Source of the DNA: Harmothoe impar
Lineage: Eukaryota > Annelida > Polychaeta > Phyllodocida > Polynoidae
Assembly (NCBI GenBank): GCA_947462335.1
Contig: OX381719.1
Location: forward strand, 65,822,808 to 65,886,807
Reading direction: 5' to 3'
DNA length: 64,000 bases
Part shown: one piece after another, positions 1-64,000 of the stretch
How positions within the stretch are numbered: the first letter of the stretch is position 1
Layout: every line of letters begins with the position of its first letter
Position numbers and translations under genes: made by a program
Notes under the pieces: model-generated
The model's input: the letters and a program-made list of their open reading frames with translations, nothing else
Told to the model about the DNA's origin: nothing
Databases searched by the model: none

Positions 1-172
1 GCTTTTCTAGTCTTCTTTGTAGGTGGGGGTGCCGTAACCTGTTTCTTACGCACCCACCTGAGTTGGGGCATTGGCACTTCCACCAAAGGTTCATCCTCAT
101 CGCGGGGCCGGCGACCTAGGCAAGGCTACAGGCGATCCACATGGCCTGCAACTATCTTGCCTCGCACATTTT

Positions 173-1660
173 TCAACAACACAGTAACATTACCTTTGTT
201 ACCTCAAAGGGCCCATCCCAACCCTTCGAGATTTTTCCATGCACAGGTGGTTTCAACCTCACCACCTTCTGTCCAACTACATACTTACTTTCTCTCAAGC
301 CTGTATCATATCCCACTTTCTGATGGATGGCTGCTTTCTTCAAGTGGCCTCTCACCAATGCATAGCCTTCTCGCAATTCCCTGCGTAGAGATTCCGCAAA
401 TGCCACTCGGCATGGGACATCCTTCCTCCGCAGCACACTGCCAAAGACCAAATCTCCAGGCATTATGATCTCAGATCCAAATACCAGACTGTTAGGAGTG
501 CAGCCAGTAGAAGCATGCACTGTACCGTTGTAAGCATGGGCCACATACTGGGAAAACGTGTCCCAGTCATCCTGATTAGAATTAACCAGCGTTGTCAACC
601 CCTGAATCAACGTACGGTTGAACCTCTCAACCATCCCATCCGACTGCGGTCGGTAAGGATTAGTGCGTGTTTTCACTATGGCCAATTCTTCCAGCATCCC
701 CTGAAAGAGACAGGATTCAAACTCTCTACCCTGGTCTGAATGTAGCATGAGAGGTGCACCAAATGTTAGTACCCACTCTTCAACCAAAGCTTGTGCGCAG
801 GTTAATGCCGTGTGATCCTTCATAGGGATCACTCTCACATACTTGGTATAGTAGTCCTGTACTACCATCATGCACACATTGGAGTTTGGAGTAGTCTGGA
901 AGCCAGTGATTATATCAATGGCTATCCTTGCAAATCTGACTCCGAACAGTTCTTGTCTGAGAGATGTTTTACCTTTCCCAGGGCCGGGCTTTACCAGGCA
1001 ACACTTCGGGCATTCCATCAGCCAACGTATTACATCCTTAGACATCCCCGGCCAGTAATATCTCCTCGCTAGTTTGTCCAAAGTCCGTTTCCTGCCAAAA
1101 TGAGCGGAAGTCTGATGCCCATGGAAAAACTCAAATACTTCCCATCTCAGAGAAGCTGGCAGGACTATCTGTAGCCTCCTCCTGGCTTTGCCTTCGAGAG
1201 TTTTCCATCTGCACAATAGGCCGTCTCGCACTACCAACTGCAACCATTGGCCTACTAAGTTCCTCACTTCCACACACTCCAATGACAGAGCAGGTCTGAC
1301 GGGACGAGCAGCTCTCTCCAGGATCAGATTCCATATCACATTGATACCTTCGTCCTCCTGCTGAGCTTCAAGTATGGACTCCGCCGACCAGAACACCAAG
1401 TTCTCTTCCCAGGCTGGATCAAAATTCATTATTGGAGCCACCAACGCGTTATGTATGCCACAATCTTCACAATCCAACCTCGCACATCTTCGGATTGGTC
1501 TCCTAGACAAGCAATCCGCATTCACGTGCTTCACTCCGCTCCGATGCTGAATCTGGGTATTCTCTATTCCCAATTCAGACAACGCGGAGATCCATCTACC
1601 CATCATCCCATCTGCTTCCTTAAAATTAAGGAGCCACCTCAAGGATGAAATTCCCACCAT
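173..1660 (-). CDS. Ty3/Gypsy integrase region of pol
   Basis: The 495-residue open frame covers the RNase H/integrase junction and the integrase, which inserts the retrotransposon cDNA into chromosomal DNA. The zinc-binding HHCC region is visible (HGHQTSAHFG, then CPKC). The catalytic core follows: AIDIITGF with the first Asp, LHSDQGREF with the second, and RPQSDGMVERFNR with the Glu, so the DDE triad is intact. A short GPF-like motif (GWDGPFEV) lies near the C-terminus and no chromodomain is seen. It should be fused to RNase H upstream; a frameshift near 1,650 breaks this, and the listed start is only the first Met in frame. Domain identity is sure; function in this copy is unlikely. Confidence 0.92.
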   Translation of the reverse strand: MVGISSLRWLLNFKEADGMMGRWISALSELGIENTQIQHRSGVKHVNADCLSRRPIRRCARLDCEDCGIHNALVAPIMNFDPAWEENLVFWSAESILEAQQEDEGINVIWNLILERAARPVRPALSLECVEVRNLVGQWLQLVVRDGLLCRWKTLEGKARRRLQIVLPASLRWEVFEFFHGHQTSAHFGRKRTLDKLARRYYWPGMSKDVIRWLMECPKCCLVKPGPGKGKTSLRQELFGVRFARIAIDIITGFQTTPNSNVCMMVVQDYYTKYVRVIPMKDHTALTCAQALVEEWVLTFGAPLMLHSDQGREFESCLFQGMLEELAIVKTRTNPYRPQSDGMVERFNRTLIQGLTTLVNSNQDDWDTFSQYVAHAYNGTVHASTGCTPNSLVFGSEIIMPGDLVFGSVLRRKDVPCRVAFAESLRRELREGYALVRGHLKKAAIHQKVGYDTGLRESKYVVGQKVVRLKPPVHGKISKGWDGPFEVTKVMLLCC

Positions 1661-2006
1661 ACAAATAATGGCGGAATTTCTTCGTATACACTACTATGGC
1701 CAACAACTCTCGCTTGGTGGTACAATAATTGCGTTGAGTCTTACTCAAGCTGTTGCTAGCAAATGCTAAGGGCACTTCCTTCCCATCCTGTACCTGGGAC
1801 AAGACAGTGCCTATACTGTTGTTACTAGCATCGGTGTCCACGATGAACTGATCACCCTCAGTAGGATAGCTCAATACAGGAGTTACCGTAAATAACTCCT
1901 TCAGCTTCTGAACAGCCTGCTCAGCTAGTTCCGTCCAAATAAACGGTGGTAGCTTCAGCATTCCTTTCCTCTTGCCTACTACTAGCTCCTGCAAGGGAGC
2001 CGACAC
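1626..2006 (-). pseudogene. Ty3/Gypsy RNase H domain
   Basis: This piece of pol carries the start of the RNase H domain, recognised by FIVDTDASNNSIG, SQ and the downstream RELLAIVV and FRHYLYGG motifs typical of Ty3/Gypsy RNase H. The domain degrades the RNA strand during reverse transcription. It is in the same frame as the upstream reverse transcriptase, separated only by a TAG at 2,034-2,036 where family members usually carry Tyr. At its end a frameshift disconnects it from the integrase frame, so the C-terminal half of the domain is read in the 173-1,660 frame. Confidence 0.85.
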
Positions 2007-2033
2007 CTCAGCAAATCCAGGAATGAAATCACG

Positions 2034-2828
2034 CTAGTACGAGCAAAAACCCAAAAACGATCTTACTTCCTTCTGATCTTTTGGCGTTGCCCAACTCGCT
2101 ACTGCCTCCAGTTTCCCTGGATCCGCCGAAATACCTGTGCCACTTACTATTCGGCCCAGATATTCCACTGATCGCCTGAAGAACTTGCATTTCTTAGCTT
2201 TCAGTCTCAGGTTATAGGATCTCAGTCGATCCATCACCATGGTCAAATTCGATAGACACTCTTCCCGAGTTTTCCCGAAAACTATGATGTCGTCCAGATA
2301 TACCAGACAGTTTTTCCACAACAAGCCTCTCAGCATTGTTTCCATCATATTCTCGAACGTAGCCGGAGCGTTACACAAGCCAAATGGCATCACATTGAAC
2401 TCAAACAACCCCCTATGGGTTGTGAACGCTGTCTTTTCCTTATCCTCTGGGTGCATTCCAATCTGCCTGTATCCTGACTGCAGATCTAAGGTACTAAACC
2501 AGTGGTTGCCACCCAAGGAATCTAGACTTTAATCAATGCGCGGCAAGGGATAGGCACTCTTCCTTGTAATCCCATTCAGTCTCCTGTAATCTATACAGAA
2601 CCGACAGGTGCCATCCTTTTTGGTAACCATTACCACCGGACTAGCCCATGGACTATCAGAAGGCCTTATTATCCCTTCCCCTAACATCTTGTCCACCTCA
2701 TCCTCCAATGCCTGTTTCTTAGACAAAGGTAGGCGCCGGTAGGGCAAGCATAACGGCGGGCTAGAACCGGTGTCTATCCGATGAGTTACTCGGTCGGTTC
2801 TACCCAACTGCTCTCCTGGAGCCTGCAT
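2034..2828 (-). pseudogene. Ty3/Gypsy reverse transcriptase with in-frame stop
   Basis: Two in-frame pieces (2,529-2,828 and 2,034-2,516) form the fingers and palm of a retroelement reverse transcriptase. Visible motifs are [15 protein letters not shown] and FCIDYRRLN in the first piece, then FSTLDLQSGYRQIGM (first catalytic Asp), TAFTTHRGLFEFNVMPFGL, and YLDDIIVFG, whose YLDD box holds the catalytic Asp pair. A TAA at 2,529-2,531 interrupts the frame just after PLPRID and fits a single-base change in a sense codon. A TAG at 2,034-2,036 ends the second piece. The region 2,829-3,309, where the N-terminus should be, is out of frame. It is a pseudogene by nonsense mutation, with all core motifs preserved. 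Confidence 0.92.
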
Positions 2829-3309
2829 TCTCGCACAACAATTGAGCCAGACTCCCTTTGTCCTCTTCCTTCTCCAGGTGGCTATCTGTCACTAATGGTT
2901 AAAGATGCAGTGGTAATCCATAGCCTCACTTCCTATCTTGCTCCCCAGTGTCTTGCAACACCACTGGCATAGCAGATGGATCCAAAGCTCCTAACTCAAC
3001 TGCTCTCTTTGCTGCTAACTCTACCTCTGGTGAGTCAGCTCTTCCTACCACATCAGCATATGTTACGTCCCCAAAGGTCGTCCCCTTTTCCAGGTACACA
3101 TCCTATAAAATCATATTACTGACTGGCACTACTGTTCGTCTTGAACTCTGCACCAGGGCACTGGTGGAAACCAACCCTAGCTTACTCAAATGCTCCTGAT
3201 TAGGTTCCACCACCCCCATGCGGTCAAATTCCATATCCCGGCAGTATACAACTACATTGCATACATGGCGGGGAGGAATTCGGACTGTCTGAGAGACAGA
3301 TGAGACGCC

Positions 3310-3996
3310 CTAAATCCGGCGGAGCACACACTGGACCTTCATCTCTTGTGGATATCGAAAAGTGAGCTCCCCTGTCACACTATCCAATACAGCACCATAC
3401 AGAGAACAAAAATCCACTCCCAAGATTCCCTCATCCGTCAGTTCAGCTACAGTTGTTGAAACAACAAATGAATGTTGATTCACCCAAAAGGGTATCACCT
3501 GTCTGCCATGTGTCCGCATATGAGATCCATCAGCACTTCTGACCGACCCCTGCCCCACAGGGCTAGTGGGCAGACCTGCAAGTTTCTTGAAGAAATGGTG
3601 ACCCATCATGGAGTGGCTAGCTCCAGTATCGATCAGAAATTCCCCCAAGCAACCCTGAATCTGCACTGGCAAATACCATCTCTTCCCTTGTAAAGGGGAA
3701 GGTTGTAAGGCAAATCTCTGGATTCCAGTGTCACCGCCCAAGTCATATCCCCTCGAGTTGAGAAACTTAACTATAGGATCGTTGGGTTTGAGTTGCGAAG
3801 CACAAAACCGTTCTACTTCTTCCGCCAACTCAATTCTACGGACGGTGTCCAGATGAGCTAAATCTTCAACACCTCTCTCGTCCGTTCCCTGGGGCCCATC
3901 TCCACCTGGCGGATCAGACTCAGGTGCGGCTAACCCCAGCGGCTCCAATGAAATGGAATCTTTTGACCTTCCCTCGACAGTATCTTTGACAATCAC
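3310..3996 (-). CDS. Ty3/Gypsy aspartic protease region
   Basis: The 228-residue open frame contains a retropepsin-like aspartic protease, which cuts the Gag-Pol polyprotein. The active-site triad DTG is at residues 123-125 in FLIDTGASHSMMG, and the flap/second hydrophobic region is followed by DEGILGVDFCSLYG, equivalent to the ILG element of pepsin-like folds. About 110 residues of acidic linker precede it. It lies directly downstream of gag in a different frame. The protease fold is recognisable from motif spacing; the listed start is only the first Met in frame. Confidence 0.85.
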   Translation of the reverse strand: MIVKDTVEGRSKDSISLEPLGLAAPESDPPGGDGPQGTDERGVEDLAHLDTVRRIELAEEVERFCASQLKPNDPIVKFLNSRGYDLGGDTGIQRFALQPSPLQGKRWYLPVQIQGCLGEFLIDTGASHSMMGHHFFKKLAGLPTSPVGQGSVRSADGSHMRTHGRQVIPFWVNQHSFVVSTTVAELTDEGILGVDFCSLYGAVLDSVTGELTFRYPQEMKVQCVLRRI

Positions 3997-4034
3997 AGGC
4001 GGGGTTGTTGTCTTGTCATCGACAACAACGTCTG

Positions 4035-5516
4035 TTAGTTTTCCGTCGGCGGTGGGCTTTGGTCAGAAGAGGGTCCGTCTTTTTGTTTCTCGACCGATGA
4101 TACATTCCTGGTATCCTTGGACCAACATGTCCTTGCAAAGTGACCCTTCTTCCCACAATTGTAACATTTCGTGTCTTTGTTGGGTTTCCCCTTACCGCGA
4201 CCATGAGTTGCGACCTTTTCAGCCTTCCAGGAGGCTACAGGAGCTGCCTCCACAGTTTTCAATAACTTCCTCTTTCTTAGAGCATCCTCTGTGAGCTCGA
4301 AGATGTCTGCCAGCGACATAGTGGTCTTCCACTGCAAAGCAATCTCGGTTGACAATCTCTCGTCCCTAAGTCCATCTATATACAGGCTGGACAACTTCCT
4401 CACCAGCCATGGATCACTCGGACTCATAGATTCAAATGCTTCCACTGCTAGCACTCGGAGAGCCATTCCAAACTGTCGGTGTCCTTCACCGAGCTTCTGA
4501 ACCCTTGCTTCCAGTTCAGATGCGGGATCCGCACCGGATGTGGAACCCAAAGCCCAAGAAGCTGATTCCACTAATCCCTTGTACGTTCTACCCCCGCTCA
4601 ATTCAAAGCTCGTTAGGGCGGGATCACCAGGACCATCCCGCAGACACCAAAACAAAGCTGCAAGGCACTCATCCCCTTCCCAGCCATTATGTCGCATATC
4701 TGCTGAAAATCGTGTGAACCATTTCCTCCATGGAACCGAGCCATCATACTGCTTCATCTTGATAGCCTGCTTCTTCACAGCCATCATCCCCGTTCTCAAC
4801 GGTATATCAGCTTGACACAAAGCATAATCCACTGCTCTAGAGTTACCCACGTCATTCGGTACTGCATCAATCCCCAATCTTCTAATTGCTGGATTGCTTT
4901 GGAACACTGCCTCATCCTCCATCGACATATTTCCCCTATGTTGATAAGGCGTCCCTCTCTGATCAGCACCCCCGGTCCTTGGTGTATACATGCTTCCTGG
5001 AGTTATATGACTGCCAGGTAATGGGGGAGGTGGTATATTGAACATCGGCCTCGCGTTCCCATAACAGTTATCCGGTCCCACATTGCCCCACCCCCCATAG
5101 GAGGTGTTAGGCCCAGCCAGATTCCCTTGACATGGCGGCCGAGCATTCATGTTTGTCCCCCTGGGCAAACCTGGTCTACCCACCGTAGATACATTTACCG
5201 GAACCGTATGAACCTGCCCTGCTCCTGGAGCTGGAGTAGAATGAGCACCGGGAGCTGGAGCAGCATTAGCTGTTCCCACAGGAGCCTTATTTCCTGTAGC
5301 CTGAGCTACTGGAACATCCCCTTTTTCTCTCTTAGTGTCATTTTCTACAATCACTGATTCTGTTTCTTCAAGAAAGCAATCTAGCTTCTCTTGAAACAGC
5401 TTCTCCACTCTACCACAAAGTTCCAACATGAACTCCTCATTCTTGTCAAACTTATTGCCTTGCATAGATGAGTGTCCACTCCCACTGGATAACATATCTG
5501 CTGTATGTATCACCAT
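4035..5516 (-). CDS. Ty3/Gypsy Gag, capsid and CCHC nucleocapsid
   Basis: This 493-residue frame is the main part of Gag. The N-terminal ~200 residues are rich in Pro, Gly and Ala. A retrotransposon capsid-like helical region follows (about 255-420, including QYDGSVPWRKWFTRFSADM and LFWCLRDGPGDPAL). A CCHC zinc knuckle lies at residues 451-464 (CYNCGKKGHFARTC) and would bind genomic RNA. The true N-terminus is probably upstream: frame-shifted coding sequence continues to 6,736, and an A-run near 5,550 is one likely shift site. Confidence 0.88.
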   Translation of the reverse strand: MVIHTADMLSSGSGHSSMQGNKFDKNEEFMLELCGRVEKLFQEKLDCFLEETESVIVENDTKREKGDVPVAQATGNKAPVGTANAAPAPGAHSTPAPGAGQVHTVPVNVSTVGRPGLPRGTNMNARPPCQGNLAGPNTSYGGWGNVGPDNCYGNARPMFNIPPPPLPGSHITPGSMYTPRTGGADQRGTPYQHRGNMSMEDEAVFQSNPAIRRLGIDAVPNDVGNSRAVDYALCQADIPLRTGMMAVKKQAIKMKQYDGSVPWRKWFTRFSADMRHNGWEGDECLAALFWCLRDGPGDPALTSFELSGGRTYKGLVESASWALGSTSGADPASELEARVQKLGEGHRQFGMALRVLAVEAFESMSPSDPWLVRKLSSLYIDGLRDERLSTEIALQWKTTMSLADIFELTEDALRKRKLLKTVEAAPVASWKAEKVATHGRGKGKPNKDTKCYNCGKKGHFARTCWSKDTRNVSSVEKQKDGPSSDQSPPPTEN

Positions 5517-5617
5517 GGAACCATCTAGATCCTCAGTGGCAGGTTGTTTTTTCTACCTCCTCCGCTGCATTGACGACAAATACTGAGGGCTCATCGGCAG
5601 TTACAAAGGTCTCATCT

Positions 5618-6736
5618 CTAGATACCTCTTGCGCCTTTTCCGACCGGGTCCCCATCTGCCTTCATTCCTTCAGGTTCTAGTTTATTCACCATGTGATCTT
5701 CAGCTTGTTGAGCTAGCGTCTCTAGCTCTACCAGCTTACTATTTTGCTTCTTCAGCAACTCATCATATTCAGCTACTTGCAACTGTCTTGCTAGAATCTC
5801 GGAACTAATTTCTTTATTCCGTACCACTAGCTTTTCCGTTTCAGACCTCAGTCTGACTTCAGTACCTTCAAGTAGACCCACATTGACAGAGATCTGTTCC
5901 AGATGTTTTATCTGAGCTGCATGTTCCCCAATATTTCCTGACCTTTTTGCCAAAAAACTCTTTTCAAAAGCCTCCCTCTCTTCCTTCAACTTCCTCAGGG
6001 ATTCCTCCTCTATTCTTATCCCTTCCTTCATGTGATCATGCTCATTCCTCAACCTGAGCGTCCTTATGTCATCCAGGCTCAACCTCTCCCTGGGTCCATG
6101 AGGCGGAACCTCTAAACCAGGTATCGTCAACCTAAAAGGATCCGGAAACAGCTCATCCCCCTTGGAGATTGCCACAGCTGTCTCTTTTCCTTCCTCCGGA
6201 GTTTTCTCCAGGTCGTCCCCCTTGACAGCCTCTACCCCTTCTTGACTACCCTGGACCACTACTTTAGTCCTTTCCACTGTCCTTACAGTGGGCACCGGTC
6301 TACGTTCCCATGTCACAGGTACATCTACTGTACCCTCCAGACTAGGTATACTAGAGTCACTATCCTCTCCAGCATCTTCCACGGTCACCTGCCCAAGCGT
6401 CACAACTTCCTGTGATGTGTCCCCGACCTGGACAGGTCCTTCCATACCCCTATCTGGCTCTAGAGCTGGACGTTTCGCTGGGGGGTCCCCTTGTGAATCC
6501 TCAGATCTCACCTCGTGGGCTTCGTCCTCCCCTCCATGTCCAATTTCCCTATTCTGATTGAACGTATGTACCTTCTGCCTAGCATTAAACCTCACCCTAG
6601 ATCGTAACCTAGGGCGCATACCCTCCCCTTGGTTTGTAACCGACGGGGGAGGTACCTCTGTATCTGACATATCTTCACCACACAAAAGCAACCTGTAATA
6701 ACTATCCTTGAAACCTACCAATTCTGGTTCAAACAT
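5618..6736 (-). pseudogene. N-terminal part of the Gypsy Gag polyprotein (coiled coil)
   Basis: This 372-residue frame lies between the inferred 5' LTR and the capsid-containing Gag frame, on the same strand. The first half is low-complexity and acidic. The second half (about residues 220-360) is rich in Leu, Glu, Lys and Arg with heptad spacing, and probably forms a coiled coil. It ends 100 bp upstream of the next Gag frame, and coding-like sequence continues through the gap in a third frame. The simplest reading is a single long Gag broken by two small indels; a separate upstream ORF is the alternative. No catalytic motif is visible. Confidence 0.65.
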
Positions 6737-6799
6737 ATAAGAGCTTACCTCTCAATTTCAAAAAGAAGAATAAAATAAATGTAAATCAATACTTACCCA

Positions 6800-6817
6800 A
6801 AGTGGTCACGGCACCAG
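6800..6817 (-). promoter_or_regulatory. Putative primer-binding site
   Basis: On the minus strand, directly after the inferred LTR end (...GCTACA), the sequence reads CTGGTGCCGTGACCACTT. A tRNA-complementary primer site is expected here in an LTR retrotransposon, and its TGG start fits the complement of a tRNA 3' CCA end. The matching tRNA was not identified. Confidence 0.4.
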
Positions 6818-7845
6818 TGTAGCTGTTGGCTATTCTAAAATAGGCATCGGCTATGAAAAACTCCAGATTCGAAAATAGGTTGTTCAGAAATTACACTTTA
6901 TTCATTTTGACATACGGCTCGTAATCATACAGATGGATAGTAACAATCAAATAGGCTTCTGAACACCAGTGGTCATATGAACATACAGGAGGTATACGCT
7001 CACGGTCTAGTACATAATTCCCGAGTTCCAAGTCTCTTTTCCATCATGGTTAACTCCACTTGGACCAGACTCCGCGGAAGGAGTTCTGTGTCCGGAGTTG
7101 TCCACCAGTGCGTCTATCTCCTCTAGTTCCCCCAGAGGGTAGAACAGAGAGAGACGCAGGGTGACCAAGTTGGAAGCAGCGACAGGACTAGGCCTAAAAG
7201 GTACAACAGAGTTCGGGGAAGCTCTGTTGTGGAGCAGTCAAGCTGGCCGAAGTGCACAGCAAGACTGGGTCCTCGATTAGCAGAACCCCAGGTCTTATGT
7301 ACTGATCCTTATGTAACTCCCTTCATTACTCGTAAACACTTGAGTTCCCGAGGAACTCCGGGTAACCACGCACCGGTGCATCCGGGCCGACACGGTACCC
7401 GAGATATGTCGGGTAATACGTGGCGGTCACGGCTCAATGCACATAACCAGGCCGCGCTCTCTTAATCCTCAGGTGTAGACTTATGTAACCATATACCCGG
7501 CACCAGACAGGAGCGCGGCCCGGATACACGGCAACACACATACTCGATATAACCCAAACTGGTTCTATAGAAATAGTATAGCGGCGACCCACTACACTAT
7601 CAATCCAAAATGAGTCATGTGCCTTACCACTGGTGTTACTACTCTCTTCATCTAAACTTTTATTAGCCTTAGTACCAGCTCCTACCATGCCAGAGTGTGT
7701 CTGATACTGGTTCCCTGTCATACAAGGTCCTACAAACTCCCTTAATATCACCCAATATGACCCAGACAAGGTATGTAAAGCCATTAATACTGTCGGAGCC
7801 TGCTAAACAGGGTTAACAAGTGATGACTTTAGACTCCATGTTACA
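6818..7845 (-). repeat. Probable 5' LTR of the Gypsy element
   Basis: Read on the minus strand, this segment would begin TGTAACATGG and end AACAGCTACA, giving the TG...CA ends expected of an LTR of about 1,028 bp. It sits upstream of gag and directly beside the putative primer-binding site. The matching 3' LTR is outside the window, so the boundaries cannot be verified here. Confidence 0.45.
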
Positions 7846-7974
7846 CCAATATAACTGGTGTTTATGACAGTTAGTGGAGACTTGGGAAGGAATTAAGTGC
7901 CCTGAGTGGTGTCTATGGATGAGGACACACATTTCTGGGAAAGGATCCATACTTCTGCCCATAAGTACTCAATA

Positions 7975-9060
7975 TAAGATGAGTTATGAGGTACTTAACG
8001 TAAAAGACTTAATCAATTCCCCTCAGTGCAGAACCCAGCTTAGAGGTAGATCCTCCTCCTAATAACAGGGTGGTGAGGGAAGAGACCGGTCAGCCCCCAG
8101 ACAGGTCACATGACCCTGAGAAGTGGCCGATGGAGATTTAGGGTTATGAGGTCAGGCACTTTCCCCAGGATGTGAATGGTAGATCACTAGGGGCCAAAGG
8201 TATTTGAAATAACTCATTTTGAACTAATTCTTCTTCTATATACCCTAGATAAATAACTCAAATAATGGTGAACAGATACTTGTTGTATTCTAGTTGGGAA
8301 AACACAAAGACTGAAGAACAAGCCTAGAAGGAGTGGTTAGCATCGCTATGATCAAAATTCTTAATTATCCACAGCGTTGCAGTAAAAGCATGTGTTGCAG
8401 CCTAAAAAAAATGTTCATTGATTTAGACAATTGATTAATGTTGATGAATATTGACTCAGGTTGGCTTAGGGGGATCACAAGTGAAACTGACAGTATACAT
8501 TAAAGTCATTAGGGACTGTAAGAGGCTTACTGAAGGCTTACTGGGTCAGCACGTACCACTTCTGTGACCTCTGTGTAAGCCTCTGTGCTTTGTCCTCATA
8601 GTGCACTTACTGTAGCCCTTTTCCTGCCATCACTGTTGGAAATCAGCTTCCCATCATATGTCACATACTGTACCTTGTCTTGTTGGTGTTAACAGACAAG
8701 GTAATCCTGAATTGTTGCTTTTTACTATGGTGCTTTTCTGACATTATTTTGTTCCAGCAAGTATGATACAGTTTCTTTGTTTGTTTTACTTCTTCCCAAT
8801 TTAGCCCTTTCATCATGACATTGGATTTTCCCTGTAATTGTGGTCCTGTATCACTAAGGTACTTTTAGAATACTGCTCAGTGATGGAGGTCTCAGCATGA
8901 CCATATAGCATACTAGTAGTGTTTAGTGGTGCATGCTGAGTGGGACCACTCAGCCCTACAATATCCATCAGGCTTATCTTAATAGCCCGGGTATGTCTGC
9001 ATGGCTGGGGGAAGGGAGCTAGATAGTTCTGTGACTAACAGGCATGTTATTTACTGGCAA
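7975..9060. repeat. Copy 1 of an old duplication / dispersed repeat
   Basis: Blocks here recur in the same order at 9,765-11,440. They include a block with TCCTCCTCCTAATAACAGGG and GACAGGTCACATGACCCT (about 8,050-8,165 and 9,840-9,950), a block ending GGGACTGTAAGA (8,380-8,640 and 10,210-10,520) and a block with ACTAGTAGTGTTTAGTGGTG (8,880-9,060 and 11,270-11,440). Divergence is visibly high, so this is an old event or two copies of one repeat family. No gene was found. Confidence 0.6.
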
Positions 9061-9764
9061 GTTGTATCTTCATGACAGTCCAATGATTGCCATACCATTA
9101 AAGGTCCTCTGTCTTATACTGCTGGAACATATTAATATGTTTTGATTTTGTTTGGTATTCTCCTTTAAAGCAGCCCTATTTAGCAGCACTCTACATTATG
9201 AGCCTGCTAGTACCACAGCTGTTTAATGACACAAAATTTCATGTAGTATAGATTTTCCCCAATTAGAAGAATTTTGGGATTCTGTGCTTTTGAATCAAAT
9301 AAGCAAGACAAGGTGATGAAATTAGTTGGGAATTCAAATCTCAGAATCACAAAAATAGGGATGCCCCAGTCGTCCAAGCCATGCAAATTATCTTAAAGCA
9401 ATCAGAGACCTTGGAACAAGAAAAAATGACTTACTTGGATTACACATTATCTTTCCTACCGTAAGTGCTTTGATTGTTCCATCCTAATTGAGTCGTACTC
9501 AAGCATTGATTCAGATTAAGCAAGTTTTTAATTCTAGAATGCAATCGAGACACATTTCATGAAAAAAAGCATTAATGGTAAAGGCAAAAAAAGTATGGAA
9601 AACAAAATAGAGCCATATTGAAATGGCTCATCTGTTGCAGGGTAATAATATCTTGAGGGGAATCAAGGTTTGGGAAGAATAACAAATACTTAACTTCCCT
9701 TCATGGAATATGATACAAGTCTCTTAGAAATGACACTATTTTCGCCTGTAAAAGCACTCACTAA

Positions 9765-11440
9765 ACAGATGAGTTATTAGATACTTAACAGTAAAGACAT
9801 CATCATTCTCCCAAGTGCAGGACCCAGCTTAGGTGTAGGTCCTCCTCCTAATAACAGGGTGGTGAGGGAAGAGACCGGTCAAGCTGCCAGACAGGTCACA
9901 TGACCCTGGGAAGTGGCTGTGGTAGATTTATGATTATGAGGTCACATGATTTCTAGACATCCATATTGATTACAAGATGTTGGTGTTAACCCTTTCCCTT
10001 CTTCCAGATTCACTGTTGAATAATTGTTCCCAACCACTGGGGACATTGCAGATGAATATGTCCTACAAAAACCGACACTACACTTTTGGGTACTGAAATA
10101 CAATACTGCATATATGCAGTATCGGCAGGGAAATGGTTAAAATACATGGGGCGGAGACATTCCTTTGGAATCTCTTTAAAACTCATTTGTATAATAAATT
10201 GCCTATCTCCTAAAATGTGAATAATTTAGGGAACCATGGACAAAGTCAGTTTGCATTGATTTATTTTGTAAATGTTTGTCACATAAAAAACTAAATTAAT
10301 CATGATAAGACGACATGTTGCAGCATTAACATTGATTGTTTTGGGCAATTGATAAATGATGTATTGACTCAGAGCAAACTTTTGACAACCACAAATGCAT
10401 CTATAAGGCAGCATTGCATTGACTGGGGACTGTAAGAAGCTTAGAGGGGGCTTACAGGGTACAAAAGGTAGCCATTCTGTGACCTTTGTATGCTCTCCTG
10501 TCTATTGTCCTTATAACTATAACTGGGTTTCTGTTTTTCATGGGACTTTTAAAATAAATGAAGAGAAGTTCCCACTAAAAATGTAAGCCTTTCATGTTAA
10601 AACCTTTTGAAGCAGCACTCACTGAATCCAATTTGTTGAGTGAAAACTAATGGAGCTTGTGATTTAACATCAGAATGATTTGCATTGATTGTGACTTTTG
10701 TTTGGATTCTATTCATTTTTCATTGAGGGTAATTTTTCAAAAGTGAGCTCTTTGCTGTGCTTCCTTTGGTTGAATGCCTGTATTTGAAGTCCTTCTCCAT
10801 TTATATTTGCATTTAAGCAAATTTAAGATACCTTAAATGACCACTTGAAGCTCAGTTATGCCGTTCAAATGCCCGGGAATGGTCCTACAAAATGTTATAA
10901 CGTTATATGATGTAAAGTTTTAAAACGTAATTTGGACGTAAAATAAAACTTTTTGTTCGCTGGGTTTACTTGATTTAATTATGATTAGGCTGTTCATTTA
11001 AATCTTGTTTACTTAGATGCAAACATTCATACACTGCACAAATGTTAAAGAATTCAAGTTTTCTCAACAGGTTTTTTTAGTAGAATCTAGATTATTTCAG
11101 CACTTTTTTCTAATCAGAATTGATATTATCAGTTTGTTCCCTGCACTAGTGCTCATGTTTGTTCTAATCAGAATTGAATTGTTGTAGTAGTGTCAGTGCC
11201 CTTACCCATTGACACATCAATTACATTTAAACTTGCCCTTACCCATTGGTAGAGGTAGTTCCAACAAGACAGCAGTTCATACTACTAGTGTTCGGTGGTG
11301 CATGGTTAATGCTGAAGGGAATCACTGAAGCCTGACAGAACACATCCGGTGTATCCCAAACCTAATGGAAGTCTATAAAAGAGGGGCTCTCTGCATGGCT
11401 TGAGGAGGGACATCTTTAAATAAACAGTCTGAAGAATGCC
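9765..11440. repeat. Copy 2 of the old duplication / dispersed repeat
   Basis: This is the partner of 7,975-9,060 in the same orientation, longer because of extra sequence between the shared blocks. It is AT-rich. No open frame of note and no RNA gene was seen. Confidence 0.6.
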
Positions 11441-11999
11441 ATTTACCTATTGATCAATTTTAGGCAGATTAGTTTCACTAATGATATTGTATTGTGTTTT
11501 AAGTATTGTATTATGTTAACCATCACTATTGGTGGGCTCCACACACTGTAAGTGTATCATCAATATTTCTTGCTATCTTAGCTCAAGCATATTGATTCCC
11601 CTCCCTGTAATGCCCCAGTCTTAAATATTGACTCTGATATCAATCACATTGTTAGAATTTAGCCTTATGGAGAGTGGTTACCTCTAAGGAGGAGATTTCT
11701 TTAAGTGGTCTGAGGTTTATATTGACAGCATTATATTGGAATGGATAAAATCTAAATTTCTCGGTGAAATTAAATTTAGATTTAATTCGAATTTTGAGTA
11801 TAATAAAACATATAATATACTTCATGAAGATAAGATTAATTTATAATTAGAAGAAACTGAGATGAACAGCGATGATATATAAGATAATCTCAAACTAAGT
11901 AATTGGGAACGATCAGGCCATTTCACGGAATATATAGCCAAAATTGAGAGTATGATGCCCGAATGAAACACTAGAGGCTTATGTGTCACCGACAACCTG
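11441..11999. other. No gene seen
   Basis: AT-rich DNA just upstream of the LINE. The 5' end of the LINE could lie anywhere in about 11,950-12,200 because no target duplication could be matched. Confidence 0.5.
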
Positions 12000-12236
12000 T
12001 TTTCTACCTAACCCCCTTCAGGGTGTGACTGGTACCACTATGATTACAGTGTCAGGCAAGGCCCTACTTCCCCTATCGATCACACTTTGACAAGCCTTAC
12101 ATTATATCATGACAAGCAATGCAAGATGGCCGTCATTGAGTAAACACCCACTGGGGATTTCGCTCCGACATTACGTAGAATATTACGGGAGATTCCACAT
12201 TTAGGATTACCAAATTTTCACAGCATTGCTGTAAAG

Positions 12237-13433
12237 GTGTGTGGTCATGAGGGAGAGTATCAGAGGGAGTGTACCATGCCGGAAATCAAGGAAATCAAGG
12301 AAATACGAGATAATGACATAGCCAGTGTACTGGAGAAAGGGAACAGTGAGCCACCACCACTGGAGGGTGACGAGGCCGCATCCAACATGACGCTATTCGG
12401 GAAAATAGTAAAATTGTAAAATTGGCTGACGAATTGGATACCCTCAGGCTTAAAAGCAAAAGACAGGGACTGGTCATTAAAAAACTCCAACCTGAAAGGG
12501 AAAAGGATCTTATTGAGAAAAAAAGACCTAACCTAATCATAAGAGGTGTAGATGAAACGAAATACCCAGACCCTAAAAGGGCGGTGGCCACACTGTTCAC
12601 TGACATGGGTGTAGATATGGTAGTAGAGGAGTGCATTGCAATCTACAGACTTGGGCGAAAAATTCATGCGTGGCCGCGTCCCATCATTGTAGTGCTTAAA
12701 CACCCAGCCAGTAAAGGTGCAGTCTACAGTAAGGTGAAGGCCCTGAAAGACTTGGATCAATGGGAAGATGTCTCAATAGGAGACGATCTCACCCCTGCAG
12801 AAGCAAACAAACAGCGTGACTTAAGGGACCTTTGCGAAGGCAAAAAAGCATAAAGTTGCCCTTAAAGGCAGGGGGGTAGTCATTAAAGGCCAGGCCATTG
12901 ACCGTGACAATCTAGACGCTGCAGCCCAAGGGCTAAAGTTAACTGATGCCAAGACCCTCAAGCTAGAAGGAGGTGAGATTGCTTTCCAATCCAAATACGC
13001 AATGCTATCAAACATGCACGAGGCTGAGTTCAAATATATGGGTGAATATTATGTAAGTGTGGAACAAGCACAGGTGCGCTCTATACAGTGATAATAACCA
13101 GTTGGCGAATGACATTCTGGCCACAGACTGCCCATAAGAAGCGAAGAAATTGTCAAAACAGGCAAAAGGTAGCATTACGTGGGAGACTGATAAATTCACC
13201 ATACTGGAAGAGCTGCAATTAGCCCGATTTGAACAAAACCCGAACATGCCAGATACCTAATTGGTACAGGAGAAGCTGAGCTATTAGAGGCGGTTAAAGA
13301 CAATGAATTTGGTACAGGGTATAATATGTCGGATGGGGAGAAAAATGCAGATGAAGACAGGCCTGGGCAAAATCTGTGTGGAAAGTCACTGATGAAAGTC
13401 AGAACGGTCCTACAAGAATTAGAAGCCAGCTAG
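12237..13433 (+). pseudogene. LINE ORF1: coiled coil, RRM-like and NADAR-like domain
   Basis: Three successive frames form one decayed ORF. 12,237-12,419 is a charged N-terminal segment. 12,422-12,853 begins with a heptad-like coil, then an RRM-like ORF1 core (NLIIRGVDE, IAIYRLGRK, RPIIVVLKH, DDLTPAEANK) resembling nucleic-acid chaperone ORF1 proteins of LINEs. From about 12,962 a third segment carries NADAR/YbiA features: FQSKYAMLSNMHEAEF, GEYYVSVEQAQVRSI, WETDKFTILEELQLARFEQN, LIGTGEAELLEAV and GKSLMKVRTVL. NADAR proteins are N-glycosidases acting on riboflavin-pathway intermediates and, in some cases, ADP-ribose or nucleobase derivatives. Stops or shifts occur at 12,420, about 12,850, about 13,091, 13,135-13,137 and 13,258-13,260. 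The NADAR call rests on motif order read by eye. Confidence 0.75.
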
Positions 13434-13602
13434 CCTAAGATAGACTATAGCGCCACCTACATGAGAGGTCAAGCGCCCCTACCCACCCCCCCCCCTGCTA
13501 GAGTGCCGCTGTCACCACCAGACTGAAATAGCATAACGACACACGAGTTAGGCCACGTATAGAGACTACATATATATATATATACGTATATGCTTAACCT
13601 AC

Positions 13603-14289
13603 ATGAAAATGTTTGAAGTGCTAATATTGGCAGACAGTAGAGGATTTACTATGAAAGGGAGAATCCTAGCTGCTCTTGCAGTCTTGAATGTGAGGGATGT
13701 TACCATCAAAATGGAGCCTCGGTCAGGAGCCACCCTACTGGATTTACACCATGAAGCAGCAATTATCTTAGCTGAAAGACGTTATGATCTGATGATCGTA
13801 TTTGGAGGTGTAAATGACCTATCAATCAAAGGAGATGATGGCCTACTTACCCCGGTATTCAATGACGTAGATTCCTTAGTAAACATATTGGTAGATAGAC
13901 TGGAGGCAATGAAGAGGTTTATCAATGTTGAAAAGGGACAACGTCTTGTAAACAGTCAAATGATCGGGCTAGACTATAATAAGCACAATGAGACGCAAGG
14001 TCAATACCTGGGTCAACAGACAGACGTAAATGAAGGCATGGTTGCAGTAAATCAGGCTATTGTGTCCATGAACTCGGACCATTGTCTTGTGGGTCCGTGG
14101 CTAGGTAATACAGTCCATCATCAGCAACATAAGGGGTACCAGCATAAGTATGGAAAGATGTACGACGGCCTCCATGGATACCCTACTACCAAGACTGCAT
14201 GGGCGCGTCCATTCACCTATGCCATAAAGAAGAACAAGATAGCCCTGGAGGAAAGTGGAGCACAACTGGGTGAGATCGCACCATATTAA
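13603..14289 (+). CDS. SGNH/GDSL-like hydrolase ORF of the LINE
   Basis: The 228-residue frame shows the blocks of SGNH hydrolases. Block I is near the N-terminus (LILADSRG, Ser at residue 12). Block III is GGVND at residues 68-72 after a hydrophobic strand (YDLMIVF). Block V is DGLH, with D188 and H191 as the candidate Asp-x-x-His. Esterase domains occur in ORF1 of several LINE clades (for example CR1), where they are thought to act on lipids or membranes during retrotransposition. It is open from Met to stop despite the decay of its neighbours. Family membership is confident; substrate is unknown. A host SGNH gene is less likely given the flanking LINE ORFs. Confidence 0.75.
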   Translation: MKMFEVLILADSRGFTMKGRILAALAVLNVRDVTIKMEPRSGATLLDLHHEAAIILAERRYDLMIVFGGVNDLSIKGDDGLLTPVFNDVDSLVNILVDRLEAMKRFINVEKGQRLVNSQMIGLDYNKHNETQGQYLGQQTDVNEGMVAVNQAIVSMNSDHCLVGPWLGNTVHHQQHKGYQHKYGKMYDGLHGYPTTKTAWARPFTYAIKKNKIALEESGAQLGEIAPY

Positions 14290-15630
14290 TATGTCCTAAA
14301 ATCAAACATAAATTAATCCAATACTTTATAAAAAAAAAATTACAATACTAATATAATAGAGCTGGTTTAACAGGAAAGTCTCATAAAATATTTTTATATA
14401 TCCCTAATTTATAAACTCAAAACGATATGTCCAGCAGTGCAGACCACCTGGCATATATAATTATAGCAGTGATACAATATATTAACTAGCAGTGCAAGCC
14501 ACCGAGCCAAAGTATTGTTATCTGCTTTAACTCAAATGAAGTCATTCCTCCATATATGATAGTAAATTAAACGGATGATGTTTCTTTGATGTTGCAAGCT
14601 TATAACCCCCTGCAATACACAAGAAGCCGGTAAATTTTCCTGTTAATTACCTACTCTACCCCCCAAATAATATAGTAGAAAAGACAATTTATGCCAATTT
14701 GAGAGCAAACTAGGCCAAAACCCACCACATTTATAGATATCACCCCTAAAAGTACATAGCACTTAGATGCCATAAGCATATCCACAATATAAATGTAATT
14801 ATGAACTCTAGGGACGGGGTAGGAGACAGACCATGTACGATGGCCGGCCAAGTCGGTAAAAAAACTATGATGGGTGGTTGGGTTACGCCCTTCTGCCAGA
14901 ACTGTCGGTAGCGCCCCTGTGCGCCGCCAGTGGACACTACCCGGCGGTAAATAGACACTCATACAGTGGAGTTTATATACTGGAATTGCAGTGGTTCTGA
15001 ACCCCTATGTGAGCATAATAATTTTACTCGCCTTGATTATGGACTCTGAACATTCGCATGGACGATATAAGGATATATACTGAATGATATAAGTGATATA
15101 TAGTGGTATATAGACTATTATTTCTTGTTCCTTGTATACTTGATAAAGAATACTCATGTTTTCTTTGCTCTTTCTCTCATAGATTTAACCTTTTGCATTG
15201 TATTAAAACTAATTGGTCTCTAACCAAACACTTGTATACAAACCAGCAGTGCAGGCCACCAGGTGGACATACAAGTGACCCCCCCCCCCCCTCCTTTATC
15301 ATATTGTACTATCTTCCTCTCCAGCTCTTTCCTCTGAATTTCTACACAACCTATAGCTTTACTATGACTTAACTAATAAAAGATTGTGTATTAACCTGTG
15401 ACTACAGGCAAAGTGGAATCTCCCACCCACTCAATTACTAATAAAATACTAACAGAACGTAATGTTAAGATTGTTAATGGGAAAAGGGGTAAACACCAAC
15501 TAAACAGGTTGGTGCATAAACCCTCCCCCCCCCCCCCCAAGCATTCTCTATGCACAACAAGAAGGTGCGCCGAGAGATGCGCAGGTAGCCGTATGGCACA
15601 TACCTGAGCCAACTATGCATAAATGTCCAT
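14290..15630. other. Inter-ORF DNA, AT-rich, no gene seen
   Basis: The stretch between the esterase ORF and the nested element contains three copies of a short motif close to AGCAGTGCAGGCCACC (about 14,433, 14,490 and 15,244), plus poly-C and poly-A tracts. It may be the LINE inter-ORF region or another insertion. Confidence 0.4.
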
Positions 15631-15745
15631 ATAAATCCTGAGGGGGAATGTCCAATGAATATAAATATATATATATAGGAATGAATATAGACAGAGTCAG
15701 ATATATATAGATATGGCCTTAGTTAATTGTGGCTGGGCCTACGCC
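15631..15745 (-). repeat. Split direct repeat B, outer copy
   Basis: Begins ATAAATCCTGAGGGGG and ends GGGCCTACGCC on the plus strand. It is nearly identical to 15,989-16,104 and includes an AT-microsatellite core. Confidence 0.85.
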
Positions 15746-15808
15746 CTATTTATTCACATAAGTCATAATGACTAGTCACCGACAATTAACTGAAAAAAAT
15801 TATAGTCA

Positions 15809-15988
15809 AGCATAACCAACATGGTGTGTGGTTGCTGGAGGGAGAGTCACTGGTTGGTTGCCACAACTCAACACAACCACCCCACACAGGTATAGTTCCA
15901 GGTGTGTGTGCTAGGTGGGAGAGAGGTAGGTGCACTGGAGCATGTCCAGGGAGTCTTTATACTAGCATACAGCAAACAGTATACTACA
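15809..15988 (-). repeat. Split direct repeat A, inner copy
   Basis: Begins AGCATAACCAACATGGTGTG and ends near CTACACATA. It is nearly identical to 16,727-16,910, with only one or two differences seen (for example GTCTTTATAC against GTCGTTATAC). It abuts the inner B copy. Confidence 0.85.
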
Positions 15989-16104
15989 CATAAATCCTGA
16001 GGGGGAATGTCCAATGAATATAAATATATATATATAGGAATGAATATAGACGGAGTCAGATATATATAGATTTGGCCTTAGTTAATTGTGGCTTGGCCTA
16101 CGCC
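15989..16104 (-). repeat. Split direct repeat B, inner copy
   Basis: Second copy of the 15,631-15,745 repeat, lying directly after the recombinase reading frame on the minus strand. Confidence 0.85.
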
Positions 16105-16135
16105 AAATCCCCAAACCGGCCAGACACAGGCAAGA

Positions 16136-16798
16136 TCACGCGGCTAGTAGCGTGGCATCTAGTTCCGCCGCGACACGGAGGTCAAAAGCAATCTGGTCTT
16201 CCAGCGGCTCCTGTATATACAACATTACGGCGTCCGATTTCCAGTCGCCTCTAGTCTGTAAGTCCACGATAGTGGCGCCTACCGACCGCAGGTACGATGT
16301 TCCCCCGCGACGTAGGCTATGGCTGGAGTACTGGGTCGGATCAAGCCCCGCTTTCTCCGCCGTATATTTCAAGAAAGCCGTGTATGTCTCGTACTCCAGA
16401 GGGACACCTTCGGCTATCACAAATGCCGGCGACTCGGGTGGAGCCGGCATCTCGTTTATGTGACGGGTCATCCAGTGAACCGCGCACAGCTCGGTATCTT
16501 TGAGCTTTGCTACAGGGATCTTGAGTATCCTGTCCCCGTACTGTATGGTCTTTGATCCTCGTATCATGAGCATCATACCCCACGTCGTGAACCGAATATC
16601 CTGACGCTGAAGCATCACGTCGGACTTCGTCACATTTTGCTTCCGAAGCAGGCCCCTGAATGAAGGAGCGCTGCCCGATAAGCCACATGACCTGGGTTTA
16701 ACGTTAAGTGTCTGAACATGGCTCGCAGCATAACCAACATGGTGTGTGGTTGCTGGAGGGAGAGTCACTGGTTGGTTGCCACAACTCAACACAACCAC
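16136..16798 (-). CDS. Tyrosine recombinase of Ngaro/DIRS type
   Basis: The 220-residue frame has the complete active site of a tyrosine recombinase: catalytic Arg in GLLRKQN (R52), H160-x-x-R163 in SHSLRRGG, Trp186 at the His/Trp position in RGDWKSD, and nucleophile Tyr194 in AVMLYI. These enzymes join element circles to target DNA through a 3' phosphotyrosine link. The first ~25 residues are read from direct repeat A, so the real N-terminus, normally an SAM-like helical domain, is lost or read from upstream sequence that has been deleted. It stands between split direct repeats. The family call is strong; activity without the missing N-terminal domain is doubtful. Confidence 0.9.
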   Translation of the reverse strand: MVVLSCGNQPVTLPPATTHHVGYAASHVQTLNVKPRSCGLSGSAPSFRGLLRKQNVTKSDVMLQRQDIRFTTWGMMLMIRGSKTIQYGDRILKIPVAKLKDTELCAVHWMTRHINEMPAPPESPAFVIAEGVPLEYETYTAFLKYTAEKAGLDPTQYSSHSLRRGGTSYLRSVGATIVDLQTRGDWKSDAVMLYIQEPLEDQIAFDLRVAAELDATLLAA

Positions 16799-16910
16799 CC
16801 CACACAGGTATAGTTCCAGGTGTGTGTGCTAGGTGGGAGAGAGGTAGGTGCACTGGAGCATGTCCAGGGAGTCGTTATACTAGCATACAGCAAACAGTAT
16901 ATTACACATA
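16727..16910 (-). repeat. Split direct repeat A, outer copy
   Basis: Second copy of the 15,809-15,988 repeat, marking the 5' end of the recombinase-bearing relic on the minus strand. Confidence 0.85.
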
Positions 16911-17005
16911 TAGTTGATGGCTTTCTGACTCATAAATGTTTGAAAAAAACATCACCCCCCCCTGGGTCCCCCCCATCGTCATACAACATATAAACCACCA
17001 CTTGG

Positions 17006-17497
17006 ATGGCTATAGTTGATTTTAAAGGGAAAAAGGGTATGCACTTTTGTCATATGAATGCTCGTAGCCTTGTATCTAATAAGATTGCCGTGAGATTAAT
17101 GCTGGAAAATTCTAATATTGATATATTAGGGATCTCTGAGAGCTGGCTAAATGAAAAAATGCCGGACAGTCAGGTGGCAGCGAGAGGGTATAACATTGTG
17201 AGGTTGGATAGGCAGGACCTAACTGAGAAAGAATGGGGTGGGGGAGTTCTCTTGTATATAGCCAATGATATTACATACACCACTAAGGCTTTTGCAACTT
17301 ATGATAGTAGTACAAAAGTCCTTGAAATACACTGTGTAGCAGTCAGTAGGGGTAAACAAAAGCCAATATTGCTCATTAATGTATACAGGCCAGATAAAGA
17401 TATGAAAAATGCCTTAGATAAAATTTCAGATATTTTCACAAATTTGAACAAAAATAAGTATAGTGAAATTATAATGTATGGTGATTTTAATATGTAA
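17006..17497 (+). pseudogene. LINE apurinic/apyrimidinic-type endonuclease, 3' part broken
   Basis: The 163-residue frame is the N-terminal two thirds of an exonuclease-endonuclease-phosphatase domain, which nicks target DNA to prime reverse transcription. Visible blocks are CHMNARSLVSNK, IDILGISESWLNE (catalytic Glu), GGGVLLYIAND, LINVYRPD and YGDFNM (Asp and Asn). After the TAA the sequence continues in another frame (THVNPDTDDTMIDLIFTNSR) but ends before the C-terminal SDH catalytic block, which appears deleted near 17,640. The nuclease is therefore inactive. It should be fused to the reverse transcriptase that starts at 17,657. Confidence 0.88.
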
Positions 17498-17656
17498 ATA
17501 AAGCAAATGGACTCAGAAGCCTATGTCAAACATTAGGGTTGACCCAGCTTATAACAAAGGATACTCATGTTAATCCAGACACCGATGATACCATGATTGA
17601 CCTCATTTTCACAAATAGTAGACATATTATATCATCAGACATAAAATGGGTTTAAA

Positions 17657-19228
17657 ATGGGTTTGAAAAATACAAACTGGAATACATTCTGGCAAGCTGA
17701 CACCCCTGATAGGGCATCGGATATGTTTGTAACTCATATCACATTCCTTATAAATCTCACCTGTCCTATAAAGACATTTAGCTTTAAGCAAGAAAAGCAG
17801 CCTTGGATTGATGCACAACTCATGAGGCAAATACATGAAAAAAATGCTGCTATGGCTAAGTATAGGAGAACAAAAAATGAAGATGATAAAAATATATCTG
17901 ACTATCTCGGGAACAGGTCCAAAGCTGCCTGCAGAATGGCTGAGAGGGAGTACCATATGGAGAAATTAGATACCAATGTGGAAAACCCCAAAGAGTACTG
18001 GGCACAAATTAATGATATTTTGAACTCAAGGGTTAATGACCCACATTTTAATTTGGTTCATAATGACACCCCTATCCCAGATGCTGATACAGCAAATTTT
18101 ATTAATGAATTTTTTGCCACTATTGGTGACAAGTTAGCACAGAATATGAATGCACCATGGAACCCTCCACATCCAAGGGTGGATAAGCATTTTACAGTAA
18201 GAGACTGCTCAGAAGAGGAGATGGTTAAGCTCATAGGAAATATTAATACAGGCAAAGCCTCAGGGGTTAAAGATATCTCGTCAAAAAATCTTAAAGATGC
18301 CATAACATGTCTCCCAGAGCATGTAAGATATATTATAAACTTAGCAATGAGAACTTTCTCTTTCCCAGATGATTGGAAAATAGCTCAAGTAAGTCCTCTC
18401 CCTAAAGGGGGTGATGCATCGGAAGTATCTAACCTCAGACCCATTAGCATCTTGCCCATCCCTGCCAAACTGGCTGAGAAGGTTATTCATAGACAAATGC
18501 TTGAACATGTGACAGATAATAATATATTAACTGATAAACCGGACGGATTTAGGCCAAAGAGATCAACTATTGACAGCCTGACTAGACTGACTGAAGACAT
18601 ATTTGACTCCTTTAACAAAGACAAGGTTACCACTGCAATATTTATAGATTTTAAAAAAGCATTCGACACTTCAGACCACAAAATTCTACTAAAAAAGCTG
18701 GACATGCAAGGTTTTGGAATAAACACTATAAAATTGATTGAAAGTTATTTAAGTAATAGGAAACAGTGTACAAAGGCAAATAAAATAATCTCAGACCTAC
18801 ACCCAATTACCTGTGGAGTCCCTCAAGGATCCGTGTTAGAGCCTTTATTATTTTTGCTGTATATAAATGACCTAAGTTTATGTCTCACAGCCCTAAAGTG
18901 TCAGCACTATGCTGATGATACTGTTATATATATAGAGCATAAGCCTAACTGTCAGCAGGTGGAAGCCATGCTTAATAATGATCTTAAAAATGTCTCCCAG
19001 TGGTGCCTAAGCAATAAACTGTCCTTAAATACTAAAAGGACAAAAGCTATGACATTCTACACGCAGGCACTCCTCAACAGGTTGGTTAGACCAAGGCTGG
19101 CGCTAGGGCAAGATCCTACCCTCTACACCCCAACATATTGTTACCTGGGAATGACACTTGATTCACAATTAGCCTTCAAGAAGCATGTGGATGTGGTTGG
19201 TAGGAACTTGGATTTCAGATTATATTAA
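17657..19228 (+). CDS. LINE reverse transcriptase
   Basis: The 523-residue frame carries the non-LTR reverse transcriptase domain: SNLRPISILPIPAKLAEKVI (about 258-277), AIFIDFKKAFDTSDHKILL with catalytic Asp331, CGVPQGSVLEPLLF (386-399) and YADD at 418-421 with the catalytic Asp pair. The motif wording is that of the CR1/Jockey/Rex group. The first ~170 residues are the linker between endonuclease and polymerase. The original ORF would be fused upstream to the endonuclease and downstream to 19,250-19,735. One substitution in a usually invariant spot (VLEPLLF rather than VLGPLLF) hints at decay. Confidence 0.92.
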   Translation: MGLKNTNWNTFWQADTPDRASDMFVTHITFLINLTCPIKTFSFKQEKQPWIDAQLMRQIHEKNAAMAKYRRTKNEDDKNISDYLGNRSKAACRMAEREYHMEKLDTNVENPKEYWAQINDILNSRVNDPHFNLVHNDTPIPDADTANFINEFFATIGDKLAQNMNAPWNPPHPRVDKHFTVRDCSEEEMVKLIGNINTGKASGVKDISSKNLKDAITCLPEHVRYIINLAMRTFSFPDDWKIAQVSPLPKGGDASEVSNLRPISILPIPAKLAEKVIHRQMLEHVTDNNILTDKPDGFRPKRSTIDSLTRLTEDIFDSFNKDKVTTAIFIDFKKAFDTSDHKILLKKLDMQGFGINTIKLIESYLSNRKQCTKANKIISDLHPITCGVPQGSVLEPLLFLLYINDLSLCLTALKCQHYADDTVIYIEHKPNCQQVEAMLNNDLKNVSQWCLSNKLSLNTKRTKAMTFYTQALLNRLVRPRLALGQDPTLYTPTYCYLGMTLDSQLAFKKHVDVVGRNLDFRLY

Positions 19229-19249
19229 TTTAGAAGAATAAGGTTAAAA

Positions 19250-19735
19250 ATGCCTAGCCATGCTGCCATAAGTGTGCTAAAAAGGATGATTATGCCTGCC
19301 TTGGATTATGGAGATATACTCTATATGATATGTACTGACACCCATTTGAGCAACCTTCAAACCCAAATTAATGGTGGTGTGAAGACAGCCCTTAGAAATA
19401 AGGAAACTGTTAATACAGAAAAGCTAAGAAAACTTATTAGGGTTAACTCCCTTAAGGAGAGAAGAAGCAAGTATCTGGAGATGGCTAGTTATAAGGCTGC
19501 TCAGAGAGAGGCAAATAGAGATACAAGGGACATTAGAACTAGGATGCATGATAGTACCCTAATGACGGTAGTCATACCCAAAAATCCCATTAGTAGAAAG
19601 AAACTAAGCTATAGATTATCCATACAGTGGAATAAGCAGCTAGTAGAGACCAGGGAGATTGACAATGAAGTCAAATTTACCTCATGGTTAAATGGGAAAT
19701 ATGAAGATCTCATTGATCTACTCCCAGACATCTAG
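19250..19735 (+). pseudogene. LINE ORF C-terminal domain
   Basis: This 161-residue frame continues the polymerase ORF after a frame break near 19,228. It has the helical thumb/C-terminal region typical of CR1-like ORFs: LKRMIMPALDYGDILYM, then a basic stretch, RKLSYRLSIQWNKQL and a final FTSWLNGKY. No nuclease or zinc-knuckle motif is seen. It is the natural end of the LINE polyprotein, followed by about 450 bp of 3' UTR. Confidence 0.8.
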
Positions 19736-20166
19736 ATGGGGGAGGGGGGAAAGGGGGTCCCGACCCAAAATACCTGTGAGATTATGCATTGAGTCCATGA
19801 TCTCATAAGGCAGAGATAATAGTATAATATTTACTAAGAGTCATGCCAATATTCATTCATATGCCTTCGATTTATATGAAGAAAAGGCCCTTGCACATAT
19901 ATCATCTTTATCATCACCTTTACCATCTCATTAACCTAAGAAATTAAACATATAAAAATGGATTAATATACTAACATAGTCATTACCTCACCCATATGCT
20001 GATTAACATCACTGGCATATTATACATACCAACTCCATCAGGGTATGAGTGGAATCACTGAGCACACTCATCCATAAGAGATGAGCTTGATCAGTTGATC
20101 ATCCACTATAATCATACACTATTCTTTACAATAATACAGGCTATAAGCCTATGAATTGGACAGTAT

Positions 20167-20194
20167 AAATAAAGAATTACAAACAAACAAACAA
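20167..20194 (+). terminator. LINE 3' end: polyadenylation-like signal and (ACAA)n tail
   Basis: AATAAA lies just before an ACAA tetranucleotide run that ends at 20,194. Short tandem tails like this mark the 3' ends of CR1-type LINEs. Confidence 0.6.
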
Positions 20195-20404
20195 TTACAG
20201 CAAGACAGTCAAGGCATGCTGGCAGTCTCAATGAGTGCTGGTCAGTAAGAAGCTGGTGCTACATGGTTGTATCATGTGGACATGTAAATATACCAGATGT
20301 TCAGCACAATGTGTAGGGAGTAGGAATACACATCTACACATCAGGTGTAAAATGCTGAAGCTGCATGACCTGTTCACGTCAGCTGCTGCCACAGACCGAG
20401 CTGC

Positions 20405-20895
20405 AGACACTTTAAGTGGTATAATGCCCCAGTGTAGTAATGGCCTTTAGACACTATAAGTGGTATAATGCCCCAGTGTAGTGATGGCCTTTAGACTCTA
20501 TACAGTGGTATTAGGCCTCAGTGTAGTAATGGCCTTTAGACTCTATACAGTGGTATTAGGCCCCAGTGTAGTAATGGCCTTTAGACACTATACAGTGGTA
20601 TTAGGCCTCAGTGTAGTAATGGCCTTTAGACTCTATACAGTGGTATTAGGCCTCAGTGTAGTAATGGCCTTTAGACACTATACAGTGGTATTAGGCCCCA
20701 GTGTAGTAATGGCCTTTAGACGCTTTACAGTGGTATTAGGCCTCAGTGTAGTGATGGCCTTTAGACACTACACAGTGGTATTAGGCCTCAGTGTAGTAAT
20801 GGCCTTTAGACTCTATACAGTGGTATTAGGCCCCAGTGTAGTAATGACCTTTAGACACTACACAGTGGTATTAGGCCCCAGTGTAGTAATGGCCT
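20405..20895. repeat. 45-bp minisatellite, about 11 units
   Basis: The unit begins GTAGTAATGGCCTTTAGACT and contains CAGTGGTATTAGGCC, with a strict 45-bp spacing after a first 44-bp step. Because 45 is a multiple of three, it produces a repetitive open frame (MAFRLYTVVLGLSVV), which is an artefact of the repeat and not evidence of a protein. Confidence 0.9.
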
Positions 20896-23433
20896 TTTGG
20901 AGTAGGATCTCATGTTCTCTACAAGACAAGAAAGTACCGGCTTCCCTCAATCTTGTTCCTGACTGTGAGCTGCTTCCCTACACTGAGCTGCTTACACTAT
21001 GAGCTGTCCCTTCTACTTTTTATGGAACCCGACTCCCCAAGTAGAGTCTCATGTAGCCTCAATTAGCCTGGTTTCCTTCTGTGAGCTGCTCACCTGATAC
21101 GGTAGCCGCCTCCCCAAGTAGAGTCTCATGTAGCCTCACTTATCCATGCAGGAGGAAAGTAGCCTTGGCAGCATAAATACTTTCCATTACGCCAATATTG
21201 GTTTGTTGCTATCCAGTTTCTCACCCTAAGCTACTTTCACACACAGAGATGTTTCAGACGTCCCAAGTAGAAGTTCAATATCTGCTTTTATCATGCATAA
21301 CCCACCCAGTTCTCCCAACTGGCTACAGCCATTCATGTATGCTAGTTACCTCAGCATGTGTGCAATATCTCATGAAGACCTGCACCAGAGTGTCTTCATC
21401 ACTTTTTTAAGTCTCACCTGCATTGTCAGTGAGACATTAAACTACACAAACAAACAAAAAACTTCACTTACATTTTTACATGTAGGTTGTACATGCTAGC
21501 ACTCCCCTTGTATCAAATTCAAAATATTTAGAAATCTCAAGTGGAGTCTTGTGTCAGTTCAATTAGTCTTTTTGCTCTACTGGAATTGAAATGCAGAAAA
21601 AAACCTCCAGCCCTCTCTTTCTACCAGACATTACACTCCCTGTGTAAAGACTTGACAGGAGAGGGGCTGCGATGTGCAGCACTCTATTTTAGAAGTCAGA
21701 ACTTTGAGGAAAAAATATCATTGATACTTCAAATTCGGATGGGAAAGTAATGCTTTGAGTATCTTAAAGCAAGTCTTATGTACTGGCCAATTCTACCCTT
21801 TCCATATGAGCTACATTTTGAAAGCAGGAGTCTCTCAATAAGTGTAGTTGTTGTGAACAAACATAATGTGTGAACATGCCCTTGGAATTGCCAATCACAT
21901 AATATCACAACAAAGCTAAATGTCTGCTCTTAATATCAAAGCAATGACAAGCCTCTCATGGTGCCAGGACCTTTCCTGAATTCTGGAAGAACCACAGACA
22001 GCACATTCCACCCGAGTGTGAAGCCTTAGGATGTCTGTAAGAGTCTTTGTGTGAGCCCAGTGAGGGTGGGCTCTGTGTGGTATTGTGTGACAGGGTCAGA
22101 GGATGACAGCTGCCCCTTATACCTAGTGATACCTTCATAGTCAGAGATGTTCTTGTCAAAATGTACAAACGTTTAAAGATGTTTGAGTATAAATATGTAA
22201 ATTTGTCTGTAACAATACATAATACACATCATACACTTTTGTAAATTTTAGTCTTCTCACTCAATATTATTCCATTCCAGTTACAGCTGTTATATTTAAC
22301 CCAATAACTTCATGTTCATCAACACCAGACAGTCAGCAGAGTTTAGCAAAGGGGGCATGGGCTAGTTACTCATCAGAGATGCATAACCTATGCCACATGG
22401 TGACAAAACTTGGGTCAAGATGATACTATGTTATAGGAATATAAAAATCAATGCAAAAGCTTCAATGGTAGGTTGAGTATTTCTCTAACATAGATGCCTA
22501 TACTCTATGTTAGGGGCCACAACGTGGTCGATTAGAGACAGTTACAACCAATGAGCTATATCGACCACAGTCTGATTCCATTTGCCACTCAATTAGCTGT
22601 TCCAATAACATCATCTGCAGAGTAGCAGCCCGGCAATTAGCCACATGCAAGCAGGATACAGGCACTACGAGAAGTGCTAGAAGTGCCAGGTATGTTTTTG
22701 CTGCATGCCCATTGCTGTCACCTCACCCTATCTATGCACCTAAAACCATTGGTGTCTTTTTAAAATCTAGGGAGATTCACCACACTGTACACTGTGTCCT
22801 TATATAAAGGTATGTCAGGTCCATCCCACATAAAATGCCATCCATATCTTCATAGGCATCTCCTTATGTCGATTGAATGTTCTTAACTGAAGATGAATAA
22901 CACAATATATTCACAAAGGGAAAAAGGGATCTTAAGGTTACCTACCCGTTTACTTCATGTGTGCTACAGTTGATTATTCTAGTGCCTGTTTCATTTCCTT
23001 ATCAGCAGACAGGCATATCTTCTCTGATAGGACTTCAACCACTCACCTACTGCATCTCAGCTGGACCTCTACCATGAGTACAGCATGTTATGTACCATTC
23101 TTAAAGCCCTGGTATCTGGTACGCTGTCAGTGTGACAGTAGCAGCAGCAGCAGCCACATGAATCCTGGTTATTTACATCATGTTGCTATAGCAACCAATG
23201 TGTCTCCTGGTTTGTGTCACAGTGGCTGTACAGTGTACAATGCTTCATATCTGAGACAGTGTATGTTAAAACCCAACCGTGGCCCATATCATGATGTGAA
23301 GCTTGAGATCAGCCTCCAGTTCTTAATCCATTTCTCTTCAACACAGTCAGAGAGTGATAAGTCCTTATATCTGTTTGTGCTCTTATAGACTCCACTAGTG
23401 CTTGTATCAAGGTCTCAAATAGCCCTGATATGT
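20896..23433. other. No gene seen
   Basis: Open frames here are short, overlap on both strands and lack recognisable domains. A direct repeat of CCCCAAGTAGAGTCTCATGT (about 21,036 and 21,112) and a GCAGCAGCAGCAG run near 23,145 are the only structures noted. Confidence 0.5.
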
Positions 23434-23583
23434 ACACAAGAACGAGGTTGTTTGACCGACTTGGCCGGTATCAGGGTGAAAGATACGGTATCAGCCTGAA
23501 ACCCTTTATAAGGGTTGATGGCTGATACCGTATCTTGATCCCTGATACCGGCCAAGTCGGTCAAACAACCTCATTCTTGTGTT
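23434..23583. repeat. Near-perfect 150-bp palindrome (MITE-like)
   Basis: The whole segment folds on itself. The outer arms of about 41 bp (starting ACAAGAACGAGGTTGTTTGA) pair with one mismatch, the inner arms AGATACGGTATCAGCC pair perfectly, and the centre AACCCTTTATAAGGGTT is itself palindromic. Such full-length hairpins are typical of miniature inverted-repeat elements. No coding capacity. Confidence 0.85.
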
Positions 23584-24059
23584 TATCAAGAAATGTGGAT
23601 TAAATAAGGAAAAATACCAATTTTACTGTGTCATTTCGTCTTCCCGAGCTCCAGACATCGCCATTTTGTTTTTGTGTTGCTGCCACTTCCGGTTTTGCGA
23701 GTACGCAAAAAAAAAAAAGTCCCCCCCCCCTCTGTCGTCTACATCGCCTTTTTTTGTACAAATTAGGCCTAGTATGCGCTTAAAAGTTCTTAATAATTAA
23801 AAATGGAAGACAATTGAACGATAATCTGGTATATATTGGCCAAAAATAATATCTGAATTACGATGAACGGACGCAGAGCCTCACTCTCCCAACAGAGGTT
23901 TAGTATTGTAAGTATGTGTAGTATCTGCTTAGAGCTGGACTCGCGAAAAGGGTAAAACATGCGTAACATATGTTGTCTCCGAGCAGAGGCTTTGTAGTGT
24001 AACCTTGCCAAGAATATGCTTGAAGACCGATCGTACCGCCCCTCTTTTCTCACACCAGT

Positions 24060-24770
24060 CGAGATTTCGGCGCCACTGTTTCTCTATGGGAAAATTTTAC
24101 GATACATTTTTTCGCCGAACTTTCAAGTTAAGAAGCCTCAACCAAATTTTAGGGGGGGTTTAGGCCTAATTCAGCTATTGTACGTCCAAATATAGGATCT
24201 ATTCTCTTCCGTGCGCTATGTTTCTTTCAATATAACTCGATTTTACCCAGTGGGCACAAAATCCAGTTTAGCGTTGATTCAACGTTGAATCAATATTGTA
24301 TCAACATTGTCAACCACTTATCAATGTTGATTCAATGTTCTGTGCCCACTGGGTAAAGCTAAAAACGACCGTTTTATTTTTTGGGGAATGTAAAGAAACC
24401 ACTCACGCCCTGCCCGTGTCAAGCGCAAGCCGGGCGGCCACATTTTTATTGTCTCAATTTTTCGCCGATCCATCATGTTAGAAAGCCTCAACCAAATTTT
24501 CTGGGGGCTTAAGGCCTAATTCAGCTATTGTACGTGTAAATATAGGATCTTTTGTAGAGCTTAGGCTTGGTTTCAAGCCAAAATATGCTATTTTAACCCC
24601 CAAACGGAGCCAATTAAAAAAAAAAGATATTGTCTCAATCTGAATGTAGGTCAACGATCAGCTGATCGCAGCGTCCGGTGCTTTTTCGTCTCTACTCGAT
24701 TTCATCGTCTTATTATAGAAAATCGATGTTAAACTGCTCGATTTGAATGGAATGTATCAAAAGTAAGGTG
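24060..24770. repeat. Two units of a ~240-bp repeat family
   Basis: The unit carries TCAACCAAATTTTCTGGGGG, GGCCTAATTCAGCTATTGTA and AATATAGGATGTTTTGT. Units start near 24,139 and 24,489. The first is lengthened by a 108-bp MITE. The same family occurs four times in tandem at 53,335-54,190. Confidence 0.8.
24246..24353. mobile_element. 108-bp MITE with TA target duplication
   Basis: Terminal inverted repeats CCCAGTGGGCACA(A/G)AA face each other and the element is flanked by TA on both sides (24,244-24,245 and 24,354-24,355). The related repeat unit at 53,430-53,450 lacks it and reads GATTTTAAACC across the same site, which acts as an empty-site control. TA duplication fits a Tc1/mariner-type transposase acting in trans. 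Confidence 0.85.
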
Positions 24771-25173
24771 ACAAACGCTCAAAATATAACATAAATAAGA
24801 TTTTTATTTCATCGTAAACGCCACTCCCCCCACGTTCTAGTTCAAAATATCCGCCAGGCGAGTGCCAGCAGACAGCTCGCACGAGTAGTCTTTCCACGCT
24901 TCAACTTGATAAAAGAAGACGAAATAAGTGAAATATAGGAGGAAATACGCTTTGAACCAACCAGCACAACAAACATAACGGTATAATGAAGGCATTGACG
25001 GTCATATTAACACATCTTATCATCAATTTATCTTAATATTAGTGCAAGAGGCTGAAAGGTCAAGCCAAGTCAACTTGGTGCTGTCAGACATACCACGGTC
25101 TGACACCGTCCCATACTTCATAGGACTGACGTTAAAGTCAGCATTCATGTGAGGGATTAAGGGATTCCGCTCA

Positions 25174-26452
25174 CTAGGAGGCCTGATCGTCCAATGATTG
25201 TGAATTCGAAGGAGACACGTTCACTTGGGTCTGCGAACGGGTGTCCACGTTTCCATAATGAATGTGGACGTGGACTGCCCCGTTACCGGTTATTGTGGCT
25301 CCGGAGAACATACCCGCCACCAAATCCTGGACCGGCGGCATCCCCCTGGTGCGCACCTGCACCGATCTAGGTCCTATGACCGGCCCAATGGCACCACCCA
25401 AGACAGGAGCCGATTCTGGGATCACGACTGCAGCCGCAGGGGCCACGATAGGAGCCGATACGGGGGCCACGAAGACAGGAGCTGATACGGGGGCCACAAC
25501 CGGGCCTGATACGGAGTCCACCACAGAAGGCTCTGGAAGCAAGGCGGATGCAGCTTCCTCGGCCTCCACTGCAGCTTCGTCGGTCTCCACCGGGGCCTCC
25601 GATATTCGCTTCTTCAGGAGGGAGCTTCCCGGAGTGATCGCATCGTAGGTTCTCTTCCTGCCCAGGGCGATATGATACATTTCTTTCTGCTGGGGAACGG
25701 AGGCTGTGGAGTACGCCTGAATCGAGTTAACATTTCGGTGCCCAGAGTACTGGATAAGAAGGTGCGAAGGTACACCCGCATGAAGAAGGTTGGTCATGTA
25801 GGTCTTATGCGGGGTGTGGCCCATAATGGCCCCAGTGAGGCCCGCCTTCTTCTTCACTTCCTTCATTATCTTGCCGATCGAGTCGTCGCTCATCTCATTC
25901 TTATCACCGTGCTTCCAGGGATACTCCATCTCCCATGTGGCCTTCCATATCTGAGTCAGGAAGAAGTGGACCTCCGGTTGCTTCTGGGCAGGGCTTCTCT
26001 TGTCCCCGATCCTTTTGTACATCCGTACTGGGCACCTCTCCTCGTCGTCAAGTAGCCACATATTGGGGTTGTACATACGGGGGGCACCTTTGCCCTTTCG
26101 GGTCTTCGACAAGGTTTCCACGAAGTGAAGGTGCTCGTTAGGTGTGCCCTCGTCCACCATATAAAGGTGCTTCCATAACACAGCTGTCTGCTCTTGGCGA
26201 CCCCGCCACCCGAAGCCATTAGCGAAGAAGAAGTACACTGTGTTCTGAATGGTTCGAGGGTCCTGACTCCCGAATGCACCCGTTTGCCAGCATATTTCCA
26301 CATCCTCATCTGTGAGTGGTACGGCCATATTGGGTTTGTCCCCGAAGCCCAGGTCTTTTAATTCACATCGCCTTGTCTCGATCACTTGTCAAAGCAGATC
26401 GAAGTTCGAGTCAGTCATCATATTGACCGGATAGTTGTTATCACGGCAATAT
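25174..26452 (-). pseudogene. Crypton-like tyrosine recombinase (DUF3504/KCTD1-like family)
   Basis: An exon starts after a splice acceptor (TTTTGCAG, exon from 26,452) and runs to the stop at 25,174. A TGA at about 26,389-26,391 interrupts it; downstream, 403 residues are open. LTDEDVEICWQTGAFGS, NTVYFFFANGFGWRGRQEQ (candidate first Arg, residue 61) and the C-terminal box GHTPHKTYMTNLL...YSGHRNVNSIQAYS match the Crypton-derived recombinase domain. H190, H216 and Tyr225 are present, but the second catalytic Arg (usual H-x-x-R) is His193. The tail from about 260 is Ala/Val/Pro-rich with repeats, ending in a β-rich segment (GATITGNGAVHVHIHYG). Stop and substitution suggest a dead transposon; a domesticated, cleavage-dead copy is the alternative. 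Confidence 0.8.
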
Positions 26453-26816
26453 CTGCAAAATATAAAGGAAATTAGGAATTAATTGTGTGATTAGACCTCC
26501 AAGAGGAGAATTCATAATAGGTCTGGATCAAGTGTGACATTCCACGGATGGTACTGCAGTCATACAGGAGAGACCAGGGCGTCAAACCGTGAGTAGCCAA
26601 GTTTGCTTTGAATCTAGGCATACAGCCCCTGCCACTGTGATAACGTTATATTTCAGGTTTAGCCTCAATATTACATACCCACACCTTGATATTAAGCTCA
26701 AATAACCTCAATGTGTATGATACAGGCCAGAAATTTATTTTTTAATGGTGATTATCATGTTGTTAATGCAAGGTTAGAGTCGGCACAGGCATGGGAGGTG
26801 GGTCATAGTGAGGGTA
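26453..26816. other. No gene seen
   Basis: AT-rich DNA between the Crypton-like exon and the target duplication of the large palindromic element. It would hold the intron and any upstream exon of the Crypton gene, none of which was recognised. Confidence 0.4.
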
Positions 26817-26822
26817 CATAAA
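26817..26822. repeat. 6-bp target-site duplication, left copy
   Basis: CATAAA directly precedes the element end AGTAGTAGGGG. An identical CATAAA follows the other end at 46,134-46,139. Confidence 0.85.
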
Positions 26823-27557
26823 AGTAGTAGGGGAGGTATCCGCAGGACCCCCCTTTTTATCTAGGTCAGTAGGTCAGTAGGTCATTGCTAAGTAGGTCAA
26901 TGATATCCATGAGTCTAAGTAGGTCACCATATGGACATGTTTGAACATGTAGCCTCATTAATTATTCATGTCACAGTTTTAGAATGTTAATGATATGCAT
27001 AACATGGATATTTGGCAAGTGACCAAAGTAAAATCTCATTATGAATGCAATTAAGTCATCCTTTAGACATGTTTGAACATGCAGCCTCAATAAATATTCA
27101 TGTCACACTTAATTTATGTAGGATACAGATGGATATGACGTTAGGCTGGATAGAGCATTATATTATGATCAATTATTAATTGCATAGAATATATATTGTA
27201 TTTGATATGAAGTCACTATATGGTGCAGTATTCAAAGGAAAAACGGTTTGGATCTGTTTGGACATACTTGAAAGAGGCACATCAATATATATTTGGCTGC
27301 TTGAGTTTGAGACATGTCTGGACATGTTCCACATCAAAGAGACCTAGCTTCAACGGAAAAATGGTTTGGCTCTGTTTGGACATGGTTCAAAGAGGCACAT
27401 CATTATATATTCAGATGCTTTGCCAACTGAACATGTTCCTCTGATAGTCATATCATGTGCATGTATACAGAGGGACCTTTATACAGTTTTGTCTATTGAA
27501 TTATAAATCAAAGGTATAATTTGATGATGCTTTATTAAACCTGGTAGTGGAATCAAA
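26823..27557 (+). repeat. Outer inverted-repeat segment, left
   Basis: Matches the reverse complement of 45,399-46,133 almost perfectly. It starts with AGTAGTAGGGG and a short GGTCAGTA tandem, and contains two copies of an iterated motif (GTTTGGATCTGTTTGGACAT). Its length is within the range of Polinton terminal repeats. Confidence 0.9.
27215..27440 (+). repeat. Iterated arm motif, two tandem units
   Basis: Each unit contains a TTTGGATCTGTTTGGACATG-like core followed by AAAGAGGCACATCA and TATATTTGG or ATATTCAG. Variants recur at 28,195-28,385, 31,736-31,850 and 32,226-32,345 and, inverted, in the right arm. They are non-coding by appearance. Confidence 0.75.
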
Positions 27558-27998
27558 TGTGAATATAAGAAATCATATTAGATAGTGGTTAGTTGAGATA
27601 AGTATTGACACAAATCACATCAAAGAGACCTTGCTGGCACTTGTTTAGGCATGTCTCACATCCAACATATCCCGACACCTGTCCAGATTCACATCAAAGA
27701 AATTTGGTTGGCATCTGTTGGGTTATGTTTGAGATTAATCATATACTGATGGCATCTGTCCAGGTTCACATCAAAGAGTTTTGTTTGGCACTGCTTTTGG
27801 ACATATTTCACATCAACATGAGCTTGTTGGCACCAATTTGGCCACATGTTATATCAAAGGAATTTTAAATTAGACCCTTGATAAACCCATCTCTCCTTGC
27901 TGAATATCAAATAAGCCCCCTTGGCTGATAATGGCTTATCTACCTTTTGAGGCATAACAGACAGTTATTACATGATGTATTTTGCTTACATTTTAGTA

Positions 27999-28090
27999 AT
28001 GTCGCCTACCCCTACTTGGCATGGGAAATATTCTCCAACACCTCAAGCACCAAGCTCAGTCAAAAAGCAGCCGCATAGCTTAAGCTATGT
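27999..28090 (+). pseudogene. Duplicated fragment of the PC4-like gene
   Basis: The frame MSPTPTWHGKYSPTPQAPSS followed by VKKQP closely matches MSPTPTYHEECPSTPQAPSR and VKKQP of the PC4-like gene (30,199-30,273). Homology stops on both sides, so this is a pseudogene piece left by an internal duplication of about 2.2 kb offset. Confidence 0.8.
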
Positions 28091-28194
28091 AAAAAATAAA
28101 TATATGTGGGGATATGAAGTGAGGCTGGATGGAGAATTTTACTTAATTAAGTATTAAAGAAAATATATATTGCATGTGCTATGATGTCACAATA

Positions 28195-28385
28195 TGGTAC
28201 AGTATTCAAAGGAAAAATGGTTTGGATCGGTTTCGGCATGCTTCAAAGAGGCAGATCATAATATTTTTGGCTGCTTTAGTTTCAGACGTGTCTGGACATG
28301 TTTCACATCAAAGAGACCTGTTTGGGCACCTTGCCAGTGAATTCATGGTGGCTCATTATATATTCAGTTGTTTGCCAGCTGAACC
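28195..28385 (+). repeat. Iterated arm motif
   Basis: Another copy of the motif: CAGTATTCAAAGGAAAAATG, then TTTGGATC, GGCATGCTTCAAAGAGGCA and a TATATTCAG/CCAGCTGAAC end. Confidence 0.7.
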
Positions 28386-28452
28386 AGGTTGAGGCCGGAA
28401 CCATATTATTAGAACGTACTAAATACATAGTACACCCTTTCCATTGGGTCTT

Positions 28453-28504
28453 TACCAAGATTATGGTACTGTGCACCATCTTGGGCTGTACCATAATCTT
28501 GGTA
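28453..28504. repeat. 17-bp perfect inverted repeat
   Basis: TACCAAGATTATGGTAC at 28,453-28,469 pairs exactly with GTACCATAATCTTGGTA at 28,488-28,504, giving a hairpin with an 18-nt loop. It is found only in the left arm. Confidence 0.8.
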
Positions 28505-29691
28505 TACCTGGTGTGTTCATTGGACCATGATCCCTGCTCATGAAGGTAAATTGGCCAATCACAGCCCAGTACTCATGTACCTTACCTGTGTTCACTGGAC
28601 TGTGACACTTACCTGTGCATGTAATTAGTGGGGTCACAGGTGGGACAAGAGAAACCACTCTACTATTTCATACTTATATTTACATTATATTGCATATTTA
28701 CTACATTATCAAACATCACTAAGTGAATACAAAAACATCATTTTGTGGACCTTAATCAATGATTTCATCCTATGGGTTCATTTTTATTAACAGATTTAAC
28801 TAAATATTAGCAAACTGATTTTACTAAACATTTACTGAGGGAAAATATGTATATAAAGCCATTTCTTAGATAATATTCCGATTTTAGTTATGAAAAAGGG
28901 TGCATACATAAATTATAGACCTCTGCTTCCTATAGTGGCATCAGAATTGTGCATTTTGGCATGGAAATGTGAAAAAGTGACAATAAATGAGTGTACCAAG
29001 TTTTTGGTACACCCTGTGTTCTGGGAACTGTCATTCAATCTTAGGGCGTACTAAGAAACTGGTCAGTCTCCAACCTGTGAACATGTAATCCGGATTGAAC
29101 ATGTTTGAAGCTCATTTATAATGCATGTATTGCTTCTGCTCCTAGACCTTCTGAGGCATAGCAGACATTTTTACATGGTCCATTATGCATAAATTAGGAT
29201 GTTTGATATACTCATCAATCCCTCCTCGCTGAATATAATATAAGTCTTCTCAGGACATAATTGTTTTATTTAGAGGTTTGAAGCCCATTTTTAATCCATG
29301 AAATGTTTCCAGAAGATGGTATTTGACCTGTCTACTATGCTTGAGATCTACAATGATTTCCTGCTGAATATCAAATGAGTGCACCCTGGGCATAATGGTT
29401 TTATCTCATGCTTGAAGTTCATTTGGAATTCATAAGTGAGAGGGGGGCTCATTACATATTCAGTTGTTTGCCAGCTGAACATGTAATCCGGATGGAACAT
29501 GGTTTTGTTTTGGCACAAGTTATGCCAGTTAAGCCATTGATAAATCATTCAATCTCTTCTTGTTGTATATCTAATGAGGCCCCTTGGGCATAACAGCTTT
29601 ATCCTTCACCTTCTGAGGCATAGCAGACATTTTTACATGATCTATTATGCATAAATTTGGAATTTTTCTTATGAAAAGAGCTTTGGCAGAG

Positions 29692-29698
29692 TATATAA
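29692..29698 (+). promoter_or_regulatory. TATA box of the PC4-like gene
   Basis: TATATAA-type box in AGTATATAAGCAGG about 105 bp upstream of the initiator ATG at 29,799, leaving room for a short 5' UTR. The block just upstream (CATAGCAGACATTTTTACAT, near 29,619) recurs near 29,158 and, diverged, at 27,951 and 32,115, so the promoter region itself is part of a repeated module. Confidence 0.65.
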
Positions 29699-29798
29699 GC
29701 AGGATTAATTTAGACACTAGCCAGCCAGTCCTCTTCACACATCCAGCAGAGCAAGAAGCCAAAAGCCTCATCTTAGTATAACATAGACCTCAAACACC

Positions 29799-30987
29799 AT
29801 GAACATGTTTTCTGCAACAAGTCAACCAGCTTATAATGCTGTGAACCCTTATGTGAGTATCTTTCTTACTATAAGTTTTATTGTTGACATAATTATATTA
29901 ATGATAGTTTTTAACTATACAGACTATTGGTTTATCACTATTATTTATTGAGTGAGTGATATCAAAAAAGGTATGTGATATTAATTTTCTTTTTTTAAAC
30001 TCTTATTAGAAACAGGAAAGCGACCTAGATGAGGTGAATCATGAAGATATGGAGGTTGACCACTCAGAAAATTCAACTCAGCACCCGATTATCACGGTTG
30101 CTGGCTTCACAGGATCCAGAAAAAGGTCACTACCCACATCTCTGATGGTGCATGGTCAGTCATTGGCCAAGAGAAGGGAGTTTGAAGGAAGCTTCAACAT
30201 GTCCCCTACCCCTACCTACCATGAAGAATGTCCTTCAACACCTCAAGCACCAAGCAGAGTGAAGAAGCAGCCCAGGTACAACTCCAGATCTGTTAGAACC
30301 ACTAGAGCCAGCACCTTCTATGCAGATCTAGTGAAAAACTCACCCCAAGCTGATGTCTCAGTGAGTTCCCATGGATGTCTTTTTATGGGATCCACAAAGC
30401 AGTCAGCTGAGCCTACCAAGATGCAAAGGCTGTTCTTTAATTTAGGACAGAATTTGTATGTTGATAGGCAACCCGGAAAGGGTGGTGACGGAGATCTTAG
30501 GCTGAGCCTATGGCATACCAACAGCATCAACAAGATGCAAAGGGCCGGATCTCGTTACAGCATTCTGCTGGATTATGATGCAATTCACCAGATTAAAAAG
30601 GAATCAGAGGACATCAAGCTGGGGCTGAGCTTATGCGATGACGACAACTTCTTAGGGTTTGCCTTATCACTTGGCTCTATGAAGTACCTAACCATTGAGT
30701 CTGACATGTGCTTTGTCAATATAAGAAAGTGGTTCAACCCAGCACATGCATATGACGAGCCAAAGCCAGACCTACGCCCATGCAGGGAGGGAGTGCGTCT
30801 CACCTACGAACAATTCAAACGCTTCATTGAGTTCTTGGATACCCAGCTGCTGACAGAGTGTCCTTCCTTTGCTGAACATGTGTTCTGCTGTGATCAAGAG
30901 GACCATGACACCAACTGCTGCTGCATCTGCACCCCCAAGGGGATATTACCCATACAGACAGAGTTCCAACGTCTGCTTGATGAATGA
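29799..30987 (+). CDS. PC4-like (ssDNA-binding coactivator-like) protein, two exons
   Basis: Exon 1 is 29,799-29,852 (18 codons), the intron runs from GTGAGT at 29,853 to CTTATTAG at 30,009, and exon 2 is 30,010-30,987, in phase 0, giving 343 residues. The C-terminal half resembles the PC4/Sub1 fold: LRLSLWHTNSINKM and a second block with VNIRKWFNP, LRPCREGVRLTYEQFKRFIEF, matching the strand-turn and KxGISL-x-x-xQW pattern of PC4. PC4 proteins bind single-stranded DNA and act in transcription and replication. The N-terminal part is Ser/Pro/Lys-rich. A Cys cluster (TNCCCICTP) precedes the stop, and AATAAA lies at 31,104-31,109. A TATA box lies upstream. The PC4 call is from motif reading; the role inside a transposon is inferred. 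Confidence 0.75.
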
Positions 30988-31103
30988 TGTCAAGGAAATC
31001 CTCATGACCAAGACATATTCATGTCAACATATACAATACAAAAAAAAACTAAACATTAAATACTGAACTATCAAACTACTAAACATTAAATACTGAACTA
31101 TTG

Positions 31104-31109
31104 AATAAA
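31104..31109 (+). terminator. Polyadenylation signal of the PC4-like gene
   Basis: AATAAA 117 bp after the stop codon, within an AT-rich 3' end. The mirrored signal is present in the right arm. Confidence 0.6.
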
Positions 31110-31735
31110 AATACATTTATTCATTATTTTACTTGTTGTCTTTTTATTTATTCACTCAAACTATCGAATGCAATAGACTTTGGAAGCAGTAAGTTATTCA
31201 GCTGTCTCAAAGGCATATTGTGACCCTGTAAGAGGAGTTTGATTTTCATATAAACCCAGCAAAGACCATTTGCTTCATTGTTTATTAATCTAATGATGCC
31301 AATTATGATTATGGTCATGACATATGTGTCTAATTTAATTAGAGGGCATCAATGAATAAACTTGGTGGGCAAATCATTAATGTGTTAATTAGTCGAGCAT
31401 AAGTTGTGGTGTCAAAGGTGTATATTCTACTGTGTTAAGCATTTGATATGTACCAGATTTAATTAGGTTTATTAAATGAGTATACCCCGGGCATAACTTA
31501 ACCACACCTTGTGTCTCTGTCAATGTCATTGAATACTTGATTTATGTTATCCACCTACACCTATGAGTCTGACACTGATGACGGAGGATACCCGGTATAC
31601 TGATGGTATGCCATGACTGAGTAATAAGGAGGGATGGAGGTGCGAAATGCAACCTAAAGATGAGAAACAGTGCCAAACCCGCATGGAAATGGCATACAAC
31701 AACATTGACTGTGCCACACTCGGTAGATGAGATGG

Positions 31736-31850
31736 ATGACCAACATATTTTTGGATCTGTTGGGACATGCTTAAAAATTAAAGGCACATCATTATATATT
31801 CTGCTGCTTGCCAACTTTGGTTGGCAAGTGAACATGTTCCTTTGACAGGA
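31736..31850 (+). repeat. Iterated arm motif
   Basis: Variant with TTTGGATCTGTTGGGACATG, AAAGGCACATCATTATATAT and TTGGCAAGTGAACATGTTCC. It is mirrored in the right arm at about 41,060-41,175. Confidence 0.7.
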
Positions 31851-32225
31851 GTTGTGCCAGGTTAGGTCATTAATCATTCCTGCTGTATATTAAATGAGTG
31901 CACCCACTCTGGGCATAACGGTTTTATCCTGTGGTTTGAAACTCATTGGTGGGAGGGTGGCTCTTTACATATCCAATTGTTTGCTAGCTGAACAGATCAA
32001 ACATGTGTTTGTTTTGCAAGGGCATTGCCACGTAAGCCAATGATAAACCCATCAATCTTTCCCTCCTAAATATCAAATGAGTCCCCTCAGGGCATTACGG
32101 CTCTATCCCTTTGCCTTTTGACGCAAAGCAGACATTTCTACTAAAGTTTCACTGGATGGAGCATTACATTTGATCAGGTATCATTTACAGGAAAAAAATA
32201 TATGTGCTATGTGATGATGTCACTA

Positions 32226-32345
32226 TGTGGTACAGTATTCAAAGGGAAAAAAAGGTTTGGATCTGTTTGAACATGCTTCAAAGAGGCACATCATTACATA
32301 TTCAGATGCTTGCCAACTTTGGTTGCCAACTGAACATGTTCCTTA
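32226..32345 (+). repeat. Iterated arm motif
   Basis: Variant with GTACAGTATTCAAAGGG, TTTGGATCTGTTTGAACATG, CAAAGAGGCACATCATTACA and CAACTGAACATGTTCC. It is mirrored at about 40,565-40,685. Confidence 0.7.
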
Positions 32346-32455
32346 GGCTAGCTTTGTGTCAGGTTAAGTCACCAATCATTATTGCAGTAAAGGGGCTTTT
32401 AATCTTCACAGGACAGAATATTTACTCATCAAGAATCCAACAAATCTTTATGTAA

Positions 32456-33587
32456 CTAATTCATCTTTACATGTCCAGAGAAAAGGAAAAAAGATAAGCA
32501 GCTATAGATCTAAACTGGAAAATGATAAGAGATGTGGGGTAATAAGGGAAAATAATTGTTGATATACAATGTCATTTTATTGTTTTAAATTAAGCTAAAA
32601 GTGGGTATATCAATTTTTTGCCAAATTCTAAATCCTACATAAATATGTTCCAAATACTGTAAAAGTGTATTATTTATGTGTTGGAGTACATTAAAATGGT
32701 ATCCATGGGCAGTAGCAGCTCAGAACGTGGGTCCCATGGGGTCCAACCATGGTCTTTTCTAGTGATTTTACCATGGGGCATTAAAACCATGCACAATTTT
32801 ATTTGAAAATTACCATATTTTAGGAAATAAAATCAAATTTGGGCAATAACGGTGGAAATGAGGAGGAATTGAGTAGATAGGAAGTTCAGTATGGTATCTA
32901 GGAAAATCCTGACTCATTGTTAGGGACATTATTTTCTTTTGTCCCACACATCGGATATACTCACTTTAAGAGAGTTAAATGATTCAAGGTACATATCACC
33001 TTATCCTATATTTTTCTAACATCCTATGCCTTTAGAAGTATGGCCATATTCTTTTTTAAACCCTGATGAATAAAAGAATAATAAAGTATCATTTGATTCA
33101 TTTGAGTTTGAGTGGAGTTTTATACGTGTTTATTTCAAACTTTTTATTTACATATCATTGAATTGGAATATTGGGCAAATGGTATACAAAACTGACATGG
33201 GCTCGCATACTTAGCTCAAATATAGAACATGGGTGCTTCATATGGAAACCATCAGTAGGAGTACTATGTCATATGAGTTGAAATTGAGTTTATATAGGCA
33301 TTAGTAATATTTATATTAGACATGAATGAAATACTACATCATTGCTTAAACTTTATATGTATGGATTCATGTGAACTACCAGAAAACTAAACAGATCCAG
33401 TGATACAAAGTTCCAGTCTTTATTTGTCCACTTGATACAGTGATGAGTTGATTCATGATTAATTGTGGTGTAAATTTGAAAAGTCTTTAGCCAGGTCAGT
33501 GTCATATGAATTAAGTAATGTGTAAAAACTTTGTAAAATGTCTGCTGGCACTGAGTATCCAACTGGGATGGAAGGAGCAGGTTTTGT
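32456..33587. other. Arm DNA without a gene
   Basis: AT-rich sequence between the iterated motifs and the C2H2 gene, mirrored in the right arm. No open frame of note. Confidence 0.5.
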
Positions 33588-34409
33588 TCAAACCTGAGCA
33601 GGTTTTATAGGCACACCAATCCTGAAGGTGGAAAGGTGGTGATAATCGAGGACTGGAGAAGAGGTGGTTGTATAGGTGGATGTAGACCAGTCATTGTCTG
33701 TAGCCTCTGGGGATAGTGTTTCAGTTTCAACATCCATGGTGTTCAAACTGATAGTTGGCTCAAGTGGCACACTAATACTAGTGGGCTCCAATGGTGCATT
33801 GATAACAGGTGTTGATAAAGGTGATTCCCTGTTAGGACAGAAGCTGCATGGTCCTAAGTTGGTCCTAAAGTAGTCATCAATCTGTTTGTCACTTAGTTGT
33901 AGGCATGGTGGACTAGAATAACTGAAGAGGATCTGGTCAGCATCTACCTCTGTGCTGAAAATTTGGGCGGCTCCACTGATATTGCTGTTAGCCAGCTTAG
34001 CTTCAGCAAGGTAGGGTCCTGCGGCAGACCCAGCCAGCGTGAGGCTAGGGATGTTGCAGTCCAAACCCAGTAGGGCATAGTCATCACAGGAAATGGAATC
34101 CAATGAGCTAGTCTTGCCATTAACACTTGTAACTTTGAGTCCCTTCTTATTTTTTGAACCACCTTTCGATTCGACTATGTCTCGGACACAGCTGGAGGCA
34201 ACGTCTTTAAAAGCTTTAGTTGATGGCTTGTGTTTGTTTCTGAAGTGACGCCTTAGTGCAGCCTTAGACTTGTATTCTCGGTAGCACTCGCTGCAGACAA
34301 ATGCACTATCATCTTCCATGTCATGTACCTTTGCGTAATGTTCCCTTATGGCTACTAAGGATGGGCATGGGAGATCACAGACATGACAAACATATGCCAT
34401 GCTTGACAT
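33588..34409 (-). CDS. Two-finger C2H2 protein, left-arm copy (early stop)
   Basis: The 273-residue frame opens with two C2H2 zinc fingers: C-H-V-C...HYAKVH (about residues 8-29) and C-S-E-C...HFRNKH (about 39-60), each C-x2-C-x12-H-x4-H, followed by a basic stretch. The remainder is Ser/Thr-rich and acidic with a third Cys pair (CSFCPN). It is probably a DNA-binding regulator encoded by the element. Compared with the right-arm copy it is intact through the middle but ends early: GTTTGA here reads GTTGGA there, removing about 24 C-terminal residues. It runs toward the outer end of the arm, opposite to the PC4-like gene. Confidence 0.75.
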   Translation of the reverse strand: MSSMAYVCHVCDLPCPSLVAIREHYAKVHDMEDDSAFVCSECYREYKSKAALRRHFRNKHKPSTKAFKDVASSCVRDIVESKGGSKNKKGLKVTSVNGKTSSLDSISCDDYALLGLDCNIPSLTLAGSAAGPYLAEAKLANSNISGAAQIFSTEVDADQILFSYSSPPCLQLSDKQIDDYFRTNLGPCSFCPNRESPLSTPVINAPLEPTSISVPLEPTISLNTMDVETETLSPEATDNDWSTSTYTTTSSPVLDYHHLSTFRIGVPIKPAQV

Positions 34410-35287
34410 TGTCTGTTGGTGATTAGTTTAAAACAGGTGGTTAACCCGTCAGTATGCCCAGCTGAAGTTTGAATGACTGCATGTGGTTTTTCATTGTTGC
34501 CGGATGGAAATGGCATCTCACAGAGGAGTGGAGATGTTTAGAGCATTGCTGATTGGTCTACCAGCTTTGGCTCATGCCCATTGATGCATGAGCTTACAGG
34601 TGACAAATTGTTTGTGGGAGGGCTGCTATAGGTAGACGGATACTATAAGAGTCCAGATTCAAATATTGCAATGATTGTATTTGTCCGTTACTATGTAATA
34701 ACTCATAACTTGGTGGAGGAAGATGGATGTGTGGTTTGATTACGTGCCTATGGCTCAGGAATAAAGATTCTAGAAAAAATGATGGCTTCATTATTGTTAG
34801 ATAGATTTTGTCACTTTTTTACCACTAAAATACATTTCATAACTTTTATTGGTATGTTGATTATTATATCAGAGCATGATTGATTGTAATGTGTAATCTG
34901 ACACATAAGCGCTCAGACATTATTGATCTATAACCAGGTTTGAATATTCATCAGTTAAGGAAGATGGCAAACTGCTATATATATGATTTTTATCAATAGA
35001 AAACAGAGAAAACATCATTCACATGTCAGGGTGTTTGTTAAATCAATTAGGATTACATATTACTTTGATATTTCAGAGTTTCCAATAAACTAACATTCAT
35101 CCTGCATACTAGATGCTACAGGATTGAGACACTTTTGTACATCTAAAAATGAAAAGAGCTCTTTAATATATCAACTAAAAGCTGCTATCAACATTTTTTA
35201 TGTAGGAGTTTATAGCTTTTTGTTCCATAATGCCCTCCATGTCACACTGATATGTCTCATTGATGGCTTTGATATTTGATCGTAGCT

Positions 35288-35515
35288 CTACTTTCCTCTG
35301 TAGATGGATGTTATTTCCTGATTATCATTCTTACTGGCTGTGGACTTACATTGGAGTTTTGAGAGGGTTACTGGAGCTTCTTCTTCATTGATGATTGTTG
35401 CCTCATGTACAATTTTGGGAGTGCTCTTTCGACATGGGCTCTGCTGTTTAACTTTGTAGTCAAGGATAGGTACCCATGTGTTATATTGATCTGACCAACC
35501 TAACCAGCTGACCAT
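35288..35515 (-). pseudogene. Chromodomain-like relic, left-arm copy
   Basis: A 75-residue frame begins MVSWLGWSDQYNTWVPILDY, resembling the C-terminal chromodomain of Polinton-type integrases, where a V-x-W-x-G-(W/Y)-x-x-x-x-N-(S/T)-W-(V/I)-P pattern is characteristic. The rest is Lys/Ser/Glu-rich. No integrase core lies beside it, so only a remnant or an isolated chromodomain protein remains. Identical in the right arm. Confidence 0.5.
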
Positions 35516-35889
35516 AGCCTCTTACTGTTTCCATTACCTGTGAGTCAGAATGTCCCCTTCTTCATATACATTTCATTCTTTGATGACATAAGTCTTTTTG
35601 GGGGGTGGCTCTCTTTCTGTGCAGACACCACCTCCTTGTTGGTGCTCATGTTGGGAGACGGCTGGTCCAGGGGGTGCAATGGATATACTTGAGGTTCTCT
35701 TTTAGTGATGATTGCCATATCCATTACAACTTTACTGATGTTGTCTCTCTCTGGGCTTTGAAACGTTGATTAGATTAAGATTTAGATTAAGATTTAAGTT
35801 GAGGGCTTGTGGTTCTTTAGTAAGTGCTGAATCTCTCCACTTTCGAAACAAGATGCGTTTGTCAGGGGTATGATGCAGCTTGAGGTGTC

Positions 35890-36048
35890 TCAGCATGTCA
35901 GGTCGGCGGGACGTTGAATAGCTACACTGTTCTGGGCAAAGTTAGCCTTGAGGATAACTTCCATAAATAATGGAAGCATTCTGGTGAGGCTGTACTTTTT
36001 AGCTAAATCTTTTCCACAGTCCATCCAGGAATATATGTCTGTCAGCAT
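35890..36048 (-). CDS. Small ORF near the palindrome centre, left copy
   Basis: A 52-codon frame from the first ATG downstream of two TATA-like boxes (MLTDIYSWMDCGKDLAKKYS at its start). In a second frame that overlaps its end, a single C2H2 finger is encoded (CPEQCSYSTSRRPDMLRHLK then LHH). A frameshift, programmed or mutational, or splicing would join them. The same arrangement is found in the right arm. Confidence 0.45.
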   Translation of the reverse strand: MLTDIYSWMDCGKDLAKKYSLTRMLPLFMEVILKANFAQNSVAIQRPADLTC

Positions 36049-36136
36049 GGTTCTGTGCAAACAAGATGGTGATCTGTTATATTGTTGTTTCTTTTCTGGA
36101 TCTCTCTGCAGTTTTGCAAGAAAGAAAGCAATGGGT

Positions 36137-36195
36137 CTTTTATATTCCCCTGCATCGTCTCCCCATTGATTGTTGATGCAGTGGGTCTTTTATAG
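36137..36195 (-). promoter_or_regulatory. Duplicated TATA-like boxes, left copy
   Basis: On the minus strand CTATAAAAG and ATATAAAAG occur about 49 bp apart within a duplicated GGGGAGACRATGC context, upstream of the small ORF at 35,890-36,048. Confidence 0.5.
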
Positions 36196-36416
36196 TCCCT
36201 GGCATTGTCTCCTCACATGCTTGTTGATGCTCCTTGCACAGTATGCTGGGGAGGAAGGCTTTACTTTGGTACCCCGCATCCCTACACAATCTCAACCATG
36301 ACTTACTGACCTACATAATGGTCCCCCGCATCCCCTACACATTCTCAACCATGACCTACTGTCCTACATAAAATGTGGTTATGAATAACATTGGCCCCCC
36401 GCATTTTGCATGATGC

Positions 36417-36493
36417 TCGCATGTTTCCCGCAAAAGATGCAGGGAACATGCGGGGGATGCAGGGGGACAAAAGTTTGGTCCCCCTGCATCCCC
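36417..36493. repeat. Palindrome centre: 77-bp spacer of nested hairpins
   Basis: Between the two arms lie two smaller imperfect palindromes: GCATGTTTCCC facing GGGAACATGC, then GGGGATGCAGGGGGA facing TCCCCCTGCATCCCC around an AAAGTTTGG loop. There is thus no unique spacer of normal composition. Confidence 0.8.
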
Positions 36494-36716
36494 TGCATCA
36501 TGCAAAATGCGGGGGCCCAATGTTATTCATAACCACATTTTATGTAGGACAGTAGGTCATGGTTGAGAATGTGTAGGGGATGCGGGGGACCATCATGTAG
36601 GTCAGTAAGTCATGGTTGAGATTGTGTAGGGATGCGGGGTACCAAAGTAAAGCCTTCCTCCCCAGCATACTGTGCAAGGAGCATCAACAAGCATGTGAGG
36701 AGACAATGCCAGGGAC

Positions 36717-36774
36717 TATAAAAGACCCACTGCATCAACAATCAATGGGGAGACGATGCAGGGGAATATAAAAG
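36717..36774 (+). promoter_or_regulatory. Duplicated TATA-like boxes, right copy
   Basis: CTATAAAAG at 36,717 and ATATAAAAG at 36,766, 49 bp apart in a tandem duplication, followed by an ATG at 36,863. Confidence 0.5.
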
Positions 36775-36862
36775 ACCCATTGCTTTCTTTCTTGCAAAAC
36801 TGCAGAGAGATCCAGAAAAGAAACAACAATATAACAGATCACCATCTTGTTTGCACAGAACC

Positions 36863-37179
36863 ATGCTGACAGACATATATTCCTGGATGGACTGTGGAAA
36901 AGATTTAGCTAAAAAGTACAGCCTCACCAGAATGCTTCCATTATTTATGGAAGTTATCCTCAAGGCTAACTTTGCCCAGAACAGTGTAGCTATTCAACGT
37001 CCCGCCGACCTGACATGCTGAGACACCTCAAGCTGCATCATACCCCTGACAAACGCATATTGTTTCGAAAGTGGAGAGATTCAGCACTTACTAAAGAACC
37101 ACAAGCCCTCAACTTAAATCTTAATCTAAATCTTAATCTAATCAACGTTTCAAAGCCCAGAGAGAGACAACATCAGTAA
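36863..37179 (+). CDS. Small ORF plus overlapping single C2H2 finger frame, right copy
   Basis: 36,863-37,021 encodes 52 residues from the first ATG after the TATA pair. In the next frame (about 36,971-37,179) the sequence encodes LCPEQCSYSTSRRPDMLRHL followed by KLHHTPD, a C-x2-C-x12-H-x3-H finger, then an Arg/Lys/Leu/Asn-rich tail. The same overlap exists in the left arm, so the frame break predates the palindrome or is a genuine frameshift or splice feature. A further short ORF (37,187-37,366, 59 residues, Pro/Lys-rich) follows. Confidence 0.5.
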
Positions 37180-37395
37180 AGTTGTAATGGATATGGCAAT
37201 CATCACTAAAAGAGAACCTCAAGTATATCCATTGCACCCCCTGGACCAGCCGTCTCCCAACATGAGCACCAACAAGGAGGTGGTGTCTGCACAGAAAGAG
37301 AGCCACCCCCCAAAAAGACTTATGTCATCAAAGAATGAAATGTATATGAAGAAGGGGACATTCTGACTCACAGGTAATGGAAACAGTAAGAGGCT

Positions 37396-37623
37396 ATGGT
37401 CAGCTGGTTAGGTTGGTCAGATCAATATAACACATGGGTACCTATCCTTGACTACAAAGTTAAACAGCAGAGCCCATGTCGAAAGAGCACTCCCAAAATT
37501 GTACATGAGGCAACAATCATCAATGAAGAAGAAGCTCCAGTAACCCTCTCAAAACTCCAATGTAAGTCCACAGCCAGTAAGAATGATAATCAGGAAATAA
37601 CATCCATCTACAGAGGAAAGTAG
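37396..37623 (+). pseudogene. Chromodomain-like relic, right-arm copy
   Basis: Mirror copy of 35,288-35,515, identical in protein sequence. A possible splice donor-like CACAG/GTAATG lies upstream at about 37,374, so it could be an exon joined to the preceding short ORFs. The motif SWLGWSDQYNTWVP is the reason for linking it to integrase chromodomains. Confidence 0.5.
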
Positions 37624-38501
37624 AGCTACGATCAAATATCAAAGCCATCAATGAGACATATCAGTGTGACATGGAGGGCATTATGGAACAAAAAGCTATA
37701 AACTCCTACATAAAAAATGTTGATAGCAGCTTTTAGTTGATATATTAAAGAGCTCTTTTCATTTTTAGATGTACAAAAGTGTCTCAATCCTGTAGCATCT
37801 AGTATGCAGGATGAATGTTAGTTTATTGGAAACTCTGAAATATCAAAGTAATATGTAATCCTAATTGATTTAACAAACACCCTGACATGTGAATGATGTT
37901 TTCTCTGTTTTCTATTGATAAAAATCATATATATAGCAGTTTGCCATCTTCCTTAACTGATGAATATTCAAACCTGGTTATAGATCAATAATGTCTGAGC
38001 GCTTATGTGTCAGATTACACATTACAATCAATCATGCTCTGATATAATAATCAACATACCAATAAAAGTTATGAAATGTATTTTAGTGGTAAAAAAGTGA
38101 CAAAATCTATCTAACAATAATGAAGCCATCATTTTTTCTAGAATCTTTATTCCTGAGCCATAGGCACGTAATCAAACCACACATCCATCTTCCTCCACCA
38201 AGTTATGAGTTATTACATAGTAACGGACAAATACAATCATTGCAATATTTGAATCTGGACTCTTATAGTATCCGTCTACCTATAGCAGCCCTCCCACAAA
38301 CAATTTGTCACCTGTAAGCTCATGCATCAATGGGCATGAGCCAAAGCTGGTAGACCAATCAGCAATGCTCTAAACATCTCCACTCCTCTGTGAGATGCCA
38401 TTTCCATCCGGCAACAATGAAAAACCACATGCAGTCATTCAAACTTCAGCTGGGCATACTGACGGGTTAACCACCTGTTTTAAACTAATCACCAACAGAC
38501 A

Positions 38502-39396
38502 ATGTCAAGCATGGCATATGTTTGTCATGTCTGTGATCTCCCATGCCCATCCTTAGTAGCCATAAGGGAACATTACGCAAAGGTACATGACATGGAAGAT
38601 GATAGTGCATTTGTCTGCAGCGAGTGCTACCGAGAATACAAGTCTAAGGCTGCACTAAGGCGTCACTTCAGAAACAAACACAAGCCATCAACTAAAGCTT
38701 TTAAAGACGTTGCCTCCAGCTGTGTCCGAGACATAGTCAAATCGAAAGGTGGTTCAAAAAATAAGAAGGGACTCAAAGTTACAAGTGTTAATGGCAAGAC
38801 TAGCTCATTTGATTCCATTTGCCTGTGATGACTATGCCCTACTGGGTTTGGACTGCAACATCCCTAGCCTCACGCTGGCTGGGTCTGCCGCAGGACCCTA
38901 CCTTGCTGAAGCTAAGCTGGCTAACAGCAATATCAGTGGAGCCGCCCAAATTTTCAGCACAGAGGTAGATGCTGACCAGATCCTCTTCAGTTATTCTAGT
39001 CCACCATGCCTACAACTAAGTGACAAACAGATTGATGACTACTTTAGGACCAACTTAGGACCATGCAGCTTCTGTCCTAACAGGGAATCACCTTTATCAA
39101 CACCTGTTATCAATGCATCATTGGAGCCCACTAGTATTAGTGTGCCACTCGAGCCAACTATCAGTTTGAACACCATGGATGTTGAAACTGAAACACTATC
39201 CCCAGAGGCTACAGACAATGACTGGTCTACATCCACCTATACAACCACCTCTTCTCCAGTCCTCGATTATCACCACCTTTCCACCTTCAGGATTGGTGTG
39301 CCTATAAAACCTGCTCAGGTTGGAACAAAACCTGCTCCTTCCATCCCAGTTGGATACTCAGTGCCAGCAGACATTTTACAAAGTTTTTACACATAA
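38502..39396 (+). pseudogene. Two-finger C2H2 gene, right-arm copy (frameshift)
   Basis: The same protein as the left-arm C2H2 gene. The fingers are intact (38,502-38,700), but one extra G near 38,820 (CCATTTGCCTG against CCATTTCCTG) shifts the frame after about 105 residues. The rest continues in another frame to 39,396 and keeps the longer C-terminus (PAQVGTKPAPSIPVGYSVPA). The two copies therefore carry lesions at different sites. Confidence 0.8.
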
Positions 39397-41921
39397 CTTA
39401 ATTCATATGACACTGACCTGGCTAAAGACTTTTCAAATTTACACCACAATTAATCATGAATTAACTCATCACTGTATCAAGTGGACAAATAAAGACTGGA
39501 ACTTTGTATCACTGGATCTGTTTAGTTTTCTGGTAGTTCACATGAATCCATACATATAAAGTTTAAGCAATGATGTAGTATTTCATTCATGTCTAATATA
39601 AATATTACTAATGCCTATATAAACTCAATTTCAACTCATATGACATAGTACTCCTACTGATGGTTTCCATATGAAGCACCCATGTTCTATATTTGAGCTA
39701 AGTATGCGAGCCCATGTCAGTTTTGTATACCATTTGCCCAATATTCCAATTCAATGATATGTAAATAAAAAGTTTGAAATAAACACGTATAAAACTCCAC
39801 TCAAACTCAAATAAATCAAATGATACTTTATTATTCTTTTATTCATCAGGGTTTAAAAAAGAATATGGCCATACTTCTAAAGGCATAGGATGTTAGAAAA
39901 ATATAGGATAAGGTGATATGTACCTTGAATCATTTAACTCTCTTAAAGTGAGTATATCCGATGTGTGGGACAAAAGAAAATAATGTCCCTAACAATGAGT
40001 CAGGATTTTCCTAGATACCATACTTAACTTCCTATCTACTCAATTCCTCCTCATTTCCACCGTTATTGCCCAAATTTGATTTTATTTCCTAAAATATGGT
40101 AATTTTTAAATAAAATTGTGCATGGTTTTAATGCCCCATGGTAAAATCACTAGAAAAGACCATGGTTGGACCCCATGGGACCCACGTTCTGAGCTGCTAC
40201 TGCCCATGGATACCATTTTAATGTACTCCAACACATAAATAATACACTTTTACAGTATTTGGAACATATTTATGTAGGATTTAGAATTTGGCAAAAAATT
40301 GATATACCCACTTTTAGCTTAATTTAAAACAATAAAATGACATTGTATATCAACAATTATTTTCCCTTATTACCCCACATCTCTTATCATTTTCCAGTTT
40401 AGATCTATAGCTGCTTATCTTTTTTCCTTTTCTCTGGACATGTAAAGATGAATTAGTTACATAAAGATTTGTTGGATTCTTGATGAGTAAATATTCTGTC
40501 CTGTGAAGATTAAAAGCCCCTTTACTGCAATAATGATTGGTGACTTAACCTGACACAAAGCTAGCCTAAGGAACATGTTCAGTTGGCAACCAAAGTTGGC
40601 AAGCATCTGAATATGTAATGATGTGCCTCTTTGAAGCATGTTCAAACAGATCCAAACCTTTTTTTCCCTTTGAATACTGTACCACATGGTGACATCATCA
40701 CATAGCACATACATTTTTTTCCTGTAAATGATACCTGATCAAATGTAATGCTCCATCCAGTGAAACTTTAGTAGAAATGTCTGCTTTGCGTCAAAAGGCA
40801 AAGGGATAGAGCCGTAATGCCCTGAGGGGACTCATTTGATATTTAGGAGGGAAAGATTGATGGGTTTATCATTGGCTTACGTGGCAATGCCCTTGCAAAA
40901 CAAACACATGTTTGATCTGTTCAGCTAGCAAACAATTGGATATGTAAAGAGCCACCCTCCCACCAATGAGTTTCAAACCACAGGATAAAACCGTTATGCC
41001 CAGAGTGGGTGCACTCATTTAATATACAGCAGGAATGATTAATGACCTAACCTGGCACAACTCCTGTCAAAGGAACATGTTCACTTGCCAACCAAAGTTG
41101 GCAAGCAGCAGAATATATAATGATGTGCCTTTAATTTTTAAGCATGTCCCAACAGATCCAAAAATATGTTGGTCATCCATCTCATCTACCGAGTGTGGCA
41201 CAGTCAATGTTGTTGTATGCCATTTCCATGCGGGTTTGGCACTGTTTCTCATCTTTAGGTTGCATTTCGCACCTCCATCCCTCCTTATTACTCAGTCATG
41301 GCATACCATCAGTATACCGGGTATCCTCCGTCATCAGTGTCAGACTCATAGGTGTAGGTGGATAACATAAATCAAGTGTTCAATGACATTGACAGAGACA
41401 CAAGGTGTGGTTAAGTTATGCCCGGGGTATACTCATTTAATAAACCTAATTAAATCTGGTACATATCAAATGCTTAACACAGTAGAATATACACCTTTGA
41501 CACCACAACTTATGCTCGACTAATTAACACATTAATGATTTGCCCACCAAGTTTATTCATTGATGCCCTCTAATTAAATTAGACACATATGTCATGACCA
41601 TAATCATAATTGGCATCATTAGATTAATAAACAATGAAGCAAATGGTCTTTGCTGGGTTTATATGAAAATCAAACTCCTCTTACAGGGTCACAATATGCC
41701 TTTGAGACAGCTGAATAACTTACTGCTTCCAAAGTCTATATTCGATAGTTTGAGTGAATAAATAAAAAGACAACAAGTAAAATAATGAATAAATGTATTT
41801 TTATTCAATAGTTCAGTATTTAATGTTTAGTAGTTTGATAGTTCAGTATTTAATGTTTAGTTTTTTTTTGTATTGTATATGTTGACATGAATATGTCTTG
41901 GTCATGAGGATTTCCTTGACA

Positions 41922-42899
41922 TCATTCATCAAGCAGACGTTGGAACTCTGTCTGTATGGGTAATATCCCCTTGGGGGTGCAGATGCAGCAGCAGTTGGTG
42001 TCATGGTCCTCTTGATCACAGCAGAACACATGTTCAGCAAAGGAAGGACACTCTGTCAGCAGCTGGGTATCCAAGAACTCAATGAAGCGTTTGAATTGTT
42101 CGTAGGTGAGACGCACTCCCTCCCTGCATGGGCGTAGGTCTGGCTTTGGCTCGTCATATGCATGTGCTGGGTTGAACCACTTTCTTATATTGACAAAGCA
42201 CATGTCAGACTCAATGGTTAGGTACTTCATAGAGCCAAGTGATAAGGCAAACCCTAAGAAGTTGTCGTCATCGCATAAGCTCAGCCCCAGCTTGATGTCC
42301 TCTGATTCCTTTTTAATCTGGTGAATTGCATCATAATCCAGCAGAATGCTGTAACGAGATCCGGCCCTTTGCATCTTGTTGATGCTGTTGGTATGCCATA
42401 GGCTCAGCCTAAGATCTCCGTCACCACCCTTTCCGGGTTGCCTATCAACATCCAAATTCTGTCCTAAATTAAAGAACAGCCTTTGCATCTTGGTAGGCTC
42501 AGCTGACTGCTTTGTGGATCCCATAAAAAGACATCCATGGGAACTCACTGAGACATCAGCTTGGGGTGAGTTTTTCACTAGATCTGCATAGAAGGTGCTG
42601 GCTCTAGTGGTTCTAACAGATCTGGAGTTGTACCTGGGCTGCTTCTTCACTCTGCTTGGTGCTTGAGGTGTTGAAGGACATTCTTCATGGTAGGTAGGGG
42701 TAGGGGACATGTTGAAGCTTCCTTCAAACTTCCTTCTCTTGGCCAATGACTGACCATGCACCATCAGAGATGTGGGTAGTGACCTTTTTCTGGATCCTGT
42801 GAAGCCAGCAACCGTGATAATCGGGTGCTGAGTTGAATTGTCTGAGTGGTCAACCTCCATATCTTCATGATTCACCTCATCTAGGTCGCTTTCCTGTTT
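41922..42899 (-). pseudogene. PC4-like gene, right-arm copy lacking promoter and exon 1
   Basis: Exon 2 is preserved from the splice acceptor (exon start 42,899) to the stop and differs from the left copy at only three residues of 317 noted (Glu/Asp, Glu/Lys, Tyr/Asp). Intron homology continues to 43,012, where the arm is replaced by unrelated sequence, so the donor site, first exon and TATA box are absent. It could be expressed only from another promoter. Confidence 0.85.
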
Positions 42900-43012
42900 C
42901 TAATAAGAGTTTAAAAAAAGAAAATTAATATCACATACCTTTTTTGATATCACTCACTCAATAAATAATAGTGATAAACCAATAGTCTGTATAGTTAAAA
43001 ACTATCATTAAT

Positions 43013-45398
43013 GTCGGGCATAACTTCCATTGGGGAAGTTATTCCCATATTAGTGACATACCAGTGCCACCTAGTGCCTCCTACCGGCACCAGCCGTGGA
43101 ACTCTTCTCCAGGGGAGGGGAGGTACCAGCAGCAAGCAAGCAGGCAGCAAGGCCAGCAGCAGGCCAGCAGAGACTCTGATTTTTTTCGGTCAAGAATTCG
43201 GTCAAAATGACGGTCTGCTTTTGCGGAACGGAGTACCATGGCAACAGGAACTCCTGCCCCAAATGCAATGCCCCAAACCCGGACAAGGGAACCCCCAGGA
43301 AGGTGTTGCAGGGACAGGACCAGCCTGCACCGGCACAGGACGACCATGGCGGCTCCGAGGGCCGGCAAGAGACCGGCCAGGGCAGCTCTGCCTCGCCGGC
43401 ACCCCCGGGCGGTACGGCCCGCCAACACAGCGCGGAGGCCGCGGAGTACAGTGCGGCCCGGGAGGTAGAGCTTCAGCAAGCCTTAGATCGCCTCGAAACT
43501 TTGACAATAAAGGAAAAGGCTAGAGAAGAGGACCTTAAGCGGACACAGAGGCTGAAGGAAGCGGAGATGGAGCTGGCATCCTTAAGAGCAGCAAATAACC
43601 GGATAGAAAGGGATACAAAGTTCGCCGAATCCGCATTCCGCGGTGTTGTTGAGGCCGTGGAGAGCGCAGACGGATTGCAGCGGTCCGCAGACCCCCGAGG
43701 AAGCGCCTTATGCTACACGGACGAGGGTACCAGCGGCCACCACCTGTCCGCATTACCTGAGGAAGACTTCGGCCGAAGCTTTCCGTCTCTGTCCGCGAAG
43801 CAGCAGCTCGGCGCGCATGCGCAAACCAAGATGGCGGACCATAACATCCGCCCAGACGAAAACAGAGAGGAGGGGGTCGCTTTTTCGCAATTTCTGGCAG
43901 AACAAAGGCGAATAAAAGCTCTAAACCGGTCGCAAACGATAGAGCATGTACATTTACCCCAGTCCCGATCCTCAAAGCCGTCGCAATTGTCGCAGAAAAG
44001 TTGGTTGGGGGACTTTTGTGAGAATGGCCAGATCCCACCTACCTCGGCGGCGACATCGTCTTTGATCGCGGGTGGTGCGCTTCATCCCGGGGTGCCGGGA
44101 GGCTCCACGCTTCATCACGGACACCCGGGGAGCTTCACGCTTCATCATGGTACAGGTCAGTCTGGCAGTTTTAAGCAAGCAGGGGGTGTGTCTAGGCCTG
44201 CTGGGGCCACAACATCCTCTCAGGTGTCTGATCCTACCAATGAAGGGAAGCATGGACACACCCAACAGCAGCAGGAGCAGTGTCAACAGCAGGTGTTGGG
44301 GCAGCATCAACAGCAGCAGCAGCAACAGCAGGAGGATGCAGACCCCTCCTATGCAGAATTTCTGCTGTGGAGACAGCAGCAACAGTGGGCTGGGTTGGCA
44401 GGGGATGTGACCCCTTCCACCCAGTCTACTCAACATAATCAGCAAACACTACAGCAACATCTACAGCAACAGCGGGGCCAACACGGGTCCAACCGGTATC
44501 AACAGCAGCAATCCTACACTTCAGGCCAACCCCTCTCCGCGACACCCCCGCCAGGTTTCTCTAGTCTGCCATCGGCAGGTGGGCTAGGCATAAATCTGGG
44601 GGCGAGCCACACCCTGCACACCGGGCTAGCTACGGCAGGGTTGGGCTTCGGCAACATGGGCCTACAGTCGGGGGATGTTGATGGCCTCTTCAGAAATGTC
44701 GCGTCAGGTAAGTCAGCTGTGGAGGGTGATATCCTGGCCTCTCTACATGCAGCTAATGAGGCTAGCATGAGGAAAAGGTCCAAGCTGTGGATCAGGCCAG
44801 ACTACCACCTCCCAGCTGACAAAGACTACAGCGAAATGTCATATAGGGAGTTAATTTACGGGATGATCAATGTCACGCAGGCCCTGATCATAGCCGATCA
44901 TCCCGACTTGAGCCCCTTGTCATACCTAGATCACATGAAATTCATCGCCCTGAAGGAGATAAAACCCACCTATTGCATGAAGGCCATATGCCAGTATGAT
45001 AGAGAGGTGACCGACAAGGTGCTGAAAAAGCAGATCCCCAAGTTTGCCGCGGCTGACCACGGTGCGATGGCAAACAACATGGGCATGGACAAAACTCTGG
45101 CCTACGTAAAGATGCAACAGGAGATGGCAAAGCAGATGTCCCTTCTAAACAAGGCCCCGGGCAAGCCACCAGCTAGGCCGTCAAGTCAGGGCAAATTCAG
45201 GATCGACTGCCCTGACCACCTGTGCAAGCGGTTCAACTTCACGGCGTGCGATTGGACATTATGCAGGAAGCAACACTCGTGTGCGGTCTGCGGTGGCCCG
45301 CACGGGGCTCGGGGATGCGCACACAACCCCTACAACCAAGGGGGGCAGCCTCAGAGCCAGGGTAGCTTCCTGTTTCTAATAAGAGTTTAAAAAAACTT
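43013..45398 (+). mobile_element. Replacement segment in the right arm: 5' part of a YR retroelement
   Basis: 2,386 bp with no match in the left arm, GC-richer than the surrounding arm. It contains a gag-like ORF preceded by about 190 bp of leader. At its right end a 29-bp stretch (45,367-45,395, starting TTCCTGTTTCTAATAAGAG) repeats 42,891-42,919 of the neighbouring PC4-like gene exactly. It is bounded on both sides by palindrome sequence. No terminal repeat of a complete retroelement was recognised. Confidence 0.75.
43207..45390 (+). CDS. Gag-like ORF1 of a DIRS/Ngaro-type retroelement, C-terminus truncated
   Basis: A 727-residue frame. It begins with a small Cys motif (C4, C6, C17, C20: CFCGTEYHGNRNSCPKCNA), then a Leu/Glu/Lys-rich coiled coil (about 95-140), a long Gln-rich region (about 350-450; CAG/CAA runs) and a conserved-looking block (MSYRELIYGMINVTQALI). 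The end has a Cys/His module at 668-704 (CPDHLCKRFNFTACDWTLC then HSCAVCGGPHGARGC) typical of ORF1 in tyrosine-recombinase retroelements, probably for nucleic-acid binding. The last ~8 residues come from the duplicated 29-bp arm sequence, so the native C-terminus is lost. No reverse transcriptase follows. Confidence 0.75.
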   Translation: MTVCFCGTEYHGNRNSCPKCNAPNPDKGTPRKVLQGQDQPAPAQDDHGGSEGRQETGQGSSASPAPPGGTARQHSAEAAEYSAAREVELQQALDRLETLTIKEKAREEDLKRTQRLKEAEMELASLRAANNRIERDTKFAESAFRGVVEAVESADGLQRSADPRGSALCYTDEGTSGHHLSALPEEDFGRSFPSLSAKQQLGAHAQTKMADHNIRPDENREEGVAFSQFLAEQRRIKALNRSQTIEHVHLPQSRSSKPSQLSQKSWLGDFCENGQIPPTSAATSSLIAGGALHPGVPGGSTLHHGHPGSFTLHHGTGQSGSFKQAGGVSRPAGATTSSQVSDPTNEGKHGHTQQQQEQCQQQVLGQHQQQQQQQQEDADPSYAEFLLWRQQQQWAGLAGDVTPSTQSTQHNQQTLQQHLQQQRGQHGSNRYQQQQSYTSGQPLSATPPPGFSSLPSAGGLGINLGASHTLHTGLATAGLGFGNMGLQSGDVDGLFRNVASGKSAVEGDILASLHAANEASMRKRSKLWIRPDYHLPADKDYSEMSYRELIYGMINVTQALIIADHPDLSPLSYLDHMKFIALKEIKPTYCMKAICQYDREVTDKVLKKQIPKFAAADHGAMANNMGMDKTLAYVKMQQEMAKQMSLLNKAPGKPPARPSSQGKFRIDCPDHLCKRFNFTACDWTLCRKQHSCAVCGGPHGARGCAHNPYNQGGQPQSQGSFLFLIRV

Positions 45399-46133
45399 TT
45401 TGATTCCACTACCAGGTTTAATAAAGCATCATCAAATTATACCTTTGATTTATAATTCAATAGACAAAACTGTATAAAGGTCCCTCTGTATACATGCACA
45501 TGATATGACTATCAGAGGAACATGTTCAGTTGGCAAAGCATCTGAATATATAATGATGTGCCTCTTTGAACCATGTCCAAACAGAGCCAAACCATTTTTC
45601 CGTTGAAGCTAGGTCTCTTTGATGTGGAACATGTCCAGACATGTCTCAAACTCAAGCAGCCAAATATATATTGATGTGCCTCTTTCAAGTATGTCCAAAC
45701 AGATCCAAACCGTTTTTCCTTTGAATACTGCACCATATAGTGACTTCATATCAAATACAATATATATTCTATGCAATTAATAATTGATCATAATATAATG
45801 CTCTATCCAGCCTAACGTCATATCCATCTGTATCCTACATAAATTAAGTGTGACATGAATATTTATTGAGGCTGCATGTTCAAACATGTCTAAAGGATGA
45901 CTTAATTGCATTCATAATGAGATTTTACTTTGGTCACTTGCCAAATATCCATGTTATGCATATCATTAACATTCTAAAACTGTGACATGAATAATTAATG
46001 AGGCTACATGTTCAAACATGTCCATATGGTGACCTACTTAGACTCATGGATATCATTGACCTACTTAGCAATGACCTACTGACCTACTGACCTAGATAAA
46101 AAGGGGGGTCCTGCGGATACCTCCCCTACTACT
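45399..46133 (-). repeat. Outer inverted-repeat segment, right
   Basis: Reverse complement of 26,823-27,557, including the two iterated motifs and the terminal CCCCTACTACT. Confidence 0.9.
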
Positions 46134-46139
46134 CATAAA
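46134..46139. repeat. 6-bp target-site duplication, right copy
   Basis: CATAAA directly after the terminal CCTACTACT, identical to 26,817-26,822. Confidence 0.85.
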
Positions 46140-46791
46140 TTTCAAAATGCTGTATTTGGGTCAAAAATGGGTCTTTTTGGGTCAGGAAAAAAATAGGTGG
46201 TACTTCAGCATGTCGACTTTACTATAACTGAGGCTCAGACATTTTAGGGGCCTCAAAATATCCAAAAATTGAAAAAAGCAAACGCAAGTTGAGTAGAGAC
46301 AAGGCCGTATATAGGATTTCAACAGGGTTTAGAAGCTGAAGTGACCCTAACTCAGGGGGGGCTTGGGGGGTCTTAAAATTATTTTTATTAAATGGAATAT
46401 CGCAATCTGGGATATTAAACATGTCACCTTTGATATATATCAAGGGCAGATCTCAAAAATTGCTCTAACCCCCCCAAACAATTTTTTGTCGTTGAGCAAT
46501 TATTCAAGTCATTCTAGTAGCATTCATGTTTGACGGTCGTGCCGCTATTTGGTTTAGTGACTTCTACATGTTGGATTTCTTAATGAATCACATGACTAGA
46601 AAGGCCTAATACTGGGGAGTTGAGAAAAAAATATTTTGGGGCTCCCCCCCCCCCTTCTGTGCAATTTTAGAGCATATTTTTAGTTTGGCTCGGGCCACTG
46701 TCAGTCGGCGCCCATAGACTCACTATGTTAAAGCACTACCGGGTAGCGTCTGACCGAGTGAAAACTTCGCCACAAAAGTTCATTTTTCTCA

Positions 46792-47112
46792 ATAACTACT
46801 GAATATTATGCAATGGCACCTCGAAATCCTGTATCTATAGACATCTGTGGTAGTCCCCGCAAAAGGATTTGCTAATATATTGTGTCTGAAGGCTTCAAAA
46901 CCTAAATGAGCAAAATATGACAAGGCGCTCATGTTTAGGATTTTGGTGTAGGCGTGCCTTTAAAAAGTTTTCATGGCTATTCTTCAGTTTGCTTTTTTAA
47001 TTATTTCGATACTTAGAGACGATATTTGAGCAAATCCTTTTGCGGGGACTAGGACAAGTATGTAGAGATACAGGATTTCGGGGTGCCATTGCATTATATT
47101 CAGTAGTTATTT
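46792..47112. repeat. ~320-bp inverted repeat (MITE-like)
   Basis: Arms of about 85 bp at 46,792-46,876 and 47,028-47,112 face each other with roughly 85-90 percent identity by eye. They share AATAACTACTGAATAT, TGCAATGGCACC, GAAATCCTGTATCT and CCCCGCAAAAGGATTTGCT. The 150-bp middle is not repeated. No open frame. Confidence 0.75.
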
Positions 47113-47269
47113 TATTAACAGTGTTTGAATCGGGGACTTTGAGAATTTGGTCTAGACCGTCGCCATTTTGTCAGTTTTCAGTGACATTTCCAAGAATCGA
47201 AAATTACATTATTTAGGGGTGGAATTTGATTCTAGTTTTGATGTATGCTTTGTAGAAGGGTTCAATCTA

Positions 47270-47275
47270 TTTATT
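47270..47275 (-). terminator. Polyadenylation signal of the 47-kb gene
   Basis: AATAAA on the minus strand, 24 bp after the stop codon of the two-exon gene at 47,299-48,135. Confidence 0.6.
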
Positions 47276-47298
47276 CATCATATTTTTACCTTGCGGTA

Positions 47299-48135
47299 CT
47301 AGTGTAATAACCCGTGAGGGTGTCTGGCTGATGGTATTTGTTGATCGGTTGCTTTGTCGATGGTCACTCCTTTCGGGAGAGGCTTGCGCACGCCGAGGAT
47401 GAAAGAGCACATCAGGGAACATAGTCTACGGGGTGGTATGTCAAGCACATCTCGATTTTCTTTTAATTCCACCATGAAGAATGTGTGTACCTTCCTCATG
47501 ACCTAGAAATTAAAAAAATAGGGGTTATAATAAGTTAGATATAGATTAAAACAGGCGTGGTATCCAAGTAAATTCTCCCAACTTAAATTCTCCCAACCAC
47601 AGCCGCGCCGACACGCCTTCACTCAAAACATCAACAATGGCTTCATTTCTGCACTCACCGACGCTGTCTTTCGGACTGTGTTTTTATTCCTCCTCTCCTC
47701 CACATAGGTCCTATGGGCGGCTTCTTCTCTGTCAATGTCCTCCTGGGTTGGGGGAGGAATTATCTGCTCGTCATTTTCCTCCAGGTTGTCTCTGGGTGGT
47801 GGTATAACCTCACATTCCTCCAGGTTGTCTGCTGGAGGAGGAGGCCTCACCTCCGGCTCCTCTGTCAAATCAAACTCAAACAAATCGTTTAAAAGTCCGA
47901 ATTCACCTGTTGTCTCTTCAGCACATTCATTAAGGGCCTCTTCCACCAGCTCCTTAAGAGCCCACTTTTCAAAATTAAAAAAAACCTGACACGCTATGGC
48001 TTGTGGAAGCCTTTCTTTTTCCCTGGGGGTGATGTTGGACCAAGCAAACGGCTCCATATTCGCTATAGCAGACGACCAGAAGCCAACCGGAACTAGTTTT
48101 GCGTCTCTGCGTGTGGCTTCCACATATTCATACAC
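47299..48135 (-). CDS. Unrecognised two-exon gene
   Basis: Exon A (to 47,659) and exon B (47,502-47,299) are joined in phase 0 by a clear donor (TCG/GTGAGT) and an acceptor with a T-run (AATTTCTAG/GTC). The result is at least 226 residues. Exon A encodes an aromatic-rich start (LVPVGFWSSAIANMEPFAWS), a helical part and a Pro/Glu-rich segment with repeated PPP...DNLEE blocks. Exon B is compact (FFMVELKENRDVLDIPPRRL). AATAAA follows the stop by 24 bp. I do not recognise the family. The true start is unclear: the frame stays open upstream (FPADHRVYEYVEA), so the first exon may lie further right, or a non-ATG codon begins this frame. It may be a host gene or part of an unidentified transposon. 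Confidence 0.55.
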
Positions 48136-48569
48136 TCTGTGATCGGCCGGAAACGGAAGCCACCACCCTCAACTAACCCCCTGATACAGGCCCAAAATAC
48201 CGGAAGTGACCTGATATGGCTTCCCCGTCTGACGTAGGTACGTTCGAGTATCGATTTAACCACATGGCTTGATAAGTCACTTTACCATTGGCTCCAGTAG
48301 TCTTCTCAGACCATTCTCGCTAAGAACAGTGTAGTCTCCAGAAGCTGTAAGTGTCTGTACAGTGTGTAGCCTCTACTAGTCTCCCTCACTACTCCCACAC
48401 ACCGGTCCTGTTGCTGCATGTAGCAGCATAACCCGGTTTGCTGCTCCCCTCTCAGAGCTCCTGCAGCCAACTGCTCCCACAGCCCTGGGTCAGGCACCAC
48501 CTGCTGCTCTGACACACAGGGGGCAGCACTGTGGTAGGTAGAGGGAGCAGCTCAGGGAAGCTTGTAGTG

Positions 48570-49555
48570 TGTGAGGTATAGGGACTTGGTACTTGTAGTG
48601 TGTGAGGTATAGGGACTTGGTACTGGTAGTGTGTGAGGTATAGGGACTTGTAACTCGTAGTGTGTGAGGTATAGGGACTTGGTACTCGTAGTGTGTGAAG
48701 TAAAGGAACTTGGTACTTGTAGTGTGTGAGGTATAGGGACTTGTAGTGTGTGAGGTATAGGGACTTAGTACTTGTAGTGTGTGAGGTATAGGGACTTGGT
48801 ACTGGTAGTGTGTGAGGTATAGGGACTTGTAACTCGTAGTGTGTGAGGTATAGGGACTTGGTACTTGTAGTGTGTGAGGTATAGGGACTTGGTACTGGTA
48901 GTGTGTGAGGTATAGGAACTTGGTACTTGTAGTGTGTGAGGTATAGGGACTTGTAGTGTGTGAGGTATAGGGACTTGTTACTCGTAGTGTGTGAGGTATA
49001 GGGACTTGTAACTCGTAGTGTGTGAGGTATAGGGACTTGGTACTCGTAGTGTGTGAGGTATAGGGACTTGGTACTTGTAGTGTGTGAGGTATAGGGACTT
49101 GGTACTTGTAGTGTGTGAGGTATAGGAACTTGGTACTTGTAGTGTGTGTGGTATAGGGACTTGGTACTTGTAGTGTGTGAGGTATAGGGACTTGTAGTGT
49201 GTGAGGTATAGGGACTTGGTACTCGTAGTGTGTGAGGTATAGGGACTTGGTACTTGTAGTGTGTGAGGTATAGGGACTTGGTACTTGTAGTGTGTGAGGT
49301 ATAGGGACTTGGTACTTGTAGTGTGTGAGGTATAGGGACTTGGTACTTGTAGTGTGTGTGGTATAGGGACTTGGTACTTGTAGTGTGTGAGGTATAGGGA
49401 CTTAGTACTTGTAGTGTGTGAGGTATAGGAACTTGGTACTTGTAGTGTGTGTGGTATAGGGACTTGGTACTTGTAGTGTGTGAGGTATAGGGACTTGTAG
49501 TGTGTGAGGTATAGGGACTTGGTACTCGTAGTGTGTGAGGTATAGGGACTTGGTA
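48570..49555. repeat. 31-bp minisatellite, roughly 33 units
   Basis: Units of GTAGTGTGTGAGGTATAGGG plus ACTTGGTACTT, with some shortened 24-bp units lacking GGTACTT. It produces a long minus-strand open frame (Tyr/Ser/His/Thr repeats) that is a repeat artefact. Confidence 0.95.
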
Positions 49556-49678
49556 CAGGCTAGTAGCCATTAATCACCGGTATGCTACTGAAGGTGGGTG
49601 ATGCAGTCCACTTCACACTCACTCCCATCATTCCCTCACTGTGACTGTTTCTTGGTCACAATTTTATGATGATATGTA

Positions 49679-49704
49679 CATATATATATATATATATATA
49701 TATA
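49679..49704. repeat. (TA)n microsatellite
   Basis: About 13 TA units in ACATATATATA...TATACAC. Confidence 0.95.
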
Positions 49705-49705
49705 C

Positions 49706-51640
49706 ACATTAATATAGAGTGTGATGATAAGGAGACTGAAGAGGAGATAATTTCAACTATAGAGGTTGTGGATGTCAGGTTGTGGGGTGAAAGCCTCCTC
49801 CCTACGTGATCAGGTGGTCTGTGAGACTTCAGGTCACACACTAGAGTGCCTCTACATTGGTAAAATTCGACACGTGCGACGCGGCGACACAGCCCCTTTA
49901 AAAATCAACACGTGCGACAAGGCCCCTTTAAAAATCGATGGACACAGGCATTTTTACAAGGCCCCAGTATACTTTATATACATAAAAATCGACACAATGA
50001 CTCGGCCCTTCTTGCTAAAAATCGACACGGCGACATGGTCAAATCTGAGGGTACCCATGTAGAGACACACTAGAGGCCAATCACCCTATTAACACCCAGA
50101 GCCCCCTCAATACGCCCAAAGTGCTGCACAAAACACGCCACCTACAGTCAGCGGTGAGTGGGTGTACAGGGTGTACAGGGAAGCAGGGCAGGGTAAATAC
50201 AAACTGACAGCAGGGAGGCAGAATAGTGGTTCTACAAAGAAGGGTATATGGCTAAAGCTAAAGCTGTTTTATACAGTAAGAGGCCTGGGTGCTACTGAGG
50301 CTCTATTATGTATATAGACCACTCACCAGTTCCTGCTGCCAATTAATGAGGTAGTTTAGCCTGCTGCTTCTGTAGTGTCATTAGCAGGGGAGGGAGGCTT
50401 CAGGGGGCACAGGGGGGATTAGGCACAGTGTGGAGGCAATCAGCAAGTACTATGTATGTAGCAGCTTCCCGCTGTTTGAACTGCAGCACAGTGAGAGATA
50501 CTCGTTCATGGCATATCTCTCAATGCCTAATGATTTGTATTAGATAATCATCCCAATACGGGTGATTTAGGCTCTGCAGTATTTTACATAGAGTGTATAT
50601 AGACCATTCGAGGCTTTTCAGCAATTATTATCTAATTAAAAAAAAATTATCCCCACTAAATTAAATTTGAGATCAGTTTTGATACCTGTTAACAGGTCTG
50701 AGAGGCGGCCAAGAAATAATCCTGTTCTATTCTCAGCTTTACTTCTCGGCCCGTCATTTCTGTGCAGGCACTCTGTCCCCTGTATAATGAAACCACATGT
50801 ACAGGCTGTCGTCCGCCATCACTGTCCCCCCCCCCACCTATGATCCCCACCAAGAAGAAAGCTGTGACCAACACCATGTACATAGGGGGGTTATATGTAG
50901 CTGTTGCACAACTACTCATAGTACTGAACAGTATGTCACAAATTTTGGGGTGCAGAGGGTTCCCCCCATAGGTCAGAAAGTTGCCAAAATAAAGAGGTCT
51001 AGGTCACAAAAAGTTGCTTTTTTGGAACCTTTAATCTATCGTCAATTGTGTCCAAAAGTCGCCTCCAAAAAGGCCCAGGTCACCAGGTCCCTTTTGACGA
51101 TTATCAGTTCCCCAAACCTAACCCTAGCCTTTTATCAGTAATAAATGACAAAACATGAAATAAAACACACATCATTCAAAAGCGTAATTCATTTCAGAAC
51201 ATTTTAATACCTGTTGGTTTCCAGAGGTAATGCAGTAATTGTCATAAAGTTGTCATTGTCCATTGTCTTTTGAGAACACATGACAGTTCTCAGTAGAGAA
51301 CAAGTTTGTCAACATCAAAGATTAAAGATATGTAAGGTGCATGGACTGGTAACATCCCAGCTACATATTGATACATATTCATAAACAGATCTCCATATCA
51401 TACATGAGCCGTATAGGATTGTCTGCTATTGTTAGATCACACTGGCCTTGTGCAATACATATCTGGTATAAATATATAATCTGTGGTCATGGTCCCTCAA
51501 CCCTATTAATATATTCAACTTTCACAAGTGCAATAAAACCATGAGATCAGACATTTAGGATGCAAACAACACTAGGATTTATCAATTTATAAGGTTTTAC
51601 AATTAGACATAATGTAAATCCTACTGTTAAATTGTCTGGT
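49706..51640. other. No gene seen
   Basis: Contains a local repetition of AAAATCGACAC/GCGACA phrases (49,860-50,040). Open frames are short and unsupported. Confidence 0.5.
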
Positions 51641-51679
51641 CCACAATCTCTATCCTATTGGTGCTTGGTGCATGCCTGG

Positions 51680-51920
51680 TTATCCAATCTGCCCGTATCT
51701 TGTGTCTTGTAGTTATCCAATCTGGCCGTACTGTGTGTCTTCAGGTTATCCAATCTGCCAGTATCTTGTGTCTTGTAGTTACCCAATCTGCCCGTATCTT
51801 GTGTCTTGTAGTTATCCAATCTACCCGTACCTTGTGTCTTGTAGTTACCCAATCTGCCCGTATCTTGTATCCTATAGGTACCCGTTGCCTGCTGTGTCTA
51901 CCCAATCTGGCCGTATCTCC
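51680..51920. repeat. 33-bp minisatellite seeded by the end of the rolling-stone-like CDS
   Basis: About seven units of TTATCCAATCTGCCCGTATC plus TTGTGTCTTGTAG, starting at 51,680, 51,713, 51,746, 51,779, 51,812 and 51,845. The last, diverged unit overlaps the stop codon (51,898-51,900) and encodes the final RYGQIG of the gene on the minus strand. Confidence 0.9.
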
Positions 51921-54900
51921 TCCACAAGTACAACCTCAGCTGATACAGCAGGTACCAGCCAAACTGCATCATGGGTACCACCACCACTAGTACCACACAC
52001 ACACCTGCAGAGGGCAGCATTGGCTTACTCCTCCAGTCCAGCACTGAATAAATGGGGCCTTCTGATTGGTCCCTTCCATAGAGACAGTACAAAATATTAA
52101 AAATGACATAAACAAAACAGAAAGAAGCTGCATACACAGCATGCAGTACCCTCACAGGTGTCCGAGACATCATGATGTCCAGTATTAGTATCAGTGTATT
52201 CAGGGCGTTATTGCAGAGTTTGGTATCTGTGATATTGCCGTCATACACCAGAGGCCAGTAGAGTAGTGTAAGAAGTGCACTCCCTGTGAGTGCTATGTTG
52301 TACAGCAACCATGTGACCCTGATGTACCAAGGGCTAATGATGGTCACACCAGTGATAACATTGACCTGAGTAACTTCTCCATTTGCATCTGTGTTCAAAG
52401 TTATTGGTTCAGTTGAGACACTCATGGGAAAGTCCACATCACGACTGATACCACCTGTAATACAAAAATAGCCAATATTTGATAACTGATGTAGATGAAG
52501 GTGAGAAGTATTTTCATTATTATTTAGTATCTCATAAACTTCAACACAATATTCCTTCCAATCATATTGCAGTTTTACTATATCAATGTTCTGTTCAGTA
52601 TTGTTCACATCAAGCTCATTAAATTATCCTCGAGAATATAGTGTATGAATTAATAAATTCAAAACCTAGCATGCATAATGCAATATAGTCTAGTAGGGGA
52701 TTAAAAAAACTACAGTAGCTTCCTATTAGAACTCACTTTATCCATTAACGCCACTAGTAGTTCTTAAATTTACAATGTATACATCTATTTATCTTACTAA
52801 GTATACAGGATTTGTTTAAGTTTTGTATTTCCCCGACAGATTGAAATCGAAAGGCCCCGTATTTCGTTGAAACCCTTTATAACCCTGGGGGGTTAAGGGC
52901 TAATCTGTCGGGGAAATACAGAACTTAAACTGATTCTGTATTTATTTTTAAATGCAGATGTCAAGTATTAAAGGAGAAAAAGACATTTTATTAACCTGAA
53001 TCGTCTCCAAACCAACTCGACGCCACCATGACACCTTGCTCGATACACACTTCCGGTCTGTGGGCATCCGCCAAAAAGTAGCCCCCCCCCTTCGATCGCC
53101 TATATTGTCTTCATCTGTACAAATTAGGCCTTATTTTGCATTTTTTTGTATTAATTTCTTAAAAAAACAACACGATAAAAGTAGGAATCTTCCTTTATCG
53201 CCGAAAAATATATCGTCGCTCGAAAAATCTAGGTCAAGTTTAAGTTCCAAGACCAGCGGCCTCAACCGCTGGCTAGTTGATCATGGAAATTTTTACGTTA
53301 GATTTTTTGGCCGATGTGTCAAGTTTATAACCCTCAACCAAATTTTCTGGGGGGTTAAGGCCTAATTTACCCACAGTACGTCCAAATATGGGATCTTTTC
53401 TCTTCCGTGCGCTATGTTCCTTTCAATATAACTCGATTTTAAACCTAATAACCACCATATTATTTTTTGGGGAAGTTGAAGAAACAACTCCCGGCCTGCC
53501 ACTGTCGAGCGCAAGCCGGGCGGCCACATTTTTATCGTCTCAATTTTTCGCCGATCAATCAACTAAATAAGCCTCAACCAAATTTTCTGGGGGGCTAGGG
53601 CCTTATTCACCTATTGTACGTCTAAAAATAGGATGTTTTGTACAGCTTAGAAAGCTAGAAAATGGTATTTTAACCCCCAAACGAACCCAATAAAAAAAAG
53701 TGTCATTGTCTCAATCTTAATGTGGGTCAACTATCAGCTGATCGCAAGCCGAGCAGCCACATTTTTATCGTCTCAATTTTTTGCCGATATATCAACTTAG
53801 AGAGGCTCAACCAAATTTTCTGGGGGGCTAAGGCCTAATTCAGCTATTGTACGTGTAAATATAGGATGTTTTGTGCGGTTTAGGCTTTGTTTCAAGCAAA
53901 AATATGGAATATTAACCCCCAAACGAACCCAATGACAAAAAGTGTCATCGTATCAATCTAAATGTGGGTCAACGATCAGCTGATCGCAAGCTGAGCGGCC
54001 ACATTTCTATCGTCTCAATTTTGCCACGATCCATGATGTTAGAAAGCCTCAACCAAATTTTCTGGGGGGTATGGGCCTAATTCAGCTATCGTAAGTGTAA
54101 ATATAGGATGTTTTGTAATGCTTAGGCTTTGTTTCAAGCTAAAATAAAGTATTTTAACCCCCAAACGAAGCCAATGAAAACAAAGTTTGATGACAACGAA
54201 TTCGTAACCAAAACGTCACGCCTAGTCCAGGAATCGAACCCGGGTCTACCGCGTGGAAAGCGAGAGCGCTAACCACTAGACCATCTCGGCCTCACGTGCT
54301 GTGGAAGCCTCAGTGTATATATTTGACCCGCTAACCTTTGGTATCCTTGCGCCAGACCGGAAGTGAAGTTTTGAGGAAATACGGAGGTTTGAAGCAATAC
54401 GGGGCCTGGTTATTCAGCTTTTGCAAAATACGAGGCTCAGTGTCTAGGCCTACCCGACTTGGTATTTGGTCAAACCATTTAAAAATAAAAGCTTTTTTTA
54501 CACTCATTCATCATGAGTGCTTAGTGTCATAAAATACTGGAGAGGGACAAAGGAAGCACTTACTGCCTCTTCGGCCCGGTCGTGTCCTTATGACATGGTG
54601 ATAAAATGTAGACAAAGCAGCAGCCATGCCATGCAGGGCAGTAACCATGGCAACCCATGTGGTAAAGTAGAGGAAGATGTGCTGGTGATAGATAACGGCC
54701 TCCTTCACACACGTCCACACCAGCCACAGGACAAAGTACCCGGCCAGCAGCAAGCGGTACAGGACGAAGCAGTAGGACCCACAGCGAGACCACTGAAACA
54801 TGGTTAAACCTCAAAGTACAGTTTTATACACAAAGTACCCCACCAGCTTCAAGCGGTACAGGACCAAGCAGTACGACCCACAGCCAGACCACTGAAACAT

Positions 54901-55734
54901 GGTTAAACCTCAAAGTACAGTTTTATACACAAAGTACCCCACCAGCTTCAAACAGTACAGGATAAAGCAGTAGGACCCACAGCGAGACCACTGAAACATG
55001 GTTAAACCTCAAAGTACAGTTTTATACACAAAGTACCCCCCCAGCTTCAAGCGGTACAGGACAAAGCAGTACGACCCACAGCGAGACCACTGGAGTAAAT
55101 CCAGAAGTAAGTTGTAATAAGAAATATCAAAAGTATGTATAATCTAGATAGCAAATAAGATCCAGAAAAATATGTTTTTTACTCAGAGCCAGACGGCTGT
55201 AATAGAATGCCTTACTAAATTAGCCTTATATTAAGTATTTGTACCTGAAAGTTACACTTTTAGTTCCGAAGTCATGCACCATAATTGCAAATGTATTCAT
55301 GGTTTTAAGCCACTATTGCTATTTCGATAGGTTTCAAAAATGATCTGTGACATTACACCATTAAGCACCATACTACATACTTCTCAGTCACGTTGACGTG
55401 CACAAAATATTGAATGAAAATGCTTAGTGTCCAGCTTATAATAAATACAACAAAATGTTACTTTTCATTTTATCCTATATGGAATATGAATGGGAAAACA
55501 ATTTCACTGTGTTAATTCACTCTACTGTCTTAGATTCAGTTTTAATACACACTTGGGAGAATGTGTTTGTATTAAAGACTGAAATGTGTTTTTTTTTGTG
55601 TGCAATTAAAATGTGCAATTACAATAATTGAAGGACATAATTACCTGAGAGCGTACAAAGTAGCTCGGCTCCTCAAAATTAAAGCCCAGATTGTGAAGCT
55701 GCAGTTCTTGTCTGAAAGTCTTGGACACAATCAT
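51898..55734 (-). CDS. Rolling-stone-like multi-pass membrane protein, three coding exons
   Basis: Coding exons are 55,734-55,645 (90 nt, phase 0, donor CAG/GTAATT), 54,792-54,564 (229 nt, acceptor TTTCAG, donor GCA/GTAAGT) and 52,454-51,898 (acceptor TTACAG, phase 1). Joined they give 291 residues. Six hydrophobic segments are visible, at about 39-58, 69-95, 152-176, 190-205, 212-233 and 258-280. The N-terminus (ELQLHNLGF...FVRSQW), the YRLLLAGYFVLWLVW helix and PWYIRVTWLLYNIALTG match the rolling stone (Rost) family, first known from Drosophila myoblast fusion. A further 5' UTR exon boundary (acceptor, exon start 55,788) precedes the ATG. Introns hold repeats, a tRNA-like sequence and partial duplicates of exon 2. 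The phases agree exactly, which supports the model. This is the best host gene in the window. Confidence 0.88.
52809..52934. repeat. 126-bp inverted repeat in a Rost intron
   Basis: Arms of about 32 bp containing TTAAGTTTTGTATTTCCCCG and its near complement CGGGGAAATACAGAACTTAA, ending at CAGA/TCTG. Centre AACCCTTTATAACCCTGGGG resembles the centre of the palindrome at 23,434-23,583. Confidence 0.75.
53335..54190. repeat. ~240-bp repeat, four tandem units in a Rost intron
   Basis: CAACCAAATTTTCTGGGGGG starts at about 53,335, 53,575, 53,808 and 54,050. Units share GCGGCCACATTT, TCGTCTCAATTTT and GATCAGCTGATCG. Related units lie at 24,060-24,770. Non-coding. Confidence 0.85.
54220..54290 (-). 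tRNA. tRNA-like sequence, anticodon UCC (Gly-type)
   Basis: On the minus strand the A box (TGGTCTAGTGGTTAG) and B box (GGGTTCGATTCCTGG) of a tRNA gene are perfect in spacing, and the anticodon loop reads TTTCCAC with a TCC anticodon. The acceptor stem (GCCGAGA against ACTAGGC) pairs at only about five of seven positions and the anticodon stem is imperfect. It is therefore either a diverged tRNA gene, a tRNA pseudogene or the head of a tRNA-derived SINE. It sits inside a Rost intron next to the ~240-bp repeats. Confidence 0.6.
54720..55093. repeat. 99-bp tandem repeat of the 5' part of Rost exon 2
   Basis: The segment with GACCACTGAAACATGG recurs with exact 99-bp spacing (54,791, 54,890, 54,989, 55,088). 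Each copy contains a splice-acceptor-like end and the first ~24 codons of exon 2, then diverges into AAAACTGTACTTTGA (stop) in the three upstream copies. Only the copy at 54,792 continues into the full exon. Confidence 0.9.
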
Positions 55735-55788
55735 CTTGGCAGGTTTTTAGAGGCCGGGATGAAGTCCAATCATGGTCCCCAGAGCATG

Positions 55789-56755
55789 CTGAAAAAAATA
55801 AATGATTTAATTATAGAAAAGTGGTCAGTTTTCATAATCAGACATCACTTTCTTATGCAACAGTTTTTAGAATAAATAATGAGTCTTGTTAAGTTTACTG
55901 TCTTGTAAATGAAGGTACAGATGTGACATCTGTGGGAGTCATGTATAACAGCAATCTGAATAACCAGGTACTGAATGAGGAATAGCATGTTGCCTTGGAC
56001 ACTCATGAAAAGCTTTTTATTTTCACCTTGAAAAATACAACACTTATTGTGCAACAGAAATGATTGATATAGTGTATGATAAATTCATTTTCTTTCTAGA
56101 GCAAAAAGGTACTTAGGGCTAGTATATCCATGAAATAGTGTGACTTAGGGGCACTAACACAATTTACTCCATACAGAGCAGGGAGTTGAATAACCCAGTG
56201 GGCTGGACCATATCATATTGTGTAGTATGCATCTTAACATGAGGGCTCACAATTAATATTGTAATTTCAAAGGTGCTTCTGTTTACATCTTCATTATATA
56301 GTAAGCTAATACACTCTCCCTTTTCTACAGTCAGGATGCATAAATGCAGCTGACATATTTCAGGAATATGGTAGCTCAATACATTGGAATTCTATGTAAA
56401 ACAGATGCTAGGGAATGGTGACTGGTATCAAGTCTTGTGTCTAAAAATGTAAGAAAGGGGTCTGTAAATTACGACATGCAATTTTTTGAGTTTGCTTTCC
56501 TGTGTTTATGTACATAAGTCTTGTGTGACATTGCATGACAAGTTTATGGCAGTAAGTGACTTGTAACCGTGGTTTGTACCAGCCTCTACACTCATACCTG
56601 TCACTGATTACAGGGATATCATCATGGTTACCACCCGGGGTAAGGTGTAAGAGATATATGGCAGTTAGTGAGTTGTAATCAAGGCCTCTTTACACACCAC
56701 CTATCACTGATAACAGGTCATATAAATGTCCCATTTGTATGTCTATAAATATGAC
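55789..56755. other. No gene seen; upstream of the Rost coding exons
   Basis: AT-rich. It likely contains the first intron of the Rost-like gene; its 5' non-coding exon and promoter were not identified. Confidence 0.4.
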
Positions 56756-56802
56756 AGCAATACCCCCCCCCCCCTCTCAGCAGGGAGGGTGTGTGCACCC
56801 AC

Positions 56803-57242
56803 CAGTGCAGGGAGGGTGTGTGTGTGCAGGGAGGGTGTGTGTGTGCAGGGAGGGTGTGTGTGTGCAGGGAGGGTGTGTGTGTGCAGGGAGGGTGTGTGTG
56901 TGCAGGGAGGGTGTGTGTGTGCAGGGAGGGTGTGTGTGTGCAGGGAGGGTGTGTGTGTGCAGGGAGGGTGTGTGTGTGCAGGGAGGGTGTGTGTGTGCAG
57001 GGAGGGTGTGTGTGTGCAGGGAGGGTGTGTGTGTGCAGGGAGGGTGTGTGTGTGCAGGGAGGGTGTGTGTGTGCAGGGAGGGTGTGTGTGTGCAGGGAGG
57101 GTGTGTGTGTGCAGGGAGGGTGTGTGTGTGCAGGGAGGGTGTGTGTGTGCAGGGAGGGTGTGTGTGTGCAGGGAGGGTGTGTGTGTGCAGGGAGGGTGTG
57201 TGTGTGCAGGGAGGGTGTGTGTGTGCAGGGAGGGTGTGTGTA
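56803..57242. repeat. 18-bp minisatellite, about 24 perfect units
   Basis: Unit GTGTGTGTGCAGGGAGGG is repeated almost without variation. 18 is divisible by three, so it yields repeat-only open frames on both strands. The low variation suggests recent expansion. Confidence 0.95.
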
Positions 57243-57693
57243 CACACCTGAGCTACAGGCTGGCACCAGTCAGGAGCCTGCTGATTGGCTTGGCCACCTG
57301 GGCTATGCACTGCAGCCGGAGAGGGTGGTCAGTTGGGGTCAGCAAGCCGCGAGCAGAGGATCAGCTTAGAACTAAGCAGAACAAAGGCTCTCCAGATGTG
57401 GCCTTATTTAAACATTGTGGCACTTTAGGACTGGCAGCCCTCCCCCTGAGGCTTGTTCTGTCCCTCCAATGTTTGTACAGAGTTCTGCACTAAAATCACT
57501 GCGTTTCTCTAGAAGAGAGTGCCTAAAAAGGCATAAAAGCCATAATTTGTTCATTCTTCTTGTTCAATCTTTAATGTTTTAGTGATTTCCTGTGTGCATT
57601 TCAATTGTCTCATTAAAGTTCATGAGACTGGCACAGCTAGTAGTGCTGCACAGTACCAAAGATGTAGTCTCGGATTACCCGACTACTCTACAT

Positions 57694-59030
57694 GAGGTAA
57701 CTACATCTGACATGGCCTCCATTCTCAAGTCTTAAAACACTTAAACACTTAACATGTTGCAGCAAATGGACTCCTCACCATGATGCATGTTGACATTTAC
57801 TGCCACACATTGTTTGCTAGTCCCATGTTAACAGATGCCTTGGGTGTCGTTTAATATGTAATCCTCACCTTCCCAGTAGCAGTGATTCAATAGCTCCCCT
57901 CCTGCATATACATTTATGAATGTCAGTTGAATATGATATGGCTCTAACTAGTTGCAGAAACAGATGAATAACAATAATGTGTACATTCTTGAGGGTCTGT
58001 CCTACCAATGTCCTACCACTGTTTAACCAGAGCAGTTGACAGTTGTTGGAAGCCTTAACACTATATATTGTATCGGCCTTGAAGCCACTATCTATGGCCT
58101 TATTGGGGGATATAAAGAGAACCCCATCACATCATGGTATAGGTAATAAACTAAACTAAACAAAAGGCAGACCAGCAATATGATGTGTGGATGTATCAGA
58201 ATCTGACACTCTGTTTTCTCGATCCTTTCTCGATACTTGTTGAATGTGTTCATTACTTTGCTCATGGCAGCAGCTATTTCATATATTTCTGCAACAGTTC
58301 TTGGAAAGGTGGAGTACAATACATCAAATAAAGCCTCCCCTCGTAATGTTACGGCTATTATATCCTGCCTGCCGCAAAATGAAATGATTTGATGCAAAAT
58401 GAAGTCATTTTAAGTCATTTGTTGAAACTGCCCCTCTCTACATTAAATTCAAGTATCAGCCCTGCCCCAGTATATTGGAACTAGATGGCACTTGCATTAT
58501 TCATACCTCCTCCCTTCTATGGCAGCCCCCTGTCATTGGATTCCATTCATGGTTTACGAAGCATGTTATCAGATGGATTAGAAAGCTGTATTGTTCAAAG
58601 TCCAAGTCATTAATCTATAATGTGTCAACCTTCAGACATTCTTTTACAACTGAATATTGTCGGGAAATTCACGCCCAAAATGAGTCCTGTTGTCTTATTT
58701 TTCAATCTGATCATTTTTCTATAATGAAGTTTGACTTCACTTAGAATGCAAGTCCAAGGATGAGGCTGGTTTTAATGTTTAATGATATTTCCATAAATTG
58801 GTACCATGCGAGAAACACCCTACCTACCAATGTTTTATTCATGGATTTAGTAATATGGTTCCCCATGGTCATGATATGCCATCTGAGGTATTCAAAGCAG
58901 ATGTTTCACATGGCACAGGAAATTGAAAATCTCAGCAGGGTGACCCGCCTGATCTATAGCCAATTCACAGAATGATATGATGCTACATTGGACTACATAC
59001 ATGACTTTAACCCTTTAAGGACCGCTGGCA
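57694..59030. repeat. Duplicated segment, copy 1
   Basis: Three blocks recur in order further right: 57,694-57,780 with 60,758-60,845 (AAAACACTTAAACACTTAAC), 58,490-58,575 with 63,094-63,178 (ATTCATACCTCCTCCCTTCT) and 58,914-59,010 with 63,508-63,605 (GATCTATAGCC). The intervening parts have diverged. No gene recognised; a 101-residue minus-strand frame at 58,092-58,397 is not supported by any motif. Confidence 0.6.
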
Positions 59031-60195
59031 GTTAAATGGTGTTTTAATTCAGAAGATATATTTAATAAATTGTGTTATGCCATGCTTGAATTGTAAATTC
59101 ATTGAAAAACATTATACGTAAGGGGCCTTAGCAGCGATAATGCTTGATAAATCTTATTTTTGTTTTTGCCTTTTTTTACCCATCTAATTTTGTGTATGTA
59201 ATCCTTTACCCAGATAAGGAATACTGCATTGACCCATTAGAACAAACTATTTCGAATTGACCAATGGGTGGTCTGGATTTGCATGTGGACACCTTGTAAA
59301 TAAAGATATTATTCACTGAGTCAGAATAGCTCTTTGACTTTGTGGCTACTGGTATACACTGCTTTTATGCTGAAGACACATCTTACAAGGGTCCATTATA
59401 CACACACTGCTTTCACTCTTTCCATTCCGCATCACTTCTTAATCCAGACTTTGAAACCTGCCTGTCCCCTAACCAAGAGGCACCCTTAAATTGCCTTGTC
59501 TGGACCGTCATAAATCTCGCACAGTCACTTCTGAGGATCACGTGACCACTCTCTATACTCAACACCCTGTTATTTGGAGGAGAGCCCTATATTTTGCCTA
59601 GGTACTTTTCTCTCATGTAGAGTCCTTTATTCTTCCATATGGGCTGGCCGATGGCAAAAACATGAGGATTTCCTTAAACATTCTGTTGTAATATCTCAGT
59701 ATTATAAGGTGGAAATGGTATACTTTACCTGTAATAATTACGAGTGGTTATGTGAGATATAAACCTGTATACATGATGAGTTTGGGGCTCCAGCATTACT
59801 GATGTTTGGAATGAGATATCTAAGATGCTACAAATGTAGATGTGACCCCTGCTAAGGCTGATTAAGGTATTATCACATCTAAGGATATATATGGTGTTTC
59901 AATCCATAACATTTATGAAAAAAAATGTTACGACATGTTCACATTTTATATTTATTGAAAAACATGTTATGCATACGTGTTCTAGTTTAAGTTATGTACA
60001 TGCCGACATAGAGGATGCTGACAGCACTTGGTGGAAGCCATGCTGATATTGGTATACATGTTCTACCTTAAATGATGTACATGCCAACATAGAGGAACCC
60101 TAGAGGCACAGTATCTAATGGGTGAGGCTTCCTGAGCATCAACCTGCAGCTCCTGACATTAAGGCTGGTCCTACAGGCTGATCCTTATTACAAGG
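59031..60195. other. No gene seen
   Basis: AT-rich DNA with a short imperfect direct repeat (TATGTACATGCC...ACATAGAGGA at about 59,993 and 60,074). No supported ORF. Confidence 0.5.
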
Positions 60196-60312
60196 TTATT
60201 AGTATACAGCAGCCATTAACCCTAACCCTATACGACACCTTACATCATTAGTATACGGCGGCCATTAACCCTAACCCTAACCCTATACAACACCTTACAC
60301 CATTAGTATACA
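60196..60312. repeat. Short duplication with telomere-like CCCTAA units
   Basis: Two tandem copies of a ~60-bp segment, each containing two to three AACCCT units (ATTAACCCTAACCCTA), flanked by ATTAGTATAC and ACACCTTACA. CCCTAA is the common metazoan telomere repeat. Confidence 0.75.
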
Positions 60313-60757
60313 GCACCCATGGTAATGAGGGTTATCCCTCAGCAGGGATTGCCTTATGACTAGGGCAGGGCAGACTGATGAGGTGAAACCTGTGTCTGCT
60401 CCTACAATATACCTTACCAGAGGCACTCTCAGTGAAGATGTTAGAAGGTTAATCATGAAACAAACCTTGACGTGTTATAGTTTGGAAAACATCAAAGGGT
60501 TAAACTAATACAAACTGGTAGCATTACATACTACTTTGAAGTGGACATAGTGTCATATTTATTGCATATTTACCTTACAAATAAAGCTCATGGTCAGACC
60601 TGAAGGACAACAAGAACCAGTTACAATATTGTAATAAAAAGGGCATGAATTAAGTATCAAATATAGGGACTGTCAGTTCCCATGTAAGGACTAAATTTGA
60701 AGCATTAGTTCCCCAATAGTTATGATATGCATTGGCTGAGATGCCTTCCCTATCGGT

Positions 60758-63610
60758 GAGGTAACTACCCCTGACACAGCCTCGTTTCTGCAGCCACAAA
60801 ACACTTAAACACTTAACATGCTGCAGCTAATGGATGAAGTCTCACCAAGACATCAGACACTCAGCTCCACATGGAGGTCACCAAGACATCAGACACTCAG
60901 CTCCACATGGAGGGAGTCTCACCAAGACATCAGACACTCAGCTCCACATGGAGGTCACCAAGACATCAGACACTCAGCTCCACATGGAGGTCACCAAGAC
61001 ATCAGACACTCAGCTCCACATGGAGGGAGTCTCACCAAGACATCACACACTCACCTCCACATGGAGGTCACCAAGACATCAGACACTCAGCTCCACATGG
61101 AGGGAGTCTCACCAAGACATCAGACACTCAGCTCCACATGGAGGTCACCAAGACATCAGACACTCAGCTCCACATGGAGGTCACCAAGACATCAGACACT
61201 CAGCTCCTCATGGAGGGAGTCTCACCAAGACATCAGACACGCAGCTCCTCATGGAGGGAGTCTCACCAAGACATCAGACACTCAGCTCCACATGGAGGGA
61301 GTCTCACCAAGACATCAGACACTCAGCTCCACATGGAGGTCACCAAGACATCAGACACTCAGCTCCACATGGAGGTCACCAAGACATCAGACACTCAGCT
61401 CCTCATGGAGGGAGTCTCACCAAGACATCAGACACTCAGCTCCACATGGAGGTCACCAAGACATCAGACACTCAGCTCCACATGGAGGGAGTCTCACCAA
61501 GACATCAGACACTCAGCTCCACATGGAGGGAGTCTCACCAAGACATCAGACACTCAACTCCTCATGGAGGTCACCAAGACATCAGACACTCAGCTCCACA
61601 TGGAGGGAGTCTCACCAAGACATCAGACACTCAGCTCCACATGGAGGGAGTCTCACCAAGACATCAGACACTCAACTCCTCATGGAGGGAGTCTCACCAA
61701 GACATCAGACACTCAGCTCCACATGGAGGGAGTCTCACCAAGACATCACACACTCAGCTACACATGGAGGTCACCAAGACATCAGACACTCAGCTCCACA
61801 TGGAGGTCACCAAGACATCAGACACTCAGCTCCACATGGAGGGAGTCTCACCAAGACATCAGACACTCAGCTCCACATGGAGGTCACCAAGACATCAGAC
61901 ACTCAGCTCCACATGGAGGTCACCAAGACATCAGACACTCAGCTCCACATGGAGGGAGTCTCACCAAGACATCAGACACTCAGCTCCACATGGAGGGAGT
62001 CTCACCAAGACATCAGACACTCAGCTCCACATGGAGGGAGTCTCACCAAGACATCAGACACTCAGCTCCACATGGAGGTCACCAAGACATCAGACACCCA
62101 GCTCCACATGGAGGGAGTCTCACCAAGACATCAGACACTCAGCTCCACATGGAGGTCACCAAGACATCAGACACTCAGCTCCACATGGAGGGAGTCTCAC
62201 CAAGACATCAGACACTCAGCTCCACATGGAGGTCACCAAGACATCAGACACTCAGCTCCTCATGGAGGGAGTCTCACCAAGACATCAGACACTCAGCTCC
62301 ACATGGAGGGAGCCTCAGCAAGACATCACACACTCAGCTCCACATGGAGGGAGTCTCACCAAGACATCAGACACTCAGCTCCTCATGGAGGGAGTCTCAC
62401 CAAGACATCAGACACTCAGCTCCACATGGAGGGAGTCTCACCAAGACATCAGACACTCAGCTCCACATGGAGGGAGTCTCACCAAGACATCAGACACTCA
62501 GCTCCACATGGAAGGAGTCTCACCAAGACATCAGACACTCAGCTCCACATGGAGGTCACCAAGACATCAGACACTCAGCTCCACATGGAGGGAGTCTCAC
62601 CAAGACATCAGACACTCAGCTCCACATGGAGGTCACCAAGACATCAGACACTCAGCTCCACATGGAGGTCACCAAGACATCAGACACTCAGCTCCACAGT
62701 GCCATCAACCTTTAAAGATGACATTCAGTTTCATGATGCACCAAAGTGGTTTGGGTGAGTAGCATGTGGGCTCTATCATTTGGTGCATCATGCCACCCTT
62801 TATATCAGATCCTTTTGATGGCATGATGCTTCCATGCAGCACTAGTGAGCTACTTGCTTTGGCTGCGTTCATGCATCATGATAACTATACAATAAGGTTT
62901 TACATTAAGGCAATTGTATCTAGTTCTTGTTGAATAAAAATGACATACAGGATAGTTAATAGATACTTCTTCTATCAGAGAATGTTGTTGATAATATCAA
63001 CATTTGGCTGCAGAAAGACTTTCCCATTTAGTATGTACCTATCTTTCAAAATATCAGTGTGTCACAAGTATATATCTGTAACTAGATTGCCCTTTCATTA
63101 TTCATACCTCCTCCCTTCTGTAACAGCCCCCTTGGATAGCATTTTGTTCATGGTATAGGAAGCATGTAATTAGGTGGAGGAGGTCCTGGTTTGCCATGAT
63201 AGCTGTTTAACGCTATGATACCCTCAAAGTGCTTCTGCTGTATCATGCCCTTTGTCATTGTGAGGCTTGAAGGCAGCTCTTCAGTATAATTCATGAAGGC
63301 TGCATTCAATCATCATGCTGACAAAGGGCATAGCTAATTTAATTTAGCTTCAACCTACAACTCATCACTTCAGAGTTCCCATTAACTTTAAATACCATCA
63401 AAATGACTGAGTGGGATATAGTTGCCTGGGGTCTGCTACGATTGACTTGCCAAGGGTTGGCTAGTGATATGCAGTGCTTGGTATTCCATGCAATTATTTC
63501 TGACTCTACAGGAAATTGGAAATTTCAGCTGGGTGGCACGTTGATCTATAGCCTATTCATATCATGAGATGAGGTTTAAATTGGATTACATAAATTGCCT
63601 CAACTCTAAA
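60758..63610. repeat. Duplicated segment, copy 2, expanded by a minisatellite
   Basis: Partner of 57,694-59,030 in the same orientation. It is longer because of the 1.86 kb minisatellite at 60,838-62,695. Confidence 0.55.
60838..62695. repeat. 36/41-bp compound minisatellite, about 48 units
   Basis: Two unit types are mixed: a 36-mer (GTCACCAAGACATCAGACAC then TCAGCTCCACATGGAG) and a 41-mer that differs by GGAGTCTCACC at its start. Variants include CTCCTCATGG for CTCCACATGG. All three plus-strand frames remain open for more than 1.8 kb, because no unit creates a stop in any phase; these frames are not genes. Confidence 0.95.
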
Positions 63611-64000
63611 TGGAAGCTCACAGTGTTAATGCATCACCCTCATACCATGGTTATGCATGGGTGAGGACCATCTGGGGTGAAACAACTGACTTCATGACTA
63701 ACTTATAAGGTTTGTAATAACACCCTTCATACTTTAGATGGGTTAAGTTGGTGACAGATAGACATAGACATCTTCTTATAGTAATTTGAAAGCCTAATGA
63801 ATGCACTACAAATAGCTCCCGGATTGTACTAGTAACTCCACATATATGTTGCCTTCCTCTACCCATAGTGCTACCATACCAGGTGAACTACCGGTAACAA
63901 ATTCTCTCCCACTCGAATCATGTGATAGTGGAGCCATATGAATAACGTAGCCGAACCAATAATCTGCTCTATTGACCCTATATTTAGCACATCCCTCCAG
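63611..64000. other. No gene seen
   Basis: End of the window. Only a short unsupported minus-strand frame. Confidence 0.5.

Follow-up and report, generated by a model that had tools for sequence, protein, structure and literature searches.

What kind of element lies at 26823-46133 of the window, the 64,000-nucleotide stretch of Harmothoe impar DNA analysed here, where most of the sequence is repeated in inverted orientation about a single centre? The first-pass annotation described it as one giant palindrome, a non-autonomous derivative that arose when one end of a Polinton-like element was duplicated head to head, and that moved as a unit. The features of the element, which is flanked on both sides by the 6-bp target site duplication (TSD) CATAAA as that annotation had it, are as follows.

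26817-26822, no strand: left TSD, CATAAA (window sequence)
26823-27557, + strand: left terminal inverted repeat (TIR), beginning AGTAGTAGGGG, 100% identical to 45399-46133 over 735 bp
27558-29896, + strand: segment A, native arm sequence, on the left side only in the window copy, without homology to segment B
29897-36416, + strand: left inner arm, inverted match of 99.65% to 36495-43012
36402-36509, no strand: palindrome centre, predicted Y-shaped hairpin with two ears (folding and copy comparison)
36417-36494: asymmetric core inside the Y-shaped centre, 78 bp
36495-43012, - strand: right inner arm, inverted match to the left inner arm
43013-45398, + strand: segment B, foreign GC-rich insert, not matched by segment A
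45399-46133, - strand: right TIR, 100% identical to the left TIR
46134-46139, no strand: right TSD, CATAAA (window sequence)

The inner arms are 99.65% identical over 6,521 bp, with 19 substitutions and 2 indels, and end 39 bp short of the centre on either side, close to the 40 bp first estimated; in each half of about 9.6 kb, 7,255 bp is inverted repeat. A constant position sum of 72,910 is about right for the inner arms alone, but the outer repeat gives 72,956. The inverted arms and the perfect 735-bp TIR are real parts of the proposed palindrome, but segments A (2,339 bp, GC 0.37) and B (2,386 bp, GC 0.565) share only matches of 10-15 bp, which is chance level, so that a perfect palindrome is ruled out and the window copy is not one unbroken palindrome. 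The whole left arm is colinear with the sequence L035 at 97.6%. Segment B, in turn, has no counterpart in the fetched sequences of other copies (L009-L028), holds a 727-aa gag-like frame (43207-45390), and contains at 45367-45395 a repeat of 42891-42919. Native sequence in the right arm of the window copy was displaced by this gag-like segment.

The palindrome is neither a one-off nor a single rearranged copy, as a search of the 1.51-Gb genome revealed a multi-copy family of the same architecture with one common centre, matched at 25 loci, and both-arm sequence at 21. Among the 25 centre loci, one is cut by a contig end and three were left out of the reading (C458, C15:32.3 Mb and C2:71.8 Mb). 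Elements of the family measure about 16-20 kb, and the recurrence of arms of 7.9-9.4 kb in other copies places the architecture far above chance. Both ends were read in 12 copies, and in 11 of these the palindrome is enclosed by an exact 6-bp TSD, distinct each time, in keeping with the proposed insertion as a unit and with the duplication length seen in the window. At C5:77.2 Mb the far terminus had no match in the expected place (1 kb read), so that only a complete arm, the core and the beginning of the second arm can be credited to this copy; at L037 a terminus is present, with no palindrome within the 10 kb read. No such family turned up in literature searches.

Arms are 99.64-99.94% alike in eight of the 11 fetched copies, while a ninth has arms in two blocks of 98.99% and 99.97%, and in L015/16 and L027/28 parts of the two arms are widely divergent. 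Divergence between copies is 1-5% among six aligned copies and, over aligned blocks, rises to as much as a quarter in others. Each of the 15 pairs of these six copies shows 99-425 differences fixed in both arms, and none of the 74 arm-specific substitutions in the six is common to different copies; of the 74, 63 are private to a single arm, 36 of them on the left and 27 on the right. Because copies differ at many sites in both arms alike and have no arm-specific change in common, the palindrome is the moving unit, with arms homogenised within each copy lineage. Lesions confined to one arm remain in at least five of 12 copies, namely segment B of the window, a deletion in L023, a nested element in C18, and the differing arms of L015/16 and L027/28.

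The same asymmetric core occupies the middle of copies whose TSDs differ. Folding predicts a two-eared Y in which 98.6% of 346 cells are paired across nine copies, and in these copies five paired positions have changed on both sides, compared with 1.3 in shuffles, with one copy accounting for all three compensatory ear changes. The centre is, on this modest covariation, a conserved two-eared Y hairpin as predicted, in the form of a parvovirus-like turnaround. The idea that the inner arm end is an inverted Polinton terminus, which would make the element a fused dimer, is only suggestive (73 bp at 70%); the inner arm end scored 20, and other internal windows scored 18-19.

A published description of Mavericks (PMC8097293) gives the end motif as (AGT)2...(ACT)2 or (AG)3...(CT)3, with a TSD of 6 bp. 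AGTAGT is present at both ends of the window element, and (AGT)2 ends and 6-bp TSDs are common to the palindromic family and to full Polintons of the same genome. The window TIR is 84-90% identical, over 524-540 bp, to both ends of an autonomous element on C1 and to L030, which bears out the Polinton-type assignment of the ends. A full Polinton with matching ends has the TSD GTTGCC, an integrase, putative PolB motifs and a PC4-like gene, the product of which is 88% identical to that of the window element. Searches of Pfam, PDB and PHROGs with the full Polinton matched zinc fingers, NADAR, a Death domain and integrase, and gave no polymerase or capsid match. Within viral contigs, no terminal 17-mer was found and no relative of the L029 Polinton integrase was confirmed.

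The genes and gene scraps of the arms are listed below.

30034-30987, + strand: PC4-like gene, left copy, 317 aa (Pfam PC4 E 0.024, short of its cut-off)
41922-42875, - strand: PC4-like gene, right copy, frame open, altered at a tyrosine that is invariant in the family
33588-34409, - strand: C2H2 zinc-finger gene, left copy (lowest E 1.2e-4 among Pfam zf-C2H2 models)
38502-39396, + strand: C2H2 gene, right copy, frame split in two (frame reading)
35291-35521, - strand: chromodomain-like scrap (Pfam Chromo E 0.007; Polinton match)

The PC4-like and zinc-finger genes first annotated are thus both present. Pfam PC4 matches at E <= 1 were obtained for 12 of the 13 members of the PC4-like family, for which 12 relatives were found. 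Searches of viral contigs and of prokaryote genomes gave no confirmed relative. An AlphaFold model of the protein (mean pLDDT 41.6) was too poor for use. The left C2H2 gene is shorter than the 322-aa frame of the copy sequence L011, and a search for relatives of its protein gave none. Both genes have dN/dS < 1 and are under purifying selection in the copies that keep them open. Elsewhere, broken frames are mirrored in both arms (L013/14, L017/18 and L019/20, and L009/10 for the C2H2 gene), and these lesions were therefore copied into both arms prior to insertion.

The replication and capsid set is missing from the element, as the first-pass annotation held: Pfam scans of the arm ORFs yielded only PC4-like, C2H2 and chromo matches, and no capsid protein or packaging ATPase. 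When 129 stop-free arm fragments beyond 31150 were compared with the Polinton pieces L029, L030, L032 and L033, 12 matched, 11 of them in a repeat region (31480-32452) and one being the chromodomain scrap, an 18-aa match of 56% (E 2e-6) to the integrase chromodomain of L029 and the only trace of a retroviral-like integrase among these fragments. Beyond 31150, no match to the L032 polymerase frame, the reference for a protein-primed PolB, was seen outside repeats, and the L029 frames match the arm nowhere beyond PC4 and chromo. Matches between the arm and the Polinton pieces read are limited to the terminus and its degenerate repeats, to the PC4 block and to this scrap, and duplication of one Polinton end therefore explains part of the arm at most. 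Because integrase, PolB, capsid and ATPase were not found in the arms, the element is filed as a Polinton-derived satellite, not a Polinton.

We postulate, with a probability of roughly 0.6, that these copies form a Polinton-ended satellite family built from a unit of about 9.5 kb that is present twice, inverted around a Y hairpin; the element is inserted whole, likely through the integrase that full Polintons supply in trans, and is likely copied via a snapped-back hairpin that resets the arms. The shared ends are what points to that integrase, and we infer that copying would fall to the full Polintons' protein-primed polymerase. A single strand of the palindrome would fold back at the Y centre, giving a 9.6-kb duplex that is open at its TIR end and closed by the hairpin at the other; in this duplex, arm mismatches may be repaired or one arm templated from the other. 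Synthesis would start at the open end, round the hairpin and restore the full palindrome, which could then integrate, and the arms would afterwards drift apart like LTRs. Points against the scheme are the widely divergent arm parts of L015/16 and L027/28, the absence of a palindrome within the 10 kb read at L037, the unmatched far terminus at C5:77.2 Mb (1 kb read), the origin of all three compensatory ear changes in one copy, and the absence of a polymerase match for the full Polinton in Pfam and PDB.

The main rival is arm-to-arm gene conversion, in which plain double-stranded Polinton-derived units move with no hairpin step and chromosomal conversion keeps the arms alike, as in Y-chromosome palindromes. 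Long, near-identical arms are a good substrate for conversion, which also yields concerted arms and would equally be expected to leave hundreds of both-arm differences and no common arm asymmetries, and this counts against the hairpin scheme. However, constant conversion would tend to erase one-arm lesions, and their survival in at least five of 12 copies therefore favours the hairpin; the arm-specific substitutions, most of them private and spread over left and right arms (63 of 74), also speak against conversion, which moreover leaves the conserved two-eared centre without a reason. We consider this rival unlikely, although well ahead of those that follow. Perhaps the element is moved by an unrecognised enzyme of its own, its Polinton-like ends being a leftover. 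Purifying selection on its open genes would fit such an enzyme, but neither protein shows a catalytic domain in Pfam and family searches, and L013/14 and L017/18 keep their TSDs with both genes broken in both arms, making this quite improbable.

Two further explanations were rejected. Inverted dimers do arise from protein-primed linear replicons, and each palindrome might have been born separately when a Polinton end was duplicated, whether by fold-back or in a break-induced manner, but the shared asymmetric core, and the position of the palindrome inside the TSDs, make this highly improbable. Palindromes are likewise a known assembly hazard, for example through reads turned back on themselves; an artefact of this kind is the least credible explanation, given different flanks on the two sides and exact TSDs in 11 of 12 copies on chromosome-size contigs, and given substitutions and indels specific to one arm.

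The satellite family resembles Polinton/Maverick (adintovirus-like) elements in its (AGT)2 ends, long TIR, 6-bp TSD, chromodomain scrap and the PC4-like gene shared with them in this genome, but its arms yielded none of the integrase core, PolB, ATPase and capsid genes, and its body consists of two inverted copies on either side of a hairpin. Foldback/Galileo elements and MITEs are likewise mostly inverted repeat, non-autonomous and multi-copy. In contrast to these, the element has Polinton ends, a 6-bp TSD, a size of 16-20 kb, a pair of genes that are under selection where they are open, a structured conserved centre and concerted arms; Foldback/Galileo belongs to the P superfamily, defined by a P-type transposase and its TSD length, and Pfam returned no transposase for the arm ORFs. 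Parvovirus termini and self-complementary AAV genomes, like the element with its predicted hairpin, place two inverted copies around a two-eared turnaround, but no Rep-like gene was seen here, and the hairpin lies midway along an integrated transposon that has Polinton ends. Protein-primed linear plasmids and adenoviruses also give inverted-dimer derivatives in which one end of a terminal-protein replicon is duplicated, whereas the family described here is heritable, occurs in many genomic copies and has a centre of its own.

It is tempting to speculate, tentatively, that this is a new class of mobile element, self-complementary by design, in which an adenovirus-like protein-primed start at the open terminus would be combined with a parvovirus-like two-eared turnaround. 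The palindrome would then be the replicating form and arm divergence an insertion clock, with the element perhaps supplying its own PC4-like ssDNA-binding protein and parasitising full Polintons for polymerase and integrase.

Long palindromes are usually regarded as unstable accidents, yet this element is inherited and transposes in palindromic form, and most of its copies, which differ by as much as a quarter over aligned blocks, still keep near-identical arms and a structured centre. The family makes testable the origin of Polinton satellites, the passage of a protein-primed replicon through a hairpin end, and the dating of insertions by arm divergence, as is done with LTRs, and it provides a natural, genome-wide setting for studying the upkeep of palindromes.

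The palindromic element of the window lies between two copies of CATAAA, its target-site duplication (TSD), and its parts are set out below.

Features of the window element
26823-46133: whole element, between the two CATAAA copies
Both ends of the element: terminal inverted repeat, 735 bp, perfect
27558-29896: segment A, left side, between terminus and inner arm, native to the family
29897-36416 and 36495-43012: inner arms, 99.65% identical, with 19 substitutions and two indels
43013-45398: segment B, right side, between terminus and inner arm, GC-rich, with a presumed gag-like frame of 727 aa

Segments A and B showed no homology when compared with each other. Segment A is native to the family, because L035, a copy read at one end, is colinear with the left arm over its full length (26823-36494, 97.6%). 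Segment B was not found in any of the 20 halves of further copies searched (L009-L028). Its frame, which we take to be gag-like from a zinc-knuckle-like motif, had no match in a Pfam search and two relatives in metagenomes, and its outer end is a 29-bp repeat of the element's own PC4-upstream sequence (42891-42919). Capture of a foreign gene piece through template switching would account for both segment B and this repeat. About 430 bp outside the element's left end lies a tyrosine-recombinase gene (25174-26385, minus strand; DUF3504 and Phage_integrase), perhaps a Crypton- or DIRS-type remnant. The window also holds, at 173-5516 and 17006-19735, a Gypsy-like retroelement with an integrase and a zinc-knuckle gag, and a reverse transcriptase of LINE type, as well as tandem repeat arrays whose long open frames occur in several phases (20405-20897, 48554-49564, 56805-57241, and 60827-62698).

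The host genome (1.51 Gb, 736 contigs; the window is on contig C19) gave at least 80 matches to the terminus with 40 of 201 candidates scored, and copy counts are lower bounds. Eleven further copies were fetched, ten as two halves each and the eleventh on C18. In eight of these, the halves are mutual inverted copies across 7.9-9.4 kb at 99.64-99.94% identity; the L023/L024 halves agree across one block of 3.8 kb (99.97%) and another of 5.7 kb (98.99%), and L027/L028 is a mosaic (2.5 kb at 99.43%, the remainder weaker). L015/L016 (C12:68.63 Mb) is also a mosaic, with inner arms matching over 4.4 kb at 99.64% and the remainder at 86-94%; its outer left arm matches the window type (96.7%) and its outer right arm comes from another subfamily, a sequence pattern that suggests exchange between copies. 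Exact 6-bp TSDs, no two the same, flank the window element and 10 of the 11 fetched copies (CATAAA, CTCAAG, AACAGG, AATATT, GATGCA, TATATA, GGTGGT, ATAATG, GTCGTG, AATACA, and GGTGCC), the exception being L027/L028, which is without a left terminus. The C18 copy extends over 40 kb (C18:2.80-2.84 Mb), its left arm only being interrupted, at L031:8091, by sequence starting AGTAGTATATAGG, which resembles the end of another Polinton element. Of three more copies read from one end, L035 and L036 each show one arm continuing through the centre, and the third (L037, C8:2.20-2.21 Mb) has the family terminus followed by full-Polinton sequence, with no palindrome within the 10 kb read. Symmetric terminal matches also stand at C6:18.6 Mb and C1:26.3 Mb. 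In L013, L017, and L036, the end is followed, within the first 2.7 kb, by two or three incomplete tandem copies of the terminal repeat.

Mavericks have (AGT)2 ends and 6-bp TSDs, according to PMC8097293. Pieces of two full Polintons in the same genome, L029 on C1 and L030, start with the family's end (89-90% over about 530 bp), behind which lie the family's PC4-like gene (protein identity 88% and 86%) and thereafter other genes. The C1 Polinton (20.3 kb, read as three unjoined pieces, L029, L032, and L033) has ends mutually 81% identical over about 576 bp and the TSD GTTGCC, and encodes an integrase core (E 1.2e-13), a chromodomain (E 6.8e-6), an ATPase-like frame (PF04665, E 0.006, below the cut-off), and a Death-domain gene. 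Its 1,878-aa frame in L032, with N-terminal C2H2 fingers and a weak C-terminal NADAR-like match, contains in order what we take to be PolB motifs A, B, and C; a Pfam search found no polymerase in it. A 460-aa frame resembles a Polinton capsid protein, and searches with it returned nothing. When the palindrome arm beyond 31150 was compared with the Polinton pieces as 129 stop-free fragments, 12 had matches, 11 within a repeat region (31480-32452) and one a chromodomain scrap. Since the ends and the TSD length are shared, the simplest reading of these sequences is that the Polinton integrase would move the palindromes.

A search of the host genome with the 78-bp core and 111 bp of inner arm, in which all 30 candidates were scored, matched 25 loci. 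At 17 of them the inner arm is represented on each strand by 50 bp or more, which is not proof of full arms; three others (L015/L016, L021/L022, and L025/L026) are wholly or partly palindromic by their halves, and at C19:64.53 Mb the other arm is present beyond a gap of about 1.2 kb. Both arms are thus shown at 21 of the 25 loci, with C458, C15:32.3 Mb, and C2:71.8 Mb unread and C704 truncated by the contig end. The small contigs C308, C458, and C507 may represent alternative haplotypes. The core has a predicted Y fold with two ears (-53.4 kcal/mol, z -12.2, equalled in none of 200 shuffles). In an alignment of nine copies, leaving out L035 (doubled core) and L016 (partial core), 98.6% of 346 cells are paired, and five pairs are altered on both sides, compared with 1.3 in shuffles (five is reached in 2 of 500). 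Two of these five lie in the outer stem, where arm homogenisation alone could produce them, and three lie in one ear, all of them contributed by a single copy. The core is tandemly duplicated at the centre in L035 (163-344) and C308 (5015-5388), which may be two haplotypes of one copy.

Both arms of six copies (the window, L009, L011, L021, L023, and L025, with their partners) were aligned, masking columns with within-copy arm agreement below 80% over 61 columns, which removes segments A and B and pieces near some centres. Across 6,449-8,941 columns, the 15 copy pairs show 99-425 differences fixed in both arms of both copies. The copies have 19, 15, 4, 8, 7, and 21 arm-specific substitutions (74 in all), and no column that is asymmetric in one copy is asymmetric in a second. 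Of these substitutions, 63 are unique to a single arm (36 in left arms, 27 in right arms); for 10, both states occur in other copies, and one could be assigned to neither class. The arms were therefore made alike after the copies split, and have diverged since. This pattern is expected both from resetting at insertion and from continuing gene conversion. One-arm lesions, retained in at least 5 of 12 copies, favour resetting at insertion, and gene conversion, the main rival, seems to us rather unlikely.

Of 14 copies checked, nine have an open PC4-like frame (318-325 aa) and five a broken one (L013/L014, L017/L018, L023/L024, L027/L028, and L036). A C2H2 frame of at least 319 aa is open, in one arm or both, in nine of the 14; in the other five (the window, L009/L010, L013/L014, L017/L018, and L019/L020) it is broken. 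In the window element, the right PC4 copy departs from the family at an otherwise invariant tyrosine, and the C2H2 gene is shortened or broken in both arms. Breaks are frequently mirrored across both arms of a copy, and thus copies were inserted even with their genes broken, which suggests that they were helped in trans. Computed from open copies only, dN/dS is 0.16-0.63 for PC4 (15 non-independent pairs of six copies) and 0.15-0.29 for C2H2 (six non-independent pairs of four copies); PC4 gives 0.25-0.30 in six comparisons with the L030 Polinton gene, and 1.09, from few changes, between L029 and L030. Between L011 and L025, the non-coding arm differs by 4.4-4.7% and the two genes by 2.2-3.2%. 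For the PC4-like protein, metagenomes yielded 12 relatives (45-62%), and its Pfam PC4 match is weak (E at most 1 for 12 of 13 family members, best 2e-4).

Literature searches for palindromic transposons, and for Polintons in connection with palindromes, non-autonomous elements, or PC4, listed no such family (Repbase and most subscription papers lay outside their scope); searches for adenovirus and linear-plasmid inverted dimers turned up no useful paper, and the term 'palindrom' is absent from PMC6431247, on giant transposons. We infer that the palindromic family has a hairpin replication form, which would jointly explain why the body is self-complementary, why the two-eared turnaround is conserved, and why the arms start out alike at each insertion. 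The PC4-like product, a putative ssDNA-binding protein, would suit such a cycle with long single strands.
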